Shown here piece after piece: positions 1-64,000 of a DNA stretch of 64,000 nt. Under the pieces are notes generated by a model. That model was not told the DNA's origin and made no database searches. It worked only from the letters and a program-made list of their open reading frames with translations. Origin of the DNA: Sphingomonas aliaeris (GTDB lineage: Bacteria > Pseudomonadota > Alphaproteobacteria > Sphingomonadales > Sphingomonadaceae); assembly GCF_016743815.1 (NCBI RefSeq), contig NZ_CP061036.1, positions 139,172-203,171 on the forward strand, given 5' to 3'. Made by a program: the position numbers and the translations under genes. Each line of letters starts with the position of its first letter. Within the stretch, counting starts at the first letter, position 1.

Positions 1-1809
1 CCAGCCTGGACCACGGTCCTCGGCTATGCGCCTGACGAACTCGTCGGGCATCACGTCAACGAGTTCGTCGTTCCGGACGATCACAGCAAGACGGTCGACG
101 CCTATGAAACGGCTGCAGCCGGCAATCAGCCACGGATCGAGAACCGCTACCGTCACAAGGATGGCTCGACCCGTACTATCTCATGGGTTGCCGCCCCGGC
201 CGGCGGCATCGCCTATGCAACGGGTCGCGATGTCACTGCTGAGCGGGAGATGGAGGCAAGGCTGCACGACGAGCAGGACTTTGCGCGCCTCGCCCTCTCA
301 GCCGTCGGTGGCGTCGGCGTGTGGACCTACGATGTCGCGTCCGACTGCTTCTTCTGCGACGCGGCGATCTCGGCCCTGTACGCGCTCAACCCAGAGCGAG
401 CCGCAGCGGGCCTGCCGCGCGAAGAGTTTCTGGCCAACGTCCATTCGCAGGACCGCTCGTCGCTGCAGAAAACGATGGCTGGCGGGCTGCAACGATCAGG
501 CGATCTGGAACTTGAGTATCGTCTGGTTCACCCCGACGGGTCGATCCACTGGGTGCTGTCGCGTGGACACACCTACTTCGACGAGAGCGGCAAGCCTGTC
601 CGGCGAACCGGCGTCGGTGTCGATATGACCGGGCAGCGGCAACTCGAAGATCAGCTACGCCAGGCGCAGAAGATGGAGGCGGTCGGCCAGCTCACCGGAG
701 GGCTGGCGCATGACTTCAACAACCTCCTGACAGGCATGATGGGCAATCTGGAACTGCTCCAGATGCGTCTGGAGCGAGGCAAGCTCGACGATGCAGAGCG
801 CTTCATTCACGCAGCGCAAGGAGCCGGGCGGCGCGCTGCTTCCCTGACTCAGCGCCTGCTCGCCTTCTCGCGGCGGCAGACGCTTGATCCAAGGCCAACC
901 GACGTCAATCGCCTGGTCGCAGGGGTGGAAGACCTTCTACGCAGGACGGTGGGGCCGACCACGGATATCGAGGTTGTGGGAGCGGCGGGGTTGTGGCTTG
1001 CCATGATCGACGCGACCCAGCTCGAAAGCGCCATCCTCAACCTGTGCATCAACGCGCGCGATGCCATGCCCGATGGCGGTCGGATCACGATCGAGACCGC
1101 GAACAAGTGGCTCGACGACCGGGCGGCTCGTGCGCGCGACCTGTCGGCAGGGCAATATCTGTCGATCTGCGTCACGGATAGCGGCACGGGCATGTCGCCA
1201 GCGACAATCGAGCGCGCCTTCGAGCCCTTCTACACCACCAAGCCGATCGGCCAGGGAACCGGGCTCGGGCTGTCGATGATCTACGGCTTCGCTCGTCAGT
1301 CGGGTGGCCAAGTACGGATCTACTCCGAGCTGGGCCAGGGGACCACGATCTGTATCTATCTTCCCCGCTATGCCGGCGATGCCTTGCTGGTCGAGGAGGA
1401 AGAAGCGCTCGCTTCCGCCGCTGCTGCCAGCGGTCAGACGATCCTGGTGGTCGACGACGAAGCGACGATTCGGCATCTCATCGACGAGGTGCTCGACGAG
1501 CAGGGCTACACCGTGATCGGCGCGGCAGATGGCGTATCGGGCATCAAGGTGCTGCAATCGGGCGCGAAGATCGAATTGCTGATTACCGACGTCGGTCTGC
1601 CGAACGGCATGAACGGCCGACAGGTCGCTGACGCCGCACGCTCTCTCCGCCCCGACCTGAAGGTGCTGTTCATCACTGGCTATGCGGAGAACGCAGCGGT
1701 CGGCAACGGCCACCTCGAACCCGGCATGGAGCTGCTGACCAAGCCTTTCACGATGCAAGGGCTCGCGGCTAAGGTCGCGGAGATGATGAACGCCGGTGGC
1801 ACCTCATGA
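1..1809 (+). CDS. hybrid sensor histidine kinase, 5' end outside the window
   Basis: The frame is open from base 1, so the start lies upstream; 602 residues are visible. In order they show the C-terminal half of a PAS domain (about residues 1-75), a second PAS domain (about 95-210), a HisKA dimerisation helix with H-box LAHDFNNLL (His near visible residue 237), an HATPase_c domain with N-box LNLCINARDAMPDGG, G1 VTDSGTGM and G2 GQGTGLGLSM, and a C-terminal receiver domain with LVVDDE, the phospho-acceptor Asp in LLITDVGLP and the conserved Lys in LTKPF. It should autophosphorylate on His and pass phosphate to its own receiver. No transmembrane segment is visible, but the N-terminus is missing. 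The gene ends about 280 bp before the transposon end. The signal sensed is unknown. Confidence 0.93.
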   Translation, partial: PAWTTVLGYAPDELVGHHVNEFVVPDDHSKTVDAYETAAAGNQPRIENRYRHKDGSTRTISWVAAPAGGIAYATGRDVTAEREMEARLHDEQDFARLALSAVGGVGVWTYDVASDCFFCDAAISALYALNPERAAAGLPREEFLANVHSQDRSSLQKTMAGGLQRSGDLELEYRLVHPDGSIHWVLSRGHTYFDESGKPVRRTGVGVDMTGQRQLEDQLRQAQKMEAVGQLTGGLAHDFNNLLTGMMGNLELLQMRLERGKLDDAERFIHAAQGAGRRAASLTQRLLAFSRRQTLDPRPTDVNRLVAGVEDLLRRTVGPTTDIEVVGAAGLWLAMIDATQLESAILNLCINARDAMPDGGRITIETANKWLDDRAARARDLSAGQYLSICVTDSGTGMSPATIERAFEPFYTTKPIGQGTGLGLSMIYGFARQSGGQVRIYSELGQGTTICIYLPRYAGDALLVEEEEALASAAAASGQTILVVDDEATIRHLIDEVLDEQGYTVIGAADGVSGIKVLQSGAKIELLITDVGLPNGMNGRQVADAARSLRPDLKVLFITGYAENAAVGNGHLEPGMELLTKPFTMQGLAAKVAEMMNAGGTS

Positions 1810-2090
1810 CGGAGTTCGGTGGCCGCTCTCATGCGGCAACGGTCAAACTGAAGATTTCTAGGACCGTATCGGAAAGCCGCTGATCGTCTCAAAAGACTGT
1901 CTCAAAACCGATCATCAATTGGGTAGAGACGCCTTCGAAAATCAAGGAGCTTTCGGTCACTCCCACCCGTGCCGCGTGACACCCCACGACTTCCTGCTCC
2001 ATCCGACCGTTTACTGCTTCGGACGACAATCGCCGATGGATGTCGCTCGGGTGGAGGTTTCAATATTTCCGAGAGAACCAACACCAGGAC

Positions 2091-2115
2091 TGTAGGTTTT
2101 CCTGAAATGGTGGAC
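2091..2115 (+). repeat. left terminal inverted repeat of the Tn402-like transposon
   Basis: The repeat begins TGTAGG and contains TTCCTGAA and GGTGGAC at the same spacing as the right end. A second copy of the inner motif, CCTAAATTGGTGGACG, lies at 2158-2173 (first copy 2101-2116), matching the multiple transposase-binding repeats typical of such ends. The 420 bp from 1810 to 2229 hold this end and no gene that I can support. Confidence 0.8.
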
Positions 2116-2229
2116 GGCATCTGCCCAGCGGCACGCACCCAAAACAGCGGATTTGTACCTAAATTGGTGGACGTCAGCGTCTTCGCCTTAGGATCGAACT
2201 CCCATCTGCCTCAGTCGGCGCTCATGGGA

Positions 2230-3766
2230 TCAGATGTAGTGCCGGAACGGCAGCGGCGGTGCGGTAACGGTATGTGGCGACGCCATCAGGATCTCACCTA
2301 CCCGATCGGCGAACTTGAGCGTCACGGGCAGGGCGCTCGCGAAATCGCAGGCGTTATAGTTGACCTTGGTGAGCGCAAGGATGTCACCGAGCACCTCTAC
2401 GATGTCCCCTTCGCCATGCGTCACGTCGACGGTGAGCGGCTTGGGGGTCTCGAACCCTTGATACCCTGCCAGCCGAGGCACGAACCCCCGCGCCCAAAGG
2501 TAACCTGACCAGTCACCCACGGTGAGGGCCGTGCCGCGGAGGACGGGTGTCGACGCAGAGGGACGGAACAGCCGAACATCATCGAGCTGCTTGATCCTGA
2601 CTCCTACCAGCTGTGTTTCGGTGGGCACTGCGCTGCAAAAGCCGTCCCACTCATCGTTGGAAAAGCGGTGACGCCCATGAATGAACAGCTGGTTCGGTGG
2701 CTTGCCGTGCTTGAGCTTATAGCCCTCGACCACGGAGGTCATCAAATTCGCCGCCGCGCTCCTCGAGAGGTGATATTCCTTGCGCTCGTCGGAGTACCAG
2801 GGGCCGAGGGCGCCGCGAAAGACGAGGCCGTCGCCTGAGTTGAGGAACATCTGCGCGGCGCAACAGGCCTCGCCCGTTGCCGCAGGCGTGTCGTCGTTCT
2901 TAAACACCAGTCCGACGTAGCAAACGCCAGGACGGACATGAGCCAACGCCCACGGCTTGGCGTCCATCTTGAAGTAGAGCGTGGTGCAGAAGTTCCAGGC
3001 AACCGTGGCCTCGTCCTGGAGGCCGCGCCGGCGGTCGTTGGCAATGTTGAGGTTGCGGTCGACCAACGTGCTCTCGAGAATCAGCTGCAGGACGACGCCG
3101 TCCTGCAGCAACTCGGCTTTCAGCTGATGGTGGAAATTGCTTGAGAACAGGTAGGTCTCGGCATCCCGCACCGTGTCGGGGAACAGGTCGCCGCCCATCT
3201 GGAAGAAGCGTTTGGCGTCCTTGAAGCTCGTGATGTCGGAGAGGGGTGCGCTCGTCCTTGGGCGGTGGTGCGACCTGGGGGCGTCCATAGCGATAGACGA
3301 CGTCCGGAACGACAACGAGCCAGACGTCGGGACGGCGCTCCTCGGCGCGGATGTGCGCGCGGATCGCGTCGGCGAACAGCAGCACCGTGGAACGAACCGC
3401 GTCGGCGCGATTGTTCTTTTTGATGCAATGATCGATGTCGCCGCTCTTGACCGCTAGCTCGACCATGCCGCGGGTCGGCAGCGCGATGCCGAAGCAGGCC
3501 TCGAAGCCTGGCCATGCGGGTGCCCATAGGACGGGCTTGCCCTTTGCATCGACCTTACCGGGAATATGCAGGCTGATCCGCTCTAACCAGCGGCGGGATA
3601 GGCCGACGCCGCTCTCCGTCCCGATGACGCCCAAGCGGACCTGGGAGCGGCCATCTGGACCTTCGAGCGGCCCGAAGAGGAAGAGCCCATCTTTTGGCGC
3701 TTCCATCTGCTGCCCGTGACCGAACTCGAGCAAAGGCTCGGCGATGCGGTGCGTGAGGATGCTCAT
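2230..3766 (-). pseudogene. short prokaryotic Argonaute (SPARTA MID-PIWI subunit), frameshifted as sequenced
   Basis: Two minus-strand frames together encode about 511 residues, the usual size of a short pAgo. The N-terminal frame (from ATG 3766) runs through the MID region to VVVPDVVYRYGRPQ. The sequence then continues in another frame from SDITSFKDAKRFF through the PIWI region (CYVGLVFKNDD, LFIHGRHRF) to the typical Argonaute C-terminus PLPFRHYI. The switch is near 3250, at a CCCC run; removing one C restores a continuous frame. The usual PIWI catalytic Asp is absent, as in all short pAgos: it binds a guide and senses target but does not cut. Its ATG overlaps the TIR-APAZ stop (ATGA), so the two are translationally coupled. 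In SPARTA, guide-directed recognition of invader nucleic acid triggers the partner's NADase and kills or arrests the cell. Confidence 0.85.
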
Positions 3767-5157
3767 GCGTCGGCCTCCTCCGGTATCCCATCCCGGTCGA
3801 AGGCCGTTTCGAAGTCCTCTGACAGAGTTATCTGGCCTCCCTCGTCTTCCTCGGCTCGGCGGTCTTCTTCCGCGGCGAAGCTGACCGGAAAGTCGAAGCT
3901 CATTGGTAGGCTAGCGACCGCGAGGCGCTCACCGGACGCGGCAATATCTAAGGTCGCATCACCTTCGGCAAGCCAGCCCATTGCGGCAAGCAGCATGTCG
4001 CGCCATTTGTCGTTGAACCAAGACCGCGTGAGGCGCAACCGGATGCGCTGCAGCTGTTCACCCGGGAGCGGGGTTCGGCCATTGGTCGTCACCGCAACAT
4101 TGGCATGGACCCGGAAGAGAGCATCCGGCCAGAGCTTGGGTTGAGCGACAAGGCACAGATGCCAGCGCCGGTCCTTGAACTTGCCGCTCAGGACACGGTC
4201 GACCCGATGGCCGTCGCTCAGCGTCAGCTTCACCCTTCCGTCGATGAGTCCGTCGGGGAAGAAGCGGCCTCGGGCGCCCGAGGCGAAATCGACAGGAAGT
4301 AGCCCGAGACGATGCATGGCCAGGTCCCAATGCTGACGCATCAGGTTGACGGCGATCCGCCGCGCGTTGGAACGCTCACCGAAGTGGCGGCTATATGTAC
4401 CGTCGATCACGCCGTTGAAGGGCAGGCTAGCGCGTGCCTTCAACGGCGGCGCGCCATTATCGAGACGCTCGATCGCATCGGGTCCGCAGAAGGCGATAGC
4501 GCCTCCCTCGTGAAGGACGTGGGGAACCTTGGTGAACTGGCTCCACGCTTCCAGCTGCGCAGTCGTTCCCTTCGCCTCCAGGATCCAGACGTCAGGCCTC
4601 GCCCGGAGTTCGAACCAGTTGCTGTAAAGCGTCTCGGAATTTAGCGTGACCAGCTTTCGACCGTCCTCTTGGGCAGCGACGATCATCGCAAGCTGCTCGG
4701 CGTCCGGATGCTCGACCTTCGGTACACGTGAGGTGTCGAGCGTCTCGAACAAGGGCTGAAGGCAGGCTGCCCAGTTAGGGAACGCATTGTGTGCGTTCTG
4801 GCGGAGGATCTCTGTGGGGAAATCGCCGAAGTCCACGGCGGCGATCCGGATTGGGACCATAAACTCCGGGTCGTTTAGCTTGCGACGCATGACGTCGCCG
4901 AGGGCGAGTTCCTTCTTTACGCCTTGCTTGCCGATGTGCTCGGACACGACGACGATCTGCTTGATCGCCTCGTGCCGCAGCACGTGCTCGATCTTGTCCC
5001 AGAAATCGTCGCCGCCCCGAAGCGCGCGAACGTCGACCCAGACCTTGTATCCGGCCGTGGTTAGGCGCCCGGCAAGCCACCGGGCGAAGCGATTGTCCTC
5101 AGGATTGGCGTGCGTGATCAGAATTGTGTCGCGCACCGGTGTCGGAGCGGTAGTCAT
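3763..5157 (-). CDS. TIR-APAZ NADase subunit of SPARTA
   Basis: 464 residues. The N-terminal TIR domain (about 10-140) has ILITHANPED, the WVDVRALRGGDDFWDKIE segment and VVVSEH; Glu83 in KKELALGD is the likely NADase catalytic Glu by position. The rest (about 170-460) fits the APAZ region that binds the short Argonaute: it is rich in beta-strands and has FNGVIDGTYSRHFGERSNAR and a C-terminal acidic tail. Its stop overlaps the Argonaute start by four bases, the standard SPARTA gene order. The family forms a heterodimer with the Argonaute and oligomerises on guide-target binding to degrade NAD(P)+. The start is ATG 5157. A VapBC pair lies 48 bp upstream on the same strand and may share its transcript. 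Confidence 0.9.
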   Translation of the reverse strand: MTTAPTPVRDTILITHANPEDNRFARWLAGRLTTAGYKVWVDVRALRGGDDFWDKIEHVLRHEAIKQIVVVSEHIGKQGVKKELALGDVMRRKLNDPEFMVPIRIAAVDFGDFPTEILRQNAHNAFPNWAACLQPLFETLDTSRVPKVEHPDAEQLAMIVAAQEDGRKLVTLNSETLYSNWFELRARPDVWILEAKGTTAQLEAWSQFTKVPHVLHEGGAIAFCGPDAIERLDNGAPPLKARASLPFNGVIDGTYSRHFGERSNARRIAVNLMRQHWDLAMHRLGLLPVDFASGARGRFFPDGLIDGRVKLTLSDGHRVDRVLSGKFKDRRWHLCLVAQPKLWPDALFRVHANVAVTTNGRTPLPGEQLQRIRLRLTRSWFNDKWRDMLLAAMGWLAEGDATLDIAASGERLAVASLPMSFDFPVSFAAEEDRRAEEDEGGQITLSEDFETAFDRDGIPEEADA

Positions 5158-5205
5158 GGGAGTCCCCGCCAGCAGAGTGCCGAACCTAAAAGCACGAATG
5201 TGCGA

Positions 5206-5604
5206 CTACTCTGCCAAGGGGCGCACGTTGGTGATGGTGATGCCTACATCGGCGCTCGCAAGTGGCTCGTCCGTTGTAAGCATCTCAGCTTGCAGGTCGA
5301 TCGCCAAGGCAAGGCATGCCCGATCGCCGAGGGACAGACCGAGCGCCTTCGTCGCTGGCCGAAGGTCGCCTACTATGAGCGCCTGGGCAGGAGTGAGCGG
5401 CCGGACATCGAGATGCAGCCCGCCAAGTGCCTCACGTACCTCGTCGAGCGGCAATCCTCGGTCCCGTAGCTTGGAAACGACCTCCGCGAGGTTGGCTGTT
5501 CCGATGATGCTGCGGGTCAGGACGTCGATTATCCGATCCGCCCCGGGTTCATCGTTTAGAAGGCAGAGCAGGGCGGAGGCGTCGAGTACGACTTTGCTAC
5601 TCAC
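5206..5604 (-). CDS. vapC: VapC-like PIN-domain ribonuclease toxin
   Basis: 132 residues from GTG 5604, which overlaps the antitoxin stop (GTGAGTAG); an in-frame GTG at 5616 is also possible. The PIN-domain acidic residues are visible in VVLDASALL, NLAEVV, LSLGDRACLALA and LTTDEPLA, giving the four-acid Mg-dependent RNase site. VapC toxins usually cut tRNA or rRNA and are neutralised by the cognate VapB. It lies between vapB and the SPARTA genes on the same strand with a 48-bp gap to TIR-APAZ, so it could be the second gene of a four-gene operon. Confidence 0.88.
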   Translation of the reverse strand: MSSKVVLDASALLCLLNDEPGADRIIDVLTRSIIGTANLAEVVSKLRDRGLPLDEVREALGGLHLDVRPLTPAQALIVGDLRPATKALGLSLGDRACLALAIDLQAEMLTTDEPLASADVGITITNVRPLAE

Positions 5605-5845
5605 GCTCCGCCTCACGCCGACGCTCCGCGATCAGCTCGTCAGCCAAGCCGACGCCTTCGGGCACATACTTGCGCAGGATCGCGCGAGCACGCTCAAGTG
5701 CCTTAGGTACGGAACGTACCCGCAGCTCGCCATCGTCCACATCGACGAGGACGGTGTCACCCGTGGTGATCCCGAGCTCACGGCGCATTGCCGCCGGGAT
5801 CACGAGCTTACCACCGTCCACGATCTTGACCCTCTGTGCTTCCAT
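5597..5845 (-). CDS. vapB: AbrB/MazE-like (VapB) antitoxin
   Basis: 82 residues from ATG 5845 (a TTG nine bases upstream is less likely). The N-terminal half is a swapped-hairpin AbrB domain, with VKIVDGGKLVIPAAMRRELG and TVLVDVDDGELRVRS. The charged C-terminal helix (LIAERRREAERE) is the expected toxin-binding tail. AbrB-type antitoxins bind their own promoter as dimers and repress the operon together with the toxin. The final codons overlap vapC. Confidence 0.87.
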   Translation of the reverse strand: MEAQRVKIVDGGKLVIPAAMRRELGITTGDTVLVDVDDGELRVRSVPKALERARAILRKYVPEGVGLADELIAERRREAERE

Positions 5846-5982
5846 CTGCACCAAACCCGCTGATACAACCCGTCCAAGACCTTGTACCGGAGAGCAAAGT
5901 CGGACGCCAGCGTGAAGGCAGGGATTAATGCACGGCCGATCACCGAAATAGCGTTCATCGATAATGGGGCAGCTACTTAGAC

Positions 5983-6014
5983 CCGGTCCGCTTAGCTAGG
6001 CTACGTAGGACCGG
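5983..6014. repeat. inverted repeat upstream of the serine recombinase, candidate res subsite
   Basis: Perfect 7-bp arms CCGGTCC (5983-5989) and GGACCGG (6008-6014) are separated by 18 bp and lie about 80 bp before the recombinase start. Size and position suit a resolvase crossover or regulatory subsite. No experiment supports this, and promoter or operator roles remain possible. Confidence 0.4.
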
Positions 6015-6094
6015 TAGTTGCCGTTCTGAGCCGATTGCTGCATGACTGGCTCACAAGGGTGTACCTAACTAAGCCGGGCAGGAGTAACGACCAC

Positions 6095-6763
6095 GTGAAA
6101 GGCAGCGAGGTACGGGCGGCGCGGGTGTACCTGCGGGTGAGCACGGACGAGCAGGATCTGACGCGGCAGGAGAGCATCGTTGCTGGCGCGCGGGCTGCCG
6201 GCTTCTACGTCGCGGCGGTCTACCGGGAGAAGGCGTCTGGCGCGCGACCTGACCGGCCGGAGCTGTTGCGCATGGTGGCGGACCTGCAGCCGGGCGAAGT
6301 GGTGGTCGCTGAGAAAATCGACCGAATCAGCCGCCTGCCGCTGCCGGAAGCCGAACTGCTCGTGGAGGCGATAAGGGGCAGGGGGGCGCGGCTGTCAGTG
6401 CCCGGGATCGTCGATCTGTCCGATCTGGTGGCGGACAGCGCGGGCGTGGCGCGCATCGTGCTGGAGGCGGTGCAGGACATGCTGCTGCGCGTGGCACTCC
6501 AAACAGCGCGCGACGACTACGAAACCCGGCGCGAGCGGCAGCGCGAGGGCATTGAGATCGCGAAGAAGGCAGGGCGGTACACCGGTCGCAAACCTGACCT
6601 AGCCCATCACCGCCGCATCGTAGGCTTGCGCGAGGCTGGTATGAGCATTGCGAAGACGGCTGAGCTCGCTGGGTGCAGCATCGCTCACGTCAAGCGGGTG
6701 ACGGCGATCCATCGCGCTAGATCAGCACCGCCTTCAAGTGCGTCAGCCGACAACAGTAGGTAG
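6095..6763 (+). CDS. serine recombinase (resolvase/invertase family)
   Basis: 222 residues from GTG 6095, chosen because AGGAG lies 8-10 bases upstream; the frame also opens at 6035. The catalytic domain (about 5-150) begins ARVYLRVSTDEQDLTRQES, with the nucleophilic Ser in RVST, and has the conserved EKIDRISRLPL block. The C-terminal part (about 165-210) is a resolvase helix-turn-helix (GRKPDLAHHRRIVGLREAGMS, SIAKTAELAGCS). Length matches small resolvases. In Tn402/Tn5053 elements a serine resolvase (TniR) resolves cointegrates but normally sits beside tniQ; here the gene is about 23 kb away near the left end, so a TniR role is inferred, and an independent acquisition is equally possible. 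Confidence 0.87.
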   Translation: MKGSEVRAARVYLRVSTDEQDLTRQESIVAGARAAGFYVAAVYREKASGARPDRPELLRMVADLQPGEVVVAEKIDRISRLPLPEAELLVEAIRGRGARLSVPGIVDLSDLVADSAGVARIVLEAVQDMLLRVALQTARDDYETRRERQREGIEIAKKAGRYTGRKPDLAHHRRIVGLREAGMSIAKTAELAGCSIAHVKRVTAIHRARSAPPSSASADNSR

Positions 6764-6847
6764 CCAACTGCCGCCATAATCCTGATCGGTGATCTGACAC
6801 GGGGTTCTGACACCTGCAAACCTTGGAAAGGCTGGGGCAGCGGGACG

Positions 6848-8378
6848 GCGTCACAACCGTCCGAGACTGTTGAAAAACGGCTGCTTGCGACGGTGACGAG
6901 GGCGTGATTCACTCCTGCAAGGCTTCGGGGGGGCATGGACATGATGGGTCGGCAGGTGGCACAGGGCGTACTGTTCTACGGGTTCCGGCTCGACGACCAT
7001 GTGCCGGCCGGCCACCTGCTCAGACGCATCGACGGGCTGCTCGACTTCGGCTTCGTGCGCGATGCGCTGGCAGCGAGCTACAGCACGAGCGGGCGGCCCT
7101 CGATCGATCCGGAACTGATGCTCAGGATGCTGTTGATCGGCTACCTGTTCGGCATTCGCTCGGAACGCCGCCTGTGCGAGGAGGTGCACCTCAATCTCGC
7201 CTATCGTTGGTTCTGCCGGCTCGATCTGGCTGACCGGGTGCCCGACCATTCGACCTTCTCCAAGAACCGGCACGGCCGCTTCCGCGCCTGCGACCTACAT
7301 CGTCTGCTGTTCGAGCAGGTAGTTTCGCGATGCGCCACGGCCGGGCTGGTAGCGGGGCGCGACCTGGCGGTGGACGGCAGCACGATCATGGCCGACGCCA
7401 GTCGCGAGAAGAAGCTGAAGGGGGCCAACGCCGCAGACGAGCTTCGTGCCGGGGAAAACATATCGCGACCCGTCGCCGAATATCTGGCGGCGCTGGATGC
7501 CGCGTTGCCGCCAGATCCCGACGAACCTGCGTCCGTCGATCCGACCAGCATCTCGCCGACCGACCCGCAGGCGGCGCTCACCTGCAAGCATGGGCCAGCG
7601 CGGTACGCATACGCCATCAACCCGCTGCTCGACCTTGATACCGACTGCATCCTCGATGTGGAGGCGACGCCCGCCCGCTTCGCAGCCGAGGTGGGGGCGA
7701 CCCGGACGCTGGTGTCACGCGCCGGCACCAGGCTGGGCATCGAACCCGCCAGTCTCTCGGCCGACAAGGCGTATGGTAGCGGTCCGCTGCTCGGTTGGCT
7801 GATCGACCGGAACATCACGCCATACATCCCGGTCATCGACCGGACCCGCCAGCGGGACGCCTTCTTCACCCGGGATGCCTTCCGCTACGACCGGGAAGCG
7901 GATACCTACCGCTGTCCGGCGGACAAGCTGCTCGGCTATTGCGGCACCAACCGGACCAAGCAGGTGCGCGTCTACCGAAGCCGGCCGGCCGATTGCGCCG
8001 CCTGCGAGCTGAAGCCGCAATGCACCATCAGTCCGAAGCGGGGTGTCACCCGGCTCGTCAGCGAGGAAGCCCGCGATACCGTGCGCGCCCTTGCCGGCAC
8101 CAACGCCTATGTGCACGCACGGCGTCGAAGACAGCGGATCGAGCGCGTGTTCGGCCACCTGAAACGCAACCTGGGGCTACGAACGCTCAAGCTGCGGGGC
8201 CTGTCAGGAGCCGCCGAGGAGTTCACCATGGCCGCCGCGGCATACAACCTTCAGCTGCTCGCCCGGCAGGCCGCGCCAGCCTGATACGCGGCGCATCCTC
8301 CGGTGTCCGGCGTCACCAGCCATCCGCCACGCCGATTTCGCGCAGGCCTTTTTCAACGGTCTCGTCCGGTTGTGACAC
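6848..8378 (+). mobile_element. IS1182-like insertion sequence
   Basis: The ends are imperfect inverted repeats: GTCACAACCG and GTTGAAAAA are shared between 6850-6879 and the reverse complement of 8347-8376. One complete transposase gene lies between them, for a total of about 1.5 kb. I could not identify a target duplication by eye, so the outermost bases may be off by a few positions. Confidence 0.78.
6935..8284 (+). CDS. IS1182-family DDE transposase
   Basis: 449 residues, full length for the family. The N-terminal DUF772-like domain shows HLLRRIDGLLDF, GRPSIDPELMLRMLLIGYLF and LNLAYRWFCRLD. The catalytic region has AVDGST (first Asp), ADKAYGS (second Asp) and RQRIERVFGHLKRN (Glu). A cysteine motif, CAACELKPQC, precedes the last catalytic segment, as in DDE_Tnp_1_6 proteins. 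The gene is intact and fills the IS. Confidence 0.93.
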   Translation: MDMMGRQVAQGVLFYGFRLDDHVPAGHLLRRIDGLLDFGFVRDALAASYSTSGRPSIDPELMLRMLLIGYLFGIRSERRLCEEVHLNLAYRWFCRLDLADRVPDHSTFSKNRHGRFRACDLHRLLFEQVVSRCATAGLVAGRDLAVDGSTIMADASREKKLKGANAADELRAGENISRPVAEYLAALDAALPPDPDEPASVDPTSISPTDPQAALTCKHGPARYAYAINPLLDLDTDCILDVEATPARFAAEVGATRTLVSRAGTRLGIEPASLSADKAYGSGPLLGWLIDRNITPYIPVIDRTRQRDAFFTRDAFRYDREADTYRCPADKLLGYCGTNRTKQVRVYRSRPADCAACELKPQCTISPKRGVTRLVSEEARDTVRALAGTNAYVHARRRRQRIERVFGHLKRNLGLRTLKLRGLSGAAEEFTMAAAAYNLQLLARQAAPA

Positions 8379-8444
8379 CCGAGCCTGCGGAAATTACTGC
8401 CGAACTTTAATTTCAAGGCAACCGGTTCACGCTATCGTATTTCG

Positions 8445-8799
8445 ATGGCGATTGCCGCACCTTACCCTCCGAGCCGCATGGCCTCGCTCTCTGTCGCGGC
8501 CGTGCTAATCCTGCTGCTGGGTTACGGCGCGGCGTCATTGGCGGGCCTTATCGAGCGGTGGGGCGCGTCGCCGGGCGGATTGGGCGTGCTGGCAGGCTGG
8601 ATGGCGCTGGCCGCGCTCGCGCTTCCTCTGATGCGTGCGCGACCTACACGGCGCGCGATGGCGATGCTCAGTTCTCATCGAGCGATCGTTGAGCGCGTAC
8701 ACCAGCGGCAAGACGGAAGCTGCATTCGATGCGGAAGGGTTCACGTTCACCCTCCATGCACGCCTTGAAGACGTCTCGATCAATGATGGAAACAATTAG
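8445..8799 (+). CDS. small two-helix membrane protein, probably frameshifted near its middle
   Basis: From ATG 8445 the first about 75 residues have two hydrophobic helices (LSVAAVLILLLGYGAASLAG and GGLGVLAGWMALAALALPLM). As sequenced the frame ends at 8768 with an implausible tail. The +1 frame instead gives a natural-looking acidic C-terminus (YTSGKTEAAFDAEGFTF) and ends in a TAG at 8797-8799 that overlaps the GTG of the response regulator. I therefore suspect a single-base error around 8640-8670 and co-translation with the regulator. Function unknown; the protein is inner-membrane by prediction. Confidence 0.45.
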
Positions 8800-9176
8800 T
8801 GGGCCAGCGTAAGCCGATTGCGAACAAGACGATCCTGATCGTGGAAGACGAAGCCATCCTCAGGTTCGATCTGGTCGACTTCTTCGAACATGCAGGTTGG
8901 AAAGTGTTCGAGGCCACGAATGCCGAGAGCGCCATCGAATTGCTCGATCGTCACAGGGAGATCGGCGCTGTTCTGACGGACGTCAACATGCCTGGGTCGA
9001 TGGACGGCCTTGCACTCGCTCATCACGTGCGCGGGCGCTATCCGCCAACCGTCCTGTTCGTGGTGTCGGGCAACGTGCCCCTGGACAGCGAGGATCTGCC
9101 GGTCCGAACCGCGTTCATGCCCAAGCCGTTCGATCCGCATCGCCTGCTTCGCGAACTGGAGGCGGCAAGTCTGTGA
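8799..9176 (+). CDS. single-domain response regulator (CheY-like)
   Basis: 125 residues starting at GTG 8799. Only a receiver domain is present: ILIVEDEAILRFDLVDFF (acidic pair), AVLTDVNMPGSMDGLALA (phospho-acceptor Asp), LFVVSGN (Thr/Ser position) and FMPKPFD (conserved Lys). With no output domain it would act by phospho-relay or protein contact. The dedicated kinase is not adjacent; the degenerate HWE kinase at 25.9-26.9 kb is on the same element. The TAG/GTG overlap couples it to the small membrane protein upstream. Confidence 0.9.
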   Translation: MGQRKPIANKTILIVEDEAILRFDLVDFFEHAGWKVFEATNAESAIELLDRHREIGAVLTDVNMPGSMDGLALAHHVRGRYPPTVLFVVSGNVPLDSEDLPVRTAFMPKPFDPHRLLRELEAASL

Positions 9177-9242
9177 CGGGGGGCTAACCTTAACTGCACA
9201 GGACTCCGGCGGAGGAAGGCGTTCACGCCGGTGCCAGTGCCG

Positions 9243-9920
9243 TCACATCGCCCGCGCCATTTCCCGGTCGATCTGCTGGACCGCGGTGACGAAGGCGAAC
9301 AGCTTCTGCGGGTCGAGCTGACCACCCGTCCGGACGCCGGAGCACAGGTCGACACCATAGGGGCGAACCTGCCCGATCGCTTCCGCCACGTTAGCGGCGG
9401 TCAGGCCCCCGGCAAGAAACACCGGCTTCTCGGTCGCACGGACGAAAGCGGCGCTGACCGCCCAGTCATGCGCGCGGCCGGTTCCGCCCAGCTCAGCGAC
9501 CGGGGCGTTGGGCCTGCCGGAGTCGAGCAGGAAGGCATGAACGCAAGGCTCATAGGCCGGGATCAGCTGTAGCGCTTCCGGCCCTTCGACGTGGATGACC
9601 TGTATCCGGCGGACGTGCGGCTCCAGCGCTGCCAGCTTGCCCGACTCCGCGGGATCGATGTGCGACACGATCTGGACCGCCGACGGAGCGGTCGCGCGGA
9701 CATGGGCGGAGATGGCGTCGGCGGTCGTCTCGGATGTCAGCAGGAAGGTGGCCACCGGCGGTGGCACGAGCGCCGTCACCTCTGCGATCGCCCTGTCGGA
9801 GATCGGACCGGGACCAGAGGGCATGCGTGCTACCAGCCCCAGCGCATCCGCCCCCGCGGCGATCGCGATCCGCGCTTCATCCGGCGAGGCGATGCAGCAA
9901 ATCTTTATACGAGTTCTCAT
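9243..9920 (-). CDS. trpF: phosphoribosylanthranilate isomerase paralogue (TrpF)
   Basis: 225 residues from ATG 9920; the open frame extends to 10043 but family alignment begins at MRTRIKICCI. TrpF isomerises N-(5'-phosphoribosyl)anthranilate in tryptophan synthesis. The catalytic Cys is in KICC (usually KICG), the catalytic Asp in FLLDSG, and the phosphate-binding loops are FLAGGLTAANV and GVDLCSGV. No other trp gene lies nearby, so this is probably an accessory copy carried by the transposon rather than the housekeeping one. It converges with the response regulator. Confidence 0.87.
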   Translation of the reverse strand: MRTRIKICCIASPDEARIAIAAGADALGLVARMPSGPGPISDRAIAEVTALVPPPVATFLLTSETTADAISAHVRATAPSAVQIVSHIDPAESGKLAALEPHVRRIQVIHVEGPEALQLIPAYEPCVHAFLLDSGRPNAPVAELGGTGRAHDWAVSAAFVRATEKPVFLAGGLTAANVAEAIGQVRPYGVDLCSGVRTGGQLDPQKLFAFVTAVQQIDREMARAM

Positions 9921-10000
9921 GGGATGGAGACATGCCGCCAGGCCGATGCAAGGGCAATGCGCCGGTCCGTGCCGGTTGCCGTCGTGAGGTCGGGCGTCCT

Positions 10001-11563
10001 CTATCGTGGAGCAAGGCGGATCGTGGCCGTGCCGCGCCCCCATACGGGAAGGTACACGCCTTGCCCCGCCGCCTTCAGCTGGCCCGTGCGCACGTCCGTG
10101 ATGTGGGCGCGCACGATCAGGTCGCCGATCCGCTTCTCGTCGATCGCACGGGTGATCTTGGCGAGCAGCTCGTCGAAATCCTTTTCGAAGTTCTGCGTCA
10201 GCGCGGCGGACACGGTGCTGGAGATGCCGGGGGCGTTGACGAGCTTCAGAAGCAGGCTTGTTCGGACCGAGTCGGTCACACCTGCGACGGTGAGATCGTC
10301 AAACGCGACACGGCGATCATTGACGGCGTTGCGCGGCGTGGCGGTAAGCCAGATCGTGCCCCGCGAAGGCTCCCCGCCTTCGGCTGCCGCACTGAAGCGG
10401 AGCCCGACCGCGATCTTGCCGCCCGTCGTGCCGTAGATGGTCACCTGGTAAAACTGCGCGCGCACCGCACCGACACCGGGCACCTCGAAGGGGCGGCGGG
10501 AACGCTTCACCAATGCCTTTGCGAGCACCGGCTCCAGCTGACGATAGTCGGCGATGACGGGTATGGCGAACAGGATGCGGCCGGGTCCAGGCTGCATGCG
10601 CGTCATGGCGGGGAGCGGCTGGCGCTGCGGATCAGGCGGCCGATCGCCGACAAAGGTCTCCGTCCCCGCCGTCAGCCCCAGCGCCAGGTTCACCCGATTG
10701 CGCGAAATAGTGTAGCCTCCGTAGCTCAACTGTCGGGGAGTGATCCGCATCCACACCGGCGGGTTCGCCCGGTTCAGCTGGACGGAGGTGAACGCCGCGC
10801 CCCACACCTGCGCGATCTGCTCGCGCAGCTGCAATCTGCCGAGCTCCTGCGGCAGAGTGTGCTCCAGGCGCGCGACGACGCCGGCGAGCTTGGCGTCGGC
10901 CTTGCTGGTGAACTCGATACGCTGGCCCAGGAAGTCGACGTGCGGCTCGTCGGTCCAGTCGTAGGCGATCGATACCGTTGCGCGCGGCGACCAGTCGCCG
11001 GCGATGTCGAGCCTGGCTACTGCCCGAACGCGGGCGTCCGCCTCGGCTGTTTCCCGGCTGAGCACGCCTCCCACGTCCCGGGCGCTGATCGCGGCGTGAA
11101 GCGGCATGGTGACGGTGATCGTTTTGCCCGAGCCCTCCAGCACCAACGGCCCTCGGACTACGGTGCCCGTGATGCGGCACCGGATCGCGGGCGTCTTAAT
11201 TCTCGCAAAGAGGATCTTGACCTTCTTCGGCGGGACGCAGGTCTGCTCCGGCTTGTCGATTGACCAAAGGCGACGCGGAACCGCCTTTTCGAGAGTTGCC
11301 GCCAGCTTGCCCAGGTCCGCGACGATCGGCACGTCGATGGTGGAGGTCTGCGGCGGTACGCTGATCGTGTCCTTCGCTCGCGGAGGCGCCTCGCGAGGAG
11401 TTCGGTCGCAGCCAGTGAGGATGGCAACGCAGAGCAGAGCGAACACGATCGAGGCGCGGGAGACGTCGCTTTTGCGCAAGGAAAACCTCGCAATTCGGTC
11501 TGCCGCTTCAGATTTCGACTTAACCGGCATTGGAACGGCTTCAAGAGCCGCCATGTTCATCAT
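10001..11563 (-). CDS. DUF4403 family lipoprotein
   Basis: 520 residues from ATG 11563, which has TGGAGG nine bases upstream; the frame is open further but without support. The N-terminus has a hydrophobic signal ending in the lipobox LLCVAILTGC, so the mature protein should be lipidated and face the periplasm. The body shows the repeated beta-rich pattern of DUF4403 proteins (TIDVPIVADLGKLAATLE near the N-terminus, IPVIADYRQLEPVLAKAL in the second half), which resembles tubular lipid-binding folds. Function is not established. It is divergent from the DUF4142 gene across a 142-bp intergenic region. Confidence 0.83.
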   Translation of the reverse strand: MMNMAALEAVPMPVKSKSEAADRIARFSLRKSDVSRASIVFALLCVAILTGCDRTPREAPPRAKDTISVPPQTSTIDVPIVADLGKLAATLEKAVPRRLWSIDKPEQTCVPPKKVKILFARIKTPAIRCRITGTVVRGPLVLEGSGKTITVTMPLHAAISARDVGGVLSRETAEADARVRAVARLDIAGDWSPRATVSIAYDWTDEPHVDFLGQRIEFTSKADAKLAGVVARLEHTLPQELGRLQLREQIAQVWGAAFTSVQLNRANPPVWMRITPRQLSYGGYTISRNRVNLALGLTAGTETFVGDRPPDPQRQPLPAMTRMQPGPGRILFAIPVIADYRQLEPVLAKALVKRSRRPFEVPGVGAVRAQFYQVTIYGTTGGKIAVGLRFSAAAEGGEPSRGTIWLTATPRNAVNDRRVAFDDLTVAGVTDSVRTSLLLKLVNAPGISSTVSAALTQNFEKDFDELLAKITRAIDEKRIGDLIVRAHITDVRTGQLKAAGQGVYLPVWGRGTATIRLAPR

Positions 11564-11631
11564 CGCCGCGTACCTCCAGACGTCCGAGCGGCCACCTCTC
11601 CAGCAGAGCGCCGAGGTGCGTCGCAAGAAAG

Positions 11632-11656
11632 GGAACCGTTCCGTTTCCTTATCGTT
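11632..11656 (+). promoter_or_regulatory. EcfG (general stress response) promoter of the DUF4142 gene
   Basis: GGAAC at 11632-11636, a 16-bp spacer and CGTT at 11653-11656 match the alphaproteobacterial EcfG consensus exactly. The -10 element lies 49 bp before the ATG at 11706. The element also carries an ecfG gene at 21569. Confidence 0.75.
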
Positions 11657-11705
11657 CGACCCGTTGATTTCGGTCAATGCCTGACAACACCAACGGAGAA
11701 CCTCG

Positions 11706-12276
11706 ATGAAGATTGCGATTGTCGCTGCGCTGCTCACCCTGGCGCCGGTACCAGTGCTGGCGCAGGCCGTTTCGCCCGCCACTTCGGGAACAATGACCAG
11801 CGCTGACGTCGGCGTCTCGCCGATCGCGAGCCAGAGCGGACCCAATTACGTGCTCGCTGCGGCCGATGCGAACCTTTACCAGATCAAGGCCGCGCAGCTT
11901 TGCCGCGACGCGCGCGCAGAGAGACGACGTCAAGGCCTATGCAAAGCGCGTGCTGGCGGAAACGCAGAGCAGCCACAAGGCGCTGCTGGCGGCGCTGAAG
12001 AATGATCAGCGCACGATCAAGGCGCCGTCCTCGAGCCTGTCCGCCGACCGCGCTGCCCTCCTCAAGCTGCTCCAGAAGGCGCCCAAGAGCGCCTTTGACA
12101 ATCTGTATCTGACGCAGTCCGCGCAGGTTCAGCAGGCCGCCTGGGCCGTGCACAAGGGTTACGCGCAGGACGGGACCGACCCGGCGCTGCAGCAGGTCGC
12201 CGGCACCGCGGTCCCGGTGCTGGAAAACGAGCTCACCACCGGCAAGTCGCTTACTCCCTCCGGGCTTGCAGGATAG
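11706..12276 (+). pseudogene. DUF4142 periplasmic protein, frameshifted as sequenced
   Basis: A Sec signal peptide (MKIAIVAALLTLAPVPVLAQA) leads into YVLAAADANLYQIKAAQL in one frame. The protein then continues in the next frame as ATRAQRDDVKAYAKRVLAETQSSHKALLAAL and runs to GLAG, together about 189 residues and a complete DUF4142 domain. The break is at the TTT of about 11899-11901; removing one T rejoins the frames. DUF4142 proteins are ferritin-like four-helix bundles of unknown role, often in stress regulons. The perfect EcfG promoter upstream supports stress induction. The SD is GGAG at 11695-11698. Confidence 0.8.
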
Positions 12277-12285
12277 GTGATACCC

Positions 12286-12327
12286 ACCGGGCCAGGTCGA
12301 TGAAGCCCCCTTTAGACCTGGTCCGGT
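12286..12327. terminator. bidirectional hairpin between DUF4142 and marR genes
   Basis: Arms of 13 bp (12286-12298 and 12315-12327) pair at 12 positions around a 16-base loop, located between two convergent genes. No clear T-run follows, so it is a candidate terminator only. Confidence 0.5.
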
Positions 12328-12342
12328 ACCTGTTTATGGCGA

Positions 12343-12861
12343 TTATTGACGGGAGTGCAGCCTGCGGAACTGGTCCCGTGCTTCACCGCGCATGAGATGC
12401 TGCATTACGATCCAGTAGCCCGTGACGGCTGTCTCTCCTGCCGCCTGATACGCGTTCGCCATGTTACGCCTGAGCTCCTCGAACAGCGCGTGCTCGAGCG
12501 CACGTCCCTCGTCGGTGAGCGACAGCAGCTTCTGCCGTCGATCGCGCTCCCCGACACGTCCGCAGACTAGCCCGCGGTCTATCAAATCCCGCATTACCCT
12601 GCCGAGCGATTGCTTTGTGACGCAGAGAACGTCCAGTAGTTCGCTGACTGAGATTTCCGGGTACCTGCCGAGGAAGTACAGGGCGCGGTGATGCGCCCGT
12701 CCGAGGGTACGCGTTGCCAGCTCGGCGTCGGCATGCGCCAGATGGGATCTGTGGGCAAAGAACATCAGATCCATTCCTCCCCTGATCGCGTCATCACGCA
12801 GATACTGGGCAGGAGGCGGCAGAAGCGGAGCCGTCACGCGGTCGGTGCCCTCCCCTCGCAT
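12343..12861 (-). CDS. MarR-family regulator of the efflux operon
   Basis: 172 residues from ATG 12861. The winged helix is visible as HHRALYFLGRYPEISVSELLDVL, VTKQSLGRVMRDLIDRGLV (recognition helix) and GERDRRQKLLSLTDEGRALE (wing). It follows the outer-membrane factor gene with 13 bp between them, so it is the last gene of the emrA-emrB-oprM-like operon. MarR proteins of such operons usually repress the pump and are released by phenolic or other lipophilic ligands. The longer open frame to 12990 overlaps the pump gene and is unlikely. Confidence 0.88.
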   Translation of the reverse strand: MRGEGTDRVTAPLLPPPAQYLRDDAIRGGMDLMFFAHRSHLAHADAELATRTLGRAHHRALYFLGRYPEISVSELLDVLCVTKQSLGRVMRDLIDRGLVCGRVGERDRRQKLLSLTDEGRALEHALFEELRRNMANAYQAAGETAVTGYWIVMQHLMRGEARDQFRRLHSRQ

Positions 12862-12874
12862 CGCTGCAAGACTG

Positions 12875-14302
12875 TCACTGCTGGCTCCATCCAAGTCCCA
12901 TCGCCTTTTGGAGGGCGATAAAGGCACGATCAAGTTCGCCGGTCGCTTCCAGCACTGACTGGTCGGCAGCCAGCGCCGCGCGTTCGGCATCGATGGACGT
13001 GGTCAGCGGTATCGCTCCCTGTGCATATCGCTGCCCGGCATAGGTCGCTGACTGTCTGGCACCGTTACGGCTCGCGACAGACGAAAACAGGTTACGGCGC
13101 TGATTGCCGAAGCGGGTCAGGCTGGTTTCAGCATCAGACAGCGCGCCGAGAACCGCCTTGCGGTATTGTGCTTCCGCCTCGTCTCGGTCAGCCCGCGCCT
13201 GCTCGACCCGGGCACGATTACGGCCGAAGTCGAGAAAGCTCCAGCTGATCCGCGGCAGGAGCAGGCCCGCGACGCTGTCAGGATCAACCACATCGGCGAT
13301 ATTGGGACCACCGAGCCCGATGATCCCCATAATGCTGACCGATGGGAACTGCCGGGCGACGTTGACCCCGATCTGCGCGTTCGATGCCGCCAGCTGCCGC
13401 TCGGCTGCGCGAATGTCAGGCCGGCGTCGCAGCATCGCGGCCGGGTCGCCGATCGCGACAGTTCCTGGGATCATCGGGATCGGGGCAGGAGTGGACAGCA
13501 AGGCATCGTGTGTTCCGGGCTCGTCGCCGGTGAGCAGGGCAAGCTGGTCGAGCGTGGTCGCGATCTGTCCCTCGAGCGGCAACAGCCCGGCCTCCGTGCG
13601 GGTCAGCTCGGTCTTCAGCCGAACCACCTCGTCGCGCGACGATGCACCGCGTTGTTCGCGCTGTTGAAGCAGGGCGAGTGATCGCTGTTGAAGCTGCGCG
13701 GAGCGGCGAGCCAGGATCAGGCGCTGCTGAAGTTCGCGCAGAGTCACATAATTCTGGGCAACCTCCGCCGACAGACGAACCTGCGCATCAGCTTTATTGG
13801 CTTCGGCCGCCTGAGCCTGGGCCTCGGCACCTTCGGCAGCGCGGCGTCGCGCGCCGAACAGATCGATCTCCCACGATGCGTCCAGGCCGGCATTATAGAA
13901 CTCGGCCCTGATACGATCGGATTGCTCGCCTTGCGTCGGCAGCGCGAGCGAGCCTGCGGGAAGATCGGCGACGATCGCAGTGCCTGACGCCGACACGGTG
14001 GGAAGCTGGTTCGCGCGCTGTTCGCGCAAGCTGGCGCGCGCCTTGCGGATGCGCGCCTCGGCGATCGCCACGTCCGGATTGGAGGCAAGCGCGCGGTTGA
14101 CCAGGGTCGTGAGCTGCGGGTCGCCCATGCCTTCCCACCAGCGTGCGATAGGGAGCTGCGGTGACGTGACTGCCTGATCTGCGCGGCGAAATGTCGATCC
14201 GGAGCGCTCCCCACTCGCGACGCCCGGCGGCCCTCCATAGTTGGGCCCGACGACGCATCCGGTCAGGAGGGCGGGCAGAATGGCCCAGCTGAGTCGCTTC
14301 AT
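12875..14302 (-). CDS. NodT/OprM-like outer-membrane efflux lipoprotein
   Basis: 475 residues with signal peptide and lipobox PALLTGC. Two TolC-type repeats are visible, each with the long coiled-coil pattern (for example NRALASNPDVAIAEARIRKAR and ASNAQIGVNVARQFPSVSIMG), ending near LDRAFIALQKAMGLGW, the usual OMF C-terminus. It forms the trimeric outer-membrane channel for the EmrAB pump. Its ATG overlaps the EmrB stop (TGATG), which indicates coupled translation. Confidence 0.93.
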   Translation of the reverse strand: MKRLSWAILPALLTGCVVGPNYGGPPGVASGERSGSTFRRADQAVTSPQLPIARWWEGMGDPQLTTLVNRALASNPDVAIAEARIRKARASLREQRANQLPTVSASGTAIVADLPAGSLALPTQGEQSDRIRAEFYNAGLDASWEIDLFGARRRAAEGAEAQAQAAEANKADAQVRLSAEVAQNYVTLRELQQRLILARRSAQLQQRSLALLQQREQRGASSRDEVVRLKTELTRTEAGLLPLEGQIATTLDQLALLTGDEPGTHDALLSTPAPIPMIPGTVAIGDPAAMLRRRPDIRAAERQLAASNAQIGVNVARQFPSVSIMGIIGLGGPNIADVVDPDSVAGLLLPRISWSFLDFGRNRARVEQARADRDEAEAQYRKAVLGALSDAETSLTRFGNQRRNLFSSVASRNGARQSATYAGQRYAQGAIPLTTSIDAERAALAADQSVLEATGELDRAFIALQKAMGLGWSQQ

Positions 14303-15828
14303 CAGTGCATCGCCATCTGCGTGTCGGAGGAGATCGGGCGGAGGAACAGTGCCAGCGGCGTCGTGACCGCGATCGCAACGCCGAGCGCGAAGAACAGGTC
14401 ATTATAGGCCATAACGGTGGACTGCTCCAGGAGTTGACCCGCAAGCTGCCGATAGGCGCCGGCTTCGCCGGACGGCATGGCCATAGCCTTCGCGAACCAT
14501 TCCTGCGTGGTCGCTGCATTGGCCGACACCGTTTCGCCCAGCCGATTGAAGTGGAGAAAGGTCTGCCGGTCCTGGAGGGTCGCCATCATGGCAAGGCCGA
14601 TCGATCCGCCGAGATTGCGCCCCGCATTGAACAGCGCGGACGCATCACCAGCATCCTCGGGTGCTACAGCGCTGATCGCTGCCTGGTTGAGGAACATCAT
14701 GGCGAAGATCTGCCCGAAGCCCCGGACGAGCTGTGAACCCGTCAGGTCGCCCCCAGCCGACTGCGCGGTGAGGTGCCAGTCCATGGCGCAGCTGACGCCG
14801 ATCAGCGTCATGCCGACGAAAACCGCCAGGCGAACGTCAAGATATTTGAACGCTAGCGGCAGGAACGGCATCAGCATCAGGGCGGGGATACCGGAGACGA
14901 AGACCACCTTGCCCGATTGCAGCGCGCTATAATCCGCCATCGACGAGAGGAACTGGGGGATGAGAAAGGTCACGCCGTAGAGCACGACGCCGATGATGAG
15001 GCTGAGGACGAATACGCTACCGAAGGAGCGGCTGAAGATCAGCGACAACTTGAGCACGGGATGCGCGGAGCGGACCTGTCCGATCGTGATGAGCGCGAAG
15101 CCGAAGACCGTGGCGATCGCGAGTTTCACGATCATGGCGGACTCGAACCACATCTCGCGCTGCCCCTCCTCGAGCATGACGGTGAGCGCACCCAGGCCGA
15201 TCGCGAGTCCCGCGATCCCGAACCAGTCGGCATGGCGTAGCTGGTCGAGCCGCAGATGCTCGTGCTTGAGCCCGAACAGCAGGAGGAGGACAAGCCCTGC
15301 ACAGACCGGCACATTTAGAAAGAAGGCGTAATGCCAGCTGTAATTGTCGGTGAGCCAACCGCCGATGATCGGCCCGAGCACCGGACCAAGGATTGCGGTG
15401 CCGCCGAACGCGGCGGTGCCGATCGGCTGCTGCGACGGCGGCAGCCGTGTCGCGATGATGGTCATGGCGGTCGGGATCAGTGCACCGCCGGTGAAGCCTT
15501 GGCCCACGCGGCCAGCGATCATCATCGGCAGCGTCGTCGAGATCCCGCACACGATGGAAAAGCCAGTGAAGCTGACCGCTGCCCCCAGAAGGAAGTTGCG
15601 CAGGCCGAACAGGCGCACGAGAAAGGGGCTGAGCGGTATCATGACGATCTCTGCCACGAGATAGGAGGTCGCGACCCAGGTGCCCTCGGTGCCGCTCGCG
15701 CCGATCTCGCCCTGAATGGTGGGCAAGGCCGCATTGACGATCGAGATGTCGAGCAGCGCCATGAACGACCCGATCGTGCCCGCCGCAACGGCGAGCCAGT
15801 CGCGCAGGCCGGCGCGTTCGGACGCCAT
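14302..15828 (-). CDS. emrB: EmrB-like DHA2 (14-TMS) major facilitator drug exporter
   Basis: 508 residues and strongly hydrophobic. It has the DHA2 motif C region and motifs such as LDISIVNAALPTIQGEIGAS near TM1, WVATSYLVAEIVMIPLSPFL, GRVGQGFTGGALIPTAMTII and GPVLGPIIGGWLTDNYSWHY. It is a proton-coupled inner-membrane exporter of hydrophobic compounds working with EmrA and the outer-membrane factor. It overlaps both neighbours by TGATG. Confidence 0.94.
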   Translation of the reverse strand: MASERAGLRDWLAVAAGTIGSFMALLDISIVNAALPTIQGEIGASGTEGTWVATSYLVAEIVMIPLSPFLVRLFGLRNFLLGAAVSFTGFSIVCGISTTLPMMIAGRVGQGFTGGALIPTAMTIIATRLPPSQQPIGTAAFGGTAILGPVLGPIIGGWLTDNYSWHYAFFLNVPVCAGLVLLLLFGLKHEHLRLDQLRHADWFGIAGLAIGLGALTVMLEEGQREMWFESAMIVKLAIATVFGFALITIGQVRSAHPVLKLSLIFSRSFGSVFVLSLIIGVVLYGVTFLIPQFLSSMADYSALQSGKVVFVSGIPALMLMPFLPLAFKYLDVRLAVFVGMTLIGVSCAMDWHLTAQSAGGDLTGSQLVRGFGQIFAMMFLNQAAISAVAPEDAGDASALFNAGRNLGGSIGLAMMATLQDRQTFLHFNRLGETVSANAATTQEWFAKAMAMPSGEAGAYRQLAGQLLEQSTVMAYNDLFFALGVAIAVTTPLALFLRPISSDTQMAMH

Positions 15829-17066
15829 CAGCGCGAGCCCTGCGTCTCGTCGCGCTTCAGCCGCTCGGTTTCCTGCTCGATCCGGTCACGACTTCCCTTT
15901 GCGCTGATCGTGTCGACCGTGACCTCGACCGACAGGCCGGGACGCAGCACCCGGCGCGCCTCCGGCCCGGCTTCAATGCTGATCCGCACGGGCACTCGCT
16001 GAACGATCTTGGTAAAGTTCCCGGTCGCATTCTCGGGCGGGATGAGCGAGAACTGCGCGCCCGTGCCTGGCGAGAAGCTCGCAACCCGGCCGCGCAGTTC
16101 GGCGCCGTCCAGTGCATCCACCTTGATGGTCACGGGTTGCCCGACGCGCATCAGTGCGACCTGGGTCTCCTTGAAATTGGCTTCGATGTAGAGTTGATCG
16201 ACTGGCACCACCGACATCAGCCGGGTCGCCGGCTGGACATATTGCCCGGCCCGGACCGCCTTGTCGGCGACAATGCCGTCGATGCTGCTGCGGATCTCGA
16301 CCGCACCGAGGTCCGTCGAGGCGCGCGCAAGCTGCGCCTGCGCGGTGCCACGCTGCGCCTCCGCCTGGCCGATGCGAGCCGCTTGCGTCGCGACACTACG
16401 ACGGGCGGCGAGGTAGGCGGCTCGCTGCGCGCGCAGCTCTGCGGCGGTTCGATCACGCTGAAGGACAAGGTTTGCCAGACGCTCACGCGATTCCGCTCCT
16501 GTCCGAGTAAGGGGTTCGTAGCGTCTTACCTCGTTCTCTGCCGCTGCGGCGGCAGCCTCGGCGCTCGCAACCTGGGCGGCGGCCTGAGCGACAGTGGCCT
16601 GTTGTTCGTCAAGCGTCCGGCGCGCAGTCGTAATGTTGGCGCCGGCGGCGGCGATCTGAGCTTGCGCCTGTTCGACATTGGCGCGGTAGTCACGAGGATC
16701 GAGGACGGCAAGCAGCTGGCCGCGGCCGACAGGCTGGTTGTCGGCGACGAGCACTCGCTCGACATAGCCGCCCACCTTCGGTGAAACGGTCACGAAGTCC
16801 GCGCGCACATAGGCGTTGTTGGTCGACTGCAGGTATTGGCCGCTCGCGCGGTAGTTCAGGTACCAGACGACCGCCGCGAGGATGCCCGCAACGAGCGCGG
16901 CGATGAGGACGTAGCGGATGATCGGAAAGCGCTCGAGAAGCGAGGGCTTCTTTTCGCCATTCTTCTCCTCGGAACCGTCCTCTGACCCGGCTTTTTGCTG
17001 GGAATTTGCGTCCGAGTGGTCATGCGGCGCGTCGCCGCCTCGATCTTCAGCCTGCTCGTCAGCCAC
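15828..17066 (-). CDS. emrA: EmrA-like membrane fusion (HlyD) protein
   Basis: 412 residues. A charged cytoplasmic N-terminus is followed by one TM helix (YVLIAALVAGILAAVVWYLNY), a lipoyl domain (VSPKVGGYVERVLVADNQPVGRGQLLAVLD), a long Ala/Gln-rich coiled-coil hairpin (about 120-240) and a beta-barrel domain (LYIEANFKETQVALMRVGQP). It bridges EmrB to the outer-membrane channel. It is the first gene of the operon; the 33 bp upstream contain TATGTAAAC, also found before the mlaD-like gene. Confidence 0.94.
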   Translation of the reverse strand: MADEQAEDRGGDAPHDHSDANSQQKAGSEDGSEEKNGEKKPSLLERFPIIRYVLIAALVAGILAAVVWYLNYRASGQYLQSTNNAYVRADFVTVSPKVGGYVERVLVADNQPVGRGQLLAVLDPRDYRANVEQAQAQIAAAGANITTARRTLDEQQATVAQAAAQVASAEAAAAAAENEVRRYEPLTRTGAESRERLANLVLQRDRTAAELRAQRAAYLAARRSVATQAARIGQAEAQRGTAQAQLARASTDLGAVEIRSSIDGIVADKAVRAGQYVQPATRLMSVVPVDQLYIEANFKETQVALMRVGQPVTIKVDALDGAELRGRVASFSPGTGAQFSLIPPENATGNFTKIVQRVPVRISIEAGPEARRVLRPGLSVEVTVDTISAKGSRDRIEQETERLKRDETQGSR

Positions 17067-17081
17067 CCAGCAACCCTATCG

Positions 17082-17090
17082 TATGTAAAC
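17082..17090 (-). promoter_or_regulatory. shared GTTTACATA element upstream of emrA
   Basis: Read on the minus strand, TACGGCTTAGTTTACATA lies 16-33 bp before the emrA ATG. TACGGTTTACATA occurs at 17988-18000 before the mlaD-like gene in the same orientation relative to transcription. This suggests a common promoter or operator; the bound protein (MarR or TetR on this element) is not known. Confidence 0.4.
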
Positions 17091-17099
17091 TAAGCCGTA

Positions 17100-17505
17100 T
17101 CATAGTGTGTGTCGGTCGGCATTGCCACCCACTCTGATGGGCTCGTGCACAGCAAACTCAAGCTGCGCGAAGCATACAGCCGCGGGATCTCCGCGGCGGA
17201 ATGCTTCGGCGTGAACGACTGCGATCCGACGCCCGACACGCCTGACCTTAGGCGTCGTGACAAGGGCATCGGGCCGAGCAGAGGCAAGGAACTGGAGGTT
17301 CACGCTGATGAGCTTCGGGACGTGCCCATGCGGAAGTTGGCGTGCAAGGGCACGCTTCGCTGCCACTTCGAGAAAGGATGCCACAGCTCCGCCATGCAAG
17401 GCGGGAAGGAGGGGGTTGCCGATCATGTATTCCACTGGCGTCAAAACAAAGGCGTCACCGCTCTCCGAAATCGTGGAGCCTAGCAGCTGCGCGGAAGCCG
17501 CTCAT
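17100..17505 (-). CDS. PaaI-like hotdog thioesterase, frameshifted near its start
   Basis: The conserved body is in frame from about 17490: LLGSTISESGDAFVLTPVEY, MIGNPLLPALHGGAVASFLE (the hotdog active-site segment with HGG) and ISVNLQFLA. The natural ATG at 17503-17505 overlaps the stop of the upstream thioesterase (ATGA) and begins MSGFRAA in another frame. A one-base change in 17483-17492 would join them; otherwise TTG 17444 would have to serve as start and would cut off the first strand. The family hydrolyses acyl-CoA thioesters. Substrate unknown. It forms an overlapping pair with a second hotdog gene. Confidence 0.72.
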
Positions 17506-17915
17506 GACCCGACAGCCCGATTGATCGAAAAGACGCCTTGGGCAGTCGCGATCAGGTGAGAAGGATCGGTATCCCAGACTTCGGTCCGTACGAACGCACG
17601 GTGCTCGGTGGCGTCGTAACAATGCGCCCACGCTGTCGCGGAGCATCTCGCCTCGGGGGACCGCACATGGTCCACCTTCAGGTTGAGAGTCGAGATTGCC
17701 AATCGCCTTCCCAGTCGGGACATTACAGCAACGCCGCAGGCCTGATCGATAAGGCTCGTCAACACGCCCGTTGCTAAAGTCTCGTCGTCGTCCGCCAGCT
17801 CCTCACGCCAACCGACACGTAGCGAGCTGAGGCCATCGCCGATCGAAACCAGCTCCAGGCCAAGCCTGTTGCCCCACGGTATGTCGCCTGGTTGCAGGCT
17901 CCAGTCTCCAGCCAC
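17502..17915 (-). CDS. PaaI-like hotdog thioesterase
   Basis: 137 residues. The hotdog core is visible as LRVGWREEL, ATGVLTSLIDQACGVAVMSRLG (central helix region), STLNLKVDHVRSPE and ATAQGVFSI. The acidic/polar helix residue Asp in SLIDQACG corresponds to the family's active-site position. It overlaps the second thioesterase by ATGA, so they are co-translated and may form a heteromer. It is divergent from the mlaD-like gene. Confidence 0.8.
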   Translation of the reverse strand: MAGDWSLQPGDIPWGNRLGLELVSIGDGLSSLRVGWREELADDDETLATGVLTSLIDQACGVAVMSRLGRRLAISTLNLKVDHVRSPEARCSATAWAHCYDATEHRAFVRTEVWDTDPSHLIATAQGVFSINRAVGS

Positions 17916-17987
17916 GATTCCATCCTCGTCCTGATCAGGCCTTGCCAGCTTAAAAGGCCGCCTTTGCTCCAGCCACCTGGGAAACGG

Positions 17988-18000
17988 TACGGTTTACATA
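17988..18000 (+). promoter_or_regulatory. TACGGTTTACATA element upstream of the mlaD-like gene
   Basis: Shares GTTTACATA with the emrA upstream region in the same orientation, 34-46 bp before ATG 18034, in the divergent region between mlaD-like and thioesterase genes. It could be part of a promoter (TTTACA as -35) or an operator. Confidence 0.35.
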
Positions 18001-18033
18001 TATGGTCCTGCTTCTTAATGGTTATGGTCTCGC

Positions 18034-18978
18034 ATGGAAACGCGGTCGAACAAATTCCTGGTGCTCGTAGTGACCGGCTTTCTGCTTGGCACGCTCCTGA
18101 TCTTCACCCTGTGGCTGTTTGATGCACGCGATGGAGACGGCAATCCCTATATGATCCGCTTCACCGGGAGCGTTGCCGGCCTGGAGAAGGGGTCGCCGGT
18201 GACCTTCTCGGGCGTACCGGCCGGTCATGTCACATCGATACGGTTCGATAAGGATGACCCGTCAGCGGTTCTCGTCACCGTCAGCCTTGACCCGCGGATC
18301 CCCATCGTCGCAGGCGTAAAAGCGTCGATCGCAAGATCGGCACTGGCCGGCACCGCGAACATCAGCCTCGACGGCGCTACATCTGGTGCGCCCCCGATCG
18401 TTGCGGCGAGCGACACCGAGCTTCCCGTCATTCCCGCCAAGGAAGGCGGGCTCCTTGGCGGCGGAGGGGACCCCGTCGCACTGGTCGAAAAGATCAGCCG
18501 CACCGTGGATTCTGTTTCTCGCAACCTCGACGCCGCTCAGCAGCAGCGGGCCAGCGATCGACTGGCGGCGCTTGCGGAAAGTTCCGCCGGTTGGGCAGAC
18601 AAAGCCGGAGCAGCGTCCGATGCTCTCACCGGTGCGCGCGGCCGCGTGATTGCCGTGGGCGACGCCTTGCAGCGATCCCGCGACAGCGCCCAACAGCTGA
18701 GAGCGGCAGTGGACGAACGCAGCGCGACCGTTCTCGCGAGAGCGAACCGCACGTTGGTGAACGCTCGAGACGGAGCCGAGCGATTTGTGGCGCGCGTTGA
18801 GGCGGTTCGACCCGCGATCCGCGGCACGACTGCCAAACAGGCTCAACTGCGTGAGACCATTCGTTCAGCAAGGAACAAGGTCGGTGCTGTCAGGGATACG
18901 GCCGTTCGCATCGATCAGGAGGGACTGGGCGTGGGTGCTGCGTCTCTTCCCGTCTACAAGCCAACGTCACAGGATTGA
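18034..18978 (+). CDS. MlaD/MCE-domain lipid-transport protein
   Basis: 314 residues. One N-terminal TM helix (FLVLVVTGFLLGTLLIFTLW) anchors it in the inner membrane. The MCE domain (about 38-120) shows FTGSVAGLEKGSPVTFSGVPAGHV and SIARSALAGTANISLDG. The C-terminal 150 residues are a long Ala/Arg-rich helical region (SAGWADKAGAASDALTGARG), as in periplasm-spanning MCE proteins. MCE proteins bind phospholipids for transport between membranes, usually with an MlaE permease and MlaF ATPase, neither of which is adjacent, so the partner must be elsewhere. It may help the envelope tolerate the compounds the nearby pump exports. Confidence 0.83.
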   Translation: METRSNKFLVLVVTGFLLGTLLIFTLWLFDARDGDGNPYMIRFTGSVAGLEKGSPVTFSGVPAGHVTSIRFDKDDPSAVLVTVSLDPRIPIVAGVKASIARSALAGTANISLDGATSGAPPIVAASDTELPVIPAKEGGLLGGGGDPVALVEKISRTVDSVSRNLDAAQQQRASDRLAALAESSAGWADKAGAASDALTGARGRVIAVGDALQRSRDSAQQLRAAVDERSATVLARANRTLVNARDGAERFVARVEAVRPAIRGTTAKQAQLRETIRSARNKVGAVRDTAVRIDQEGLGVGAASLPVYKPTSQD

Positions 18979-19103
18979 GCGACGGCGATACAAAAGCACA
19001 GCCTTGGGCTGAGATCGAGCTGGCAGGCGAGCAAGCGACCCTCTCGGCGTGATTTCTCGTCAACCTGTCCGGATCAGGCTACCGTCGATCCAGGAGAACG
19101 AGA

Positions 19104-19778
19104 TTGAGCGACAACGAAAAGAAAGGTCGGCCCAGGAAGATGGGCAGACCCACGACCGAGGATGCGCTTCGCCTGACCTCGCATATCCTCAAGAGCGCCC
19201 GCGAGATGTTCTTCGCACACGGGTTTGACGGCGCCAGTGCCGACATGATCGCCGAACAGGCGCGTATCTCCAAGCGAACCCTGTACGCGCGCTTCGGCAG
19301 CAAGGCCCGCGTGTTCGAGGCGGTGATCCTCGACGAGATCGATACGCAGCTGCGCGCGCTCGAACCTTCCGGCAGCGACGAACCCGACATCCGATCGCGG
19401 CTTCGCGTAATCGCCGATCGTCTGCTTGAGTGGCTGCTGACGCCGCGGATCACCTCCATGGAACGCGTCGTCATCGCGCAGGCCGTGCGCTTTCCAGCGC
19501 TTGCGGCAAACATCCACGACTTCGGCTACCAGCGGGCCGTGCAGTGGGTGGCCTCGATCCTCGCCCATGCCGATGCAAAGGGTGAGCTATCGCTGGCAGA
19601 CCCGGTGTTTGCCGCCGAGCAGTTCGTCACCCTCGTAGTGGTCGCACCCATGCGCCGCGCAGCGCTCGGGCTGTCTCCTCCCGCGTACGACGATGCCGCA
19701 CGTGATCGTATCTCTCGCGGTATCGACCTGTTCCTCGATGGCTGCCGTCCGCGCGAGGCGGATGGTTGCAGCGCCTGA
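19104..19778 (+). CDS. TetR/AcrR-family transcriptional regulator
   Basis: 224 residues from TTG 19104, with AGGAGA at 19092-19097. The N-terminal helix-turn-helix (about 20-70) has ILKSAREMFFAHGFDGASADMIAEQA and ISKRTLYARFGSKARVFEAV. The C-terminal ligand domain is of the AcrR_C type. Its stop overlaps the ABC1 kinase start (TGATG), so they form an operon. Likely ligand and targets are unknown; the efflux and mlaD genes beside it are candidates. Confidence 0.87.
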   Translation: MSDNEKKGRPRKMGRPTTEDALRLTSHILKSAREMFFAHGFDGASADMIAEQARISKRTLYARFGSKARVFEAVILDEIDTQLRALEPSGSDEPDIRSRLRVIADRLLEWLLTPRITSMERVVIAQAVRFPALAANIHDFGYQRAVQWVASILAHADAKGELSLADPVFAAEQFVTLVVVAPMRRAALGLSPPAYDDAARDRISRGIDLFLDGCRPREADGCSA

Positions 19779-21391
19779 TGCCCACCACCGACGACGAACC
19801 TCAGATCGGTGAGCGCGCGCGCCTGGCCGAGCTCCTCCAGATCATGGGGCGCCATGGCTTCAACGGGCTCGCCTCGCGCCTGGGCCTGCTGCCCGGTCGT
19901 TCGGAGCAGCCGGTGGACGTCGGTACCCCCGAGCGGGTCGTCGCGCTGCTGCGAGACCTTGGACCCGTCGCGGTCAAGCTGGGGCAGGTGCTCGCGACCC
20001 GTGAAGACCTGCTCGGGCCGGAATGGGTGCGCGCGTTGTCGACGCTGCAGGACCGGGTGACCCCGCTGCCGTTCGAGGCGCTGGAGCCGACGATCCTGAC
20101 CGCGCTTGGCTCCCCGATCGCGGACGTGTTCGCGAGCTTCGACCGCGAACCGATCGCCGCGGCCTCGATCGCGCAGGTTCATGGCGCCATCCTGCGCGAC
20201 GGAACCGAGGTCGTGGTAAAGGTACGCCGACCGGGGATCGCGGAACGCGTCGATGCCGACCTGAGGCTGCTTCGCCGCATTGCGCGGCTCGCCGCGAGAC
20301 ACTCACCGGAGATCCGTCGCCTCAAGCCTGACGAACTGCTCCGGTTCTTCGCTGAGAGCCTGTCGCAGGAAATGGACCTCAGCGCCGAAGCGGCAGCCTG
20401 CGAGAGCATCGGCGTGTTCCTGCAGCCGCTCGGCGTTCGCACGCCCGGCTTCTACTGGGATCAGGTTGGTCGCCGGATCAACGTGCAGGAACGGCTCGAC
20501 GGCGTGCCGGTCCGCGCGATCCTCGACCGAGCGGGTGAGGACGGGGCGGGTCAGGGCGCTGCCGACGTCGCCGGCAGATATGCCGATGCGGTGCTGCGGA
20601 TGATCATCTTCAACGGCCGGTTCCACGCGGACCCCCATCCCGGCAACGTGTTTGTTCTGGCCGACGGGTCGTTGGCGTTCATCGACTTCGGGGCGGTCGG
20701 CGTGCTCAGTCCCGCCCGGCGGAACGAGGTTGTCACGCTCGTCCTTGCCATCGCGGGTGAGGACACACGATCGGTGACGGACGTACTGTTGCAATGGTCG
20801 GGCGAGACCGACGTCGATCGCCCGGCACTGACCCGCGACCTCGACGCGCTGATCGACCAGTTCCGCGGGGCGGTACTCCAGCAGATCGAGCTCGCCGACA
20901 TCTTCGGCCGCGTGTTCGCGCTGCTGCGCACCTACCGCCTGGCGCTGCCACCCGACCTCGCCCTGCTGCTGCGCACCCTGCTGATCGCCGAAGGATTCGT
21001 GCGACGGCTTGATCCCGGCTTTGACATTGCCGCGCGCGCGGCACCGATCGCGCGCGAACTGCTGCGGGAGCGGATCGGCCCAGCCGGCCTAAAGCGTGGC
21101 GGACGCCGGCTGGCGACGAGCCTGGGCCGTCTGGCCGCCGCCTCGCCCGAGCTGGTGGCCTTCGCCGAGCGGGTTGCGCGGTCGGGTGCGCTGCCGATCG
21201 AATTGCAGGGAGGCGCGGTTTTCCCAACTCCGGCATCGCCCCGGCGCGCCGATCCCAACATTCTGTCCACCGGACTGCTTGTCGCGGGCGCGATCCTTCA
21301 GCGCGACCATGATGTTGTCGGCGCGATGTTGATGGCGTCTGCGGTGCTGCCTGCAGGCTGGGCTTGGTTTTCGAGCAGGCAGAGGCGCTGA
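19778..21391 (+). CDS. ABC1/UbiB-family atypical protein kinase
   Basis: 537 residues from ATG 19778; a TTG at 19766 is in frame but overlaps the TetR gene. The ABC1 hallmarks are all present: KLGQVLATREDLL (KxGQ motif), PIAAASIAQVHGA (Ala-rich loop replacing the Gly loop), VVVKVRRPG (Lys), MDLSAEA, FHADPHPGN (catalytic loop) and FIDFGAVG (metal-binding DFG). The C-terminus has hydrophobic helices suited to membrane association. The family supports ubiquinone synthesis or lipid handling as an ATPase; this copy has no ubi neighbours and is probably accessory. Confidence 0.9.
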   Translation: MPTTDDEPQIGERARLAELLQIMGRHGFNGLASRLGLLPGRSEQPVDVGTPERVVALLRDLGPVAVKLGQVLATREDLLGPEWVRALSTLQDRVTPLPFEALEPTILTALGSPIADVFASFDREPIAAASIAQVHGAILRDGTEVVVKVRRPGIAERVDADLRLLRRIARLAARHSPEIRRLKPDELLRFFAESLSQEMDLSAEAAACESIGVFLQPLGVRTPGFYWDQVGRRINVQERLDGVPVRAILDRAGEDGAGQGAADVAGRYADAVLRMIIFNGRFHADPHPGNVFVLADGSLAFIDFGAVGVLSPARRNEVVTLVLAIAGEDTRSVTDVLLQWSGETDVDRPALTRDLDALIDQFRGAVLQQIELADIFGRVFALLRTYRLALPPDLALLLRTLLIAEGFVRRLDPGFDIAARAAPIARELLRERIGPAGLKRGGRRLATSLGRLAAASPELVAFAERVARSGALPIELQGGAVFPTPASPRRADPNILSTGLLVAGAILQRDHDVVGAMLMASAVLPAGWAWFSSRQRR

Positions 21392-21479
21392 CTTCCTGCT
21401 GCCCGACCTTCCCACACCCGACTCTCCACCCTTACCCTTTCGCGCGCTTGTTCGGGTATCCGGCTCCTCGCTGAGAAGT

Positions 21480-21504
21480 GGAACAACCCACGAGAGGGGG
21501 CGTT
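21480..21504 (+). promoter_or_regulatory. EcfG promoter in front of ecfG (autoregulation)
   Basis: GGAAC at 21480-21484, a 16-bp spacer and CGTT at 21501-21504 give an exact EcfG consensus, 65 bp before GTG 21569. This implies positive autoregulation. Confidence 0.75.
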
Positions 21505-21568
21505 TCCGAACAAGTAAACCAGGCGGTGTATAAACCGCACCCTGGTTCGATCGAGCGAGGGCTTTTGC

Positions 21569-22246
21569 GTGTCGGAACAACCGGATCACGAAGCGCATGT
21601 ACCGGCTGAGGAGTTGTCTGACTTCGGTGCTGCACTGAGCGACTTGATGCCCAGGCTGGCGAGCTATGCGCGATCGCTAACAAGAAATCCCGATGCTGCA
21701 CAGGATCTCGTTCAGGATACCGTGCTGAAAGCCTGGCGCAGCCGTGCGTCCTTCGAGGCCGGCACGAATTTGAAAGCTTGGACCTTCCGTATCCTTCGCA
21801 ACTCCTTTTTGTCGCAGGTTCGTCGTAAAGGTGCGGGACAGGCAGGCGAGACCGCCGAACTCATTGATGTTCCGGTGGCGTCAAATCAAGAATCGGTCGT
21901 GACATTGGGCGATGTTCGCCGCCTGTGGCCGCGCCTGACACCCGAGCAGCAGCGGTGCATCCAATTTGTCGGGATCGAGGGTTTGAGCTACGAAGAGACA
22001 GCCACGATCGAACAGGTTCCTGTCGGTACGATCAAGAGCCGCGTGGTGAGAGGGCGGCAGATGCTGCGCGCACTCCTGGATCAAGCGAACGTCGTGCCAG
22101 CCAAGGGGACAGCATCCCGGATCCTGTCGGTCGATTCGTCCCCTCGGTATGAGCCGTCGCGCGTTGATGATGAACACTCAAAGCAGATCGAACTGCTGCG
22201 AAGGTGGCGCGCGGAGCGTGCGGCCGCTCGCTGCGCCGTCGGATGA
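21569..22246 (+). CDS. ecfG: EcfG-type ECF sigma factor
   Basis: 225 residues from GTG 21569. Region 2 (about 20-95) has YARSLTRNPDAAQDLVQDTV, KAWRSRASFEAGTNLKAWTF and ILRNSFLSQVRR. Region 4 (about 118-170) has LTPEQQRCIQFVGIEGLSYE and VPVGTIKSRVVRGRQML. This is the EcfG subfamily that runs the alphaproteobacterial general stress response. A tail of about 50 residues beyond region 4 is longer than usual. No nepR or phyR gene is adjacent, unlike chromosomal loci, so this copy would depend on the host's anti-sigma switch or escape it. Confidence 0.87.
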   Translation: MSEQPDHEAHVPAEELSDFGAALSDLMPRLASYARSLTRNPDAAQDLVQDTVLKAWRSRASFEAGTNLKAWTFRILRNSFLSQVRRKGAGQAGETAELIDVPVASNQESVVTLGDVRRLWPRLTPEQQRCIQFVGIEGLSYEETATIEQVPVGTIKSRVVRGRQMLRALLDQANVVPAKGTASRILSVDSSPRYEPSRVDDEHSKQIELLRRWRAERAAARCAVG

Positions 22247-22461
22247 CTTTCTTAGGATCCACCAGATCTCGTTTGTGTCCCTTCCGTTTCAGACCCGCGA
22301 TGAGCCCCCGTGGCGCCACGAGTTAATGATGGCGCGATGGAGTCGTCTCGCGAGTTTGCCCGTTAATCGCTGCCAAACAGGCGATTTTCCCTGGATCATG
22401 TATTTTCGTTAGCATTCACCTCTGATCGTTGCGCCCTGGTTACAAGCGAGCAGGTGCTACG

Positions 22462-22486
22462 GGAACAGATCGTCCACGTTTCGGTT
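22462..22486 (+). promoter_or_regulatory. EcfG-like promoter motif with one mismatch
   Basis: GGAAC at 22462-22466, a 16-bp spacer and GGTT instead of CGTT at 22483-22486. Only a gene remnant lies downstream on this strand, so it may be fortuitous. Confidence 0.25.
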
Positions 22487-22536
22487 CGACGGTCGATCCT
22501 GCAGCGACCGTCGAATCTCGCTCGCGATCGTTACCG

Positions 22537-22674
22537 CGGAGTTATGCCTCGTACCTCGACGAGCTTGATGCCCACAGAAACCTCTTCGCGGTCGAGCTCA
22601 ACGCCATCACTGTCCGGGAGCAGCAGCTGAACGCGCTGGTTCGCGTCTGGGCGTCGCTTGGGGAAGGTGGGGCG
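22537..22674 (+). pseudogene. remnant of a TolC/NodT-type outer-membrane factor C-terminus
   Basis: An open frame encodes SYASYLDELDAHRNLFAVEL followed by REQQLNALVRVWASLGEGG. This matches the last helix pair and the closing LykALGGGW-like motif of RND/Emr outer-membrane factors. Nothing upstream extends it into a complete gene and the frame continues meaninglessly into the antisense of the SDR gene. I read it as a truncated relic left by an earlier rearrangement. The rest of 22247-22765 holds no other gene that I can support. Confidence 0.5.
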
Positions 22675-22765
22675 ATCGGACGATTGCGGATCGTTCGGCG
22701 CTGCCACGCTGGGCACTACGCGTCTGGACGACGCTGCGATCGTGAAAGGACGCGGTCTCGGCTGG

Positions 22766-23613
22766 TCAGGCGAGTTCTGCCCCGTGGCTGTCCTGCCAGG
22801 CGGCATCCTCGATCGCGTCATGCCCCGGCTCGCCCGCCGACTGCGCCCCCGTCCACCGCCAGGCATCCAGCCGTTTGCCCGTCACCGTCGCGGCAGCGTC
22901 GGAGCAGAGCCAGAGCAGCGGCGGGACCACGATCTCGGGCGACAGCAGCCCGGCGCGGGCACTGTCCGGCAGCCCTTCGGGGATCATGCCGGTCAGCGTT
23001 GCGCCCCCTGGCAGCAGCGCGTTCACCGTGATGCCGCTATCAGCAAGGTCCTGCGCCCAGATCGCGGTTTCTGAATCCAGCGCCGCTTTGGACGGGCCAT
23101 AGGGCGAGAAGCCTCTGCGCCGCATCGTCTCGCGGTTCATCGAGACGTTGACGATCCTCCCGCTGCCTCTCTCCAGCATCGCCGGGACAGCCGCGCGCGC
23201 CATCAGGAACGGTCCGTTGACGTTGGTGTCGATCACCAGGCGCCAGGTGTCGGGGGCGACCTCCCAGAATCGGGTCGGTTCGGTCAGGAAGGTATCGCTT
23301 ACATACTTCATGCCGCGCCCGGCGTTGTTGACGAGGATGTCGAGCCGGCCGAACCGCGCGACCGCTTCGCGCACCGCCGCGGCACAATCCGCCGCCCGGG
23401 TCACGTCGGCGAGCAGCGGCCGCACCCGATCGTCGCCGCATTCACGCTCTGCCTCCTTTGCGACCGCCTCGACTTCGGCAAGCTCGCGTGCAGCGGTGGC
23501 GATCACCCGCACGCCGGCCTGCGCTAGCCCCAGCGTCATGGCGCGGCCCAGCCCGCGACCGCCGCCCGTGACGATCGCGACTTGGCCGGCGAGCCCGTGC
23601 TCCTCGGGCGCGC

Positions 23614-23617
<4 letters not shown>
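22766..23617 (-). CDS. short-chain dehydrogenase/reductase
   Basis: 283 residues. A Rossmann fold binds NAD(P): [20 protein letters not shown], the LLADVT Asp, ILVNNAGRG and the catalytic YGPSK (Tyr and Lys). The canonical catalytic serine is not clear, because [10 protein letters not shown] stands where two serines are usual. It starts four bases inside the aldo/keto reductase stop (ATGA), so the two reductases are co-translated and probably act on related carbonyl substrates. Substrate unknown. Confidence 0.88.
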
Positions 23618-24603
<986 letters not shown>

Positions 24604-24957
24604 TGTTGATCCTCTCGTCTTCGGGCGAGTGTGCCAAGTCTGGGCCCGCTTCCCATTGTGCAAATCAGCGATTGTGGCGAACTCAGCGGCGCCGCTCACT
24701 TCTTGTTCCGACCGGGACTCGGCCGTCCTGATACCGACATGCCACACGAGCCGGCCGACTGGCGGCGCGCCCTCGGCCTGTGCAGTTCGTGTGGTACAAC
24801 CTAGCGCGCAGTCCTGGCTTCGAGGCGCTTACCAGCCGTATCCATGATCATTGCGTTCCAGGCGAAAGGGCAGGGGCACAATCACCCACTGCTCCTTCGC
24901 CTTGCTGAAACCGTTCGATCCCGGACGAGTTCTGAGGCCGTTCGAAACGCTTGTCGC
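24604..24957. other. 354-bp intergenic region without a recognised gene
   Basis: It lies between the AKR start and the DUF892 stop. It should contain the AKR-SDR promoter, but I found no clear EcfG motif, hairpin or supported small ORF. Confidence 0.5.
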
Positions 24958-25437
24958 TCAGTTCCCGCTTAGCAGCTGTTCGGCGAGTTCGGTGTGCTTG
25001 GCGTCCGCCTCTTTTGCCTCGTCCGCGCACGCCTTCATGTCACGCGCCACGTCCTCCATCCCAAGGTGTCCGCAATAGCTCGCCATCGTGCCGAAGGATG
25101 CGACCCAGTAGTGCAGCGCCAACTGTCCGCTTGCAATAATGCCGAGGTCCCGTGAGGTGTCGTCCGCAGCCTGTTGGCGGATCCTGCGACTTACTTCGTA
25201 ATGGGCTTCGAGCACGGGGTTGTCCTGCTGCTCACCCGACCCCGTCTGCTGGACAGCACGCTCGATCTTATCGGCCCACTGCCGGGATGCCCGGTTTCCT
25301 TCCTCGAGCGCCGCTTTCAGGGCCGGGTGGCGGGCATCATTATTGACCTCGTCGGTTGCCTTTGCAGCCACATCACTGCCGGCCTTCATCGCAGCCAGTC
25401 CCTGAACTACGAGCTTCTGCAGATTGTCTTTTTCCAT
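24958..25437 (-). CDS. DUF892 (YciE/YciF-like) ferritin-like protein
   Basis: 159 residues, all helical, matching the DUF892 four-helix-bundle pattern: ALKAALEEGNRASRQWADKI, DNPVLEAHYEVSRRI, ASGQLALHYWVASFGTMASY and EDVARDMKACADEAKEADAK. These small proteins are stress-induced in many bacteria; a metal-dependent role is assumed but unproven. About 54 bp upstream on the minus strand lies GGAAC with GGTT 15 bp away, a weak EcfG-like match. Confidence 0.8.
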   Translation of the reverse strand: MEKDNLQKLVVQGLAAMKAGSDVAAKATDEVNNDARHPALKAALEEGNRASRQWADKIERAVQQTGSGEQQDNPVLEAHYEVSRRIRQQAADDTSRDLGIIASGQLALHYWVASFGTMASYCGHLGMEDVARDMKACADEAKEADAKHTELAEQLLSGN

Positions 25438-25645
25438 GGAGCCTCATCCTCATCCTGCGGCCGGCTCGAACGAAGAGCGGCTTGTTCATTAACCTTGAAG
25501 GCGATTGAAGTTCCGTCGGAACACGAGGCGGGAGTATGGACTATACCCTTTGTCGATCGCGGATGATCGCCTGGGGAAGGCACCGGCGTCGGAATGAGTT
25601 AGGAACCGCGCGCCCACCTGAGCAATCGTCGCCAACGTGATCGTG

Positions 25646-25671
25646 GAAACCTTGGCAAGAGCTCTTGCGTT
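25646..25671 (+). promoter_or_regulatory. EcfG-like promoter of the 62-residue protein gene
   Basis: GAAAC (one mismatch to GGAAC) at 25646-25650, 17-bp spacer, CGTT at 25668-25671, 22 bp before ATG 25694. The spacer contains the perfect 14-bp palindrome GCAAGAGCTCTTGC (25655-25668), a possible operator. Confidence 0.4.
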
Positions 25672-25693
25672 CCCACTTGAGAGGAGCAGAACT

Positions 25694-25882
25694 ATGAAAG
25701 AGGTACACGACGCCCCTTCGGAAGCGGAGGCGAACCACGGCCTGGTCGCAGTTAAAGGCCCGGATGCCGTCGACGTCGTGATGACGCCAAAAGCAGCGTT
25801 GCGTACGGCCGAGCGGATCAGCAGTGCTGCGGTCGAGGCGCTTGTCGAACAGAACCTCAGCGAACCGGGCGACCGTCACTAA
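25694..25882 (+). CDS. small hypothetical protein (62 aa), possibly stress-induced
   Basis: ATG 25694 has GAGGAG nine to fourteen bases upstream, which favours it over the longer frame from 25637. The protein is soluble and helical in its second half (MTPKAALRTAERISSAAVEAL). It has no recognisable domain. It converges with the HWE kinase gene, ending 6 bp from that gene's stop. The EcfG-like promoter upstream hints at general stress control. Confidence 0.6.
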   Translation: MKEVHDAPSEAEANHGLVAVKGPDAVDVVMTPKAALRTAERISSAAVEALVEQNLSEPGDRH

Positions 25883-25888
25883 AGCAGT

Positions 25889-26863
25889 TCAGGCCTGAAG
25901 CGCAGCGACGGGTGCATGAAGCGACCAGATCAGCCCGGTTGGGAGGTCATCGACGCCTCCAACACCGCCTAGCCGCTTTGGGGTGGCGACCTCGAGCAAG
26001 CGTTCACTCCATGTGCAAAGCGGCGTCCTTACTTGCGGACCGTCACGTTCTGCCCATTGAAGCCAGATGTGCGGCTGGTCCGTGACGTTGACCTCCCAAC
26101 GTAATGACACGTATCCGTCTTTTTCACTTAAGGCGCCGTAGCGCAGCGAATGCACCTCCAGCTCGTGAACAGCGAGCGCAAGGGCCGCCGCCGTGCTCGG
26201 TCCTACCGGAACAGGTGAGCCGACGATGCGAACGCGACTACGACCCCCTTCGGCAAGCGCCAGCTCGACCAGTGTCTGAAGATCGGTGACGTGGGCCTCG
26301 GGTTGCACGATCAAGTCGCTGATCCTGCTGAGCATCGCCACCCGGGCTGACAGCTCTCGGCCCTTCTCAAGAAGAGGCTCGTCGCCGTCCAACACCTGAT
26401 TGGTCGTCGCTGAGACGATGGTGAGCAGGTTTCGAAGAACATGGCGAGCGCCATTGACTGGCATGAAGCCATTTGCTGGCGGCTGACTTTTGGAGGGCAG
26501 ACCGAGCCCCATCACGACCTTTTCGTACGGAACCTTGAGCTGCACCTGCGAGCCATCAAGGAAGCGAATTGTCGTCGCGAAATCGTCGCTGCACAGGTGC
26601 GACACGGTAGCGGGATTGATCGCAACGACTTGGCCATCAGCCAAGCCAAAGGTGGCGAGCGGCGTAGCCGCGTGCGGGCCGGGAGAGACCAGCTCCATCA
26701 TTGAGGACCGCGGTGCCATGTCGGTCGCATTCGGTACGGCGACATCCAGCGCCTCGGAGAGACGACAAGCAAAGAGGCTGCCGCCGGCGTCAACGCCGTC
26801 CAACAAGCTCAGCGCTCTCCGAGCAAGAACGGCCGCCGTTCGCTCCGCTGCCTCTTTATCCAC
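25889..26863 (-). CDS. HWE-type histidine kinase-like protein with degenerate ATP-binding motifs
   Basis: 324 residues from GTG 26863 (GAAGAGG upstream); an in-frame TTG at 26938 is the alternative. The H-box region is HVLRNLLTIVSATTNQVLDG with a phosphorylatable His. The family's HELATNALKYGALS block reads ALAVHELEVHSLRYGALSEK, so the N-box Asn is replaced. The later GFGS glycine motif is replaced by TWSE in PLCTWSERLLE. It therefore keeps the dimerisation/phosphotransfer part but has probably lost kinase activity. The N-terminal 130 residues are not a recognised sensor domain. HWE kinases feed the PhyR-NepR-EcfG switch, which makes a modifying role plausible beside the mobile ecfG; this is inference. 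Confidence 0.7.
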   Translation of the reverse strand: MDKEAAERTAAVLARRALSLLDGVDAGGSLFACRLSEALDVAVPNATDMAPRSSMMELVSPGPHAATPLATFGLADGQVVAINPATVSHLCSDDFATTIRFLDGSQVQLKVPYEKVVMGLGLPSKSQPPANGFMPVNGARHVLRNLLTIVSATTNQVLDGDEPLLEKGRELSARVAMLSRISDLIVQPEAHVTDLQTLVELALAEGGRSRVRIVGSPVPVGPSTAAALALAVHELEVHSLRYGALSEKDGYVSLRWEVNVTDQPHIWLQWAERDGPQVRTPLCTWSERLLEVATPKRLGGVGGVDDLPTGLIWSLHAPVAALQA

Positions 26864-26934
26864 GACGATCCTCTTCCATTCGATCTGCTCTGTGGCCCCG
26901 CTTGTAGCCCCGAGCTTCGTTCCGCGCTCAGGTC

Positions 26935-27063
26935 TCAATCAAATCGCCTGCTTCGCTCCCTGCCGGCATTCTCCGCGCGAGCAGAGGCCATAGCTTTCGA
27001 GAAGAGTTCCCGGAACACTCGCCCGGCGAGTGCCGGATTGTGCCGGTTCATGTTCTCTGACAT
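26935..27063 (-). CDS. possible 42-residue ORF upstream of the HWE-like gene
   Basis: ATG 27063 to TGA 26935 encodes a basic peptide (MSENMNRHNPALAGRVFREL at its start). The stop overlaps the in-frame TTG 26938 of the kinase-like gene, which would allow coupling. It does not resemble NepR clearly. The codon pattern is not convincing, so this is tentative. Confidence 0.25.
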   Translation of the reverse strand: MSENMNRHNPALAGRVFRELFSKAMASARAENAGRERSRRFD

Positions 27064-27122
27064 TCTCTTGATCAGGCCGCATTGTCGCACCTGCGGGATA
27101 GAGGAGAAGCGCAACAAAAGGA

Positions 27123-27147
27123 AACCGTTCCGTTTCAACGTGGTTCC
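27123..27147 (-). promoter_or_regulatory. EcfG-like promoter upstream of the HWE-like gene
   Basis: On the minus strand GGAAC (27147-27143), a 16-bp spacer and GGTT (27126-27123) give one mismatch to consensus. It points to the small ORF and kinase-like gene. Confidence 0.4.
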
Positions 27148-27325
27148 CGCCTTACGCAGCCGACGGGTGTGCCGCGACGAGGAGGCGCTCATAAGTGCTG
27201 CGCTGTCGCGTCTCTTAAATCTCGTGCAGGAACTGGTCTGTGCGTCCGTCAACGCGGCTGAGGTTCAGCCGACGACCAGCGGATTTCCTCGCCGGATCCT
27301 CCCTCTCACACCGCACAACACGCGA

Positions 27326-27353
27326 ATTTAACATAATCTATGTTATCGGACCG
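27326..27353. other. dif-like XerCD recombination site
   Basis: The reverse complement reads CGGTCCGATAA, a 6-bp spacer CATAGA, then TTATGTTAAAT. The last 11 bp equal the conserved XerD arm exactly; the XerC arm keeps ATAA and some outer bases. The 28-bp architecture (11-6-11) is that of dif and plasmid pdif sites. It is an AT-rich island in GC-rich DNA. The inner TAACAT/ATGTTA palindrome could alternatively be an operator. Confidence 0.5.
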
Positions 27354-27378
27354 GAAGCGTAACGGCTTTTTAGGTGTC

Positions 27379-28014
27379 TCACGCGGCCCCGATCGCCGCG
27401 GGCGCTTCGATCAGCCATCGCCCGACGATCCGCTCGAAGTCGACATACGGAATCCGATCGGGGTCGAACTCTAGCACGGCCGCCAAATCGGGCAAATCGG
27501 CCAGAAACGCCTCATAGACGCGCTGCACGCGGTCGGCGCTCGGCAACTCGCGGCGCGACACGTTGGCGAGCCAATCACGCGCCTCGCGGAGCGCCCGAGC
27601 CGGGTCGCCGCCATGCTCGTGGATGTCCATGCCGGCCAGATCGGAGATGAAACGCTGGTAGCGGAACTGCTCGACGTCGAGGATCAGGACACGCTTGGCT
27701 TTCTGATGTTTGCCGCCGTACCGCTTGGCGCCAAGGAACAGCCCGAGTTCGAGCGGCATGTTGAAGCGCGGCAGGTTGTTAACCGCGTCCAGCTCGGTGC
27801 GCGACAGGTCATGGATGCCGTAGCGGCACTGTTCGATCAGCGCAAAAATCTTGTCGATCCGGGTCTGGCCACCGTCATCTAGCTCGCGCGCCGAGCGCGG
27901 GCGAAAGCCGCAGACGAGGATGGCAAAGATCAGCGCCCGGAACGTCGGCGCGAACGCGTCGTCGAAGGGACAATTGATGAAGACGTCGTCCGTCGACGTC
28001 TGGACGGCCGGCAA
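27379..28014 (-). CDS. conserved protein of unknown function (FINCPFDD family)
   Basis: 211 residues from TTG 28014, two bases after the stop of the upstream small gene. Recognisable blocks are VFINCPFDDAFAPTFRALIF, ILVCGFRPRSARE, CRYGIHDLSRTELDA, LPRFNMPLELGLFLGAKRYG and YQRFISDLAGMD. I have seen this block order in uncharacterised proteins. The N-terminal strand-Asp pattern and following helices resemble TIR/nucleoside-deoxyribosyltransferase-type nucleotide-binding folds, which is inference from pattern only. Its position beside a TniABQ module and a protease suggests an accessory, perhaps defensive, role. Confidence 0.6.
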   Translation of the reverse strand: MPAVQTSTDDVFINCPFDDAFAPTFRALIFAILVCGFRPRSARELDDGGQTRIDKIFALIEQCRYGIHDLSRTELDAVNNLPRFNMPLELGLFLGAKRYGGKHQKAKRVLILDVEQFRYQRFISDLAGMDIHEHGGDPARALREARDWLANVSRRELPSADRVQRVYEAFLADLPDLAAVLEFDPDRIPYVDFERIVGRWLIEAPAAIGAA

Positions 28015-28015
28015 G

Positions 28016-28186
28016 CTACTTCTTCTTGGCCAAAACGCTCTTCACTGCCGCGGCGATACGCTGGTCGGAGACGGTCGCCTTTTTGGTCGCCACCGGCGCC
28101 AGAACGTAACGGCCCGTCGCTGCGCTGCGCCCGAGCACGCCCGGCTTGCTGCCCTTGGTGGTGATCGTGTCGGACCTGGTCGCCAT
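28016..28186 (-). CDS. small basic hypothetical protein (56 aa)
   Basis: From ATG 28186: MATRSDTITTKGSKPGVLGR, then a VLAPVATKKATVS segment and a Lys-rich tail. The sequence has the look of a short antitoxin or nucleoid-type protein, but no domain is recognised. It is directly upstream of the FINCPFDD gene with effectively no gap, so the two probably form a unit. Confidence 0.6.
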   Translation of the reverse strand: MATRSDTITTKGSKPGVLGRSAATGRYVLAPVATKKATVSDQRIAAAVKSVLAKKK

Positions 28187-28245
28187 GACGGTAATATGCG
28201 CCTCCCCTCCCCGCCGCGCAAGCGGCGTCCATGGCGCCGGCCCGA

Positions 28246-29109
28246 CTAGCGCCATCGTTCCCCATCGCCGACATCGAAGCTGATTGCATCGGCAAAGGGC
28301 CGGAGCACCTCGCTGGGAATCGCGTAGGTGATCGGCAGGCTGATCTCGCCCGCGGTGAGCCCGCTCGTTACCATGCCGAGCACCGCACCCGTCCTCGAGT
28401 CACACACCACGCCACCGCTGATGCCGCCAAGCGCCACCGAGCTGATCTGGAACAGTCGCGTCTCACCGCGCTGTATCGCCGGGATTACTGCGCTGACGAT
28501 CCCTTCGAAAAAGGAGGGTTGGACCAGCCCGCGGTTGGTCGCGTTCGAGAAAAACATCGCCTTGCCGAGTGGGAAACCGCCGATCAGCACCCGGTCGCCT
28601 ACCCCGACCTTGGTCGAGTCGCCCCAGGTAACCGGCGGCACGTTGTAGGGGGCCTCCTCGCTCTCGGTCGCAGGACAGATCAGGATGCCGGCGTCGATCC
28701 CCGGTCCGCCATTCTCGAATCGTTGGTCATAGTAGCGCATGACGGCCGCGAACGGGTACGGCCGTTGCGCCTCTACGCCGTTCAGCCGGCTGTTCGCCCA
28801 GAGGTACGCTTCATGCTCCTTTAAGCGGAGCGCTTCCACGACGTGCCAGCAGGTGTAGAGCTTGCCGCGCCCGACCTGAAAGGCGGTGCCCTGAATGTCC
28901 ATGACCCAGTCCTCATGGACGGGATCCTGGATCGCGATATGGAGCGCGAGGTCGCCCTTAGGCACGCCCGCCTTGTTACCGACGGGTACGATTGATCGTG
29001 CGAGGCGGGAGATTGGCGTGTCACGCCCGCGCGACGCCCAGGGCACGCGCTCGAGCGCCTCCTTCAGATCGACCGGTTTCGAAGCAGGCCTTCGATTGCG
29101 CTCGGCCAC
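28246..29109 (-). CDS. trypsin-like serine protease (S1 family)
   Basis: 287 residues, no signal peptide, so probably cytoplasmic. The catalytic triad is visible: His in YTCWHVVEAL, Asp in GIDAGILICP and Ser in LGGISGGVVCD (GxSGG). The sequence around GTAFQVGRG begins the first barrel. Cytoplasmic trypsin-like proteases occur as effectors or accessory proteins in defence loci. It lies between the HU gene (6 bp) and the 56-residue gene on the same strand. Confidence 0.85.
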   Translation of the reverse strand: MAERNRRPASKPVDLKEALERVPWASRGRDTPISRLARSIVPVGNKAGVPKGDLALHIAIQDPVHEDWVMDIQGTAFQVGRGKLYTCWHVVEALRLKEHEAYLWANSRLNGVEAQRPYPFAAVMRYYDQRFENGGPGIDAGILICPATESEEAPYNVPPVTWGDSTKVGVGDRVLIGGFPLGKAMFFSNATNRGLVQPSFFEGIVSAVIPAIQRGETRLFQISSVALGGISGGVVCDSRTGAVLGMVTSGLTAGEISLPITYAIPSEVLRPFADAISFDVGDGERWR

Positions 29110-29115
29110 GAACGC

Positions 29116-29385
29116 TCAGAGCCTATCCTTCAGCGCCTTGGCCGGCGTAAACGTCAGCTTCTTCGACGGCGCGATCGTGATCGCCTCGCCCGTGGCCGGA
29201 TTGCGGCCGCTGCGCTCGCTCATGCTCTTCACCTTGAACTTGCCGAAACCCGGCAGGTTGATCTCGTCACCCGCCGCGGCTGCCTGGCCGATCGCGTTCA
29301 GCGCCGCGTCGAGCAGTTCGCGCGCCTGCTTCTCCGTCGTGCCGAGCTGGTCGGCGACCTGCTTGGCGAGATCCTTGGTGTTCAT
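29116..29385 (-). CDS. HU-family DNA-binding protein
   Basis: 89 residues from ATG 29385. The HU/IHF fold is clear: MNTKDLAKQVADQLGTTEKQ, then LPGFGKFKVKSMSERSGRNP (the DNA-bending arm with RNP) and LTFTPAKALKDRL. It bends DNA nonspecifically. Inside a Tn402-like element it might assist transposition or stabilise other assemblies, but an ordinary accessory nucleoid role is as likely. It appears to start the protease operon. Confidence 0.92.
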   Translation of the reverse strand: MNTKDLAKQVADQLGTTEKQARELLDAALNAIGQAAAAGDEINLPGFGKFKVKSMSERSGRNPATGEAITIAPSKKLTFTPAKALKDRL

Positions 29386-29500
29386 GCTGTCCGCTTCCCC
29401 TGTTTGCCGAGCCGATGTCATAGCGGCGAAGCCACCCGCGGCAAACCGTCGCTCCGCCCGTTGCCGACCGGGATCGCCGTCCCGCTTCAGCCGTGAGTCC

Positions 29501-30709
29501 TCAGGCAGGAAGGTCCGCCAGACTGCCGCGCCAACCTGGATCTCCGGGGCGCCTGATCAGGCTGGTGAAGCCGAGCTCCGCCCGGATCGCCTCAAAGCGT
29601 GCAAGTACATCATCGACGTCGATCCCTGATGCTTCATGCAGGACGCGCATGCGTTCCCGCAGGGCTGCCGGCCACCGCTCGCTGCCTCGGATCAGCATGG
29701 CCTGCACGCGTGTCGTGGCGTTCTCGAATAACCACTCGAGCTTCTGGGTCTTGACTTCGGAACCCGACGACCTAGTCCAGTACCAAAGGGAGAACAGCAC
29801 GCTAATCTCCTCGCGCGAGATGATTGCGATCACCGCGCACAGTACCTTGGCCCTCATTCTCGGTGAAAGCTTGGGGAAGGAAGCGTCCGCCCAATTGCGA
29901 GGCCGGTGATGCGGAACAGCGCCGATGAACTCGCTTTGATATCGGTTGATCAAGCTGGTTTGGTCCAGATTGCGCGCGAGCAGCGCCTTTGTCAGATCGT
30001 CGAGCAGAGCCAGGAACTCGGACGGCTGGACCTCGCCTACCCCGAACCAGTGCGACGGATGGCCGAGCCAGGCGGCTCGCAAGCATTTCTCAAATGCCAG
30101 CAGCATCTCGAACTGTCGGGCGCCGCGCCGATCGTCGCTGGCCCACTCGCTGGCGGGGACACGATGGACAATGGTGTGAAGGAGCTTGCGGCAGTCGGGG
30201 CAGATCAGTTCGGTCGCGCCGTTGATGTGCACAAAGGTCGGCCCGCGAGTGGGCACGCAGCTGCGGCAGCCTTCATACCGCCACCGCAAATGACGATGAC
30301 AGAGGACCAGCGGCAGAGCTGTGTCGCGATCAAGGTAAGCCCCGCCTGCCTTTCGACCTTCTTCAAGGCAAGTGGGACACCAGCAAGAGTGCAGAGGGTC
30401 CAGGGCATGTCTGGCCCGATCGGTGCAGCGCAGCCAATCCACGGCAAGGTTCGGCCAAGCCCGTCGGAGTTCCAGCGCGGCCACGCATTCCGGAGCCAAT
30501 GCGAACGCCTCAGCGATACGATCCCGCTCGCCGGAATCGAGTTCGACGTCCACGCCGCCAGGAGCGACGTCGCCGTTCCGCAGCAGGCTGGCACGCAACC
30601 CCTCCACTTCCATGTCGTAGACCGCCGCAGTTCTGCCCAGCCAGGACGAGATCAGCTCGTCCGGATGCGGACGCGGGGCGACCGGCAGCGGGGATGCGTC
30701 GACTACCAT
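29501..30709 (-). CDS. tniQ: TniQ transposition protein
   Basis: 402 residues. The N-terminus is typical (PHPDELISSWLGRTAAVY), followed by the zinc-binding segments CWCPTCLEEG, LCHRHLRWRYEGCRSC and LICPDCRKLL. TniQ is related to TnsD and directs target choice with TniB. It is three bases downstream of the tniB stop. The C-terminal 150 residues are less conserved. Confidence 0.88.
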   Translation of the reverse strand: MVVDASPLPVAPRPHPDELISSWLGRTAAVYDMEVEGLRASLLRNGDVAPGGVDVELDSGERDRIAEAFALAPECVAALELRRAWPNLAVDWLRCTDRARHALDPLHSCWCPTCLEEGRKAGGAYLDRDTALPLVLCHRHLRWRYEGCRSCVPTRGPTFVHINGATELICPDCRKLLHTIVHRVPASEWASDDRRGARQFEMLLAFEKCLRAAWLGHPSHWFGVGEVQPSEFLALLDDLTKALLARNLDQTSLINRYQSEFIGAVPHHRPRNWADASFPKLSPRMRAKVLCAVIAIISREEISVLFSLWYWTRSSGSEVKTQKLEWLFENATTRVQAMLIRGSERWPAALRERMRVLHEASGIDVDDVLARFEAIRAELGFTSLIRRPGDPGWRGSLADLPA

Positions 30710-30712
30710 CGC

Positions 30713-31642
30713 TCATGCAGTGCCCACCGCGCCCGACCCTGGCCGCCCTCGTCGTTTCGCGATCTCCTTCATGGTGACGCTGGGAAGGACAAGATCATCG
30801 GCGTCCAAGTCTTCGGGACCGATCATCTCCGCGCCCCGCCGGATCGCCCGAACGGCGAGGTTCTCAACAAGCCGGAAAATACGGCCGGTATTCCCGTCGG
30901 TCAGCTCCAGCAGCCTGGCCCTGAACAAGTCCTCGGCGAGCGGCGACGGATTTCGGAGCGGCAGGATGGCGGCCAGCGTCACCAAGAGCAGCCGAAAGGC
31001 TTCGTCATCTCGCCAGCGCACGAGCTCGATCGCATCGAAGCGATCGGCGAGCGCTGCGTCCGTCAAGAGCGCCGCCCTCGCCTCGTGGTTGCCCGTGCAG
31101 ACCAATGGCATTCGCAGGTCGTTGGCGAAGTAGCGGATCGTGTTCAGGAAAATGCGTTGCTGGCGCGGTGTGCAGGCCAGCATATGGTTGATCTCGTCAA
31201 GTAACAGCATGCGCGCGCCGACCTGCCCCATCAACCGGCGCGTAAGCTGCCGGGCGCGTCCGAGATCGGACCCACCAGCGAAGCCCGCACCCAGCGCGGC
31301 CAGGATCTCGTCGTAGAACTCGCCCTCGGTCGGCTCCGGCGGCAGCTGCACGGCGACGACCGGGACGGTCGCCAGCCCCGTTCTGTCATCGAAGGTGCGC
31401 GGGTTTTCGTCCGCGAACCGCTCGACGATATGCGATTTGCCCATCCCTGTTTGCCCGAAGACGAGAAGGCAGGGCATGCGGGTGCGAGGCGGGTGCGCCA
31501 GCAACTCGCCCAGCATCGACCGGACCTTCTCCGCCTTCGGAAAACCGACCCAGCGATCCTTGCGTATCCATGCGACACGCTCATCGTCCGGCCAGAGCGC
31601 CTGGTCGCGGTAGCCTTCCGCCAGATGCGCGAATTTGGTCAT
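30713..31642 (-). CDS. tniB: TniB AAA+ ATPase of the transposon
   Basis: 309 residues from ATG 31642, which overlaps the tniA stop (ATGA). AAA+ motifs: Walker A VFGQTGMGKSHIVERF, Walker B RMLLLDEINHML, sensor VCTGNHEARAALL. TniB, like TnsC and MuB, binds DNA with ATP and recruits the transposase to the target. Length and order match Tn402/Tn5053 modules. Confidence 0.93.
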   Translation of the reverse strand: MTKFAHLAEGYRDQALWPDDERVAWIRKDRWVGFPKAEKVRSMLGELLAHPPRTRMPCLLVFGQTGMGKSHIVERFADENPRTFDDRTGLATVPVVAVQLPPEPTEGEFYDEILAALGAGFAGGSDLGRARQLTRRLMGQVGARMLLLDEINHMLACTPRQQRIFLNTIRYFANDLRMPLVCTGNHEARAALLTDAALADRFDAIELVRWRDDEAFRLLLVTLAAILPLRNPSPLAEDLFRARLLELTDGNTGRIFRLVENLAVRAIRRGAEMIGPEDLDADDLVLPSVTMKEIAKRRGRPGSGAVGTA

Positions 31643-33321
31643 CCTCTCTTCTCGTCGACCAAGAACGGAAGGTCGCCCAGTGGAGGCGCGGGTGGCGGGC
31701 ATTGGCCAGACACAGGCGCCGGCTGGGCACGCTTTGGCAGATCAGAGTGCTTGGCCGCGCGGACGCGTTGAGCGTCCGCGAGCGCCGTCGCGGTGCGCTG
31801 CATGGCGAGCCGGGCCGCCTTAGTCTTGCGGGCAGCCTCGGCGACGATGAAGCGCTGCGTCTCGACAGCGTCAAAGATGAGCTGCTCGTTGACAGCCCCG
31901 CGGCCCCGCTCGCGCAGGGTACGCTGCGCCTCCAGCTGCTCCCAGCGGGTGATCGCTGGCCGGCGAAGGTCGCGGTACGGCACCTCAAGATGGTCACCGT
32001 CCGGCAGCTCGAGCCAGATCCGTGAAAGGTCGCGCGGGTCCCACCGGACGGGCAGCTTGCCGCCGGGTCGGGTGTAATGGCAGGACAACGCATCATCCCA
32101 ATAGTGGGTATTGAACAGCTCGATCCCTTCGCGCGTGACCGCCCGCACCTCGCAGGGCAGAAAGTCGAACAGGAACGCGGCCGGATCAGCGGGCAGCCGC
32201 ATGAGTTCCGTCCGTCGCTCAACCGCTTCGTCCCAAGCGGTCGCAGGCGGGATGCCGAGCCCGCGGTGAATATCTGCGTGGTACGGCCCGATAATTTCCC
32301 CGGCGAGCCAGGCCTCGATCTCCGCCAGCGTCATGCACGCCTTACCTTCGGCCTGGTAGTCGCCGCGCTCGGCGACGTTGGAAAAAGTGGTGCCGGGCAA
32401 CAGGTGGACGGCGCCCATCATCGTCCCGATCAGCCGCTCGATGTGCGCACCATAATGGGGACGCTTGCGAGGCCGGTACTCGAGCGCGATCGAGTAGGTA
32501 CGGCAGCCGCGCTTCAATGCCTTCGAATGGTGCTCCCGCGCATTGTCGAGGTGAAGACGGTCCATCAGGCCCTGATTGCCCCATGGCGCAGACATGCCGC
32601 GTTCGGCGAGCTAGGGGTCCTTCGGCAGCACGGCGTGGCGCATGGCCATCCCAACCGACACCGCCGACGGGTGCAGCATCGTGAGGTGGAAGCCCGGCAC
32701 CGTCCTGCTCGCAATGTCGATCATGAGCGTGATCCACGGCCGGCCGATCGGCCGACGGTACACGTCGTCGACTGCGATTACGTCGACGAGCGTGTGGTCG
32801 GACTGCACGAGTTCGAGTGCGTAGCCTGCCTCAAGGCGGCCGCGCACCGGCCGAAACCGGTCGGCCGCCGCCTTGGTGCCCTCGCGTGCGGCGATGATGT
32901 CCTCCGGCGGAAGCGCCGCGATGCGAGCGCGCAGTGCCTTTACGCTCGGGATTGGGACGCCGGCCTTCAGGCACTCGTGACGCAGCCAACGTCGCAAGCT
33001 AGCTACGCTCGGCTTCTCCGCGGTGAGATAAACCTCGCGGAGCGCTCGGCGGATCAGGTCTTCCTGTTCGCTCAGCAACCGGCGCTCGCCCCGTACCCGA
33101 CCGCGCTTGCCCGGGAGAAGCGAGGCGAGCTCCGGTGAAGCGCGGTACGCCCGGATTAGTTCGAACAGGCGGGAGCGTCCAAGACCCAAGGTGGCTGCAG
33201 CGTTCGCTGCGGTCTGGGCATTGATCGTGACCTTGGCGGCAAGAGGCCGGATCACGAGTTCCCGGCGATGGGCCTCGCTAAAGGCTGCGTCACTCGCACC
33301 GTCCGTTCCCGCCTCGCGCAT
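31639..33321 (-). pseudogene. tniA: TniA DDE transposase, split by an in-frame stop
   Basis: 560 residues if read through. The DDE/rve core has Asp in LVQSDHTLVDVI, Asp in RLHLDNAREHHS and Glu in AHIERLIGTM. N-terminal helix-turn-helix regions and a C-terminal Mu-type domain flank it. A TAG at 32611-32613 interrupts the frame after VLPKDP and before LAERGMSAPWGN, between the first and second catalytic Asp. The frame is the same on both sides, so this is a base substitution. As written the transposase would be inactive unless the amber codon is suppressed or is a sequencing error. The downstream part has an ATG at 32595. Confidence 0.88.
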
Positions 33322-33429
33322 CGGTTCACAACCCTGCCGCTTGGACTGCGGACAAAGTCTATCTTTTCAGGGCATGAGTCCAGCGTTTCGGGAGCAGAAT
33401 GCCCGGGCGAACCGGCAATCAAGGCCGCA

Positions 33430-33454
33430 GTCCACCTATTCAGGAACTGCGACA
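33430..33454 (-). repeat. right terminal inverted repeat of the Tn402-like transposon
   Basis: Read inward (minus strand) it begins TGTCGCAGTTCCTGAA and includes GGTGGAC. AGGAC follows outside at 33455-33459. Inside the end, GGACTGCGGACAAAG (33343-33357) and GAGTCCAGCG (33376-33385) look like further transposase-binding repeats. Otherwise 33322-33577 holds only the tniA promoter region and the antitoxin promoter (AGGAG SD at 33566-33570). Confidence 0.8.
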
Positions 33455-33577
33455 AGGACCCACCCTGCCCGGTCTCATTCTTTTTTCCAGGAATAGAAAT
33501 TACTGGAATAAACAATGGGGGTGACGAACCCGGTTAGATCGCTTATATGTTAGTCAGACTCACTGCAGGAGCTGTCC

Positions 33578-34336
33578 ATGGCGACCCTCGCTAACGCCGT
33601 CGACCCGGGCGACTTCGCCGATTTGGTGTTCGCCAGTTTGGTCGAGACCGCGCGCGCCAAGCCGGCCAAGCGTCGCGGGACCACGCGATCCGGCACGGTC
33701 GATGACACTTTATGTATAGCGCCTACCGTTGAGGGCTTCTCCGAACAGTATCGAACGGCCGTCGATCACGCGATCGAGCAGCTGGCCAAGGCCAGCATCG
33801 CGGCTGACCCGGACCGCCAAGCGCTTTACGCTATCGTCGACAAACTGCTGCCCGACGTCCGAGCGAGGCACCTCGAGCGCAAGATCGAGCAGCTCCTCGA
33901 CGTCCTGGCCGACACGCATGATCCGATGGCCGAGTTCCATACCACGGTCGCGGCCGACAACACCGCCATCCGCCAGCGCTTCATGCACGAGGTCGAAACG
34001 CTCACTTCCGCGGAGGTTGCCGGGCGTGCTGGACACGAAGCCAAGAACCGTCATCAGACCGCGGCGCGTTGGAAGGCGCAGGCGCGCGTCTTTGCGGTCC
34101 CCTACCAGGGACAGGATCGCTTCCCGACGTTCCAGTTCGATGCCGACGGCAAGCCGCTTCCCCTCATCAAGAGGGTTCTAGAGGTCCTGCCGGCGAACCG
34201 GACACCCTGGCAAACTGCTTTCTGGTTCGTGTCGTCCAACTCGTGGCTTGGTGGACCCGCTCCGAGGGAACTCCTCGACGATGAAGCGGCCGTCCTCGAG
34301 GCTGCGGCGCATGAAAGCGACGAGATCAGCGGGTGA
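33578..34336 (+). CDS. antitoxin-like partner of the RES toxin
   Basis: 252 residues. The C-terminal 90 residues (RWKAQARVFAVPYQGQDRFP, FQFDADGKPLPLIKRVLEVL, WFVSSNSWLGG) match proteins usually encoded before RES-domain toxins, comparable to the Xre/MbcA/ParS toxin-binding region. The N-terminal 150 residues are helical, with no clear DNA-binding motif by eye. It overlaps the RES gene by GTGA. It lies 119 bp outside the transposon duplication. Confidence 0.7.
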   Translation: MATLANAVDPGDFADLVFASLVETARAKPAKRRGTTRSGTVDDTLCIAPTVEGFSEQYRTAVDHAIEQLAKASIAADPDRQALYAIVDKLLPDVRARHLERKIEQLLDVLADTHDPMAEFHTTVAADNTAIRQRFMHEVETLTSAEVAGRAGHEAKNRHQTAARWKAQARVFAVPYQGQDRFPTFQFDADGKPLPLIKRVLEVLPANRTPWQTAFWFVSSNSWLGGPAPRELLDDEAAVLEAAAHESDEISG

Positions 34337-34980
34337 CGGTGCTGCTGCCGACCGGCATCGTTCCCAAACCGCCGACCGCCTTTGCGACCCACGTCACCGA
34401 TCTGGCCGTAGGCGCGGTTCTCTGGCGCATTCATGCTGAGCGCCTTGCCGGGGACGCGTTCAACCCCGGGATCGGCTTCTCGCGGTTCGCGCCGATCGGA
34501 CCCGTGCGCAAACGCGTGCCGACTGCCTATGCCGCGGACGAGTTCGAGGCCGCAGTTTACGAGACGATCTTCCACGATCTCGATCCAACGCAGTCCTTCA
34601 AGACGTACCCGCTTAGCAAGCTCGCGGATGTGCGCTGCTCGGTGCTGAGGGTCGCCAGCCCGCTGGCGCTACGCTCCTTCCTCGCGCCGGACCTGATGAA
34701 ACTCGGCATTGCTCGCAATCAGTTGATCGACACACCCGCGAGCGAGTTCCCGGATACGAGGCGCTGGTCCGCGGCGCTGCACCGCAAGGACGCCGCCACG
34801 CACGGGATGGTCTGGGAGTCGCGCGCCTATCCGTCGTCGCTGGCGATGATGTTCTTCGGCGATCGTGTACCGGCTGCGGGCCTGAGCGTCGTCAGCACCA
34901 CCCGGATTGACGCCGACCCAAGCCTTGCCATGCGGTTCAAGGCACTGGCAGATCGATCGGGCGTAACGCTGATCGTTTGA
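34333..34980 (+). CDS. RES-domain NAD+-degrading toxin
   Basis: 215 residues from GTG 34333. The RES-family pattern is present: AVLWRIHAERLAGDAFNPGI (Arg), GPVRKRVPTAYAADEFEAAV, YETIFHDL (Glu), and RWSAALHRKDAATHGMVWES with SSLAMMFFGDR near the C-terminus. RES toxins cleave NAD+ by phosphorolysis or hydrolysis and arrest growth until bound by antitoxin. Length is typical. Confidence 0.85.
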   Translation: MTVLLPTGIVPKPPTAFATHVTDLAVGAVLWRIHAERLAGDAFNPGIGFSRFAPIGPVRKRVPTAYAADEFEAAVYETIFHDLDPTQSFKTYPLSKLADVRCSVLRVASPLALRSFLAPDLMKLGIARNQLIDTPASEFPDTRRWSAALHRKDAATHGMVWESRAYPSSLAMMFFGDRVPAAGLSVVSTTRIDADPSLAMRFKALADRSGVTLIV

Positions 34981-35222
34981 TTGGGCCCAGAAGCCGACGT
35001 TCACGACGACTTGAGCGTTCCCCCGAAACCGATCGTTGGTGCAGGTGCTTTTAGACGGCTGGAACTGGATCGGCGGGGAGCGGCAACTCAGGTGTCGGGG
35101 TGTGCGAAGTAGTTGAATGTGTTCACCCGCGCGATGCGATGGCCCAACAGCTGACACCGTAATTCGAGCTTTTGCGGTGCGACGCTGCCGCCGCTGAAGC
35201 ACGCAACCTCGACCCGAATTAA

Positions 35223-36155
35223 TCAGGTCCCTGATCTCAGTGGCGTCAACTCAGCCGTGAGCGGCATGAGGAACGCGCTCATAAGGTCCGCCGTCCGGCG
35301 CTGGCGCAAGATGCGGGCGTTGCGAAGTTCCTCATCATCGTCGCTGCCGACCGCATCCTCAAATAACGCGTAAGCAACGGGACCATCGCGCCGATAGCTC
35401 TCCTCCGGATCAGGATCGATGAAGCGGGCGGCAAGCCGCTCCAGCGCCAAGCGGATGACATCAGCGTGTTTGCCATCGAGTGCCGCTCGGAACGCCGCGT
35501 GGACCGCATCGAGGCCACCCTCATAGTGCTCCACGCAGTAGACCAGATCATGTGCGTCCTTCGGCTCGGACCGCTGATCGTAAGCGAAGGCCTTGAGGCA
35601 GGTGAAGCTCACGATGTCAGCATAGCGGACCAGCTCTGTCGCGCGTCCGCGCTCGTTCAGAAGCTCCGCCGTAATCTTGGTCGTCCCGTGCAGGTCAAAC
35701 ACCATCGAGGCATGCGGAATGTTGATCGCCGTGACATTGCCTTCGGTCGGCAGCTCGGTGACGCGGCCACCGCTGAGCTCGGGCGCATCAGCGAGGAACT
35801 CAAGCACCATGGTCGTGCCGCGCTCGACCTCGGCCTTCCAGCGCCACGATTGCTTCTTGCCCGCGTCATTCTCCGCGCGCTCGAAGCGCATCGCCTTCAG
35901 ATTTTCCTCGAGCGTGCGATAGGCTTCGGTGTCGGTGAGGATGGCCATGTCGACCACGACGTCGACATCCCCGGTGCCAGCGTGAGGCGGAACCTTCGGC
36001 GGCCGTGCCGTGATCAGGTAACGCGGCGCCAGCCCGCCAACGAGGTAGACAGAGTCCTTCCATGGCCCGAAGCCGCGCAGCAGCGTGACGAGAACGCGCT
36101 CGCAGGCCTCGGTCACCGCAGCTTCATAGCCGTCGATCGTCTGCGGCTTCGCCAT
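35223..36155 (-). CDS. AbiEii-like nucleotidyltransferase (toxin of an AbiE-type pair)
   Basis: 310 residues. The NTase core is clear: VYLVGGLAPRYLI (GG motif), then TGDVDVVVDMAI (DxD metal ligands) and the later LEFLADAPELSGG. The KAFAYDQRSEPKDAHDLVYC block is the AbiEii-type helix with K and D. AbiEii enzymes transfer nucleotides to tRNA or other RNA and block growth during phage infection. It follows the AbiEi-like gene with a TGATG overlap. The 242 bp between this gene and the RES gene hold nothing recognised. Confidence 0.8.
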   Translation of the reverse strand: MAKPQTIDGYEAAVTEACERVLVTLLRGFGPWKDSVYLVGGLAPRYLITARPPKVPPHAGTGDVDVVVDMAILTDTEAYRTLEENLKAMRFERAENDAGKKQSWRWKAEVERGTTMVLEFLADAPELSGGRVTELPTEGNVTAINIPHASMVFDLHGTTKITAELLNERGRATELVRYADIVSFTCLKAFAYDQRSEPKDAHDLVYCVEHYEGGLDAVHAAFRAALDGKHADVIRLALERLAARFIDPDPEESYRRDGPVAYALFEDAVGSDDDEELRNARILRQRRTADLMSAFLMPLTAELTPLRSGT

Positions 36156-37240
36156 CAGTGCTCAAGCCTCTCGCTGCGAAGGTGGGCGGCCATCTCCTTG
36201 GCACGGCCCGAGCCCTGCAGCAGGTCAAGATAGACCTGAAGAGCCGGCGCGAAGCCGACATCGTCGATCCGCTCGCCGACTGTGACGTCGCCACGCGCGT
36301 TGGTCTCAACGAGCGCCAGGTTCCAGCCCTCGCTGACGGGGCGAGCCCGCAAGCGGTCAAGCGCGTCGTCGCGGCGCGGGCCAGGAATGATCCGGCACCG
36401 GACCTGCGAGATCGTCGAAAGATAGGGCGCGTAGACCTGCGCGGCAGCCTCGCCGGTCACGGCATAGGCCGCGTCGGCCTCGTCGCACGCGCGATCGAGC
36501 TTGTGCATGAGATCGTTTACGTCGGCCGACGTGACGTAGAAGCGCTCGATTCCGCGCGCCTTCTGGTTCGCCACATAGTGCGCCCAGGCATCGAGCAGGC
36601 GTTCGGGCTCACGCAGCCGGCGCGTCTTGACGGGCCCTGCACCTTCCGTCTCTACCCACTCGCGCCGTTCCATCTCGCTCAGCGTTTCGGACGCGGTCGC
36701 CGCCGAAACCTCGACCTCTTCGGCGATGCGCTTGACGCTCAGCCAATCGCGGCGGTTCTCGAACACATAGAGCATGACCCGCGCTTTTTGACCCTGGAAG
36801 ATCGAATCGAAGCTCTTGCTCTTCTTGCGCGGAGCGGGCCGGTCGATGTGGACGAAGGCGTGCTTCGCGGGAATGTAGAGCGTGCCACCGAGATCGTAGA
36901 AGCCGATTTCCTCATGGCGCAGCAGCTCGCGGGCACCCGGCGAGATTGCGCGGGCCACGAAGAAGGGTATCACCTCGGTCGGGCCTGACGAATAGTGGGC
37001 GAGATAGTTGCGAAGCTGGTAAACTGTCTCGCGCACATCGCGCGGGAAGGCGTCGCGCTTGGCCTCGACGATCAGTTCGATCGCACGTCCACCGATCTCT
37101 GCTTCGACGATCCCGTCGATACGCCGGCGTTGGTCGAGCGGCATTTGACGGTGCGTGAGGTGAGCACGAGCATGGGGCACGGCGCGGATCGCGTCGATCA
37201 AGCGCTCCAGCAGCTCTTCCTCGTTTGCCTCGACCGCCAT
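36155..37240 (-). CDS. AbiEi-like antitoxin/transcriptional autorepressor
   Basis: 361 residues. The N-terminal part (about 40-110) looks like a restriction-endonuclease-like fold (RRIDGIVEAEIGGRAIELIVEAKRD with D and ExK-type residues) followed by a winged helix (VMLYVFENRRDWLSVKRIAE and SAATASETLSEMERREWV). It resembles type IV AbiEi-family antitoxins, which repress their own promoter and counter AbiEii. A 23-bp perfect palindrome lies about 60 bp upstream. Whether the nuclease-like core is active is unknown. Confidence 0.72.
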   Translation of the reverse strand: MAVEANEEELLERLIDAIRAVPHARAHLTHRQMPLDQRRRIDGIVEAEIGGRAIELIVEAKRDAFPRDVRETVYQLRNYLAHYSSGPTEVIPFFVARAISPGARELLRHEEIGFYDLGGTLYIPAKHAFVHIDRPAPRKKSKSFDSIFQGQKARVMLYVFENRRDWLSVKRIAEEVEVSAATASETLSEMERREWVETEGAGPVKTRRLREPERLLDAWAHYVANQKARGIERFYVTSADVNDLMHKLDRACDEADAAYAVTGEAAAQVYAPYLSTISQVRCRIIPGPRRDDALDRLRARPVSEGWNLALVETNARGDVTVGERIDDVGFAPALQVYLDLLQGSGRAKEMAAHLRSERLEH

Positions 37241-37300
37241 ATTCGATGCCCAGTGAATATCGCCTTACTAGCGAACATTCGATGCATTGTCTATATTCGC

Positions 37301-37323
37301 TGTACGGCGATGATCGCCGTACA
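37301..37323. promoter_or_regulatory. 23-bp perfect palindrome, probable AbiEi operator
   Basis: TGTACGGCGAT-G-ATCGCCGTACA (37301-37323) sits in the 120-bp divergent region between the AbiEi-like gene and the NACHT-like gene. ATTCGATGC also occurs twice there (from about 37240 and 37277). AbiEi proteins are known to bind inverted repeats in their own promoter. It could control both directions. Confidence 0.6.
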
Positions 37324-37360
37324 GGCAAATCACCCCTAACAGCAATGCGAGCGAACACGA

Positions 37361-40300
37361 GTGAACCGGAAGCCGAAACCCAAGGCCGACATCGATCGAC
37401 AGGTTCTTGATCGAGGATCGGACACGCCACAGCGCTTTCAGTTGAGCAACCTGCGTGATCGGCCGCGCTACGTTCTGCTCGGGGAGCCGGGCAGCGGCAA
37501 GTCCACGGCGTTCCAGCGCGAAGCAGAAGCAGCCGGCATCCAGCCGGTCACGGCCCGCCAGTTCGTCAGTGGCCGCCGCCGCCCGCAGGGCACCACCGTT
37601 TTCATCGATGCGCTGGAAGAATATCGCATCGGAGAGGCAGGCGTCGACCGCCTCGCGACGCTGATCGAGGCGCTGGAAGAGGCTGGCTATGCCCAGTGGC
37701 GGATCGCCTGCCGCGCGATCTCGCTGCCACCGGCGGATGCAGAGCGGATCGCCGACGCATTCGATGACTTCGACACGGTTCAGCTCGAACCGCTGACCCA
37801 TCCCGCTCAAGTCAGGATCCTCAGCATCATCGGGCATGATGATCCCGACGGCTTCATCGACCGGGTCGAGACGATGGGCGCCGGCGCCTTGCTCGGTAAC
37901 CCCTCGACCCTCCTGCTGCTGCGCGATACTCTCGACAAGAGCGAGGGGCCGATCAGAACCCGCGGCGCGCTCCTCGCCGAAGCCACGCGCCAGATGGCCT
38001 ATGAGGTCAACCCGCTCATGCCGAGTCGCGATGACCGGCCGCCTCCCGCCAAGATCATCGCCGCTGCCGAAACCGCCTGCATGGTGCTGCTGCTTTCCGA
38101 CCGCACCGATATCTGGATGCATGGCTCCAAACCATCCGATCGATATTATGTGACGCGCGACGATCTCCTTCCGTCCCGGCTCGACACGCAGGCGCTGCGT
38201 GCTGCCCTCGACACCGCCATGTTCAGCGGGGATGGCGAGACCTTCATCCCGGCCCACCGCTTCGTCGCGGAATATCTAGCCGGCCGCGCGCTGGCGCATG
38301 CGACCGCCCCCACCGATCCAACGATCCCGGCGCTCTCGCTCAACCGCGCGATCGCTCTCCTCAGCGGCGACGATGATCGACCCGCGCCCGCTTTGACCGG
38401 CATCTTCGCTTGGTTCGTGACGACCCTGGCCAGCACCCGGCACGCCGAGCGCGCGCTCGAGCTCGTGCGCCAAGACCCCGAGGCCGTTCTCTTCCATGGG
38501 GACGCAGCGCTTCTTCCGACATCGCATCGCCGCGCCTTGCTCGATGCGGTCGGTCGTGCCGACCCCTGGTTCCTTGGCGGCAACCGCGGCTCGACTGGCA
38601 TAGCCGGGCTGGCCGGCTCGGATCTCGCGCCCGAGTTTCGCGCGATCCTCACCGAACCGGCCCAGAGCCACCACCGTCGCGCCCTCGTCCTAATGGCGCT
38701 GGAAGCCGGCCCGCCGGTTCCGGAGCTGGCGCCTGAGGTCGGCGCGATCTTCGCCAACGAAAGCCACCCCAATTATTTCGACCGGCGCCATGCGCTAGCC
38801 GCCTATGCCAACATCTGCGGAGGCGGCGGGGCCATGCGCCAGGAGATGCTCGCGAGCATCCGCGCCCAAAGTTCGGCCGCCAGCCTTCAGCTCCGTCTTG
38901 AGCTGCTGGCCGACCTCGCGCCTGCCATCTCGTCAAGCGAGGTGCGGGAGACGATCGTCGCCTACGGCCGTACGGCCGACGGCGTGATGGGCTATGCCCG
39001 GCCGCTTGCCAACAAGCTTCGGGCCGAGCCCCTGCCGGGGCTCTTCGATGAGCTGATCGAGGCTGAGCGCCATACCGGGCAGTCGCGCAGGCATGAAGCC
39101 GCGAGCGTGATCGACGACGCGCTCGCCGGCGCCATCGAGAATACCGCCAATCTCACCGCCGACCGGCTCCTACTGTGGCTGTCGAATGTCGGCCTCGACG
39201 AGCTGGCCGATCCAGAAAAGGAGGTGCGTGTCGCGATCGCTCGATGGCTCGACGCGGCACCTAGACGTGAGCAAGCCTTGTTCGACCAGATCGTCGCGAC
39301 CACCGCGGCGGAGGATCGCTGGCGGATCGTCCACGATTATGAGCGTCTGACAGGAAGATCAGCCGCCGCCGAGACACGGCAGTGCGCTATCGAGCGCGTT
39401 GAACATGCCACCAACCCCGACGAGGTGAGAGCGCTGGCTCCGATTGCCTTCTCCCTGATCCGGCCGCTTGATCGCCACATCGATCTCGCTTGGCGGCTGC
39501 AAGCAGCGGTCGAGAACAAGCTCGGCGGCGAGGAAGTTCTCCATGATCTCACCCTATGCAGCATCCAAGCCTGGCAGGTCCGCGATGCCGCTCGCAGGCG
39601 CGAGCGCGGCGCCGAGAAGCAGCAGCTGCTCGACAACGACCGCGACTGGTATCGCAAGAACGCCGCAGACGTCGCCAAGGGCTTGGCGAGCGGGCTCAGC
39701 TACGCAGCCGAAATCTATCTCGGCTACCGAGACGGAGAGGGCGATCAAGGGCCCGATCGCGTCGACCGGTGGATCGGCGATCCGGCGCTGGTCGCCGCGA
39801 TCCACGCCGGTTGGGACCAACTCGTGCGCCGGCAGGCCCGAACCCCTTTCGAAGCGGGACGGCGGGCCGCTGGGTCTAAGGTCTACAACGAGGATTTAGT
39901 CCTGACAGCCTGGGCGGACGAGCAGCTGCGCGCTGGTGCGCCACTCAATGTGCGATCCTCGACGCTGCTGACCATCGCGCACAACAGCTACGCTCTGCCC
40001 AACGACCGCAACGAGGGGGCACGCTCCGCGGCGCTGCAGCGGCTTCTGGCCGATCCGAACGCGACCGATATCCTCCTGGCCTATTGGCGCGGCGCGATCG
40101 TCGGCCGCTCGCACGGCTTGCCGTTCGACCATGATCTGCCGGCCGACCATCCAGCGGTACGCCAGGCGATCTCTGCTTTGCTAGCACGCCGCCCGGTCCT
40201 CAGGGAGCGCGTCTTGCAGGATGCTTTAGAGCTGGCAGCGCGTGCGCTGACGCCGGTGGCCCTCCTCCAGCTTGCCGCTAGCGCCCGTGCGCATCCGCTG

Positions 40301-41342
40301 CCGCCGTTCGCGGCCCGCCTGTGGACCTATCTGTCTTGGTCCTTGGATCCAGCGACGGTCCCGAACCTGTTCGGCTGTGAATTCGCCAACCCGGCCGATC
40401 ATCAGCAATTCGTCCAGCTGGACGGCGGTTGGCTCGGCAAGGTCGGACGCACGGGATCGGATGAGGACGTGCCGAAGCTCGCCCTAATCGTCGAGCAGCT
40501 TGGCCCACTTTACTCGCCAATCAGCGGGATCGCCTCGTCGAGCTCGAACCCCAACGGGCACGTCAACCAAGCGATCGAACAGCTCGCCCGCATCCCCACC
40601 CCGGCCGCGACCGACGCCTTCGATCGCCTGACGAGAGCGTCTGGCTTGTCGACCTGGAAGCTCACGCTCGACCATCTGCGCGAGAAGCAGCTTGTTGCCC
40701 GCCGTCAGGCCGAGTTCCGCCCTCCCGAGCCCCGCTCCGTTGCAGCTGCCTTGATGGCCGGTCCGCCCGCGACGCCCGGCGACCTGCGCGCCATCATCGA
40801 GGAGACGTTGGACGAGCTCGTCCACGACATCCGCCATGGCGACACGTCACCGTGGAAGGGTTTTGGAATCGCCCGTACAAGGCAAAGGGCGCCCCCTCCG
40901 GCAACAGCCCCAAGATCGAGAATGATTGCCGTGACCTACTGACCGACCGCCTTGCCGACCGGCTCGCGCGCTACGGGATCCCGGTGAAGCTAGTCCAGAC
41001 GGAAGACCGGAGCGGAAACGATCGGCGGGCCGATATCATGATCCTGCTTGGAGATGGTGCCGCCGCGGTGCCGATCGAGGCCAAGCGCCACTGGAATGCC
41101 GAGCTCTGGACCGCGGTCGAGGACCAGCTTGTTCCGTACTGTCGAAGCGCCGGCTCAAATGGGCACGGCATCTACCTAGTTTTTTGGTTCGGCCCCGCCT
41201 GAACACGCCGATCCATCCGGACATTGTCCGGCCGGCGAGCCCCAAGGAACTAGAGAGAGTTCTTGTGGATCGGCTGCCACCAGGATTGGCTTCTTCGATA
41301 TCTATTGTCGTGGTCGACGTTTCGGAAACCGTAGTGACCTAA
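37361..41342 (+). CDS. large NACHT-like NTPase with C-terminal PD-(D/E)XK nuclease domain, two frameshifts near the end
   Basis: GTG 37361 opens a 1193-residue frame ending at 40942. The NTPase has Walker A LLGEPGSGKST (residues 40-50) and Walker B TTVFIDALEEYR (about 80-91), then a winged helix and a long helical repeat region, as in STAND immune sensors. From about 40862 homology leaves this frame: FWNRPYKAKGAPSGNS runs through ADIMILLGDG and VPIEAKRHW, a D/ExK nuclease core, to YLVFWFGPA at 41202. A third frame then carries LNTPIHPDIVRPASPKELER to TAA 41342. Two single-base indels (TTTT at 40860-40863; CCCCGCC at 41193-41199) explain it, giving about 1,326 residues. A sensor coupled to a nuclease fits an anti-phage role, but the family is not one I can name. 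Confidence 0.72.
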
Positions 41343-41621
41343 TCAGCGTACCGCTGCTGAGTGGGTGAACGCCCAAGCCAATCCCGGCTTGCCAGTATTG
41401 GCGGACGCGGCACGGCTGCCGTCAGGGCAGGTTACACGACCCACAAGCGACCGTTCCAACCGCCCCTTTCCGCTTTCCATCTTCCGCCATTCATTCATGC
41501 AAATCGAGCTCCGAATTTCTGCTTTCGGAAAAAGACTGCCGCGGAACCGGCGAACATCGAATGACGGCAGAGGCAATCTAGGCTTTCCCGGTACCGTCCT
41601 CCCACCTATTTTCCGAAGCCG

Positions 41622-44600
41622 CTATGCAGCGATCGCGCCGATTGGTTCGATCGTATGAAGCCTGAAGCCATCTGATCCCACCGCGCCCCGCGCGACGTCG
41701 ATGAGATGTGCGTGATGGCTGAAGACGATTACCTGGCTATGCACAGCAGCTGCAGCGAGTACCCGGATGAGCGCGCCCGCCCGACCATCATCGGCTGTGA
41801 TCAGCAGATCGTCGCAGACGATTGGCAACGACCCCGCGCTAGCTCGTCCTTCGATCGAGCCCAGCCGAAGGGCAAGGTATAGCTGGTCGCGCGTACCCTC
41901 GCTGAGCGCCTCGACGCCGACCTCACCGCCGTCGGAGCGCTGAGCGAGAATGATCGGACGATCGTCAGTACCATAGCCGACCGTAAGGCCCGTGAACGCA
42001 CCACCCGTCACCTCCGCGAACAGCACTCCTGCCCTGGCGATCAGCGGCGCCTGATTTGTCGTGCGATGCCGGTCGAGCATCCAACGGAGCAGCGCGGCCG
42101 CGCTCGCTGCCTGGATGTGCTCCTCTGCTGCCTGGGCCAGTGCTGCGGTCGTCTCGAACGCCGTCTGCTGGGCGTCGGCTGCAGCGCTCTCGCTCGCCGC
42201 ACGGCCGGCCTCCTCGTCCGCCGCGTTCAGCGTTCGACCGACAACTTCCCGGTCGGCGGCCACTTCACGACGCCGATCTTCGATCCGTGCGCGCGCGCTT
42301 GACGCGTCCTCGACAGACAAGCCGGCAATCTCGGCGGCCAGCGTCTCAAGCCCGGCGCCATTGTCCGTGCCGGCAAGCTCGTCGAGCGCCTCGCGTTCCG
42401 CCGCTCGAAGAAGGTCTCGCCGCGCCACGCTGGCTATGATCCCATCCAGATTGGTTTCATCCATCGTGCCAGCGGCTTGCATCAGCGCATCGATCGCCCC
42501 GGCAATGCCGTCGAACCGACGCTCCGCATGGGCGAGCTCGCCGGCGATGCGCGCTCGATCGCCTTCAAGGCGCGCCAGCGCGTCACGCGCGCGGATCGCT
42601 GCACGCAATGAATTCGCGAGTTGGCGTACATGCTCGACCGTATCGGCTGAGCCGGCAACCTGCAGCGCAAGAAGCACGGTTCTGAGCTCGTTGTTGAACG
42701 CCGATCGATCCCGCTCGATACTTTCGATCTGCCGTGCGATCGTTTCTCGTGCCCCGGTCTCCTCGCCGACATGGGCGATAGCTTCGAGGGCGTCGGCGAG
42801 CACGGTCTCGTTTGCACCCCCAGGAAGAGCCGCCTCGCTGGCCAGTCCTGTCCGTTCTTGATCAAGCGCGACATGTGCGCGCGCCAGATCGGCCACCTCC
42901 ACTGCAAGCTCATCTGCTGCACGTTCGATCGTGGCCAGGTCAGCCAGCAGCCGGTCGCGATTGCCTGCGGCGGTCGTCAGCGCAGCGGCGTGACCGCTCG
43001 CGAGTGACATTAGTTTCGTATCGTCGGCTGTTGCGACTGGCCCCTTTGATGCTGATAGGGCAGTTGCGACCGCAGTTCGCGCTTCCAAGAACCGGGTCGT
43101 CATCTCCCTGCGAGCCAGTTCGGCGGTCCCCGCCTCGCGGTCGGCTTCCAGCGCTGCCGCCCGCTTCGTGAGCCACCCGGACAAGTCCGCCGGTGCGATG
43201 GCACGTTCGAAGCCAAGCGTCTGCAGTCGTTGGGCCCAGCCTTGTTCGACCAGCGTCAATGCCGCCTGATATCGTTCCTCTCGCTGGTGCGCCGCGGCCA
43301 CCAGCGCCTTCGCTTCGTCGAGCGCGGCGGTCGTCAGGACATATTCGGCCACGCGGGCCGCTTCGGCATCCCGTCGGTCGGCCAATTGATCGGCATCTGC
43401 AATAGACTGGCCAAGCGCGTCGCCCATTCCATCGTCGTTTCCGCTAAGCGGCACTACCAGCCGCTCGCGAACTTGGGCAACTAGTGCGTCGCGCTGCTGC
43501 CGTGCGGCCGCGATCACGTCAGGTGTGGGAAGCAGCCCGCCTGCGATCAGGCCCTTCAGCTTTGCATCGGCCCGGATGGCGCTGGTTTCGGCAATCTCGC
43601 CTTCCTTGCGCGCAGCGGCTGCGTCGTTCCTTGCCGCCTCCGCACTACCGCGCACCGCGGCGGCTTCCGCCTCGGTTGGTACGGCAAGTGTGCGCAGACT
43701 GGCTGTGGATCCCTGCCAAGGTGCAAGATCGGACAGGCGTTCCGCCGCAAGCGTCCGCTTCCGATCGGCTTCCATCGTCGCCTCTGCCAGCCGGGTTTCC
43801 GCGTCGGTCGGCAAGAGCTGGAGCGCTGCGATCAGGTCGGCAGGATCGACGGTTCCGCTTACCGTCACAAGATCACGCTCGATCAAAGCGCGGTCGCGGA
43901 TGAGTTTGACCCGCTCCTTCTCGACTGCCGCCTCACGCGCCTTCAACTCTCGAACGGCATCGAGATGCGTAGCCGCACGCCTGCGCCACCCGGCGGAGGG
44001 GATTGGTTGTCCCGGAGTGATCTGGGCTTCGGCAAGAGCGGCAGCCAGCTTTGTGTCGATGCGGTCAAGTTCGGCGCGACGGCGCTCCAGATCATCCGCA
44101 GCTTTGGCAATGACTGGCCGTTGCTCTTCCAGCGCCTCGATCCGTTCCTGTTCGGACAGGATGATGCCGGGTCGTTCCACGCCCGCCATCGCCTCTTCGA
44201 CACGCGCCAGATCCGCCTTCGCCTGAGACGCAAGCTCGCCGGCCGTGACGCGGTCGCCGCGGAGGGTCGCGAGCTGCGCAGCCACGTCCTGCGGCAGCGT
44301 GGGCAGGTCTTCCAGCCCGACCAGTTCGGCGCGCGCGGTGCTCAAGCGCGCGAATGGCGCACGCGCCCTCCCCACCCGGTCCAGGCGCGCCTGCTCACGG
44401 TCGAGCGCCTCAGCCTCATTGATCAGAGCGGTGCGCCGCGCCTCAGCGTCGGCACGGCGCTGGCGGGCCTGCGTCCAGTCGGCATCGCTGATCGACGTCT
44501 GTCGCACCTGAGCCAGCGCCTCGGACCGCTCCCGCATCAAACGGTTAACCGGCGGGTTCTGTCCGCCCGGTTTGAACAACGCCGACGCCGTCTCGGTCAG

Positions 44601-45089
44601 CCGGGCAAGCTCGCTGCCGATGTGCGACACTCCGGTTCCCGCCTCGAGCGTGATCCGGGCGACATCGTCGCGACCGCCGATAATGCTGGCCCCACCCTCG
44701 CGCAGCTTGGTGTGGTCCAGCCCGAACATGCGCTCGAACCCGGCACGATCGATCCCGCCGAGCAGCGATGCCAGTGGATCGGTCTTGTAAGGCGTGCCGT
44801 CCGCGGCGAGCAGGGTGTCGCGATTGCCTTTGCGTCTGGTGACGTCGAGCAGCTCACCGTCGTGCTCGATCAATGCCCGCAGGCGAAGCTGCCCATATTC
44901 GTAGCGCCAGTTTTGCCGGCTCTGCCCGGGGATGCCGAACAGGAAGTCGCCGATCGCCTGCAGCGCGGTCGACTTGCCCGCCTCATTCGGACCAACGACG
45001 AGATGCAGGTCCGGACCGCCGGTGCCGAAGTCGAAGACGCGATCCGCGAAGCCGCCATAGCGAACAAGCTCCAGCCGGCGAAACCGCAT
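41622..45089 (-). CDS. YhaN/SbcC-like SMC-type ATPase
   Basis: 1155 residues. N-terminal Walker A VVGPNEAGKSTALQAIGDFL and the FADRVFDFG strand open the ABC head. About 900 residues of Ala/Arg/Glu-rich coiled coil follow, then the C-terminal head with signature ALSEGTRDQLYLALRLGSIE, Walker B PIVCDDLLI and H-loop VIVFSHHAHLID. No Cys-x-x-Cys zinc hook is visible, as in YhaN rather than Rad50. It starts inside the stop of the YhaO-like gene (TGATG). The pair should act in DNA end processing or repair, possibly as a defence nuclease. The 279 bp to its right-hand convergent neighbour contain no gene. Confidence 0.88.
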   Translation of the reverse strand: MRFRRLELVRYGGFADRVFDFGTGGPDLHLVVGPNEAGKSTALQAIGDFLFGIPGQSRQNWRYEYGQLRLRALIEHDGELLDVTRRKGNRDTLLAADGTPYKTDPLASLLGGIDRAGFERMFGLDHTKLREGGASIIGGRDDVARITLEAGTGVSHIGSELARLTETASALFKPGGQNPPVNRLMRERSEALAQVRQTSISDADWTQARQRRADAEARRTALINEAEALDREQARLDRVGRARAPFARLSTARAELVGLEDLPTLPQDVAAQLATLRGDRVTAGELASQAKADLARVEEAMAGVERPGIILSEQERIEALEEQRPVIAKAADDLERRRAELDRIDTKLAAALAEAQITPGQPIPSAGWRRRAATHLDAVRELKAREAAVEKERVKLIRDRALIERDLVTVSGTVDPADLIAALQLLPTDAETRLAEATMEADRKRTLAAERLSDLAPWQGSTASLRTLAVPTEAEAAAVRGSAEAARNDAAAARKEGEIAETSAIRADAKLKGLIAGGLLPTPDVIAAARQQRDALVAQVRERLVVPLSGNDDGMGDALGQSIADADQLADRRDAEAARVAEYVLTTAALDEAKALVAAAHQREERYQAALTLVEQGWAQRLQTLGFERAIAPADLSGWLTKRAAALEADREAGTAELARREMTTRFLEARTAVATALSASKGPVATADDTKLMSLASGHAAALTTAAGNRDRLLADLATIERAADELAVEVADLARAHVALDQERTGLASEAALPGGANETVLADALEAIAHVGEETGARETIARQIESIERDRSAFNNELRTVLLALQVAGSADTVEHVRQLANSLRAAIRARDALARLEGDRARIAGELAHAERRFDGIAGAIDALMQAAGTMDETNLDGIIASVARRDLLRAAEREALDELAGTDNGAGLETLAAEIAGLSVEDASSARARIEDRRREVAADREVVGRTLNAADEEAGRAASESAAADAQQTAFETTAALAQAAEEHIQAASAAALLRWMLDRHRTTNQAPLIARAGVLFAEVTGGAFTGLTVGYGTDDRPIILAQRSDGGEVGVEALSEGTRDQLYLALRLGSIEGRASAGSLPIVCDDLLITADDGRAGALIRVLAAAAVHSQVIVFSHHAHLIDVARGAVGSDGFRLHTIEPIGAIAA

Positions 45090-46341
45090 CAGTGCGCGCC
45101 CTCGCCGAGGCGGGCCTCGACGAGCGCCTTGGCAGCGAGAACCAGTGCTGCACCGTCGCGGCCCCGAGCGGACGCGAGCAGCGGGGCGGTATCCGGATCG
45201 CCGATGTCCGCCGGCAGCTTTGCCGTCAGTGGTGCGATCGCGTTCTCGATCGCGCGGAGGCAGTCCGGATCGTCGAGTGCTTGCGTCAGCATCTCCAGCA
45301 ACTCGGGCGGAAGGCCGGTGGGCAGCGCCGCGTGGCTAGTGATGATCTTCACGCGCTCGATCCACAACGCGTCGGAGACACCTGCGGCATGCCCGCGAAC
45401 CTCCGCTTCGAACCATGCGGGATCGGCACGGAGCCGCTGCGCGAGCGGACCATCGACCGTGATCGAAACCCGCGCGGCCAGGGGCGCCCGTCGGCGCCCA
45501 GAACGGCAGGACGCAGCTGTGCCTGGATCGCAGCAAGCGCCTCCATCGGGTCTGCCGCACCGATCGCATCGACCCGGGCATGTGCCCAGCGGACCTCGTC
45601 CGTCGCGCGGTGCTCGACATGGACTATGGCGCCTTCCTGTACGCGGACGACCACAGCGCCTTTGGCTCCGGTCTCTCGAATGTGGCGCCCTTGCGTGTTG
45701 CCGGCGAAAACGACGTGCGGGTGATCGGACCGAACGGCGTGATCGTGGACATGGCCTAGCGCCCAATAATCGTGGCCAGCAGCCTGTAGCTCACCGAGAC
45801 TGCATGGCGCGTAGTTGGCATGCCCCTCATGCCCATCAAGCGCGGTGTGAAGCAGCGCCACGTTGAGCATGCCCGGCACGGGCGGACAGTAGGTCGACGC
45901 GATGTTCTCGGTGGTCGCCGCTTCCTTGTAGCTGCGACCGTGAACGACGACCCCGAGATCGTCAAACCGCACGCTCTCGCACTTCGCGCTCTTGAGCTTG
46001 TAGACCCCTTCCGGAGCGGTCAGGTGGCGGGTGACCCGACTCTCAGCGTCGTGGTTGCCAAAGGCGATCACGGACCGGATGCCGGCCCTCGTCAGGCGTG
46101 CGAGCTGCGCAATGGCGAACTGACCGGTCGACTGGTCCTTCCAGGCGCCATCATAGAGATCGCCGGCGATCACCACGAAGGCAGCACCTTCCTCGATCGC
46201 GAGATCCACGACGTTGGAAAAGGCCTTCCGGGTCGCGCCGCGCACCAGGCGCGAGAACGCCTCGTCACTCCGCGAGAGGCCGTGCAACGGACTGTCGAGA
46301 TGAATGTCCGCGGCGTGGACGAAGGTGAGGTTGCCGGCCAT
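45089..46341 (-). pseudogene. YhaO/SbcD-like metallophosphoesterase nuclease, frameshifted as sequenced
   Basis: About 417 residues in two frames. The catalytic part is intact in the first: FVHAADIHLDS, VIAGDLYDG, AFGNHDAES, LLHTALDGH and ALGHVHDHA, the five metallophosphoesterase motifs. After AVLGADGR near 45490 the protein continues in the next frame as APLAARVSITVDGPLAQRLR and on to LVEARLGEGAH, the cap and C-terminal domain. One missing base in the GGGCGCCCC stretch explains it. The product is the nuclease partner of the YhaN-like ATPase. It is divergent from the 46584 operon across 242 bp. Confidence 0.82.
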
Positions 46342-46583
46342 TGATCAGGGTCTACCATTTCGCGCCGTGAAGAGGAACGGTCGTAGGGGAGACCAAGTCT
46401 TGGTCCTTCGCGACCCCCTTGTAGCCCCCCCCAATACCGGACGTGACTTCGTCTTAGGCGACATTCGCTCGACCACGCCGTCTTTGGTGGTCAAAAGATC
46501 GCGAACTGAATGATTGTAGCGTTGCGATCGGGATAGGCTCGCCGGGAAATCGAGGGTAGATCTAGCAGAAGGGGAGCCAGAAA

Positions 46584-46811
46584 ATGTCCGCAGCGGCTGA
46601 TACGACCAACGGTTTCGATGGGACGGTGCACGCAACGTCGGATGATGCCGTTCCAATCGTTCATAAGATATTCGGCGCTTTCGCTGATGCGCTAGCGGCG
46701 CAGCCTGACCGTGCAGCCGTCGCTGAGCGCCTGCGCAAAGCGCTGGTGACCGACGGTGCCCGGACTGAGGTAGCCCTGCGGGCCGCCTTATTCGACGGCG
46801 GCGATCTGTGA
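46584..46811 (+). CDS. small acidic protein, first gene of the SMC-restriction operon
   Basis: 75 residues with GGGAG 11-15 bases before ATG 46584. It is helical, with DDAVPIVHKIFGAFADALAA and DRAAVAERLRKALVTDGART. No known domain. Its stop overlaps the ATPase start by GTGA, so it is co-translated and may be a subunit, like small partners of other SMC-type systems. Confidence 0.7.
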   Translation: MSAAADTTNGFDGTVHATSDDAVPIVHKIFGAFADALAAQPDRAAVAERLRKALVTDGARTEVALRAALFDGGDL

Positions 46812-49246
46812 TTAAGATCAGCTCTCTCACGATCCGCGACTTTCGGGGCATACGCTCAATCACCCTGGACTTGGGTTCGAACAACTTCGCGGTTTGCGGT
46901 CCCAATGGAAGCGGCAAGAGCGGAGTCGTGGACGCGATCGAATTTGTGCTCACTGGCGACATTTCGCGCTTGGCGGGTAAGGGTACAGGGGGGCTTTCGG
47001 TCAAAGAGCACGGCCCCCATGTCGACAGCACTCCCGAGTATGCCTTTGTCGAAGCCGAAGTCGTTATTGCGGCGACAGGTAAGTCAGCGACGATCCGCCG
47101 GACGGTGAAACAACCCAAGGCGCCGACGGTCACGCCTGATGATCCGAGCATAAGAGCGGCGCTAGCAGAGCTCGCCGCTCACCCAGAATTTGTTCTCTCG
47201 CGCCGCGAGATAATCAAATTCGTGCTGGCCGAGCCAAGCGCGCGCTCGCAACTCGTGCAAGCGCTCCTTCGCCTCGACGAACTCGACACCGTTCGCGCTA
47301 ATTTGACCAAGATCGCTAATGCCGAGGTTCGCGACGAAAAGGCTGCCATCCGACACGCTGCCGATGCTGGGTCTGATTTCGCGCTTGCTCTCGGAATTCC
47401 GAAAATCAGTTCCGCTCCTTTGCTCATCGCGGTCAACACGCGCCGGACAACGCTTGGGTTGCCTCCGTTGAACGAGTTGACCGCCACGACCTCGGTCCGA
47501 GAAGGACTCCAACCCCCGACGAGTGCGGCTGGCGCGGCGGTCAACAAGACACGGATGCTGACAGAGCTTAGATCCGCACGCGAGCGCTTGGAAGGGCTCG
47601 CGACCGCAAAATTCGAAGATGCCCTGAGTGCCACGAGGGCTGCTGTTGGCACTCTCGAAGCCGATGTCAGCCTGCTTCAAGGGGCGAATCGCGAGAACAT
47701 GCTACGGGCAGCATTGGCGCTGTACGATGACGAATGTCCGGTGTGCGGCACGGAGTTCGAGCTGGCCGAGTTCCAGACGACCGTGACCGCAAAGCTGGCC
47801 GCTTTGTCTGCCGCTACGGCAAAGCGCCAGCAATTGGAGAACGCACTGGAGCCGATCGCGGATGCTCTCGATCAGGCGGCGTTGGCGTTCACGGCCGCTG
47901 CAAACTGGTCGAACGTCGCGAAGATTCCCATTCCGGTCGCGAAACTTGCCGCAGCGGCACAGAGCAAGGCAGCGGCTGCGGCTGCGCTTCGAAAGCTCTT
48001 GCCGATTGAGGCGACAAAGGAATCACTCGCGACCGCCGGCGACATTTCCGGTCTGCGCGACGAGCTCGCCCACCTTGATGCAGCCGCCGCGCTTCTTCCC
48101 GATCCATCTACTCAGGATGCCGCGCGTGAATATCTCGTCATCGCGCAAAGCAAACTTGAGAGCTGGCGTAAATGCCGCAAGGCCGAGGTCAATGCCAAGA
48201 CGCGTGCGGAGCTGACATCTGCCGTAAGCGCGACTTTTGGCGACGCAATCACAGACGGTCTTGAGGCGATTTTTGATGCAGTCAGGTCTCGATTTGGCGC
48301 GCTCTATCGCGCGATAAATCATGACGATGAAAGTGCCTTCGACGCCCGCTTCAAGCAGGTTCCGGGGCGGCTGGCCCTTGATGTGGATTTTTACGGCCGC
48401 GGGTTTTTTCCGCCAGGCGCCTATCACAGTGAGGGCCACCAAGACGGGATGGGCTTGTGCCTTTACCTAGCTCTCACGGATCACCTGCTCGGCCAGAGGT
48501 TTTCGATTGCGGTTCTGGATGACGTGCTGATGTCTGTTGACTCCGGGCATCGGCGCGAATTCTCACGCCTACTCAAGACCGAATTCCCCCACACTCAGTT
48601 CATCCTCACTACGCACGATCCTATATGGCTCAAACACATGGCAAGCGAGGGCTTGGTGGGTCCGAAAGGGAGCGCTCGCTTCCGCAAATGGGACGTGGAT
48701 CATGGACCGGCGGAGTGGGACACCAAGAATGTTTGGGCCGAGATCGACAGTTATCTGGCGCTAGATGATGTCCCAGCGGCAGCTGGTGCGCTCCGACGCT
48801 ATCTTGAATACCTCGGTGAAGAGGTTTGCCATCGCCTGCGCGCAAGAGTCGAGTTCCGTGCCGATGCTCAATTCATGCTCGGCGACACGCTACCCCACGG
48901 TCTGGTCGCGCTCGGCGATGCCTACAAGCGGGGGCGGGTTGCGGCAGGCAAGTGGAACAAGCCGGAGCGCGTTGAGGAGATCAAAGCGCTCGAATCGGCG
49001 TTTGTCGATGCCCGGACCGCCGCCAATGTCGATCAATGGCAGGTGAACACGGCAGTCCATTACAACTCTTGGGCAAACCTATCGAAATCGGATTTTATTC
49101 CGGTCGTCGATGCATATCGTGCGCTGGTCGCAAGTTTTCACTGCGGCGACTGCGGCGGTCTACTGCGTGTCTCACCCGAGCGCGGGCCAAAGGAGAGCGT
49201 TCGTTGCAGCTGCGGTACGGTTCTCATCAGCCTCGTCGAACCCTAA
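46808..49246 (+). CDS. zinc-hook SMC/RecF-like ATPase
   Basis: 812 residues from GTG 46808. Walker A VCGPNGSGKSGVVDAIEFVL lies near residue 30, a hook DECPVCGTEFEL near 310 is flanked by coiled coils, and Walker B AVLDDVLMSVDSGH near 570 is followed by TQFILTTHDPIWL. After the ATPase head comes a helical region and a C-terminal zinc ribbon (HCGDCGG then RCSCGTV, about 778-802). The size is smaller than Rad50 and it is not a RloC by any C-terminal nuclease motif that I can see. It is coupled to the small gene before it and precedes the restriction helicase on the same strand, with a 281-bp gap that contains only a doubtful 37-codon ORF (49284-49397). Confidence 0.85.
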   Translation: MIKISSLTIRDFRGIRSITLDLGSNNFAVCGPNGSGKSGVVDAIEFVLTGDISRLAGKGTGGLSVKEHGPHVDSTPEYAFVEAEVVIAATGKSATIRRTVKQPKAPTVTPDDPSIRAALAELAAHPEFVLSRREIIKFVLAEPSARSQLVQALLRLDELDTVRANLTKIANAEVRDEKAAIRHAADAGSDFALALGIPKISSAPLLIAVNTRRTTLGLPPLNELTATTSVREGLQPPTSAAGAAVNKTRMLTELRSARERLEGLATAKFEDALSATRAAVGTLEADVSLLQGANRENMLRAALALYDDECPVCGTEFELAEFQTTVTAKLAALSAATAKRQQLENALEPIADALDQAALAFTAAANWSNVAKIPIPVAKLAAAAQSKAAAAAALRKLLPIEATKESLATAGDISGLRDELAHLDAAAALLPDPSTQDAAREYLVIAQSKLESWRKCRKAEVNAKTRAELTSAVSATFGDAITDGLEAIFDAVRSRFGALYRAINHDDESAFDARFKQVPGRLALDVDFYGRGFFPPGAYHSEGHQDGMGLCLYLALTDHLLGQRFSIAVLDDVLMSVDSGHRREFSRLLKTEFPHTQFILTTHDPIWLKHMASEGLVGPKGSARFRKWDVDHGPAEWDTKNVWAEIDSYLALDDVPAAAGALRRYLEYLGEEVCHRLRARVEFRADAQFMLGDTLPHGLVALGDAYKRGRVAAGKWNKPERVEEIKALESAFVDARTAANVDQWQVNTAVHYNSWANLSKSDFIPVVDAYRALVASFHCGDCGGLLRVSPERGPKESVRCSCGTVLISLVEP

Positions 49247-49527
49247 GCCAAAGGCGAGATAGAGCACCGGGTTGGGGGGCCAAATGGAGTACATTGTCGG
49301 GTTCGACCCAGATGCAGGCGATCAGCCGTGCTTCTTCGACCCTCGCGAGCGGACGCCCGTCCATGATGATGGTTTGCGCGATCGCTTGGCCGACTAAACC
49401 GACGGCACTGGCGGACCAAGCGCGGCATGCGCAATGCTCGTCTGTCCGGATAGATAGGCGATCGCAAGCAAGCGGCTTTGACAAAGCGTCGCTAGGTCGA
49501 TCATGAAGACCCCTCTTGGGGGTGCTG

Positions 49528-52500
49528 GTGGCTAACAGTTTCTACGAACGACCGATTCTGAATTCACCCTACGCGCCGCCGTCGCTGTACCACCGGCTCG
49601 ACGATAACGGGCAGCCCCTTGAGGGTGAACCGATTAAGGGACGGCGTCCGTCGAAGTTCATCGTTCCCGTGCCGGCATCACGGAAGAAGGCAGCTGCCGC
49701 GCAGGCGTCGCTCGACCTCGAAACTTACACGGAGAACGCCAAGATCAACGAGATCCGCGGCTATGTGGACGCATGGCGCGCGATCCCAAGAGCCGCCGAT
49801 TGGGGCGTCACGCCCGCGACCCAGCGGCTACTCGAACACTGGCGGCGACCGAAGGCCGAATGGGCCGGCCCCCGCCCGTTCTTCTGCCAGATCGAAGCGG
49901 TCGAGACGATGATCTGGTTGACCGAGGTCGCACCGCGACGCGCCGCCACGCGCGGTCTCCTCGACCAGATTGCCAAGGACAACGAGGAGGCCAACCCGGC
50001 GCTATTCCGGCTGGCGATGAAGATGGCCACGGGCAGCGGCAAGACGACCGTCATGGCGATGATGATCGCCTGGCAGACCATCAACGCCGCACGCCGGGAG
50101 ACGAAAGATTTCTCTCGCGCATTTCTGATCGTCGCGCCGGGGATCACCATCAAGGACCGGCTGCGCGTCCTTCAGCCAAGCGAGCCCGGCAATTACTACG
50201 ACACGCGCGAGATCGTGCCACCGGAGATGCTGCCAGAGATCAGGCGCGCCGAGATCATCATCACCAACTATCACGCCTTCCAGCATCGCGAGACGCTTTC
50301 GATGCCGAAGGCCGCGCGCAGCTTCCTGCAGGGCAACGATCCGGAGCCAGTCAAGACGACCGAGACCGACGCGCAGATGCTGTCGCGGGCATGCGACAAG
50401 CTGCTGCGGTTTGAGCGCGTGAACGTCATCAACGACGAGGCGCACCACTGCTACCGCCACAAGGTCGGTGGCGATGCCGAAGGCGCGCTGACCGGCGACG
50501 AGAAGAAGGAGGCCGAGGAGAACGAGGAAGCCGCCCGCCTTTGGATCAACGGCATCGAGGCGCTTGACCGGCAGCTGAAGAAGGGCAAGCGCACCGGTGG
50601 CGTTCGCGCGGTCTACGACCTGTCGGCGACGCCGTTCTTCCTGCGTGGCTCCGGCTACATCGAGGGGACTCTGTTCCCGTGGGTCGTGTCCGACTTCAGC
50701 CTGATCGACGCGATCGAGAGCGGCATCGTCAAGCTGCCGCGCGTCCCCGTCACCGACAATCTCGTGCAGACCGACACCGTCGTCTATCGCGATCTGTGGA
50801 AGCACATCGGCAAGTCGATGCCGAAGACGACCGCAGGCGCGAACAAGCTGAGTCCGTTCGACCTGAACCCGCTGCTGCTCACCGCGCTCAACTCTCTCTA
50901 CAGCCATTATGCCGGCGAGTTCGAGCGATGGCAGCGGGCGGGCATCGGGGTGCCACCAGTCTTCATCGTCGTCTGCCAGAACACCGCCATCTCGAAGCTG
51001 GTGTTCGAGTGGATCGCCGGGTTCGAGCGTGGCGAGGCCCAGCAGGGCGAGCGCGCCGCGTTCCACGCCGGCCATCTCGAGCTGTTCCGCAACTATGACG
51101 AGCATGGTGGACGCCTGCCTCGCCCCCGCACGTTGCTGATCGACTCGCGTCAACTCGAAGCGGGCGAAGCGCTCGACAAGACCTTCAAGGACGCCGCCTC
51201 CGCCGAGATCGAGCAATTCAAGCGTGAACTCGCCGCACGCGAGGGCGCCGGCAGCGTCAAGGGCGACGTGAGCGAGGGCGACCTGCTCCGCGAGGTGATG
51301 AACACCGTGGGCCGCGTCGGCCGCCTCGGCGAGCAGATCCGCTGCGTCGTGTCAGTTTCAATGCTGACCGAAGGCTGGGACACGAACACCGTCACCCACA
51401 TCCTCGGCGTCCGCGCCTTCGGGACGCAGTTGTTGTGCGAGCAGGTCGTCGGCCGCGGACTGCGCCGCCAGTCCTACGAACTCAACAAGGACGGGCTGTT
51501 CGACGTCGAGTACGCCGACATCATGGGCATCCCGTTCGACTTCGCGCGATCACCGCAAAAGGTGGACAACCCCAAACCGCCCAAGCCTGTCACCCGCGTC
51601 CACGCCATTGCCGAGCGCGCCGATCTCGAAATCCGCTTCCCCCGCGTCAGCGGCTATCGGCGCGAGCTGCCGTCCGAGCGGCTCGAAGCACAGTTCGACG
51701 AGGACAGCCGCCTCGTCATCACGCCCGAAGACATCGGCCCGACGTCAGTGACTATGGAAGGCATCGTAGGCGCGGGCGTCACCATTACGCCTGAGGTCCT
51801 AGCGAAGCTGCGTCCGTCCGAGATCAGCTTCAACCTCGCCAAGCACCTGCTCTACACGCACTTCCGCGACGAGGACGGCTTCCCCAAGCAGCATCTGTTT
51901 CCGCAGATCCAGCGTCTCGCCCGCCGCTGGATCGATGAGGGCTACCTCATCACCAAGGGCGTTCCGATTGGCGCGATCCTGTACCAGGAACAGCTCGCCC
52001 GCGCCGCCGAGAAGATCGACATCGCTTGCACGCGCGGTGGCGGCGGGCACATCGTCGCGGTGCTCGATCCCTACAATCCCGGCGGCTCGACGCGGCACGT
52101 CAACTTCATCACGACGAAGGAATGCTGGAAGACCGGTGCCCAGCCACCACGGTCGCAGATCAGCCACGTCGTCAAGGACTCGAGCTGGGAAGTCGCGCTT
52201 GCCCAGGCTCTGGAGGGGCACGACCGCGTGATCGCCTATGCCAAGAACCAGGCGCTCGGTTTCGAGATCCCGTATCTCGATGGCGGCACCACGCGGCGCT
52301 ATCTGCCCGATTTCATCGTCCGCCTCGACGCGGGCGGCCCCGAGCCGCTCCATCTAGTGCTGGAAATGAAGGGCATGCGGGACGAAAGCGATAAGGCCAA
52401 GGCGCAGACCGCACGCGACCTGTGGGTGCCCGGCGTCAACGCACTCGGCGGCTACGGCCGCTGGGCGTTCGCCGAGTTCACCGATCCCTATACGACGGAA

Positions 52501-52551
52501 GACGAGTTTGCTGCACTCGTGAACTACATGATTGACGGAGTTGCTGCGTGA
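49528..52551 (+). CDS. type III-like restriction enzyme subunit (SF2 helicase-nuclease)
   Basis: 1007 residues from GTG 49528 (MANSFYERPILNSPY); a TTG 12 bases earlier is also in frame. SF2 motifs: I KMATGSGKTTVMAMMIAWQ, II VINDEAHHCY, III VYDLSATPFFL, and VI EQVVGRGLRRQSY. The C-terminus has a PD-(D/E)XK nuclease pattern, YLPDFIVRLD with LHLVLEMKG. It should translocate on and cut DNA lacking the methylation set by the methyltransferase encoded two genes downstream. It ends in a GTGA overlap with the DUF3883 gene. Confidence 0.88.
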   Translation: MANSFYERPILNSPYAPPSLYHRLDDNGQPLEGEPIKGRRPSKFIVPVPASRKKAAAAQASLDLETYTENAKINEIRGYVDAWRAIPRAADWGVTPATQRLLEHWRRPKAEWAGPRPFFCQIEAVETMIWLTEVAPRRAATRGLLDQIAKDNEEANPALFRLAMKMATGSGKTTVMAMMIAWQTINAARRETKDFSRAFLIVAPGITIKDRLRVLQPSEPGNYYDTREIVPPEMLPEIRRAEIIITNYHAFQHRETLSMPKAARSFLQGNDPEPVKTTETDAQMLSRACDKLLRFERVNVINDEAHHCYRHKVGGDAEGALTGDEKKEAEENEEAARLWINGIEALDRQLKKGKRTGGVRAVYDLSATPFFLRGSGYIEGTLFPWVVSDFSLIDAIESGIVKLPRVPVTDNLVQTDTVVYRDLWKHIGKSMPKTTAGANKLSPFDLNPLLLTALNSLYSHYAGEFERWQRAGIGVPPVFIVVCQNTAISKLVFEWIAGFERGEAQQGERAAFHAGHLELFRNYDEHGGRLPRPRTLLIDSRQLEAGEALDKTFKDAASAEIEQFKRELAAREGAGSVKGDVSEGDLLREVMNTVGRVGRLGEQIRCVVSVSMLTEGWDTNTVTHILGVRAFGTQLLCEQVVGRGLRRQSYELNKDGLFDVEYADIMGIPFDFARSPQKVDNPKPPKPVTRVHAIAERADLEIRFPRVSGYRRELPSERLEAQFDEDSRLVITPEDIGPTSVTMEGIVGAGVTITPEVLAKLRPSEISFNLAKHLLYTHFRDEDGFPKQHLFPQIQRLARRWIDEGYLITKGVPIGAILYQEQLARAAEKIDIACTRGGGGHIVAVLDPYNPGGSTRHVNFITTKECWKTGAQPPRSQISHVVKDSSWEVALAQALEGHDRVIAYAKNQALGFEIPYLDGGTTRRYLPDFIVRLDAGGPEPLHLVLEMKGMRDESDKAKAQTARDLWVPGVNALGGYGRWAFAEFTDPYTTEDEFAALVNYMIDGVAA

Positions 52552-53516
52552 CCAAGCTTTTGTGGGTAAAATTTGGCTGGTCGGAATATTACCGCGGCGG
52601 ACCAGTTGATGGCAACTTCCCCTTCATCAAGGACGGCGAACAGGGACACGAGGCTTGGAACTTCTTGCGGCAGGATGATGGTAGTTATTACTGCTACACT
52701 CCACCGCAAGGAAGAGACGGCTCAACGCCCAGTAATGCAGATGCAACGGGTTGGACCGTGGCCTGTCTTGCCAAAGACCCCAAGCAGAAAGGCGTGCATC
52801 TCGTCGGCTGGTATGAGAACGCCGTTCTAGAAGGCAAATATGCGGTGAGGCCAGCTGGTTTCGACTCGGGGGCTTCCGCGCCGCACGACGAGTTCTACTA
52901 TTCGATCCGGGCACCCAAGGCTTTTCTCGTCCCACCGGACGAGCGCACCGAGCCATTCTCGCACACTAGCATTCGGCAGGGTAAATACTCGTTGCTCGCC
53001 GGCCCGGGCGTTCACGTCACCGATAATAAAGCTGAAGTGCGCGCGATCATCGAAGAACTTATTCGCCGTTACACTGGAGTTGCGATCCCCAACCCTGATC
53101 CCAAGTCCGCTCCCGATCGCGACAATGATCCCGTCGATCCGCTCCGCGGGTTCGGCACGCCCGAGCACCGCAAGAAGGTCGAGGAGGCGGCGGTCACTGC
53201 GGCCGTGCGTGAACTCAAGAAGCTCGGTTACACCTCAAGATCGCGGGAGAAGGAGAATGTCGGCTATGACCTCGAGGCAGTGCACAAGAACGGCAGTGCG
53301 CTGCACGTTGAAGTCAAAGGCACGTCGGGCGCGGAACCGCGCCTCTTCATGACCCGAAACGAGCACGATTATCGCGAAGCACCCGAGTGGCGGCTGGCGA
53401 TGGTGGTAGATGCCCTCGGAACGCCAGACGTTCGCGTTTACACTCTTCGGGAGTTTGAGCGCGCTTTCGATCTAGCCCCGCTCGTCTGGAAAGGCGTTCG
53501 GAAGGCGGCTGTCTGA
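52548..53516 (+). CDS. DUF3883-domain protein with novel N-terminal region
   Basis: 322 residues from GTG 52548. The N-terminal 160 residues (LLWVKFGWSEYYRGGPVDGN, FLRQDDGSYYCYTPPQG) have no domain I recognise; the Tyr/Trp-rich pattern is loosely reminiscent of modified-base readers. The C-terminal DUF3883 domain has KVEEAAVTAAVRELKKLGY, ENVGYDLEA and ALHVEVKGTSG, a nuclease-like D/ExK core. DUF3883 domains occur widely in restriction and defence loci. It overlaps the methyltransferase start by TGATG. Confidence 0.82.
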   Translation: MTKLLWVKFGWSEYYRGGPVDGNFPFIKDGEQGHEAWNFLRQDDGSYYCYTPPQGRDGSTPSNADATGWTVACLAKDPKQKGVHLVGWYENAVLEGKYAVRPAGFDSGASAPHDEFYYSIRAPKAFLVPPDERTEPFSHTSIRQGKYSLLAGPGVHVTDNKAEVRAIIEELIRRYTGVAIPNPDPKSAPDRDNDPVDPLRGFGTPEHRKKVEEAAVTAAVRELKKLGYTSRSREKENVGYDLEAVHKNGSALHVEVKGTSGAEPRLFMTRNEHDYREAPEWRLAMVVDALGTPDVRVYTLREFERAFDLAPLVWKGVRKAAV

Positions 53517-56448
53517 TGGCCCGCAAGCCCGGCACCCCCAAGCACATCGACGCGCTGCGCCATGGCGATGCGACGCGGCGTAACATTCCGACGGCTGAGA
53601 TGGAGAGCTTCTTCCGCCGCGAAGAAGACACGCATCCGCTGCCCGCCAAACATTACCCCCGCACCCGGCCGTTGGCCGAGGGTGAGACCCGCACACAAGA
53701 GGAACCGAGCGTGCCCGAGATCATCTGGAACGGGGCGCGGATCACGATCACCGACGCGCAGCGGGCCGAACTGGCCGAGACCGGCACGCTGACGCTTTCC
53801 GACGCGCAGCTCGTGTGGCGCGGTAAGGACCGGCAGGATTGGTCCGATCTCGTCGTCAACGTGCCGCCGCTCTACATTCAGGAGAAGATCCACCCCAAGG
53901 CGATCATCGACGACCTGAAGCGCCGCACCGCCGAAGCGCGCGAGGCGAGCACCGACGCGCCCGACCTGTTTGCCGACTTCAACGGCATCGAGCCGGATCA
54001 GCGCGCCGAATTCTACCAGCACGACCAGCATTGGTCGAACCGCATGATCCTGGGCGACAGCTTGCAGGTGATGGCAAGCATGTCAGAGCGCGAGAGCCTG
54101 AAGGGCAAGGTGCAGTGCATCTATTTCGACCCGCCCTATGGCATCAAGTTCAACTCAAACTGGCAGGTCAGCACCCAGTCGCGTGATGTGAAGGACGGCA
54201 AACAGACCGACATCAGCCGCGAGCCTGAGCAGGTGAAGGCGTTTCGCGATACATGGAAGGACGGCATCCACAGCTACCTCACCTATCTGCGCGATCGTCT
54301 AACCGCGATGCGCGACCTGCTGACCGAGAGCGGATCGATCTTCGTGCAGATCGGCGACGAGAACGTGCACCGCGTGCGGGCGTTGATGGATGAGGTCTTT
54401 GGGACCGAAAATTTTGTAAGTCAGATCGCCTATCAAACGACCACGGGTCGGGCGAATTCTAATCTCGCCGCTGCCTCAAACTATATCCTCTGGTTCGCGA
54501 AAAACGAGGCCAGCCTGAAATTTCGCGCCCCGTTCCAGCCGAAGGCTTCCGGTTCTTCTACTGATCAGGTGTATCGCATGGCGATGAAGCCAGACGGAAC
54601 TTTCCGCCGTCTAGGCGTGGGCGGAGCGGACAATTCCACACTCCAGCCCCAAGAACGTGTTTTTCGGCCCGACAATATCACCAGTTCGCGCCCAGCCGGC
54701 GAAGGCGACGTTCGTGAATTCACTTACGAAGGTCGAAGTTCCCTCCGGGAAAGGGCACATTCAAGACAGACGGCAAAGGGCTCAATACGCTAGGGCGCGC
54801 GGGAAGGATTTGGAAGACTGCCAAAAGCGTTCAATACATCCGCTATCTAGACGATTTCGACGCCATTCCGCTGTCAAATGTCTGGTCGGACACCCAGACG
54901 GGAAACTTCACAGAGGACAAGGTCTACGTCGTGCAAACGGCGCAAAAGGTAATCCAACGCTGCATCTTGATGGCTACCGACCCCGGCGATCTTGTCCTAG
55001 ACCCGACCTGTGGGTCGGGCACCACCGCTTACGTCGCTGAACAATGGGGCCGACGCTGGATCACGATGGACACTAGCCGGGTCGCGCTTGCTCTCGCTCG
55101 CACGCGCCTGATGTCCGCGCGCTATCCCTGGTATCTGCTCGCCGACAGTCCTGAGGGCCGCGCAAGGGAGGCCGCGCTTACCAAGACCCTGCCGCCGGAG
55201 ACACCGGTCCACGGCGATCTTCGCCAAGGCTTCGTCTATGAGCGCATTCCCCACATCATGCTGAGCTCGATCGCGAAGAACCCGCTGATCGACGACATTT
55301 GGGAGAAATGGCAGGCGGTCCTTGAGCCGCTGCGCGCCGAACTCAACGCCGCCACCGGCGAGTTCTGGGAGGAGTGGCAGATCCCGCGCGCGTTGCCCGC
55401 GGCGGCTCCGCCTGCCGCAGCCGATCCGCACGCCAAATGGTGGGGAGCGCGCATCGCGCGCCAACGCGAGATTGATGATAGCATCCAGGCTCGCTCGAAG
55501 TCGGAATATCTATACGACAAGCCCTACACCGATCCTGCCCGAGTCCGCGTCGCCGGCCCGTTCACGGTTGAGAGCCTGTCGCCCCACCGCGTCATCCCCG
55601 CCAGCGAGCAGGAGCTGATCGAGACGATCGACGCCGCCGACGGCAATCGCTCCGCGGCCGATGCCGATCTCGCCGGCGTCGACTTCGCCGCGATCGTCAT
55701 CGACTATCTCAAGACTGAGGGCGTTAAGCAGCAGGTCAAGGGCGACCGCATCACCTTCGAGAGCATCATGCCCTGGCCCGGCGACTTCATCGGCGCTACC
55801 GCGACCTTCATCGAAGGAGAAGACGGCCCCGAGCGCCGCGCCGCGATCCTGATCGGCCCAGAATACGGCACCGTCGGCCGGCAGGACCTCGTTGCCGCTG
55901 CACGCGAGGCGGTGGACAACCGCTTCGACGTGCTGATCGCCTGCGCCTTCAACTTCGACGCTCATTCGTCCGAGCTCGACAAGCTCGGCAGCCTCACCAT
56001 CCTGAAGGCGCGGATCAACCCCGACATGCATATGTCGGAGGAACTGAAGAACACCGGTCGCGGCAACATGTTCGTCGTCTTTGGCGAGCCCGACGTCGAC
56101 GTCATCGACGACGGCGGCACGACGATCCGTGTGAAGGTAAACGGCGTCGACGTGTTCGATCCCAACACCGGCGACATCCGTTCCAGCGACACCAAGGGGA
56201 TCGCCGCCTGGTTCATCGACACCGACTACAACGAGGAGAGTTTCTTCGTCCGTCACGCCTATTTCCTAGGCGCGAACGACCCTTACAAGAGCCTCAAGAC
56301 CGCGCTTCAGGCCGAGATCGACGAGGACGCCTGGGCGACATTGTATTCTGACACCTCACGCTCGTTCGAGCGGCCGGCGGGCGGCCGCATCGCGGTCAAG
56401 GTCATCAATTACTTCGGCGACGAGGTTATGAAGGTGTTTGGGATATAG
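53516..56448 (+). pseudogene. site-specific DNA methyltransferase (type III Mod-like), frameshifted as sequenced
   Basis: About 977 residues over two frames. The first (from ATG 53516) holds MILGDSLQVMASM and the catalytic motif IV IYFDPPYGIKFNSNW. The second holds motif I VLDPTCGSGTTAYVAEQWG, so the order IV then I is beta-class, N6-adenine or N4-cytosine. The break is at CGAAG near 54740: with one more A, the sequence reads on as KFPPGKGTFKTDGKGLNTLG to the downstream frame. The C-terminal 300 residues are a type III Mod-like extension. It modifies host DNA to protect it from the helicase-nuclease two genes upstream. If the break is real, the host would lack protection, which argues for a sequencing error. 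Confidence 0.85.
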
Positions 56449-56808
56449 ATGGGTAAGGGTGGCTACAACGGCGGTTCTACAGTGGTCGGCTTCAGCGGCA
56501 GTGGCTGGGTTGGCCGCGGTTCAATCACGATGCAGCCGGCTACTAAGAAGGGGCGATCTGCGGCACCGGCTAAGAAAAAGCCTCGAGCAGCTCGATTGCC
56601 GACGATCCCGCCCGCACTCGTCGGCGACGAGGAACTACAGCGGTTGAGCAGGCGCGTGAAAGCTATTGAAGCTGATATCCGAGCAGCGAAAAGCCGCATC
56701 GGCGTGCTGAACAAGCAGCTCCAACTTGCCACCGACCAGCTGAAGACTGGGCTTATCTCGAAAATAGCCAAGCCCAAGCCGAACACCAAGGCGAGTCAGG
56801 AGTCGTGA
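56449..56808 (+). CDS. small basic coiled-coil protein in the restriction operon
   Basis: 119 residues starting directly after the methyltransferase stop (TAGATG). A Gly-rich N-terminus (GYNGGSTVVGFSGSGWVG) precedes a basic Pro/Ala/Lys linker and a coiled-coil helix (ELQRLSRRVKAIEADIRAAK). No known domain; it could tether operon products to DNA. It overlaps the helicase start (GTGA). Confidence 0.7.
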   Translation: MGKGGYNGGSTVVGFSGSGWVGRGSITMQPATKKGRSAAPAKKKPRAARLPTIPPALVGDEELQRLSRRVKAIEADIRAAKSRIGVLNKQLQLATDQLKTGLISKIAKPKPNTKASQES

Positions 56809-58856
56809 ACTTCCTTTTAGCGGACACCTTCACCGCCGCGTTCAGCCGTCTGGCCACGCAGGACCAGAAGGCCGTGAAGGCCAGCGTATTCGATCTGCAG
56901 ATGGACCCGACCGGGAACGGCCTTCAGCTCCACCGGATCGACAAGAGCAAGGATCAGAACTTCTGGTCGGCGCGGGTCAACCGCGACGTGCGGCTGATCG
57001 TCCACAGGACCGGCGAGTCGATGCTGGTCGCCTATGTCGATCACCACGACGATGCTTATGCTTGGGCCGAGCGCCGGCGGATCGAGGCGCATCCGCGGAC
57101 CGGCGCGGTCCAGATCGTCGAGGTGCGCGAACGCGTCGAAGACGTCGCCCCGCCCGAGACGTTCGACTTCGTCGCGCCGCAGCCCGCGCTGGCCACAGCA
57201 CCACAGCCGCACCTCTTCGCCTCGCTCGGCGACGACGCACTGCTGTCGATCGGCGTGCCGACGGACTGGCTCGCCGATGTCCGTGCCGCGACCGAGGACG
57301 GCTTCTTCGCACTCGCCGAGCATCTGCCGGGCGAAGCGTCCGAGGCCTTGCTGGAATATGCCGCGACCGGCGCGCTGTCGGCACCGATGCCGGCCACCGC
57401 CGATCCGTTCGCGCATCCGGACGCGCTGCGCCGTATCCGACCGATCGCCGACCAGGACGAACTCGAGCAGGCGCTGGCGTTTCCGTGGGAGAAGTGGGCC
57501 GTCTTCCTCCATCCGTCGCAGCGCGACCTGACCGGCCGCAGCTTCGCCGGCCCCGCGCGCGTCGCGGGATCGGCGGGGACCGGAAAGACGATCGTCGCCC
57601 TCCACCGCGCCGTACGGCTTGCGCGCGAGAACCCAGAAGCGCGCATCCTGCTCGCCAGCTTCTCGCAGCCTCTCGCCGATGCCATGGCGAGGAAGCTGCT
57701 GGTGCTGGCGCCCGAGACCGGCGGCATCGTCCCGCGCATCACCACGGCCTCATTCCGCGGCATCGCCGAACAGATGTACCAGTTGGAACACGGCTTGCGG
57801 CCCCGGATCCCCTCGGACGCCGCCCTGCGCGAGCGACTGGTCGAAGCCGCGGCGGCCGTGCAGCTCAAGGGCTTCTCGCCCCGCTTCCTGCTATCCGAAT
57901 GGACGAACGTCATCGATGCTTGGAGCATCGTGTCGCAGGAGGCATACGCATCCGTTCAGCGCATGGGCCGCAAGAGCCGGCTCGGCCCGAACCAGCGCGA
58001 ACGGCTGTGGCCTGTGTTCGAGGCGGTTCGAACCGCGCTGAACGCCGAGCGCTACACGACGTGGGCGCAGGTTTTCACCGGGCCGGCGGACGGGCTGGCC
58101 GATCGTTCGCGCAAGCCGTTCGATCACATCGTCCTTGACGAAGCGCAGGACCTGGCACCCGCCGAACTGCGCTTCTTCGCGGCGCTTGCGCCGACCGGTC
58201 CCGATGCGCTGTTCCTGGCCGGCGATATGGGTCAGCGCATCTTCCAGCATCCGTATTCCTGGGCGAGCCTGGGTGTGGACGTGCGCGGCCGGTCGCACAC
58301 GCTCAAGGTCTGCTACCGGACATCACAGCAGATCCGGCGGGCAGCGGATCACCTGCTGCCTGCCGTCCTGCGCGAGGTCGATGGCATCGAGGACGAGCGG
58401 CGCGGCATCGTATCAGTATTCGATGGCCCTGCGCCGCTGGTCGAAGTTTGCGAGAACGCTGATGCGGAGAGGGTGACGGTGCGGGCGACAGTCACCGCAT
58501 GGCTGGAGGACGGCGTCGCAGCGCGGGAGATCGGCATCTTCGTCCGCACTCCCGATCTGATCGGACGTGCCCGCGCGGCGCTCAACGGACTGCTCGGTGC
58601 CGACGCCATCACCACCGTGCCGATGCACCTAGCCAAGGGGCTGGAGTTCCGCGCCGTCGTGGTGATGGCCTGCGATCAGGGCGTTCTGCCCCTCGACGAG
58701 CGCGTCGCCGATGCTGCCGACGAGGCCGAGCTGGACGACATATACGAGACCGAGCGGCGCTTGCTCTATGTCGCCTGTACCCGTGCCCGCGAGCACCTGT
58801 TGCTGACGGGGGTCAGGCCGGCGTCGGAGTATCTTGAAGACTTTAGGCGCGCCTGA
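56805..58856 (+). CDS. UvrD-like SF1 helicase with N-terminal RelE-like domain
   Basis: 683 residues from GTG 56805. Residues 1-95 look like a RelE/ParE-fold domain (DTFTAAFSRLATQDQKAVKA, NFWSARVNRDVRLIVHRTGE, YVDHHDDAYAWAERR). The SF1A helicase follows: Walker A VAGSAGTGKTIVALHRAVRL, motif II HIVLDEAQDLAP, motif IV region VCYRTSQQIRRAADH, and motif VI LLYVACTRAREHLLL. The RelE fold could act as RNase or ribosome/DNA binder; its catalytic residues cannot be judged by eye. It is the last gene of the operon. Confidence 0.85.
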   Translation: MNFLLADTFTAAFSRLATQDQKAVKASVFDLQMDPTGNGLQLHRIDKSKDQNFWSARVNRDVRLIVHRTGESMLVAYVDHHDDAYAWAERRRIEAHPRTGAVQIVEVRERVEDVAPPETFDFVAPQPALATAPQPHLFASLGDDALLSIGVPTDWLADVRAATEDGFFALAEHLPGEASEALLEYAATGALSAPMPATADPFAHPDALRRIRPIADQDELEQALAFPWEKWAVFLHPSQRDLTGRSFAGPARVAGSAGTGKTIVALHRAVRLARENPEARILLASFSQPLADAMARKLLVLAPETGGIVPRITTASFRGIAEQMYQLEHGLRPRIPSDAALRERLVEAAAAVQLKGFSPRFLLSEWTNVIDAWSIVSQEAYASVQRMGRKSRLGPNQRERLWPVFEAVRTALNAERYTTWAQVFTGPADGLADRSRKPFDHIVLDEAQDLAPAELRFFAALAPTGPDALFLAGDMGQRIFQHPYSWASLGVDVRGRSHTLKVCYRTSQQIRRAADHLLPAVLREVDGIEDERRGIVSVFDGPAPLVEVCENADAERVTVRATVTAWLEDGVAAREIGIFVRTPDLIGRARAALNGLLGADAITTVPMHLAKGLEFRAVVVMACDQGVLPLDERVADAADEAELDDIYETERRLLYVACTRAREHLLLTGVRPASEYLEDFRRA

Positions 58857-58906
58857 AGAGCACGAGGTAGGTGCGGTTTCGAAGCGCGGAGCACCTGCGT
58901 CGCATC

Positions 58907-59098
58907 CTATTCGGCAACGTCGGCCTTCCGCAGCGCCGACGCCTCCTCCTCGCGATTTGCAAGCACGATGTGCTGGCTTCTCGCCGGCAGCCTCTCGGGT
59001 TCCCCGGGCAGTTTCAGACGCTTCAAGACGTAGAAGAGCATGGCGTAAGAAATCTCGAGCGTGATCGACCCGTCCGCTGTGCCGTAGTCGCGAGCCAC
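58907..59098 (-). pseudogene. 3' fragment of an unidentified gene
   Basis: From GTG 59098 the frame encodes 63 residues (YGTADGSITLEISYAMLFYV, LKRLKLPGEPERLPARSQHI). The same frame stays open and protein-like upstream to about 59220 (DDDLWREHFGVRIAPHADLR), with no ATG/GTG/TTG start before a stop. This suggests a truncated or frameshifted gene rather than a complete small one. I do not recognise it. Between 59221 and 59454 I see nothing. Confidence 0.4.
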
Positions 59099-59454
59099 GA
59101 TCGCCTTCTGATCGGCGCGGAGGTCAGCATGCGGGGCGATCCGGACCCCGAAGTGCTCCCGCCACAGATCGTCGTCGGCACCCGGCCTGCCTGCAGCGCC
59201 CGTGCTGCCAAACTCTCTTTATGAACAAGCGTTCGCATACACCATCTGAGCGCCAGAGACAGTCAGACCGCAATCCACCCAAAAACAGCCTGACCGCGTC
59301 AATCAAAGCTACTCGAAAGCACGAAGTCGATGAGCTTCGGGGCGAGAGGTAAGGCGATGTAACTCCCTTGCCCTTCTGTCGAAAATTGTTCGACCATCCA
59401 TTCTCCCCGGCCCCCCGCCGGTAGGCCGGGAAGCCACCAGCGTCGCCTTTGGGG

Positions 59455-59760
59455 TTACTCGGCTTTGTCCGGCCCAGGCTCGCCAACCGTCTGCTTCGTG
59501 AGATCGGGTGGTCGGTGAGACATAAACTCGTGCCACAGGAACATGTCGCTATGGATCAGCTCAAGGACGGCGTTGATCGCCGCCTCGCGCGAGGGCAGCC
59601 TAAAGTTCGTCTTAATGCGCTCGATCACGTCGAGCGACGTTGGGGAAAGCGCAACGCTAGAGCGGCGATAGCCGGCTTCGTACTCGCGTTGCTTACTGCG
59701 GCGCATGGAAGCGGTGCTCTTTTTCACCGTCCCGCGCTCGTCACTGGTTCCTTGAATCAT
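59455..59760 (-). CDS. hypothetical protein with ribbon-helix-helix-like features
   Basis: 101 residues from ATG 59760. A basic N-terminus (KKSTASMRRSKQREYEAGYR) is followed by VALSPTSLDVIERIKTNFRL and PSREAAINAVLELIHSDMF, a pattern like a short DNA-binding or plasmid-maintenance protein. No firm family. Confidence 0.6.
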   Translation of the reverse strand: MIQGTSDERGTVKKSTASMRRSKQREYEAGYRRSSVALSPTSLDVIERIKTNFRLPSREAAINAVLELIHSDMFLWHEFMSHRPPDLTKQTVGEPGPDKAE

Positions 59761-59804
59761 GGCTCGCTCTAACGAAAGCGTCGCGCGAGTCTAAGCCGCT
59801 TTCG

Positions 59805-60281
59805 TCAGGAGAGGCCGTGGCCGGGAGGCTGACTGCGCAGGAAGGAGCTTGCCAGGGTGCTGGCCGCCATCCGTGCTGTTTCTTCGACTCGCTCGGCCGT
59901 CACGTTGCTGGTCGTTGTGAAATCGGCGAGGCCGCGCGCGTAGCCGAACTCCACCATTACCTGGTCGAAGAAGGTGAGTGCCGTCGTGCAGGCGGACTGA
60001 AACCCGGGGTCGAAGTAGCTCATGTGCGACATGGCGATGTCGACCGCGAACATGGCCCGAATGGGATTGATCCCGAGCACCTCGACAAACTTGTCGATTA
60101 CCGGGGGAGTGAGCGGCGTCGTGCCGGCTTTGAGCTTGTTGGTGAGGCTCAAGCTCTTCCCGAGCCGTTTCGCCATCTGGGCATTCGTGAACCGCTGCCG
60201 GCGCCATTCCTCCACGAACAGCAAACGGTAGCGGTTCATCCGCTCTTGGTTCTGCCCTTCGGTTTGCTCCAGGTCCCGCAT
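59805..60281 (-). CDS. helix-turn-helix regulator, possible control of transfer genes
   Basis: 158 residues from ATG 60281 (GTG 60284 also possible). The N-terminal helix-turn-helix is FTNAQMAKRLGKSLSLTNKL with TPPVIDKFVEVLGINPIRAM. The C-terminal part is helical and may dimerise. A palindrome, CTATAC-N4-GTATAG, lies 28 bp upstream and is a likely autoregulatory operator. The position next to the tra operon suggests control of transfer. Confidence 0.7.
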   Translation of the reverse strand: MRDLEQTEGQNQERMNRYRLLFVEEWRRQRFTNAQMAKRLGKSLSLTNKLKAGTTPLTPPVIDKFVEVLGINPIRAMFAVDIAMSHMSYFDPGFQSACTTALTFFDQVMVEFGYARGLADFTTTSNVTAERVEETARMAASTLASSFLRSQPPGHGLS

Positions 60282-60308
60282 CACATCACCCCCGGGGTAC
60301 GGACAGTA

Positions 60309-60324
60309 CTATACGGCGGTATAG
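60309..60324. promoter_or_regulatory. CTATAC-N4-GTATAG palindrome, probable operator
   Basis: Perfect 6-bp arms (60309-60314 and 60319-60324) around GGCG, just upstream of the helix-turn-helix gene, overlapping where its promoter should lie. Confidence 0.5.
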
Positions 60325-60335
60325 CGGGGGGGCTG

Positions 60336-60719
60336 TCAACTCTCTTTTAACGTTTGGGTTTCACCCAATGTGGATACGATCCCAGGGAAGACGCAAAGCA
60401 AGCCGATTGTCATCGTTAGCCGGGTTGTGGCAGGCTCGCCTAGCGCTGCGCCGGCGTGGACTCGGGCCGCTTGGAAACACTCCTTCTGGGCGAGTTGCAC
60501 CCGCAGTGTCACCCGTATCTCCCCCGCCTCATCGAACTCGCGTGCCTTGCAAATAATCTCGTGAGGATTGGTCGCGGACAGGAAATCCTCCAACCCTTTC
60601 ATGGTGGTAGCAGAGATGGAGTCGAATCGCTCCACCGCGATCGCATGGGCACGCATGGCGTCTGCCGCCAGGCGGAAGAGGCGTGGGCCAACCCTGAAGC
60701 TGTAAATCACCTGTGACAT
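60336..60719 (-). CDS. hypothetical protein (127 aa)
   Basis: From ATG 60719: MSQVIYSFRVGPRLFRLAAD, then HAIAVERFDSISATTMKGLE, a fold that looks soluble and mixed alpha/beta. No domain recognised. It is transcribed away from the tra operon and its upstream region abuts the palindrome array. Confidence 0.5.
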   Translation of the reverse strand: MSQVIYSFRVGPRLFRLAADAMRAHAIAVERFDSISATTMKGLEDFLSATNPHEIICKAREFDEAGEIRVTLRVQLAQKECFQAARVHAGAALGEPATTRLTMTIGLLCVFPGIVSTLGETQTLKES

Positions 60720-60841
60720 TCTCAAGGCACTTTATGCGTCCTTCGCGGTCGGTTCCAGCGGGAGCCGGAGCCTTAACCAAAATGTCATCGTTCGGTGAAT
60801 CGAGCCGGACGGCCTCAAAAATGAGCGGGTCCGTCTCCGGT

Positions 60842-60943
60842 CTTATAGATTAGTATAAGCAGATTACACACAGTGTAACGGGATTACACCTTCGTGTATC
60901 GTGGCTACACTAAGATGTAAGTCGGTTACACGAAAGTGTGTAA
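60842..60943. repeat. four phased palindromes (TTACAC-N3/4-GTGTAA) upstream of the tra operon
   Basis: Units start at 60864 (TTACAC-ACA-GTGTAA, perfect), 60884 (TTACAC-CTTC-GTGTAT), 60905 (CTACAC-TAAG-ATGTAA) and 60926 (TTACAC-GAAA-GTGTGTAA). Spacing of 20, 21 and 21 bp is two helical turns, so all sites face the same side. CTTATA-N6-TATAAG at 60842-60859 is 22 bp before the first and may be a promoter-associated palindrome. The layout suits cooperative binding of a dimeric regulator, or less likely iterons. TraA starts about 100 bp downstream. Confidence 0.7.
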
Positions 60944-61041
60944 TCTTTTGAGCAAGTACAAATAACGCTTGCAGCACTCTTTAGTTTTGATCTTCTTAAC
61001 TGCGGCGACGCAATTCGCTTCGTCTTGTTAGGGGAAAGAGC

Positions 61042-61362
61042 ATGCACGCACTTTCGACGGAGAAGGACCGTGTTAACGGGGTCCTTCTTGGCCTGGCAAT
61101 CATCGCAGTCGTGATGATGCTGGGAGCCTCGGCCGCCTTCGCGGGCGCCGATACCACGTTCAATACCGCGCTGACCAAGTTTACCGACTTCCTCCAGGGT
61201 TCGGGCGGTAAGATCATCACCGTGATGAGCCTTGCCGGCGGCATCGTGGCGCTCGCTTCGGGCCGCTTCAGCCTGGGCCAGGTCGCGGTCCCTGTCGCGG
61301 TCGGCGTCGGCGCCGGCACCGGCGTTCCAATCGTCACCTCGACGATCACTGCAACGATCTGA
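61042..61362 (+). CDS. traA: TraA-like conjugative pilin (VirB2/TrbC-type)
   Basis: 106 residues with AGGGGAAAG before ATG 61042. A long leader with LLGLAIIAVVMMLGASAAFA and a probable leader-peptidase site AFAGA precede the mature pilin, which has two hydrophobic segments: GKIITVMSLAGGIVALASGR and VAVPVAVGVGAGTGVPIVTS. It is the first gene of the F-type tra operon and forms the conjugative pilus. Confidence 0.83.
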   Translation: MHALSTEKDRVNGVLLGLAIIAVVMMLGASAAFAGADTTFNTALTKFTDFLQGSGGKIITVMSLAGGIVALASGRFSLGQVAVPVAVGVGAGTGVPIVTSTITATI

Positions 61363-61398
61363 GGCAAGGACTAACCGCTGGGAGGGCGGTGCTCGCTT

Positions 61399-61682
61399 AT
61401 GGACCGATATTCCATCCCTCGCATCTCGACGATCCGGAGCTCATCGGGTTCTGGACGCTGGACGAGTTCCTCGCGATGGCGGTTCCCTTCATCTGGGGGA
61501 TCCTCACACAGCACGTCGTGATCGGGTTGATGGCTGCGGGATTCGGCTGGTGGGGTTTTCGCAAACTCAAAGCTGGTAAGGCTTCATCGTGGGTTCTCCA
61601 CATGGCCTATTGGCACCTGCCATCGAGTTTCACGGGTCTTAAGGCGACGCCGCCCTCTCACCTTCGCGTGATGGTGGGCTGA
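61399..61682 (+). CDS. traL: TraL, type IV conjugative transfer protein (probable frameshift at the N-terminus)
   Basis: The body LDDPELIGFWTLDEFLAMAV, FIWGILTQHVVIGLMAAGFG and WVLHMAYWHLPSSFTGLKAT is typical TraL, a small inner-membrane protein of the transfer apparatus. ATG 61399 starts MDRYSIPR, the usual family N-terminus, but in a different frame; one base missing near 61420-61424 (CCTCGCATC) would join it to the LDDPE frame. Otherwise GTG 61389 is the start of a 97-residue version. The stop precedes traE by one base. Confidence 0.82.
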
Positions 61683-61683
61683 G

Positions 61684-62268
61684 ATGGATTACAGTGTCGG
61701 GCTCGCGCAGTCGCAGCGGGTCATCAAGCAGCGCAATGCGCTCGGGATCGCTGCGCTGGCCCTTGCCGGGCTCGTCGTGATCCTCTTCCTGGTGGGAGCG
61801 ACCCGTGACCGGGAGATCGTCCTCCAGCCGATCGCAAGGACACCCCTGACGCTCTCGTCAAGTGGGGTTTCCGAGGATTATCTTGAGCTGGTCACGCGCG
61901 ACACCGCGCTGATGACCCTCAACCGCAGTCCTGAGAATCTCGACTACTGGATGAAGTCGATCCTCGCGATCGCGACGCCGCAGTCGCACGGCGCGCTGAA
62001 GCGCGACCTGATGAAGATCGTCACGGAGCAGAGCGGCTCCAGCATCAGCCAGTATTTCACAATCGCGAGCATGAAGGTCGACCCAAAGGCGCTCACGTCC
62101 GAGGTCTCCGGCACGCTCCATACCGTTGTCGGCTCCAAGGCGGTCACCGGCGAGCCGAAAACCTTTCGCTTTTATTGGGCGTACAGCGGCCTGTCCCTGC
62201 AGCTGAAAGGCTTCGGGATGGTGACCAAGGACAACGCTGACGGCGCCTCGACCGGAGGCGACGCATGA
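61684..62268 (+). CDS. traE: TraE, type IV conjugative transfer protein
   Basis: 194 residues. An N-terminal TM helix (LGIAALALAGLVVILFLVGA) anchors a periplasmic domain with SEDYLELVTRDTALMTLNRS and FRFYWAYSGLSLQLKGFG. It corresponds to VirB5/VirB8-like TraE of F-type systems and spans inner membrane to periplasm. It overlaps traK by ATGA. Confidence 0.9.
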   Translation: MDYSVGLAQSQRVIKQRNALGIAALALAGLVVILFLVGATRDREIVLQPIARTPLTLSSSGVSEDYLELVTRDTALMTLNRSPENLDYWMKSILAIATPQSHGALKRDLMKIVTEQSGSSISQYFTIASMKVDPKALTSEVSGTLHTVVGSKAVTGEPKTFRFYWAYSGLSLQLKGFGMVTKDNADGASTGGDA

Positions 62269-63074
62269 CGCCCATCTTCGCTTATGGACTGATGGCGAGT
62301 GGCGCCGCGGTCGCTTCTCGTTGGTGTCACCTCTCGCGCGGCCTTGGCGCGGCCATGATGGTCGCGGGGGCCATCGCCTTATCCTCACCTGCGTGGGCCG
62401 ACGAGCGCGTCCTAGCCCGCGACAACAGCGAGGTCAGCTGCACCGTCTCGAAGAGCGGCCTGACGCGCGTGAGCCTCAAGGACGACCGCTTCGCCAGCGT
62501 GTCCAAGCTCACCACCGGGGTCGAAAGCGACGACTTCACCGTCGTCAACGAGCCTACACGCGGTGATATCTATCTCTCGGTCCCCGAGGGTTTCTCGCGC
62601 CAGCGCGTGTCGTTCTTCGGCACGACCGCGAAGGGCTATGTCTACAAGTTCGCCTGCCGGTTGGGAGGAGACGACGCCCAGCAGGTGTTCGTCGAGAACA
62701 AGGACATCGTCGGGGACAACGCTCCGCAGGTAGCCCAAGCCGCGTCCCCGCAGGAGGCGTCCGCCTCGCTCGTTCAGGCGATGTACCAATCGGCGTCCCT
62801 CGATGGGTTCGACATCCTGCCGAGCCAGACGGATCCGGTGATGGTCGGGACGCTCAAGGTGCAGATGATCTCCGAGTACCGCGGCGCGGCGCTCGCCGGC
62901 CGGGTGCTGAAGATCGAGAACAAGGGCCGCCAGCCCGTAGCGCTCGGTGAGGGCACCATCGCCCCGTCGAACGCGATCGCGGTCAGCGTCGCCAATCCTC
63001 AACTCAAGCCGGGAGAGGCGACGACGGCCTACATCGTCACGCCTGCCGGCCTCGCGAACGGAGCCCGGCCATGA
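62265..63074 (+). CDS. traK: TraK, conjugative secretin-like protein (VirB9-type)
   Basis: 269 residues with a signal region ending near LSSPAWADE. The periplasmic and outer-membrane body shows EVSCTVSKSGLTRVSLKDDR, YKFACRLGG and AIAVSVANPQLKPGEATTAY. TraK joins TraV and TraB in the outer-membrane core complex. It overlaps traB by ATGA. Confidence 0.9.
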   Translation: MTPIFAYGLMASGAAVASRWCHLSRGLGAAMMVAGAIALSSPAWADERVLARDNSEVSCTVSKSGLTRVSLKDDRFASVSKLTTGVESDDFTVVNEPTRGDIYLSVPEGFSRQRVSFFGTTAKGYVYKFACRLGGDDAQQVFVENKDIVGDNAPQVAQAASPQEASASLVQAMYQSASLDGFDILPSQTDPVMVGTLKVQMISEYRGAALAGRVLKIENKGRQPVALGEGTIAPSNAIAVSVANPQLKPGEATTAYIVTPAGLANGARP

Positions 63075-64000
63075 GCCTTGCAGACATGTTCAAACGCAAG
63101 CCGAAGCAGCTCGACGCCGAGCCCGAGGAGGGCGACGGCTCCGACATGATGGCCGGCAACGAGGCGGTCCGGAAAAAGCAGCTCCTGTATATGTCGGGGG
63201 CCGCGGCGGTCGCTCTGGTTCTCGGCTCCTGGTACATCATGGACGACGACAAGCCGACCACGGTTGCCGATGCGAACGGCAGAGAAACCAAGATCGCGAC
63301 CGACGATATCGTCAACAAGAACATGAGCCAGCGCGAGTGGCAGGCCGCCTCCGAAGCGCAGATGCAGTCGATGAACAACCAGCTGAAGTCCGTCGATGGC
63401 CAGGCCGCGCAGATGCACGCTCTGCAGGAACAGGTCGCAGCGCTCCAAGGCCAGAACACGTCGATGGCGTCCGACGGCCAGCGGGTCATGGGCGCGTACC
63501 AGCAGGAGAACGATCAGCTGCGCCAGCAGCTCTCGCAAGCGCGCAGCGCGCCCGCGGCTCCTCCCGTTCCGGCGCCGATGTATGGCCCGATGGGTCCGCA
63601 AAACTTTCGCGGTCCTGTCGCGCCGATGACGCCGGGCGAGGCGGCAGCCGCGGCGGTTGCGTCCTCCCGCCAGATCAAGCTGGTGTCGTTTGAAGGTGGC
63701 CCGGCAGGCACCGCCACGCGTATCTCGGGCGGGACCACGAGTTACACCGACAGCCCGAACTACCTGCCCCCGAACTCGATCGCGACGGCCAAGGTAATTG
63801 TCGGCGTCGATGCCTCGGCCGGTGTGCAGTCTCAGTCTGATCCGCTTCCTGTGGTGCTTCGCATCACCGGCCCCGCCCGGTCCGTATACCGTGACGGAAA
63901 GCTGCTCACGACCCGCATCCAGGGCTGCCTCGTCAACGGCGCCGCTCGCGGCGATCTCAGCAGCGAGAAGGTCTACGTCAAGCTGCAACGCATGACCTGC
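63071..64000 (+). CDS. traB: TraB, VirB10-like conjugative protein, 3' end outside the window
   Basis: ATG 63071 overlaps the traK stop. It is open to the window edge, 310 residues visible. It has a cytoplasmic tail, TM helix LLYMSGAAAVALVLGSWYIM, coiled coil (MNNQLKSVDGQAAQMHALQE and QENDQLRQQLSQ), a Pro-rich linker (APAAPPVPAPMYGPMGP) and the start of the beta-barrel TrbI/VirB10 domain (YLPPNSIATAKVIVGVD, TTRIQGCLVNGAARGDLSSE). It spans both membranes as the core scaffold. Confidence 0.92.
   Translation, partial: MSLADMFKRKPKQLDAEPEEGDGSDMMAGNEAVRKKQLLYMSGAAAVALVLGSWYIMDDDKPTTVADANGRETKIATDDIVNKNMSQREWQAASEAQMQSMNNQLKSVDGQAAQMHALQEQVAALQGQNTSMASDGQRVMGAYQQENDQLRQQLSQARSAPAAPPVPAPMYGPMGPQNFRGPVAPMTPGEAAAAAVASSRQIKLVSFEGGPAGTATRISGGTTSYTDSPNYLPPNSIATAKVIVGVDASAGVQSQSDPLPVVLRITGPARSVYRDGKLLTTRIQGCLVNGAARGDLSSEKVYVKLQRMTC

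Follow-up and report, generated by a model that had tools for sequence, protein, structure and literature searches.

Genes and boundaries of the element

The window, which is the whole 64,000-nucleotide stretch of Sphingomonas aliaeris DNA analysed here, carries a 31-kb block that is a real and precisely bounded transposon. On the left, one copy of the target duplication AGGAC (2086..2090) is followed by the left terminal inverted repeat (IR; 2091..2115, plus strand), which starts with TGTAGGTTTTCCTGAAATGGTGGAC at 2091 and whose motif returns as a subterminal repeat at about 2158-2176. The right IR (33430..33454, minus strand) reads TGTCGCAGTTCCTGAATAGGTGGAC in reverse complement, finishes at 33454 and is followed by the second AGGAC copy (33455..33459). 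Both IRs start with TGT and they are identical at 19 of 25 bases.

The left module begins with the short pAgo gene of SPARTA (2233..3766, minus strand) and its TIR-APAZ partner of 464 aa (3763..5157, minus strand; Pfam TIR_2, PADLOC Aga_TIR with E=1.5e-144). These are followed by the VapC PIN toxin (5206..5616, minus strand; Pfam PIN), the MazE/AbrB-type antitoxin VapB (5627..5941, minus strand) and the serine resolvase TniR (6035..6763, plus strand; Pfam Resolvase and HTH_7), which closes the module; in several relatives the conservation reaches about 6705. An IS1182-family insertion (6864..8362, ends approximate, plus strand) sits within the transposon inside the hairpin GTCACAACCG..CGGTTGTGAC. 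The cargo from 8363 to 24926 is common to the element of pSCLO_2 in blocks (98.5%, 90.8% and 94.6%) and encodes DUF4403, DUF4142 and MarR proteins, an outer-membrane/MFS/HlyD efflux operon, a thioesterase, MlaD, an ABC1 kinase, a sigma factor, an SDR protein and an aldo/keto reductase. The right module (27356..33454) is common to S. aquatilis C21 (97%) and S. metalli C2 (94%) and comprises, besides the right IR, genes that are all on the minus strand: a trypsin-like protease (28246..29109; Pfam Trypsin_2), TniQ (402 aa, 29501..30709; Pfam TniQ), TniB (329 aa, 30713..31702; relatives of TnsC in the PDB) and TniA (31639..33321). The element is a mosaic in which a left module with SPARTA, VapBC and the resolvase is joined to cargo also found on pSCLO_2 and to another right tni module. 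The first-pass annotation is supported in its description of a single transposon whose two ends match, with a 5-bp duplication and with tniABQ rightmost, that encloses SPARTA, VapBC, a sigma factor, an efflux operon, MlaD and a protease.

The same annotation took the block for a single mobile unit. It is indeed bounded as one unit, but present mobility is doubtful for this copy, in which tniA has a stop, pAgo is frameshifted and IS1182 has inserted. The tniA stop is an in-frame TAG at codon 237 that splits the gene into parts 33321-32611 and 32595-31639, so that the window copy is probably not autonomous; a search for a second TniA relative in its own genome returned none (1 match in total). 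The identical stop was found in two copies with differing flanks, and since it thus occurs in two separate insertions, an inactive transposase is by itself an insufficient explanation. SPARTA, an intact short pAgo beside TIR-APAZ, is resembled in that both genes are there with strong PADLOC matches (pAgo_I with E=6e-194 for the pSCLO_2 homologue of the pAgo). The difference lies in the window pAgo, which has 1534 nt, 8 stops and a frameshift, whereas the gene is open in the 4 relatives checked (1533 nt, 0 stops); the SPARTA of this copy is therefore probably inactive.

The ends recur in other genomes, which bears out the earlier assignment of 2091 and 33454, the 25-bp repeat and the flanking AGGAC. 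Among 201 genomes of the genus, its own included, a left-end query (2086-3300) gave near full-length matches of 93-100% in 10 other genomes, not all of them independent as some have one insertion in common, which start at query base 1-6 and have flanks that differ from those of the window. A right-end query (31600-33454) matched 3 other genomes of the same set up to 33452-33454, at 100%, 97% and 88%. The proposed search for an empty site was run with the flanks joined by a single AGGAC, the junction being base 700. It succeeded in part: contig G092:C19 matches across the junction (87.0% over 2-794, 86.5% over 773-1400), but AGGAC itself is blurred there by small indels and a single exact copy was not seen. 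The flanks are thus uninterrupted on a related plasmid at about 87% over 1.4 kb, and the match of G158:C57 (593-794) likewise spans the junction. Five more genomes matching the joined flanks were left out of the count because the left side is the remnant of an older element in both that were examined (G097:C24 and G146). The left flank compared with plasmids gave nothing beyond one 78% piece. Both ends are available for 8 family members, and 7 of these have an exact 5-bp duplication (AGGAC, CCACC, GGATG, GACGG, CCATC, CCTCA and AAGCC), the remaining pair being GAAGC/AGTGC; three of the eight pairs (metalli, aquatilis and S2M10) combine ends from different contigs.

dif-like cores beside the insertions

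A dif-like core, TTTTCCAGGAA-6-TTACTGGAATA (33483..33510), lies beyond the right end of the element at a distance of 28 bp and is a putative targeting landmark. Of the 27 insertion contexts, 14 have such a core (11-6-11, AA-N6-TT; a definition fixed only after the first examples had been seen) at 20-28 bp from where the element inserted, 2 of the 14 being assigned through homologues. The IR scan had named 46 stretches, of which 13 lacked an element gene in the piece covered and were put down to chance. Repeats of one insertion are pSCLO_2, NBRC 13935, trueperi and FDAARGOS_908, and likewise G124, Ag1, G169 and turrisvirgatae; the ends in G005, G141, L189, L191 and L195 stand outside the 27 contexts. 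Counted by flank, 14 of 36 had an AA-N6-TT core no more than 120 bp away (complementary at 7/11 or better), and 12 of these 14 lay at 22-28 bp; the 14 include 3P27F8, whose 7/11 core at 4 bp is outside that distance class, and the flank of G006, which is the end of another element and holds no target DNA, was scored negative.

The controls gave far lower numbers. Positions further out contained 4 cores in 89,008 positions, with 0 at 8/11 or better, and shuffled flanks gave a mean of 0.37 and a maximum of 4 of 36. In 807,319 bases away from transposon ends (5 of 32 pieces excluded, three as overlapping or duplicate and two as further homologues of the window's target) there were 57 cores at 7/11 or better and 21 at 8/11 or better, and the overall control density was 4-7 per 100,000 positions. 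Only 3 cores of at least 9/11 were found in these 807 kb, and all belong to homologues of the window's target that carry no insertion. In six contexts with homologues uninterrupted at the insertion point the core follows 20-23 bp on. Three core types, i to iii, were distinguished, and type ii cores score just 7-9 of 11, and similar scores arise elsewhere, as the 57 background cores indicate. A core type that strictly follows the TniQ clade was ruled out, given closely related TniA/TniQ proteins at types i and ii; the type iii cases with visible tni genes (the window and aquatilis C21) both have the second TniQ type.

Cores were not seen everywhere. For metalli none was found with both flanks available, in leidyi the core is 59 bp away, and in 11 contexts known from one side that side had no convincing core. 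These cases bear on the idea that the transposon inserts at many intergenic plasmid sites and that survivors gather in stability regions with toxin-antitoxin modules and recombinase genes, the cores being bystanders. VapBC or Xre-RES modules do occur at several targets, and the visible sides of metalli, IC11 and 1F27 lack both core and recombinase gene. This idea does not predict that 12 of 14 core distances fall at 22-28 bp, nor that one core received separate insertions from both sides, as in G117 and panni, and we regard it as unlikely. Movement of the block by recombination between two dif-like cores, as in pdif-type modules and not by TniA, would agree with a core that adjoins one end. 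It is extremely improbable, as the 120 bp adjoining the left end of the window's element contain no core, and 5-bp duplications with IR ends are the product of a DDE transposase.

Tyrosine recombinases and target choice

A tyrosine recombinase match was present within 1.5 kb in 14 of the 27 contexts, and another 2 had weak matches; two neighbouring recombinases that were tested matched the Phage_integrase and Xer models. Type i cores were found in 29 of 295 genomes, the reversed pattern in 0. Eighteen of the 29 lie beside a recombinase match and 6 beside a transposon end, 1 of these being beside both, so that 17 of 18 recombinase-linked cores are without a transposon end; 6 have neither within the available 1.5 kb. 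On the window's contig a related recombinase gene lies at C2:79841-81061, more than 90 kb from the core. A core was found upstream at 16 of 30 recombinase loci, a rough count in which three (L192, L209 and L210) look like chance and the longest open frame per locus was used as the recombinase, incorrectly for some.

Among 8 other alphaproteobacterial TniABQ loci, hand-picked from 40 records listed of 198, a recombinase gene is nearby in 7, while the gap on the tniA side contained no convincing core, three 7/11 matches resembling chance. The order-wide TniA set, with 29 loci, gave 1 locus with a recombinase match outside tniA: 1 of 4 for the next-nearest clade members, one of which had 145 bases only, and 0 of 25 for other TniA clades (<40%). 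The last figure may miss some, since four loci have fewer than 600 upstream bases and distantly related recombinases escape the panel, such as the one in L228, which does not align with either main query.

Tyrosine resolvases are known in Tn5053-clade transposons (Benler et al. 2021, PMC8649781), and recombinase and core could by that precedent be the transposon's own resolvase module. We consider this very unlikely: IR and 5-bp duplication separate the element's genes from the recombinase gene, cores are present in uninterrupted sites, and the element contains the serine resolvase TniR. No recombinase gene was seen inside the IRs among the complete members examined, and the tyrosine recombinase as part of the element was rejected on empty sites and duplications.

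The boundaries, duplications, empty site, narrow core distance and association of cores with recombinase genes are read directly from sequence. The account that we consider likely as a whole is that a Tn7-superfamily TniABQ/TniR transposon inserted once next to a dif-like core of a Sphingomonas plasmid and that its family seeks out such cores. XerC/D-like tyrosine recombinases of plasmids would own 11-6-11 sites near their genes, and the cores may be the active sites of the neighbouring recombinases. The transposon would set one of its ends, either end and on either side, 20-28 bp from the core with a 5-bp duplication, and TniR would resolve the cointegrate. TniQ, with TniB, may recognise a feature common to the core types, most likely the recombinase-bound complex, by analogy to Tn5053 and its reported sensing of resolvase-bound res. 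We infer that the family hunts tyrosine-recombinase sites in parallel to the hunting of serine-resolvase res sites by the Tn5053 family (PMC7765201), the recognition itself being a prediction. More tentatively, the whole TniABQ clade of alphaproteobacterial plasmids might sense the recombinase-core complex and not one sequence, in which case a single TniQ visiting several unrelated core types would represent a new protein-guided target class of the Tn7 superfamily.

Relation to known transposons

By its proteins the element is a TniABQ/TniR transposon of the Tn7 superfamily and a distant relative of Tn402. TnsB- and TnsC-like proteins accompany TniQ (PDB matches: TnsB, E=1.4e-41 with pSCLO_2's TniA as query; TnsC, E=1.1e-16), and TniQ had no sequence match to solved structures at E up to 0.1. 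The first-pass label of Tn402/Tn5053-like holds at the superfamily level only: compared with Tn402 of R751, TniA is 42% and TniB 37% identical, TniQ aligns over just 40 residues (42.5%), and in the suggested comparison of the ends the IR letters differ. The Tn5053/Tn402 family in the strict sense is defined by tniABQ-res-tniR in one block (PMC7765201) together with close identity to its prototypes, whereas here TniR is at the opposite end. An ordinary Tn402/Tn5053 hunter of serine-resolvase res sites would have the same gene set (tniA, broken in the window copy, with tniB, tniQ and a resolvase gene), the 25-bp IRs (19/25), the 5-bp duplication (7/8 pairs) and the precedent (PMC7765201). The low identity to Tn402, the Phage_integrase and Xer matches of the two tested neighbours, and cores with 6-bp centres that accompany tyrosine-recombinase genes make this reading highly unlikely. 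The element had also been called unusually large, a claim overturned by the 51,522-bp relative on pSCLO_2 and by the published lengths of Tn7-like transposons, with medians of 14-29 kb and a maximum of 140 kb (Benler et al. 2021, PMC8649781).

In sphingomonad plasmids the family often lands about 25 bp away from short dif-like sites associated with plasmid tyrosine recombinases, a kind of target for which the literature searched contained no report in this family and which the first-pass annotation did not mention. In Tn7-like and CRISPR-associated transposons, the choice of target by TniQ plays a central part. If true, our account would extend res-site hunting to the tyrosine recombinases, at a nearly fixed distance, and help to explain why large cargo blocks (defence, efflux, catabolism) accumulate at plasmid stability loci. 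It also offers a testable system with several core types, candidate recombinases and closely related TniQ proteins.

With Tn5053/Tn402 the element shares tniABQ and a resolvase, TGT-starting IRs with subterminal repeats, a 5-bp duplication and landing near plasmid recombination sites; it differs in the resolvase gene opposite tniABQ and in its targets, which lie beside tyrosine-recombinase cores and not at serine res. Tn6022, which has TnsF, is likewise Tn7-like and has targeting tied to a tyrosine-recombinase fold, but there the transposon itself encodes TnsF, and comM is the target (Faure et al. 2023, PMC10293859), whereas the recombinase of the window's family lies outside the element. The pSCLO_2 element (NZ_AP017656.1, 251099-302620; 51.5 kb) has the same left module and most of the cargo, a CCACC duplication and a perfect 11-6-11 core 25 bp off, and differs in that its TniA is free of stops, its tni module is another one (TniQ 41.6% identical) and its core belongs to another type.

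Boundaries of the element

The ends proposed in the first-pass annotation proved exact: AGGAC at 2086 is followed by TGTAGGTTTTCCTGAAATGGTGGAC from 2091, and the mirrored TGTCGCAGTTCCTGAATAGGTGGAC runs to 33454 and is followed by AGGAC. The terminal motif is present again about 50-57 bp inward, at the left and right end alike. Among 201 genomes searched, the window's own included, the left end was found starting at the same base in 10 others, near full-length and at 93-100% identity (L009-L018), and it was also shared with three plasmid records (H1-H3), some of these matches being one shared insertion and not separate events. The window's outside flank was absent from all of these 10 genomes and from H1-H3. 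The right end was common to three other genomes, and the outside 5 bp were identical in seven of the eight elements with both ends, the sole exception being the G124 group (GAAGC/AGTGC).

A search for an empty site had also been proposed. The joined flanks matched contig C19 of genome G092 over the junction at base 700 (bases 2-794 at 87.0%, bases 773-1400 at 86.5%), and G158:C57 likewise crosses the junction, but small indels obscure the five bases at the junction itself. We conclude that the transposon is genuine, with boundaries supported as well as sequence allows; of the Tn402/Tn5053-like label, only membership at the level of the superfamily stood.

The window (G000:C2:139172-203171) belongs to a genome of three contigs, and contig C2 is probably a plasmid, judged by its TraK gene (62265-63074). 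On plasmid NZ_CP065669.1 the left end (191707) lies about 165-168 kb from a matching tni module (4364-6594) along one arc of the plasmid that carries replication genes as well, a possible cointegrate inside the element. Outside the element in the window, 35223-58856 carries an AbiE-like pair, an AAA_27 ATPase with a metallophosphoesterase, and then ResIII, NO VEIN, N6_N4 methylase and UvrD genes, and looks like a defence island.

A mosaic element with apparently damaged genes

The left module (2091 to about 6763) contains SPARTA, VapBC and the serine resolvase TniR. Five relatives (the genome's own contig C3, G129, G002, G158:C415 and G097:C11) share this type of end and vapBC but not SPARTA, the resolvase being clear in four of them. 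In S. sp. TZW2008 the slot between the left inverted repeat and vapC is occupied by a 425-aa ORF and an adjacent DUF5131 gene, and this pair recurs in S. sp. IC-11 immediately inside its repeat (L132, 4584-6640; L150, 6093-7963). As SPARTA is absent from this slot, or replaced by the DUF5131 pair, in relatives, we regard it as a variable pocket. G128:C18 (L091/L092) carries three co-oriented tniR genes (8101, 12569 and 24817), which suggests stacked left modules.

The cargo at 8363-24926 matches the pSCLO_2 element (NZ_AP017656.1) in blocks of 98.5%, 90.8% and 94.6%, but in the right module (27356-33454) the match is to S. aquatilis C21 (97%) and S. metalli C2 (94%) rather than to pSCLO_2, and the element is therefore a mosaic. 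TniQ of the window shares 41.6% identity with that of pSCLO_2. From end to end the elements measure 31,364 bp (window), 51,522 bp (pSCLO_2) and 31,201 bp (leidyi), and those of three strains sharing the G124 insertion 23,776, 36,496 and 133,891 bp, the last from two end regions only.

This copy looks damaged in several places. The pAgo gene has 1534 nt and 8 stops in the window, and 1533 nt without stops in the four relatives checked; in G055 it may be broken as well, because it matches as two overlapping pieces. An IS1182 element at about 6864-8362 splits the hairpin GTCACAACCGTCCGGTTGTGAC (6840-6864 / 8362-8385) just after tniR. The tniA gene (31639-33321) is interrupted at codon 237 by an in-frame TAG, which is shared with S. 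aquatilis C21 (L093) and absent in S. metalli, G006, G124, leidyi, aquatilis C15 and pSCLO_2. In an alignment with ShCAST TnsB, this stop would separate what we take to be the first catalytic Asp from the other catalytic residues. The two TAG-bearing copies differ in flanks and in core distance (28 and 23 bp). An inactive transposase alone does not account for the same TAG at two different sites; such copies may have been moved in trans, or recombination may have exchanged the right module.

Dif-like cores at the target

The novel feature of the element is its dif-like target. The outside flanks carry inverted repeats with 11-bp arms, a 6-bp centre and inner bases AA..TT, which resemble Xer dif sites and fall into types i (CTGTCCGATAA-6-TTATCGGACAG), ii (TTTAGCGATAA-6-TTCCCGCTAAA) and iii (TATTCCAGTAA-6-TTCCTGGAATA). 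With a threshold of at least 7/11 within 120 bp, 14 of 36 flanks from 27 insertion contexts had a core; since the core criteria were set once the first examples had been seen, the counts given here are descriptive. Twelve of these cores lie at 22-28 bp from the end; the remaining two are at 59 bp (leidyi) and at 4 bp (3P27F8, probably by chance). Further out from the ends 89,008 positions gave 4 cores, none at 8/11 or better, and 1000 single-base shuffles of the flanks gave a mean of 0.37 and a maximum of 4 flanks with a core. Away from transposon ends, 807,319 bases (27 of 32 pieces) held 57 cores at ≥7/11, 21 at ≥8/11 and 3 at ≥9/11; each of these last three is an unoccupied homologue of the target used in the window.

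For six left flanks a homologue was found that continues across the insertion point, and each has a core starting 20-23 bp on, although two of the flanks share one homologue and several homologues themselves border a different insertion at that core; 9 (lacusdianchii) and 11 (window) flank bases before the core were unaligned. Counting both kinds, a core lies within 28 bp in 14 of 27 contexts, leidyi being a 15th within 60 bp. Among the 12 others, metalli had no core on either side and 11 had none on the one visible side; the visible side of G006 is another element's end. A transposon end beside a type-i core is also present in G005 and G141, which are not part of this set.

Some targets were hit repeatedly. 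The left flank of the window (2058-2084) holds an eroded older end, TTTCCGAGAGAACCAACA, resembling the reverse complement of TGTCGGTTCTCCTGAAA; it is clearer in G146 and G097:C24, with an adjoining TniQ remnant, so this target was probably hit earlier. Back-to-back ends about 41 bp apart in L100 (G129:C19:21769 and 21811) and about 5 bp apart in L106 (G006:C60 near 17320, where the tni element's own end is TAT, not TGT) are repeated hits on one target.

Tyrosine recombinases and comparison with Tn5053

The type-i pattern (at most one mismatch) was found in 29 of 295 genus genomes, at one place each, and read backwards in none of the 295. Eighteen of these 29 cores lie about 30-210 bp from a tyrosine recombinase (TyrR) match, six are beside a transposon end (two repeating the pSCLO_2 insertion, one with a TyrR match too) and six have neither within 1.5 kb. 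Conversely, in 16 of 30 TyrR-family loci a core precedes the longest open frame, a rough count since that frame is not always the recombinase and three of the 16 look like chance; nine had a transposon end in the stretch examined. A TyrR match lies within 1.5 kb on a visible side in 14 of 27 contexts, and two more have weak ones; for comparison, there are 14 Phage_integrase matches in the 4.26 Mb of the window's genome. The TyrR proteins of pSCLO_2 and plasmid gentR match Phage_integrase, and XerC/XerD models only far below cut-off. In gentR the recombinase gene, a core and an Xre-RES pair are neighbours. The window's insertion has no adjoining TyrR gene; the nearest relative (79% to the gentR recombinase) is on the same contig, more than 90 kb away.

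In seven of eight other, hand-picked alphaproteobacterial TniABQ loci a tyrosine-type recombinase or site-specific integrase is annotated within 2.4 kb outside tniA, the eighth (Xanthobacter) having a second tni set instead; the tniA-side gap of these loci held no convincing core. Of 29 order-wide TniA relatives, a TyrR match was found outside tniA in one of the four at ≥47% identity and in none of the other 25 in the stretch examined.

Closely related TniA and TniQ (TniQ tree distance 0.025) occupy cores of both type i and type ii (aracearum, Ag1), which suggests, but does not prove, recognition of a bound complex or shared structure rather than of one sequence. We found no description of dif targeting by TniABQ in the portions seen of the open-access literature, including PMC10293859, PMC11406308 and PMC8649781, and 'dif' as a whole word is absent from the first two. 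Tn5053 elements are said to target resolvase sites of Tn3-family transposons (PMC11406308, in part), and the portion seen of PMC7765201 describes their insertion at res by TniABQ and the target resolvase, with 5-bp repeats. By analogy with Tn5053, insertion of the present element probably involves a tyrosine recombinase.
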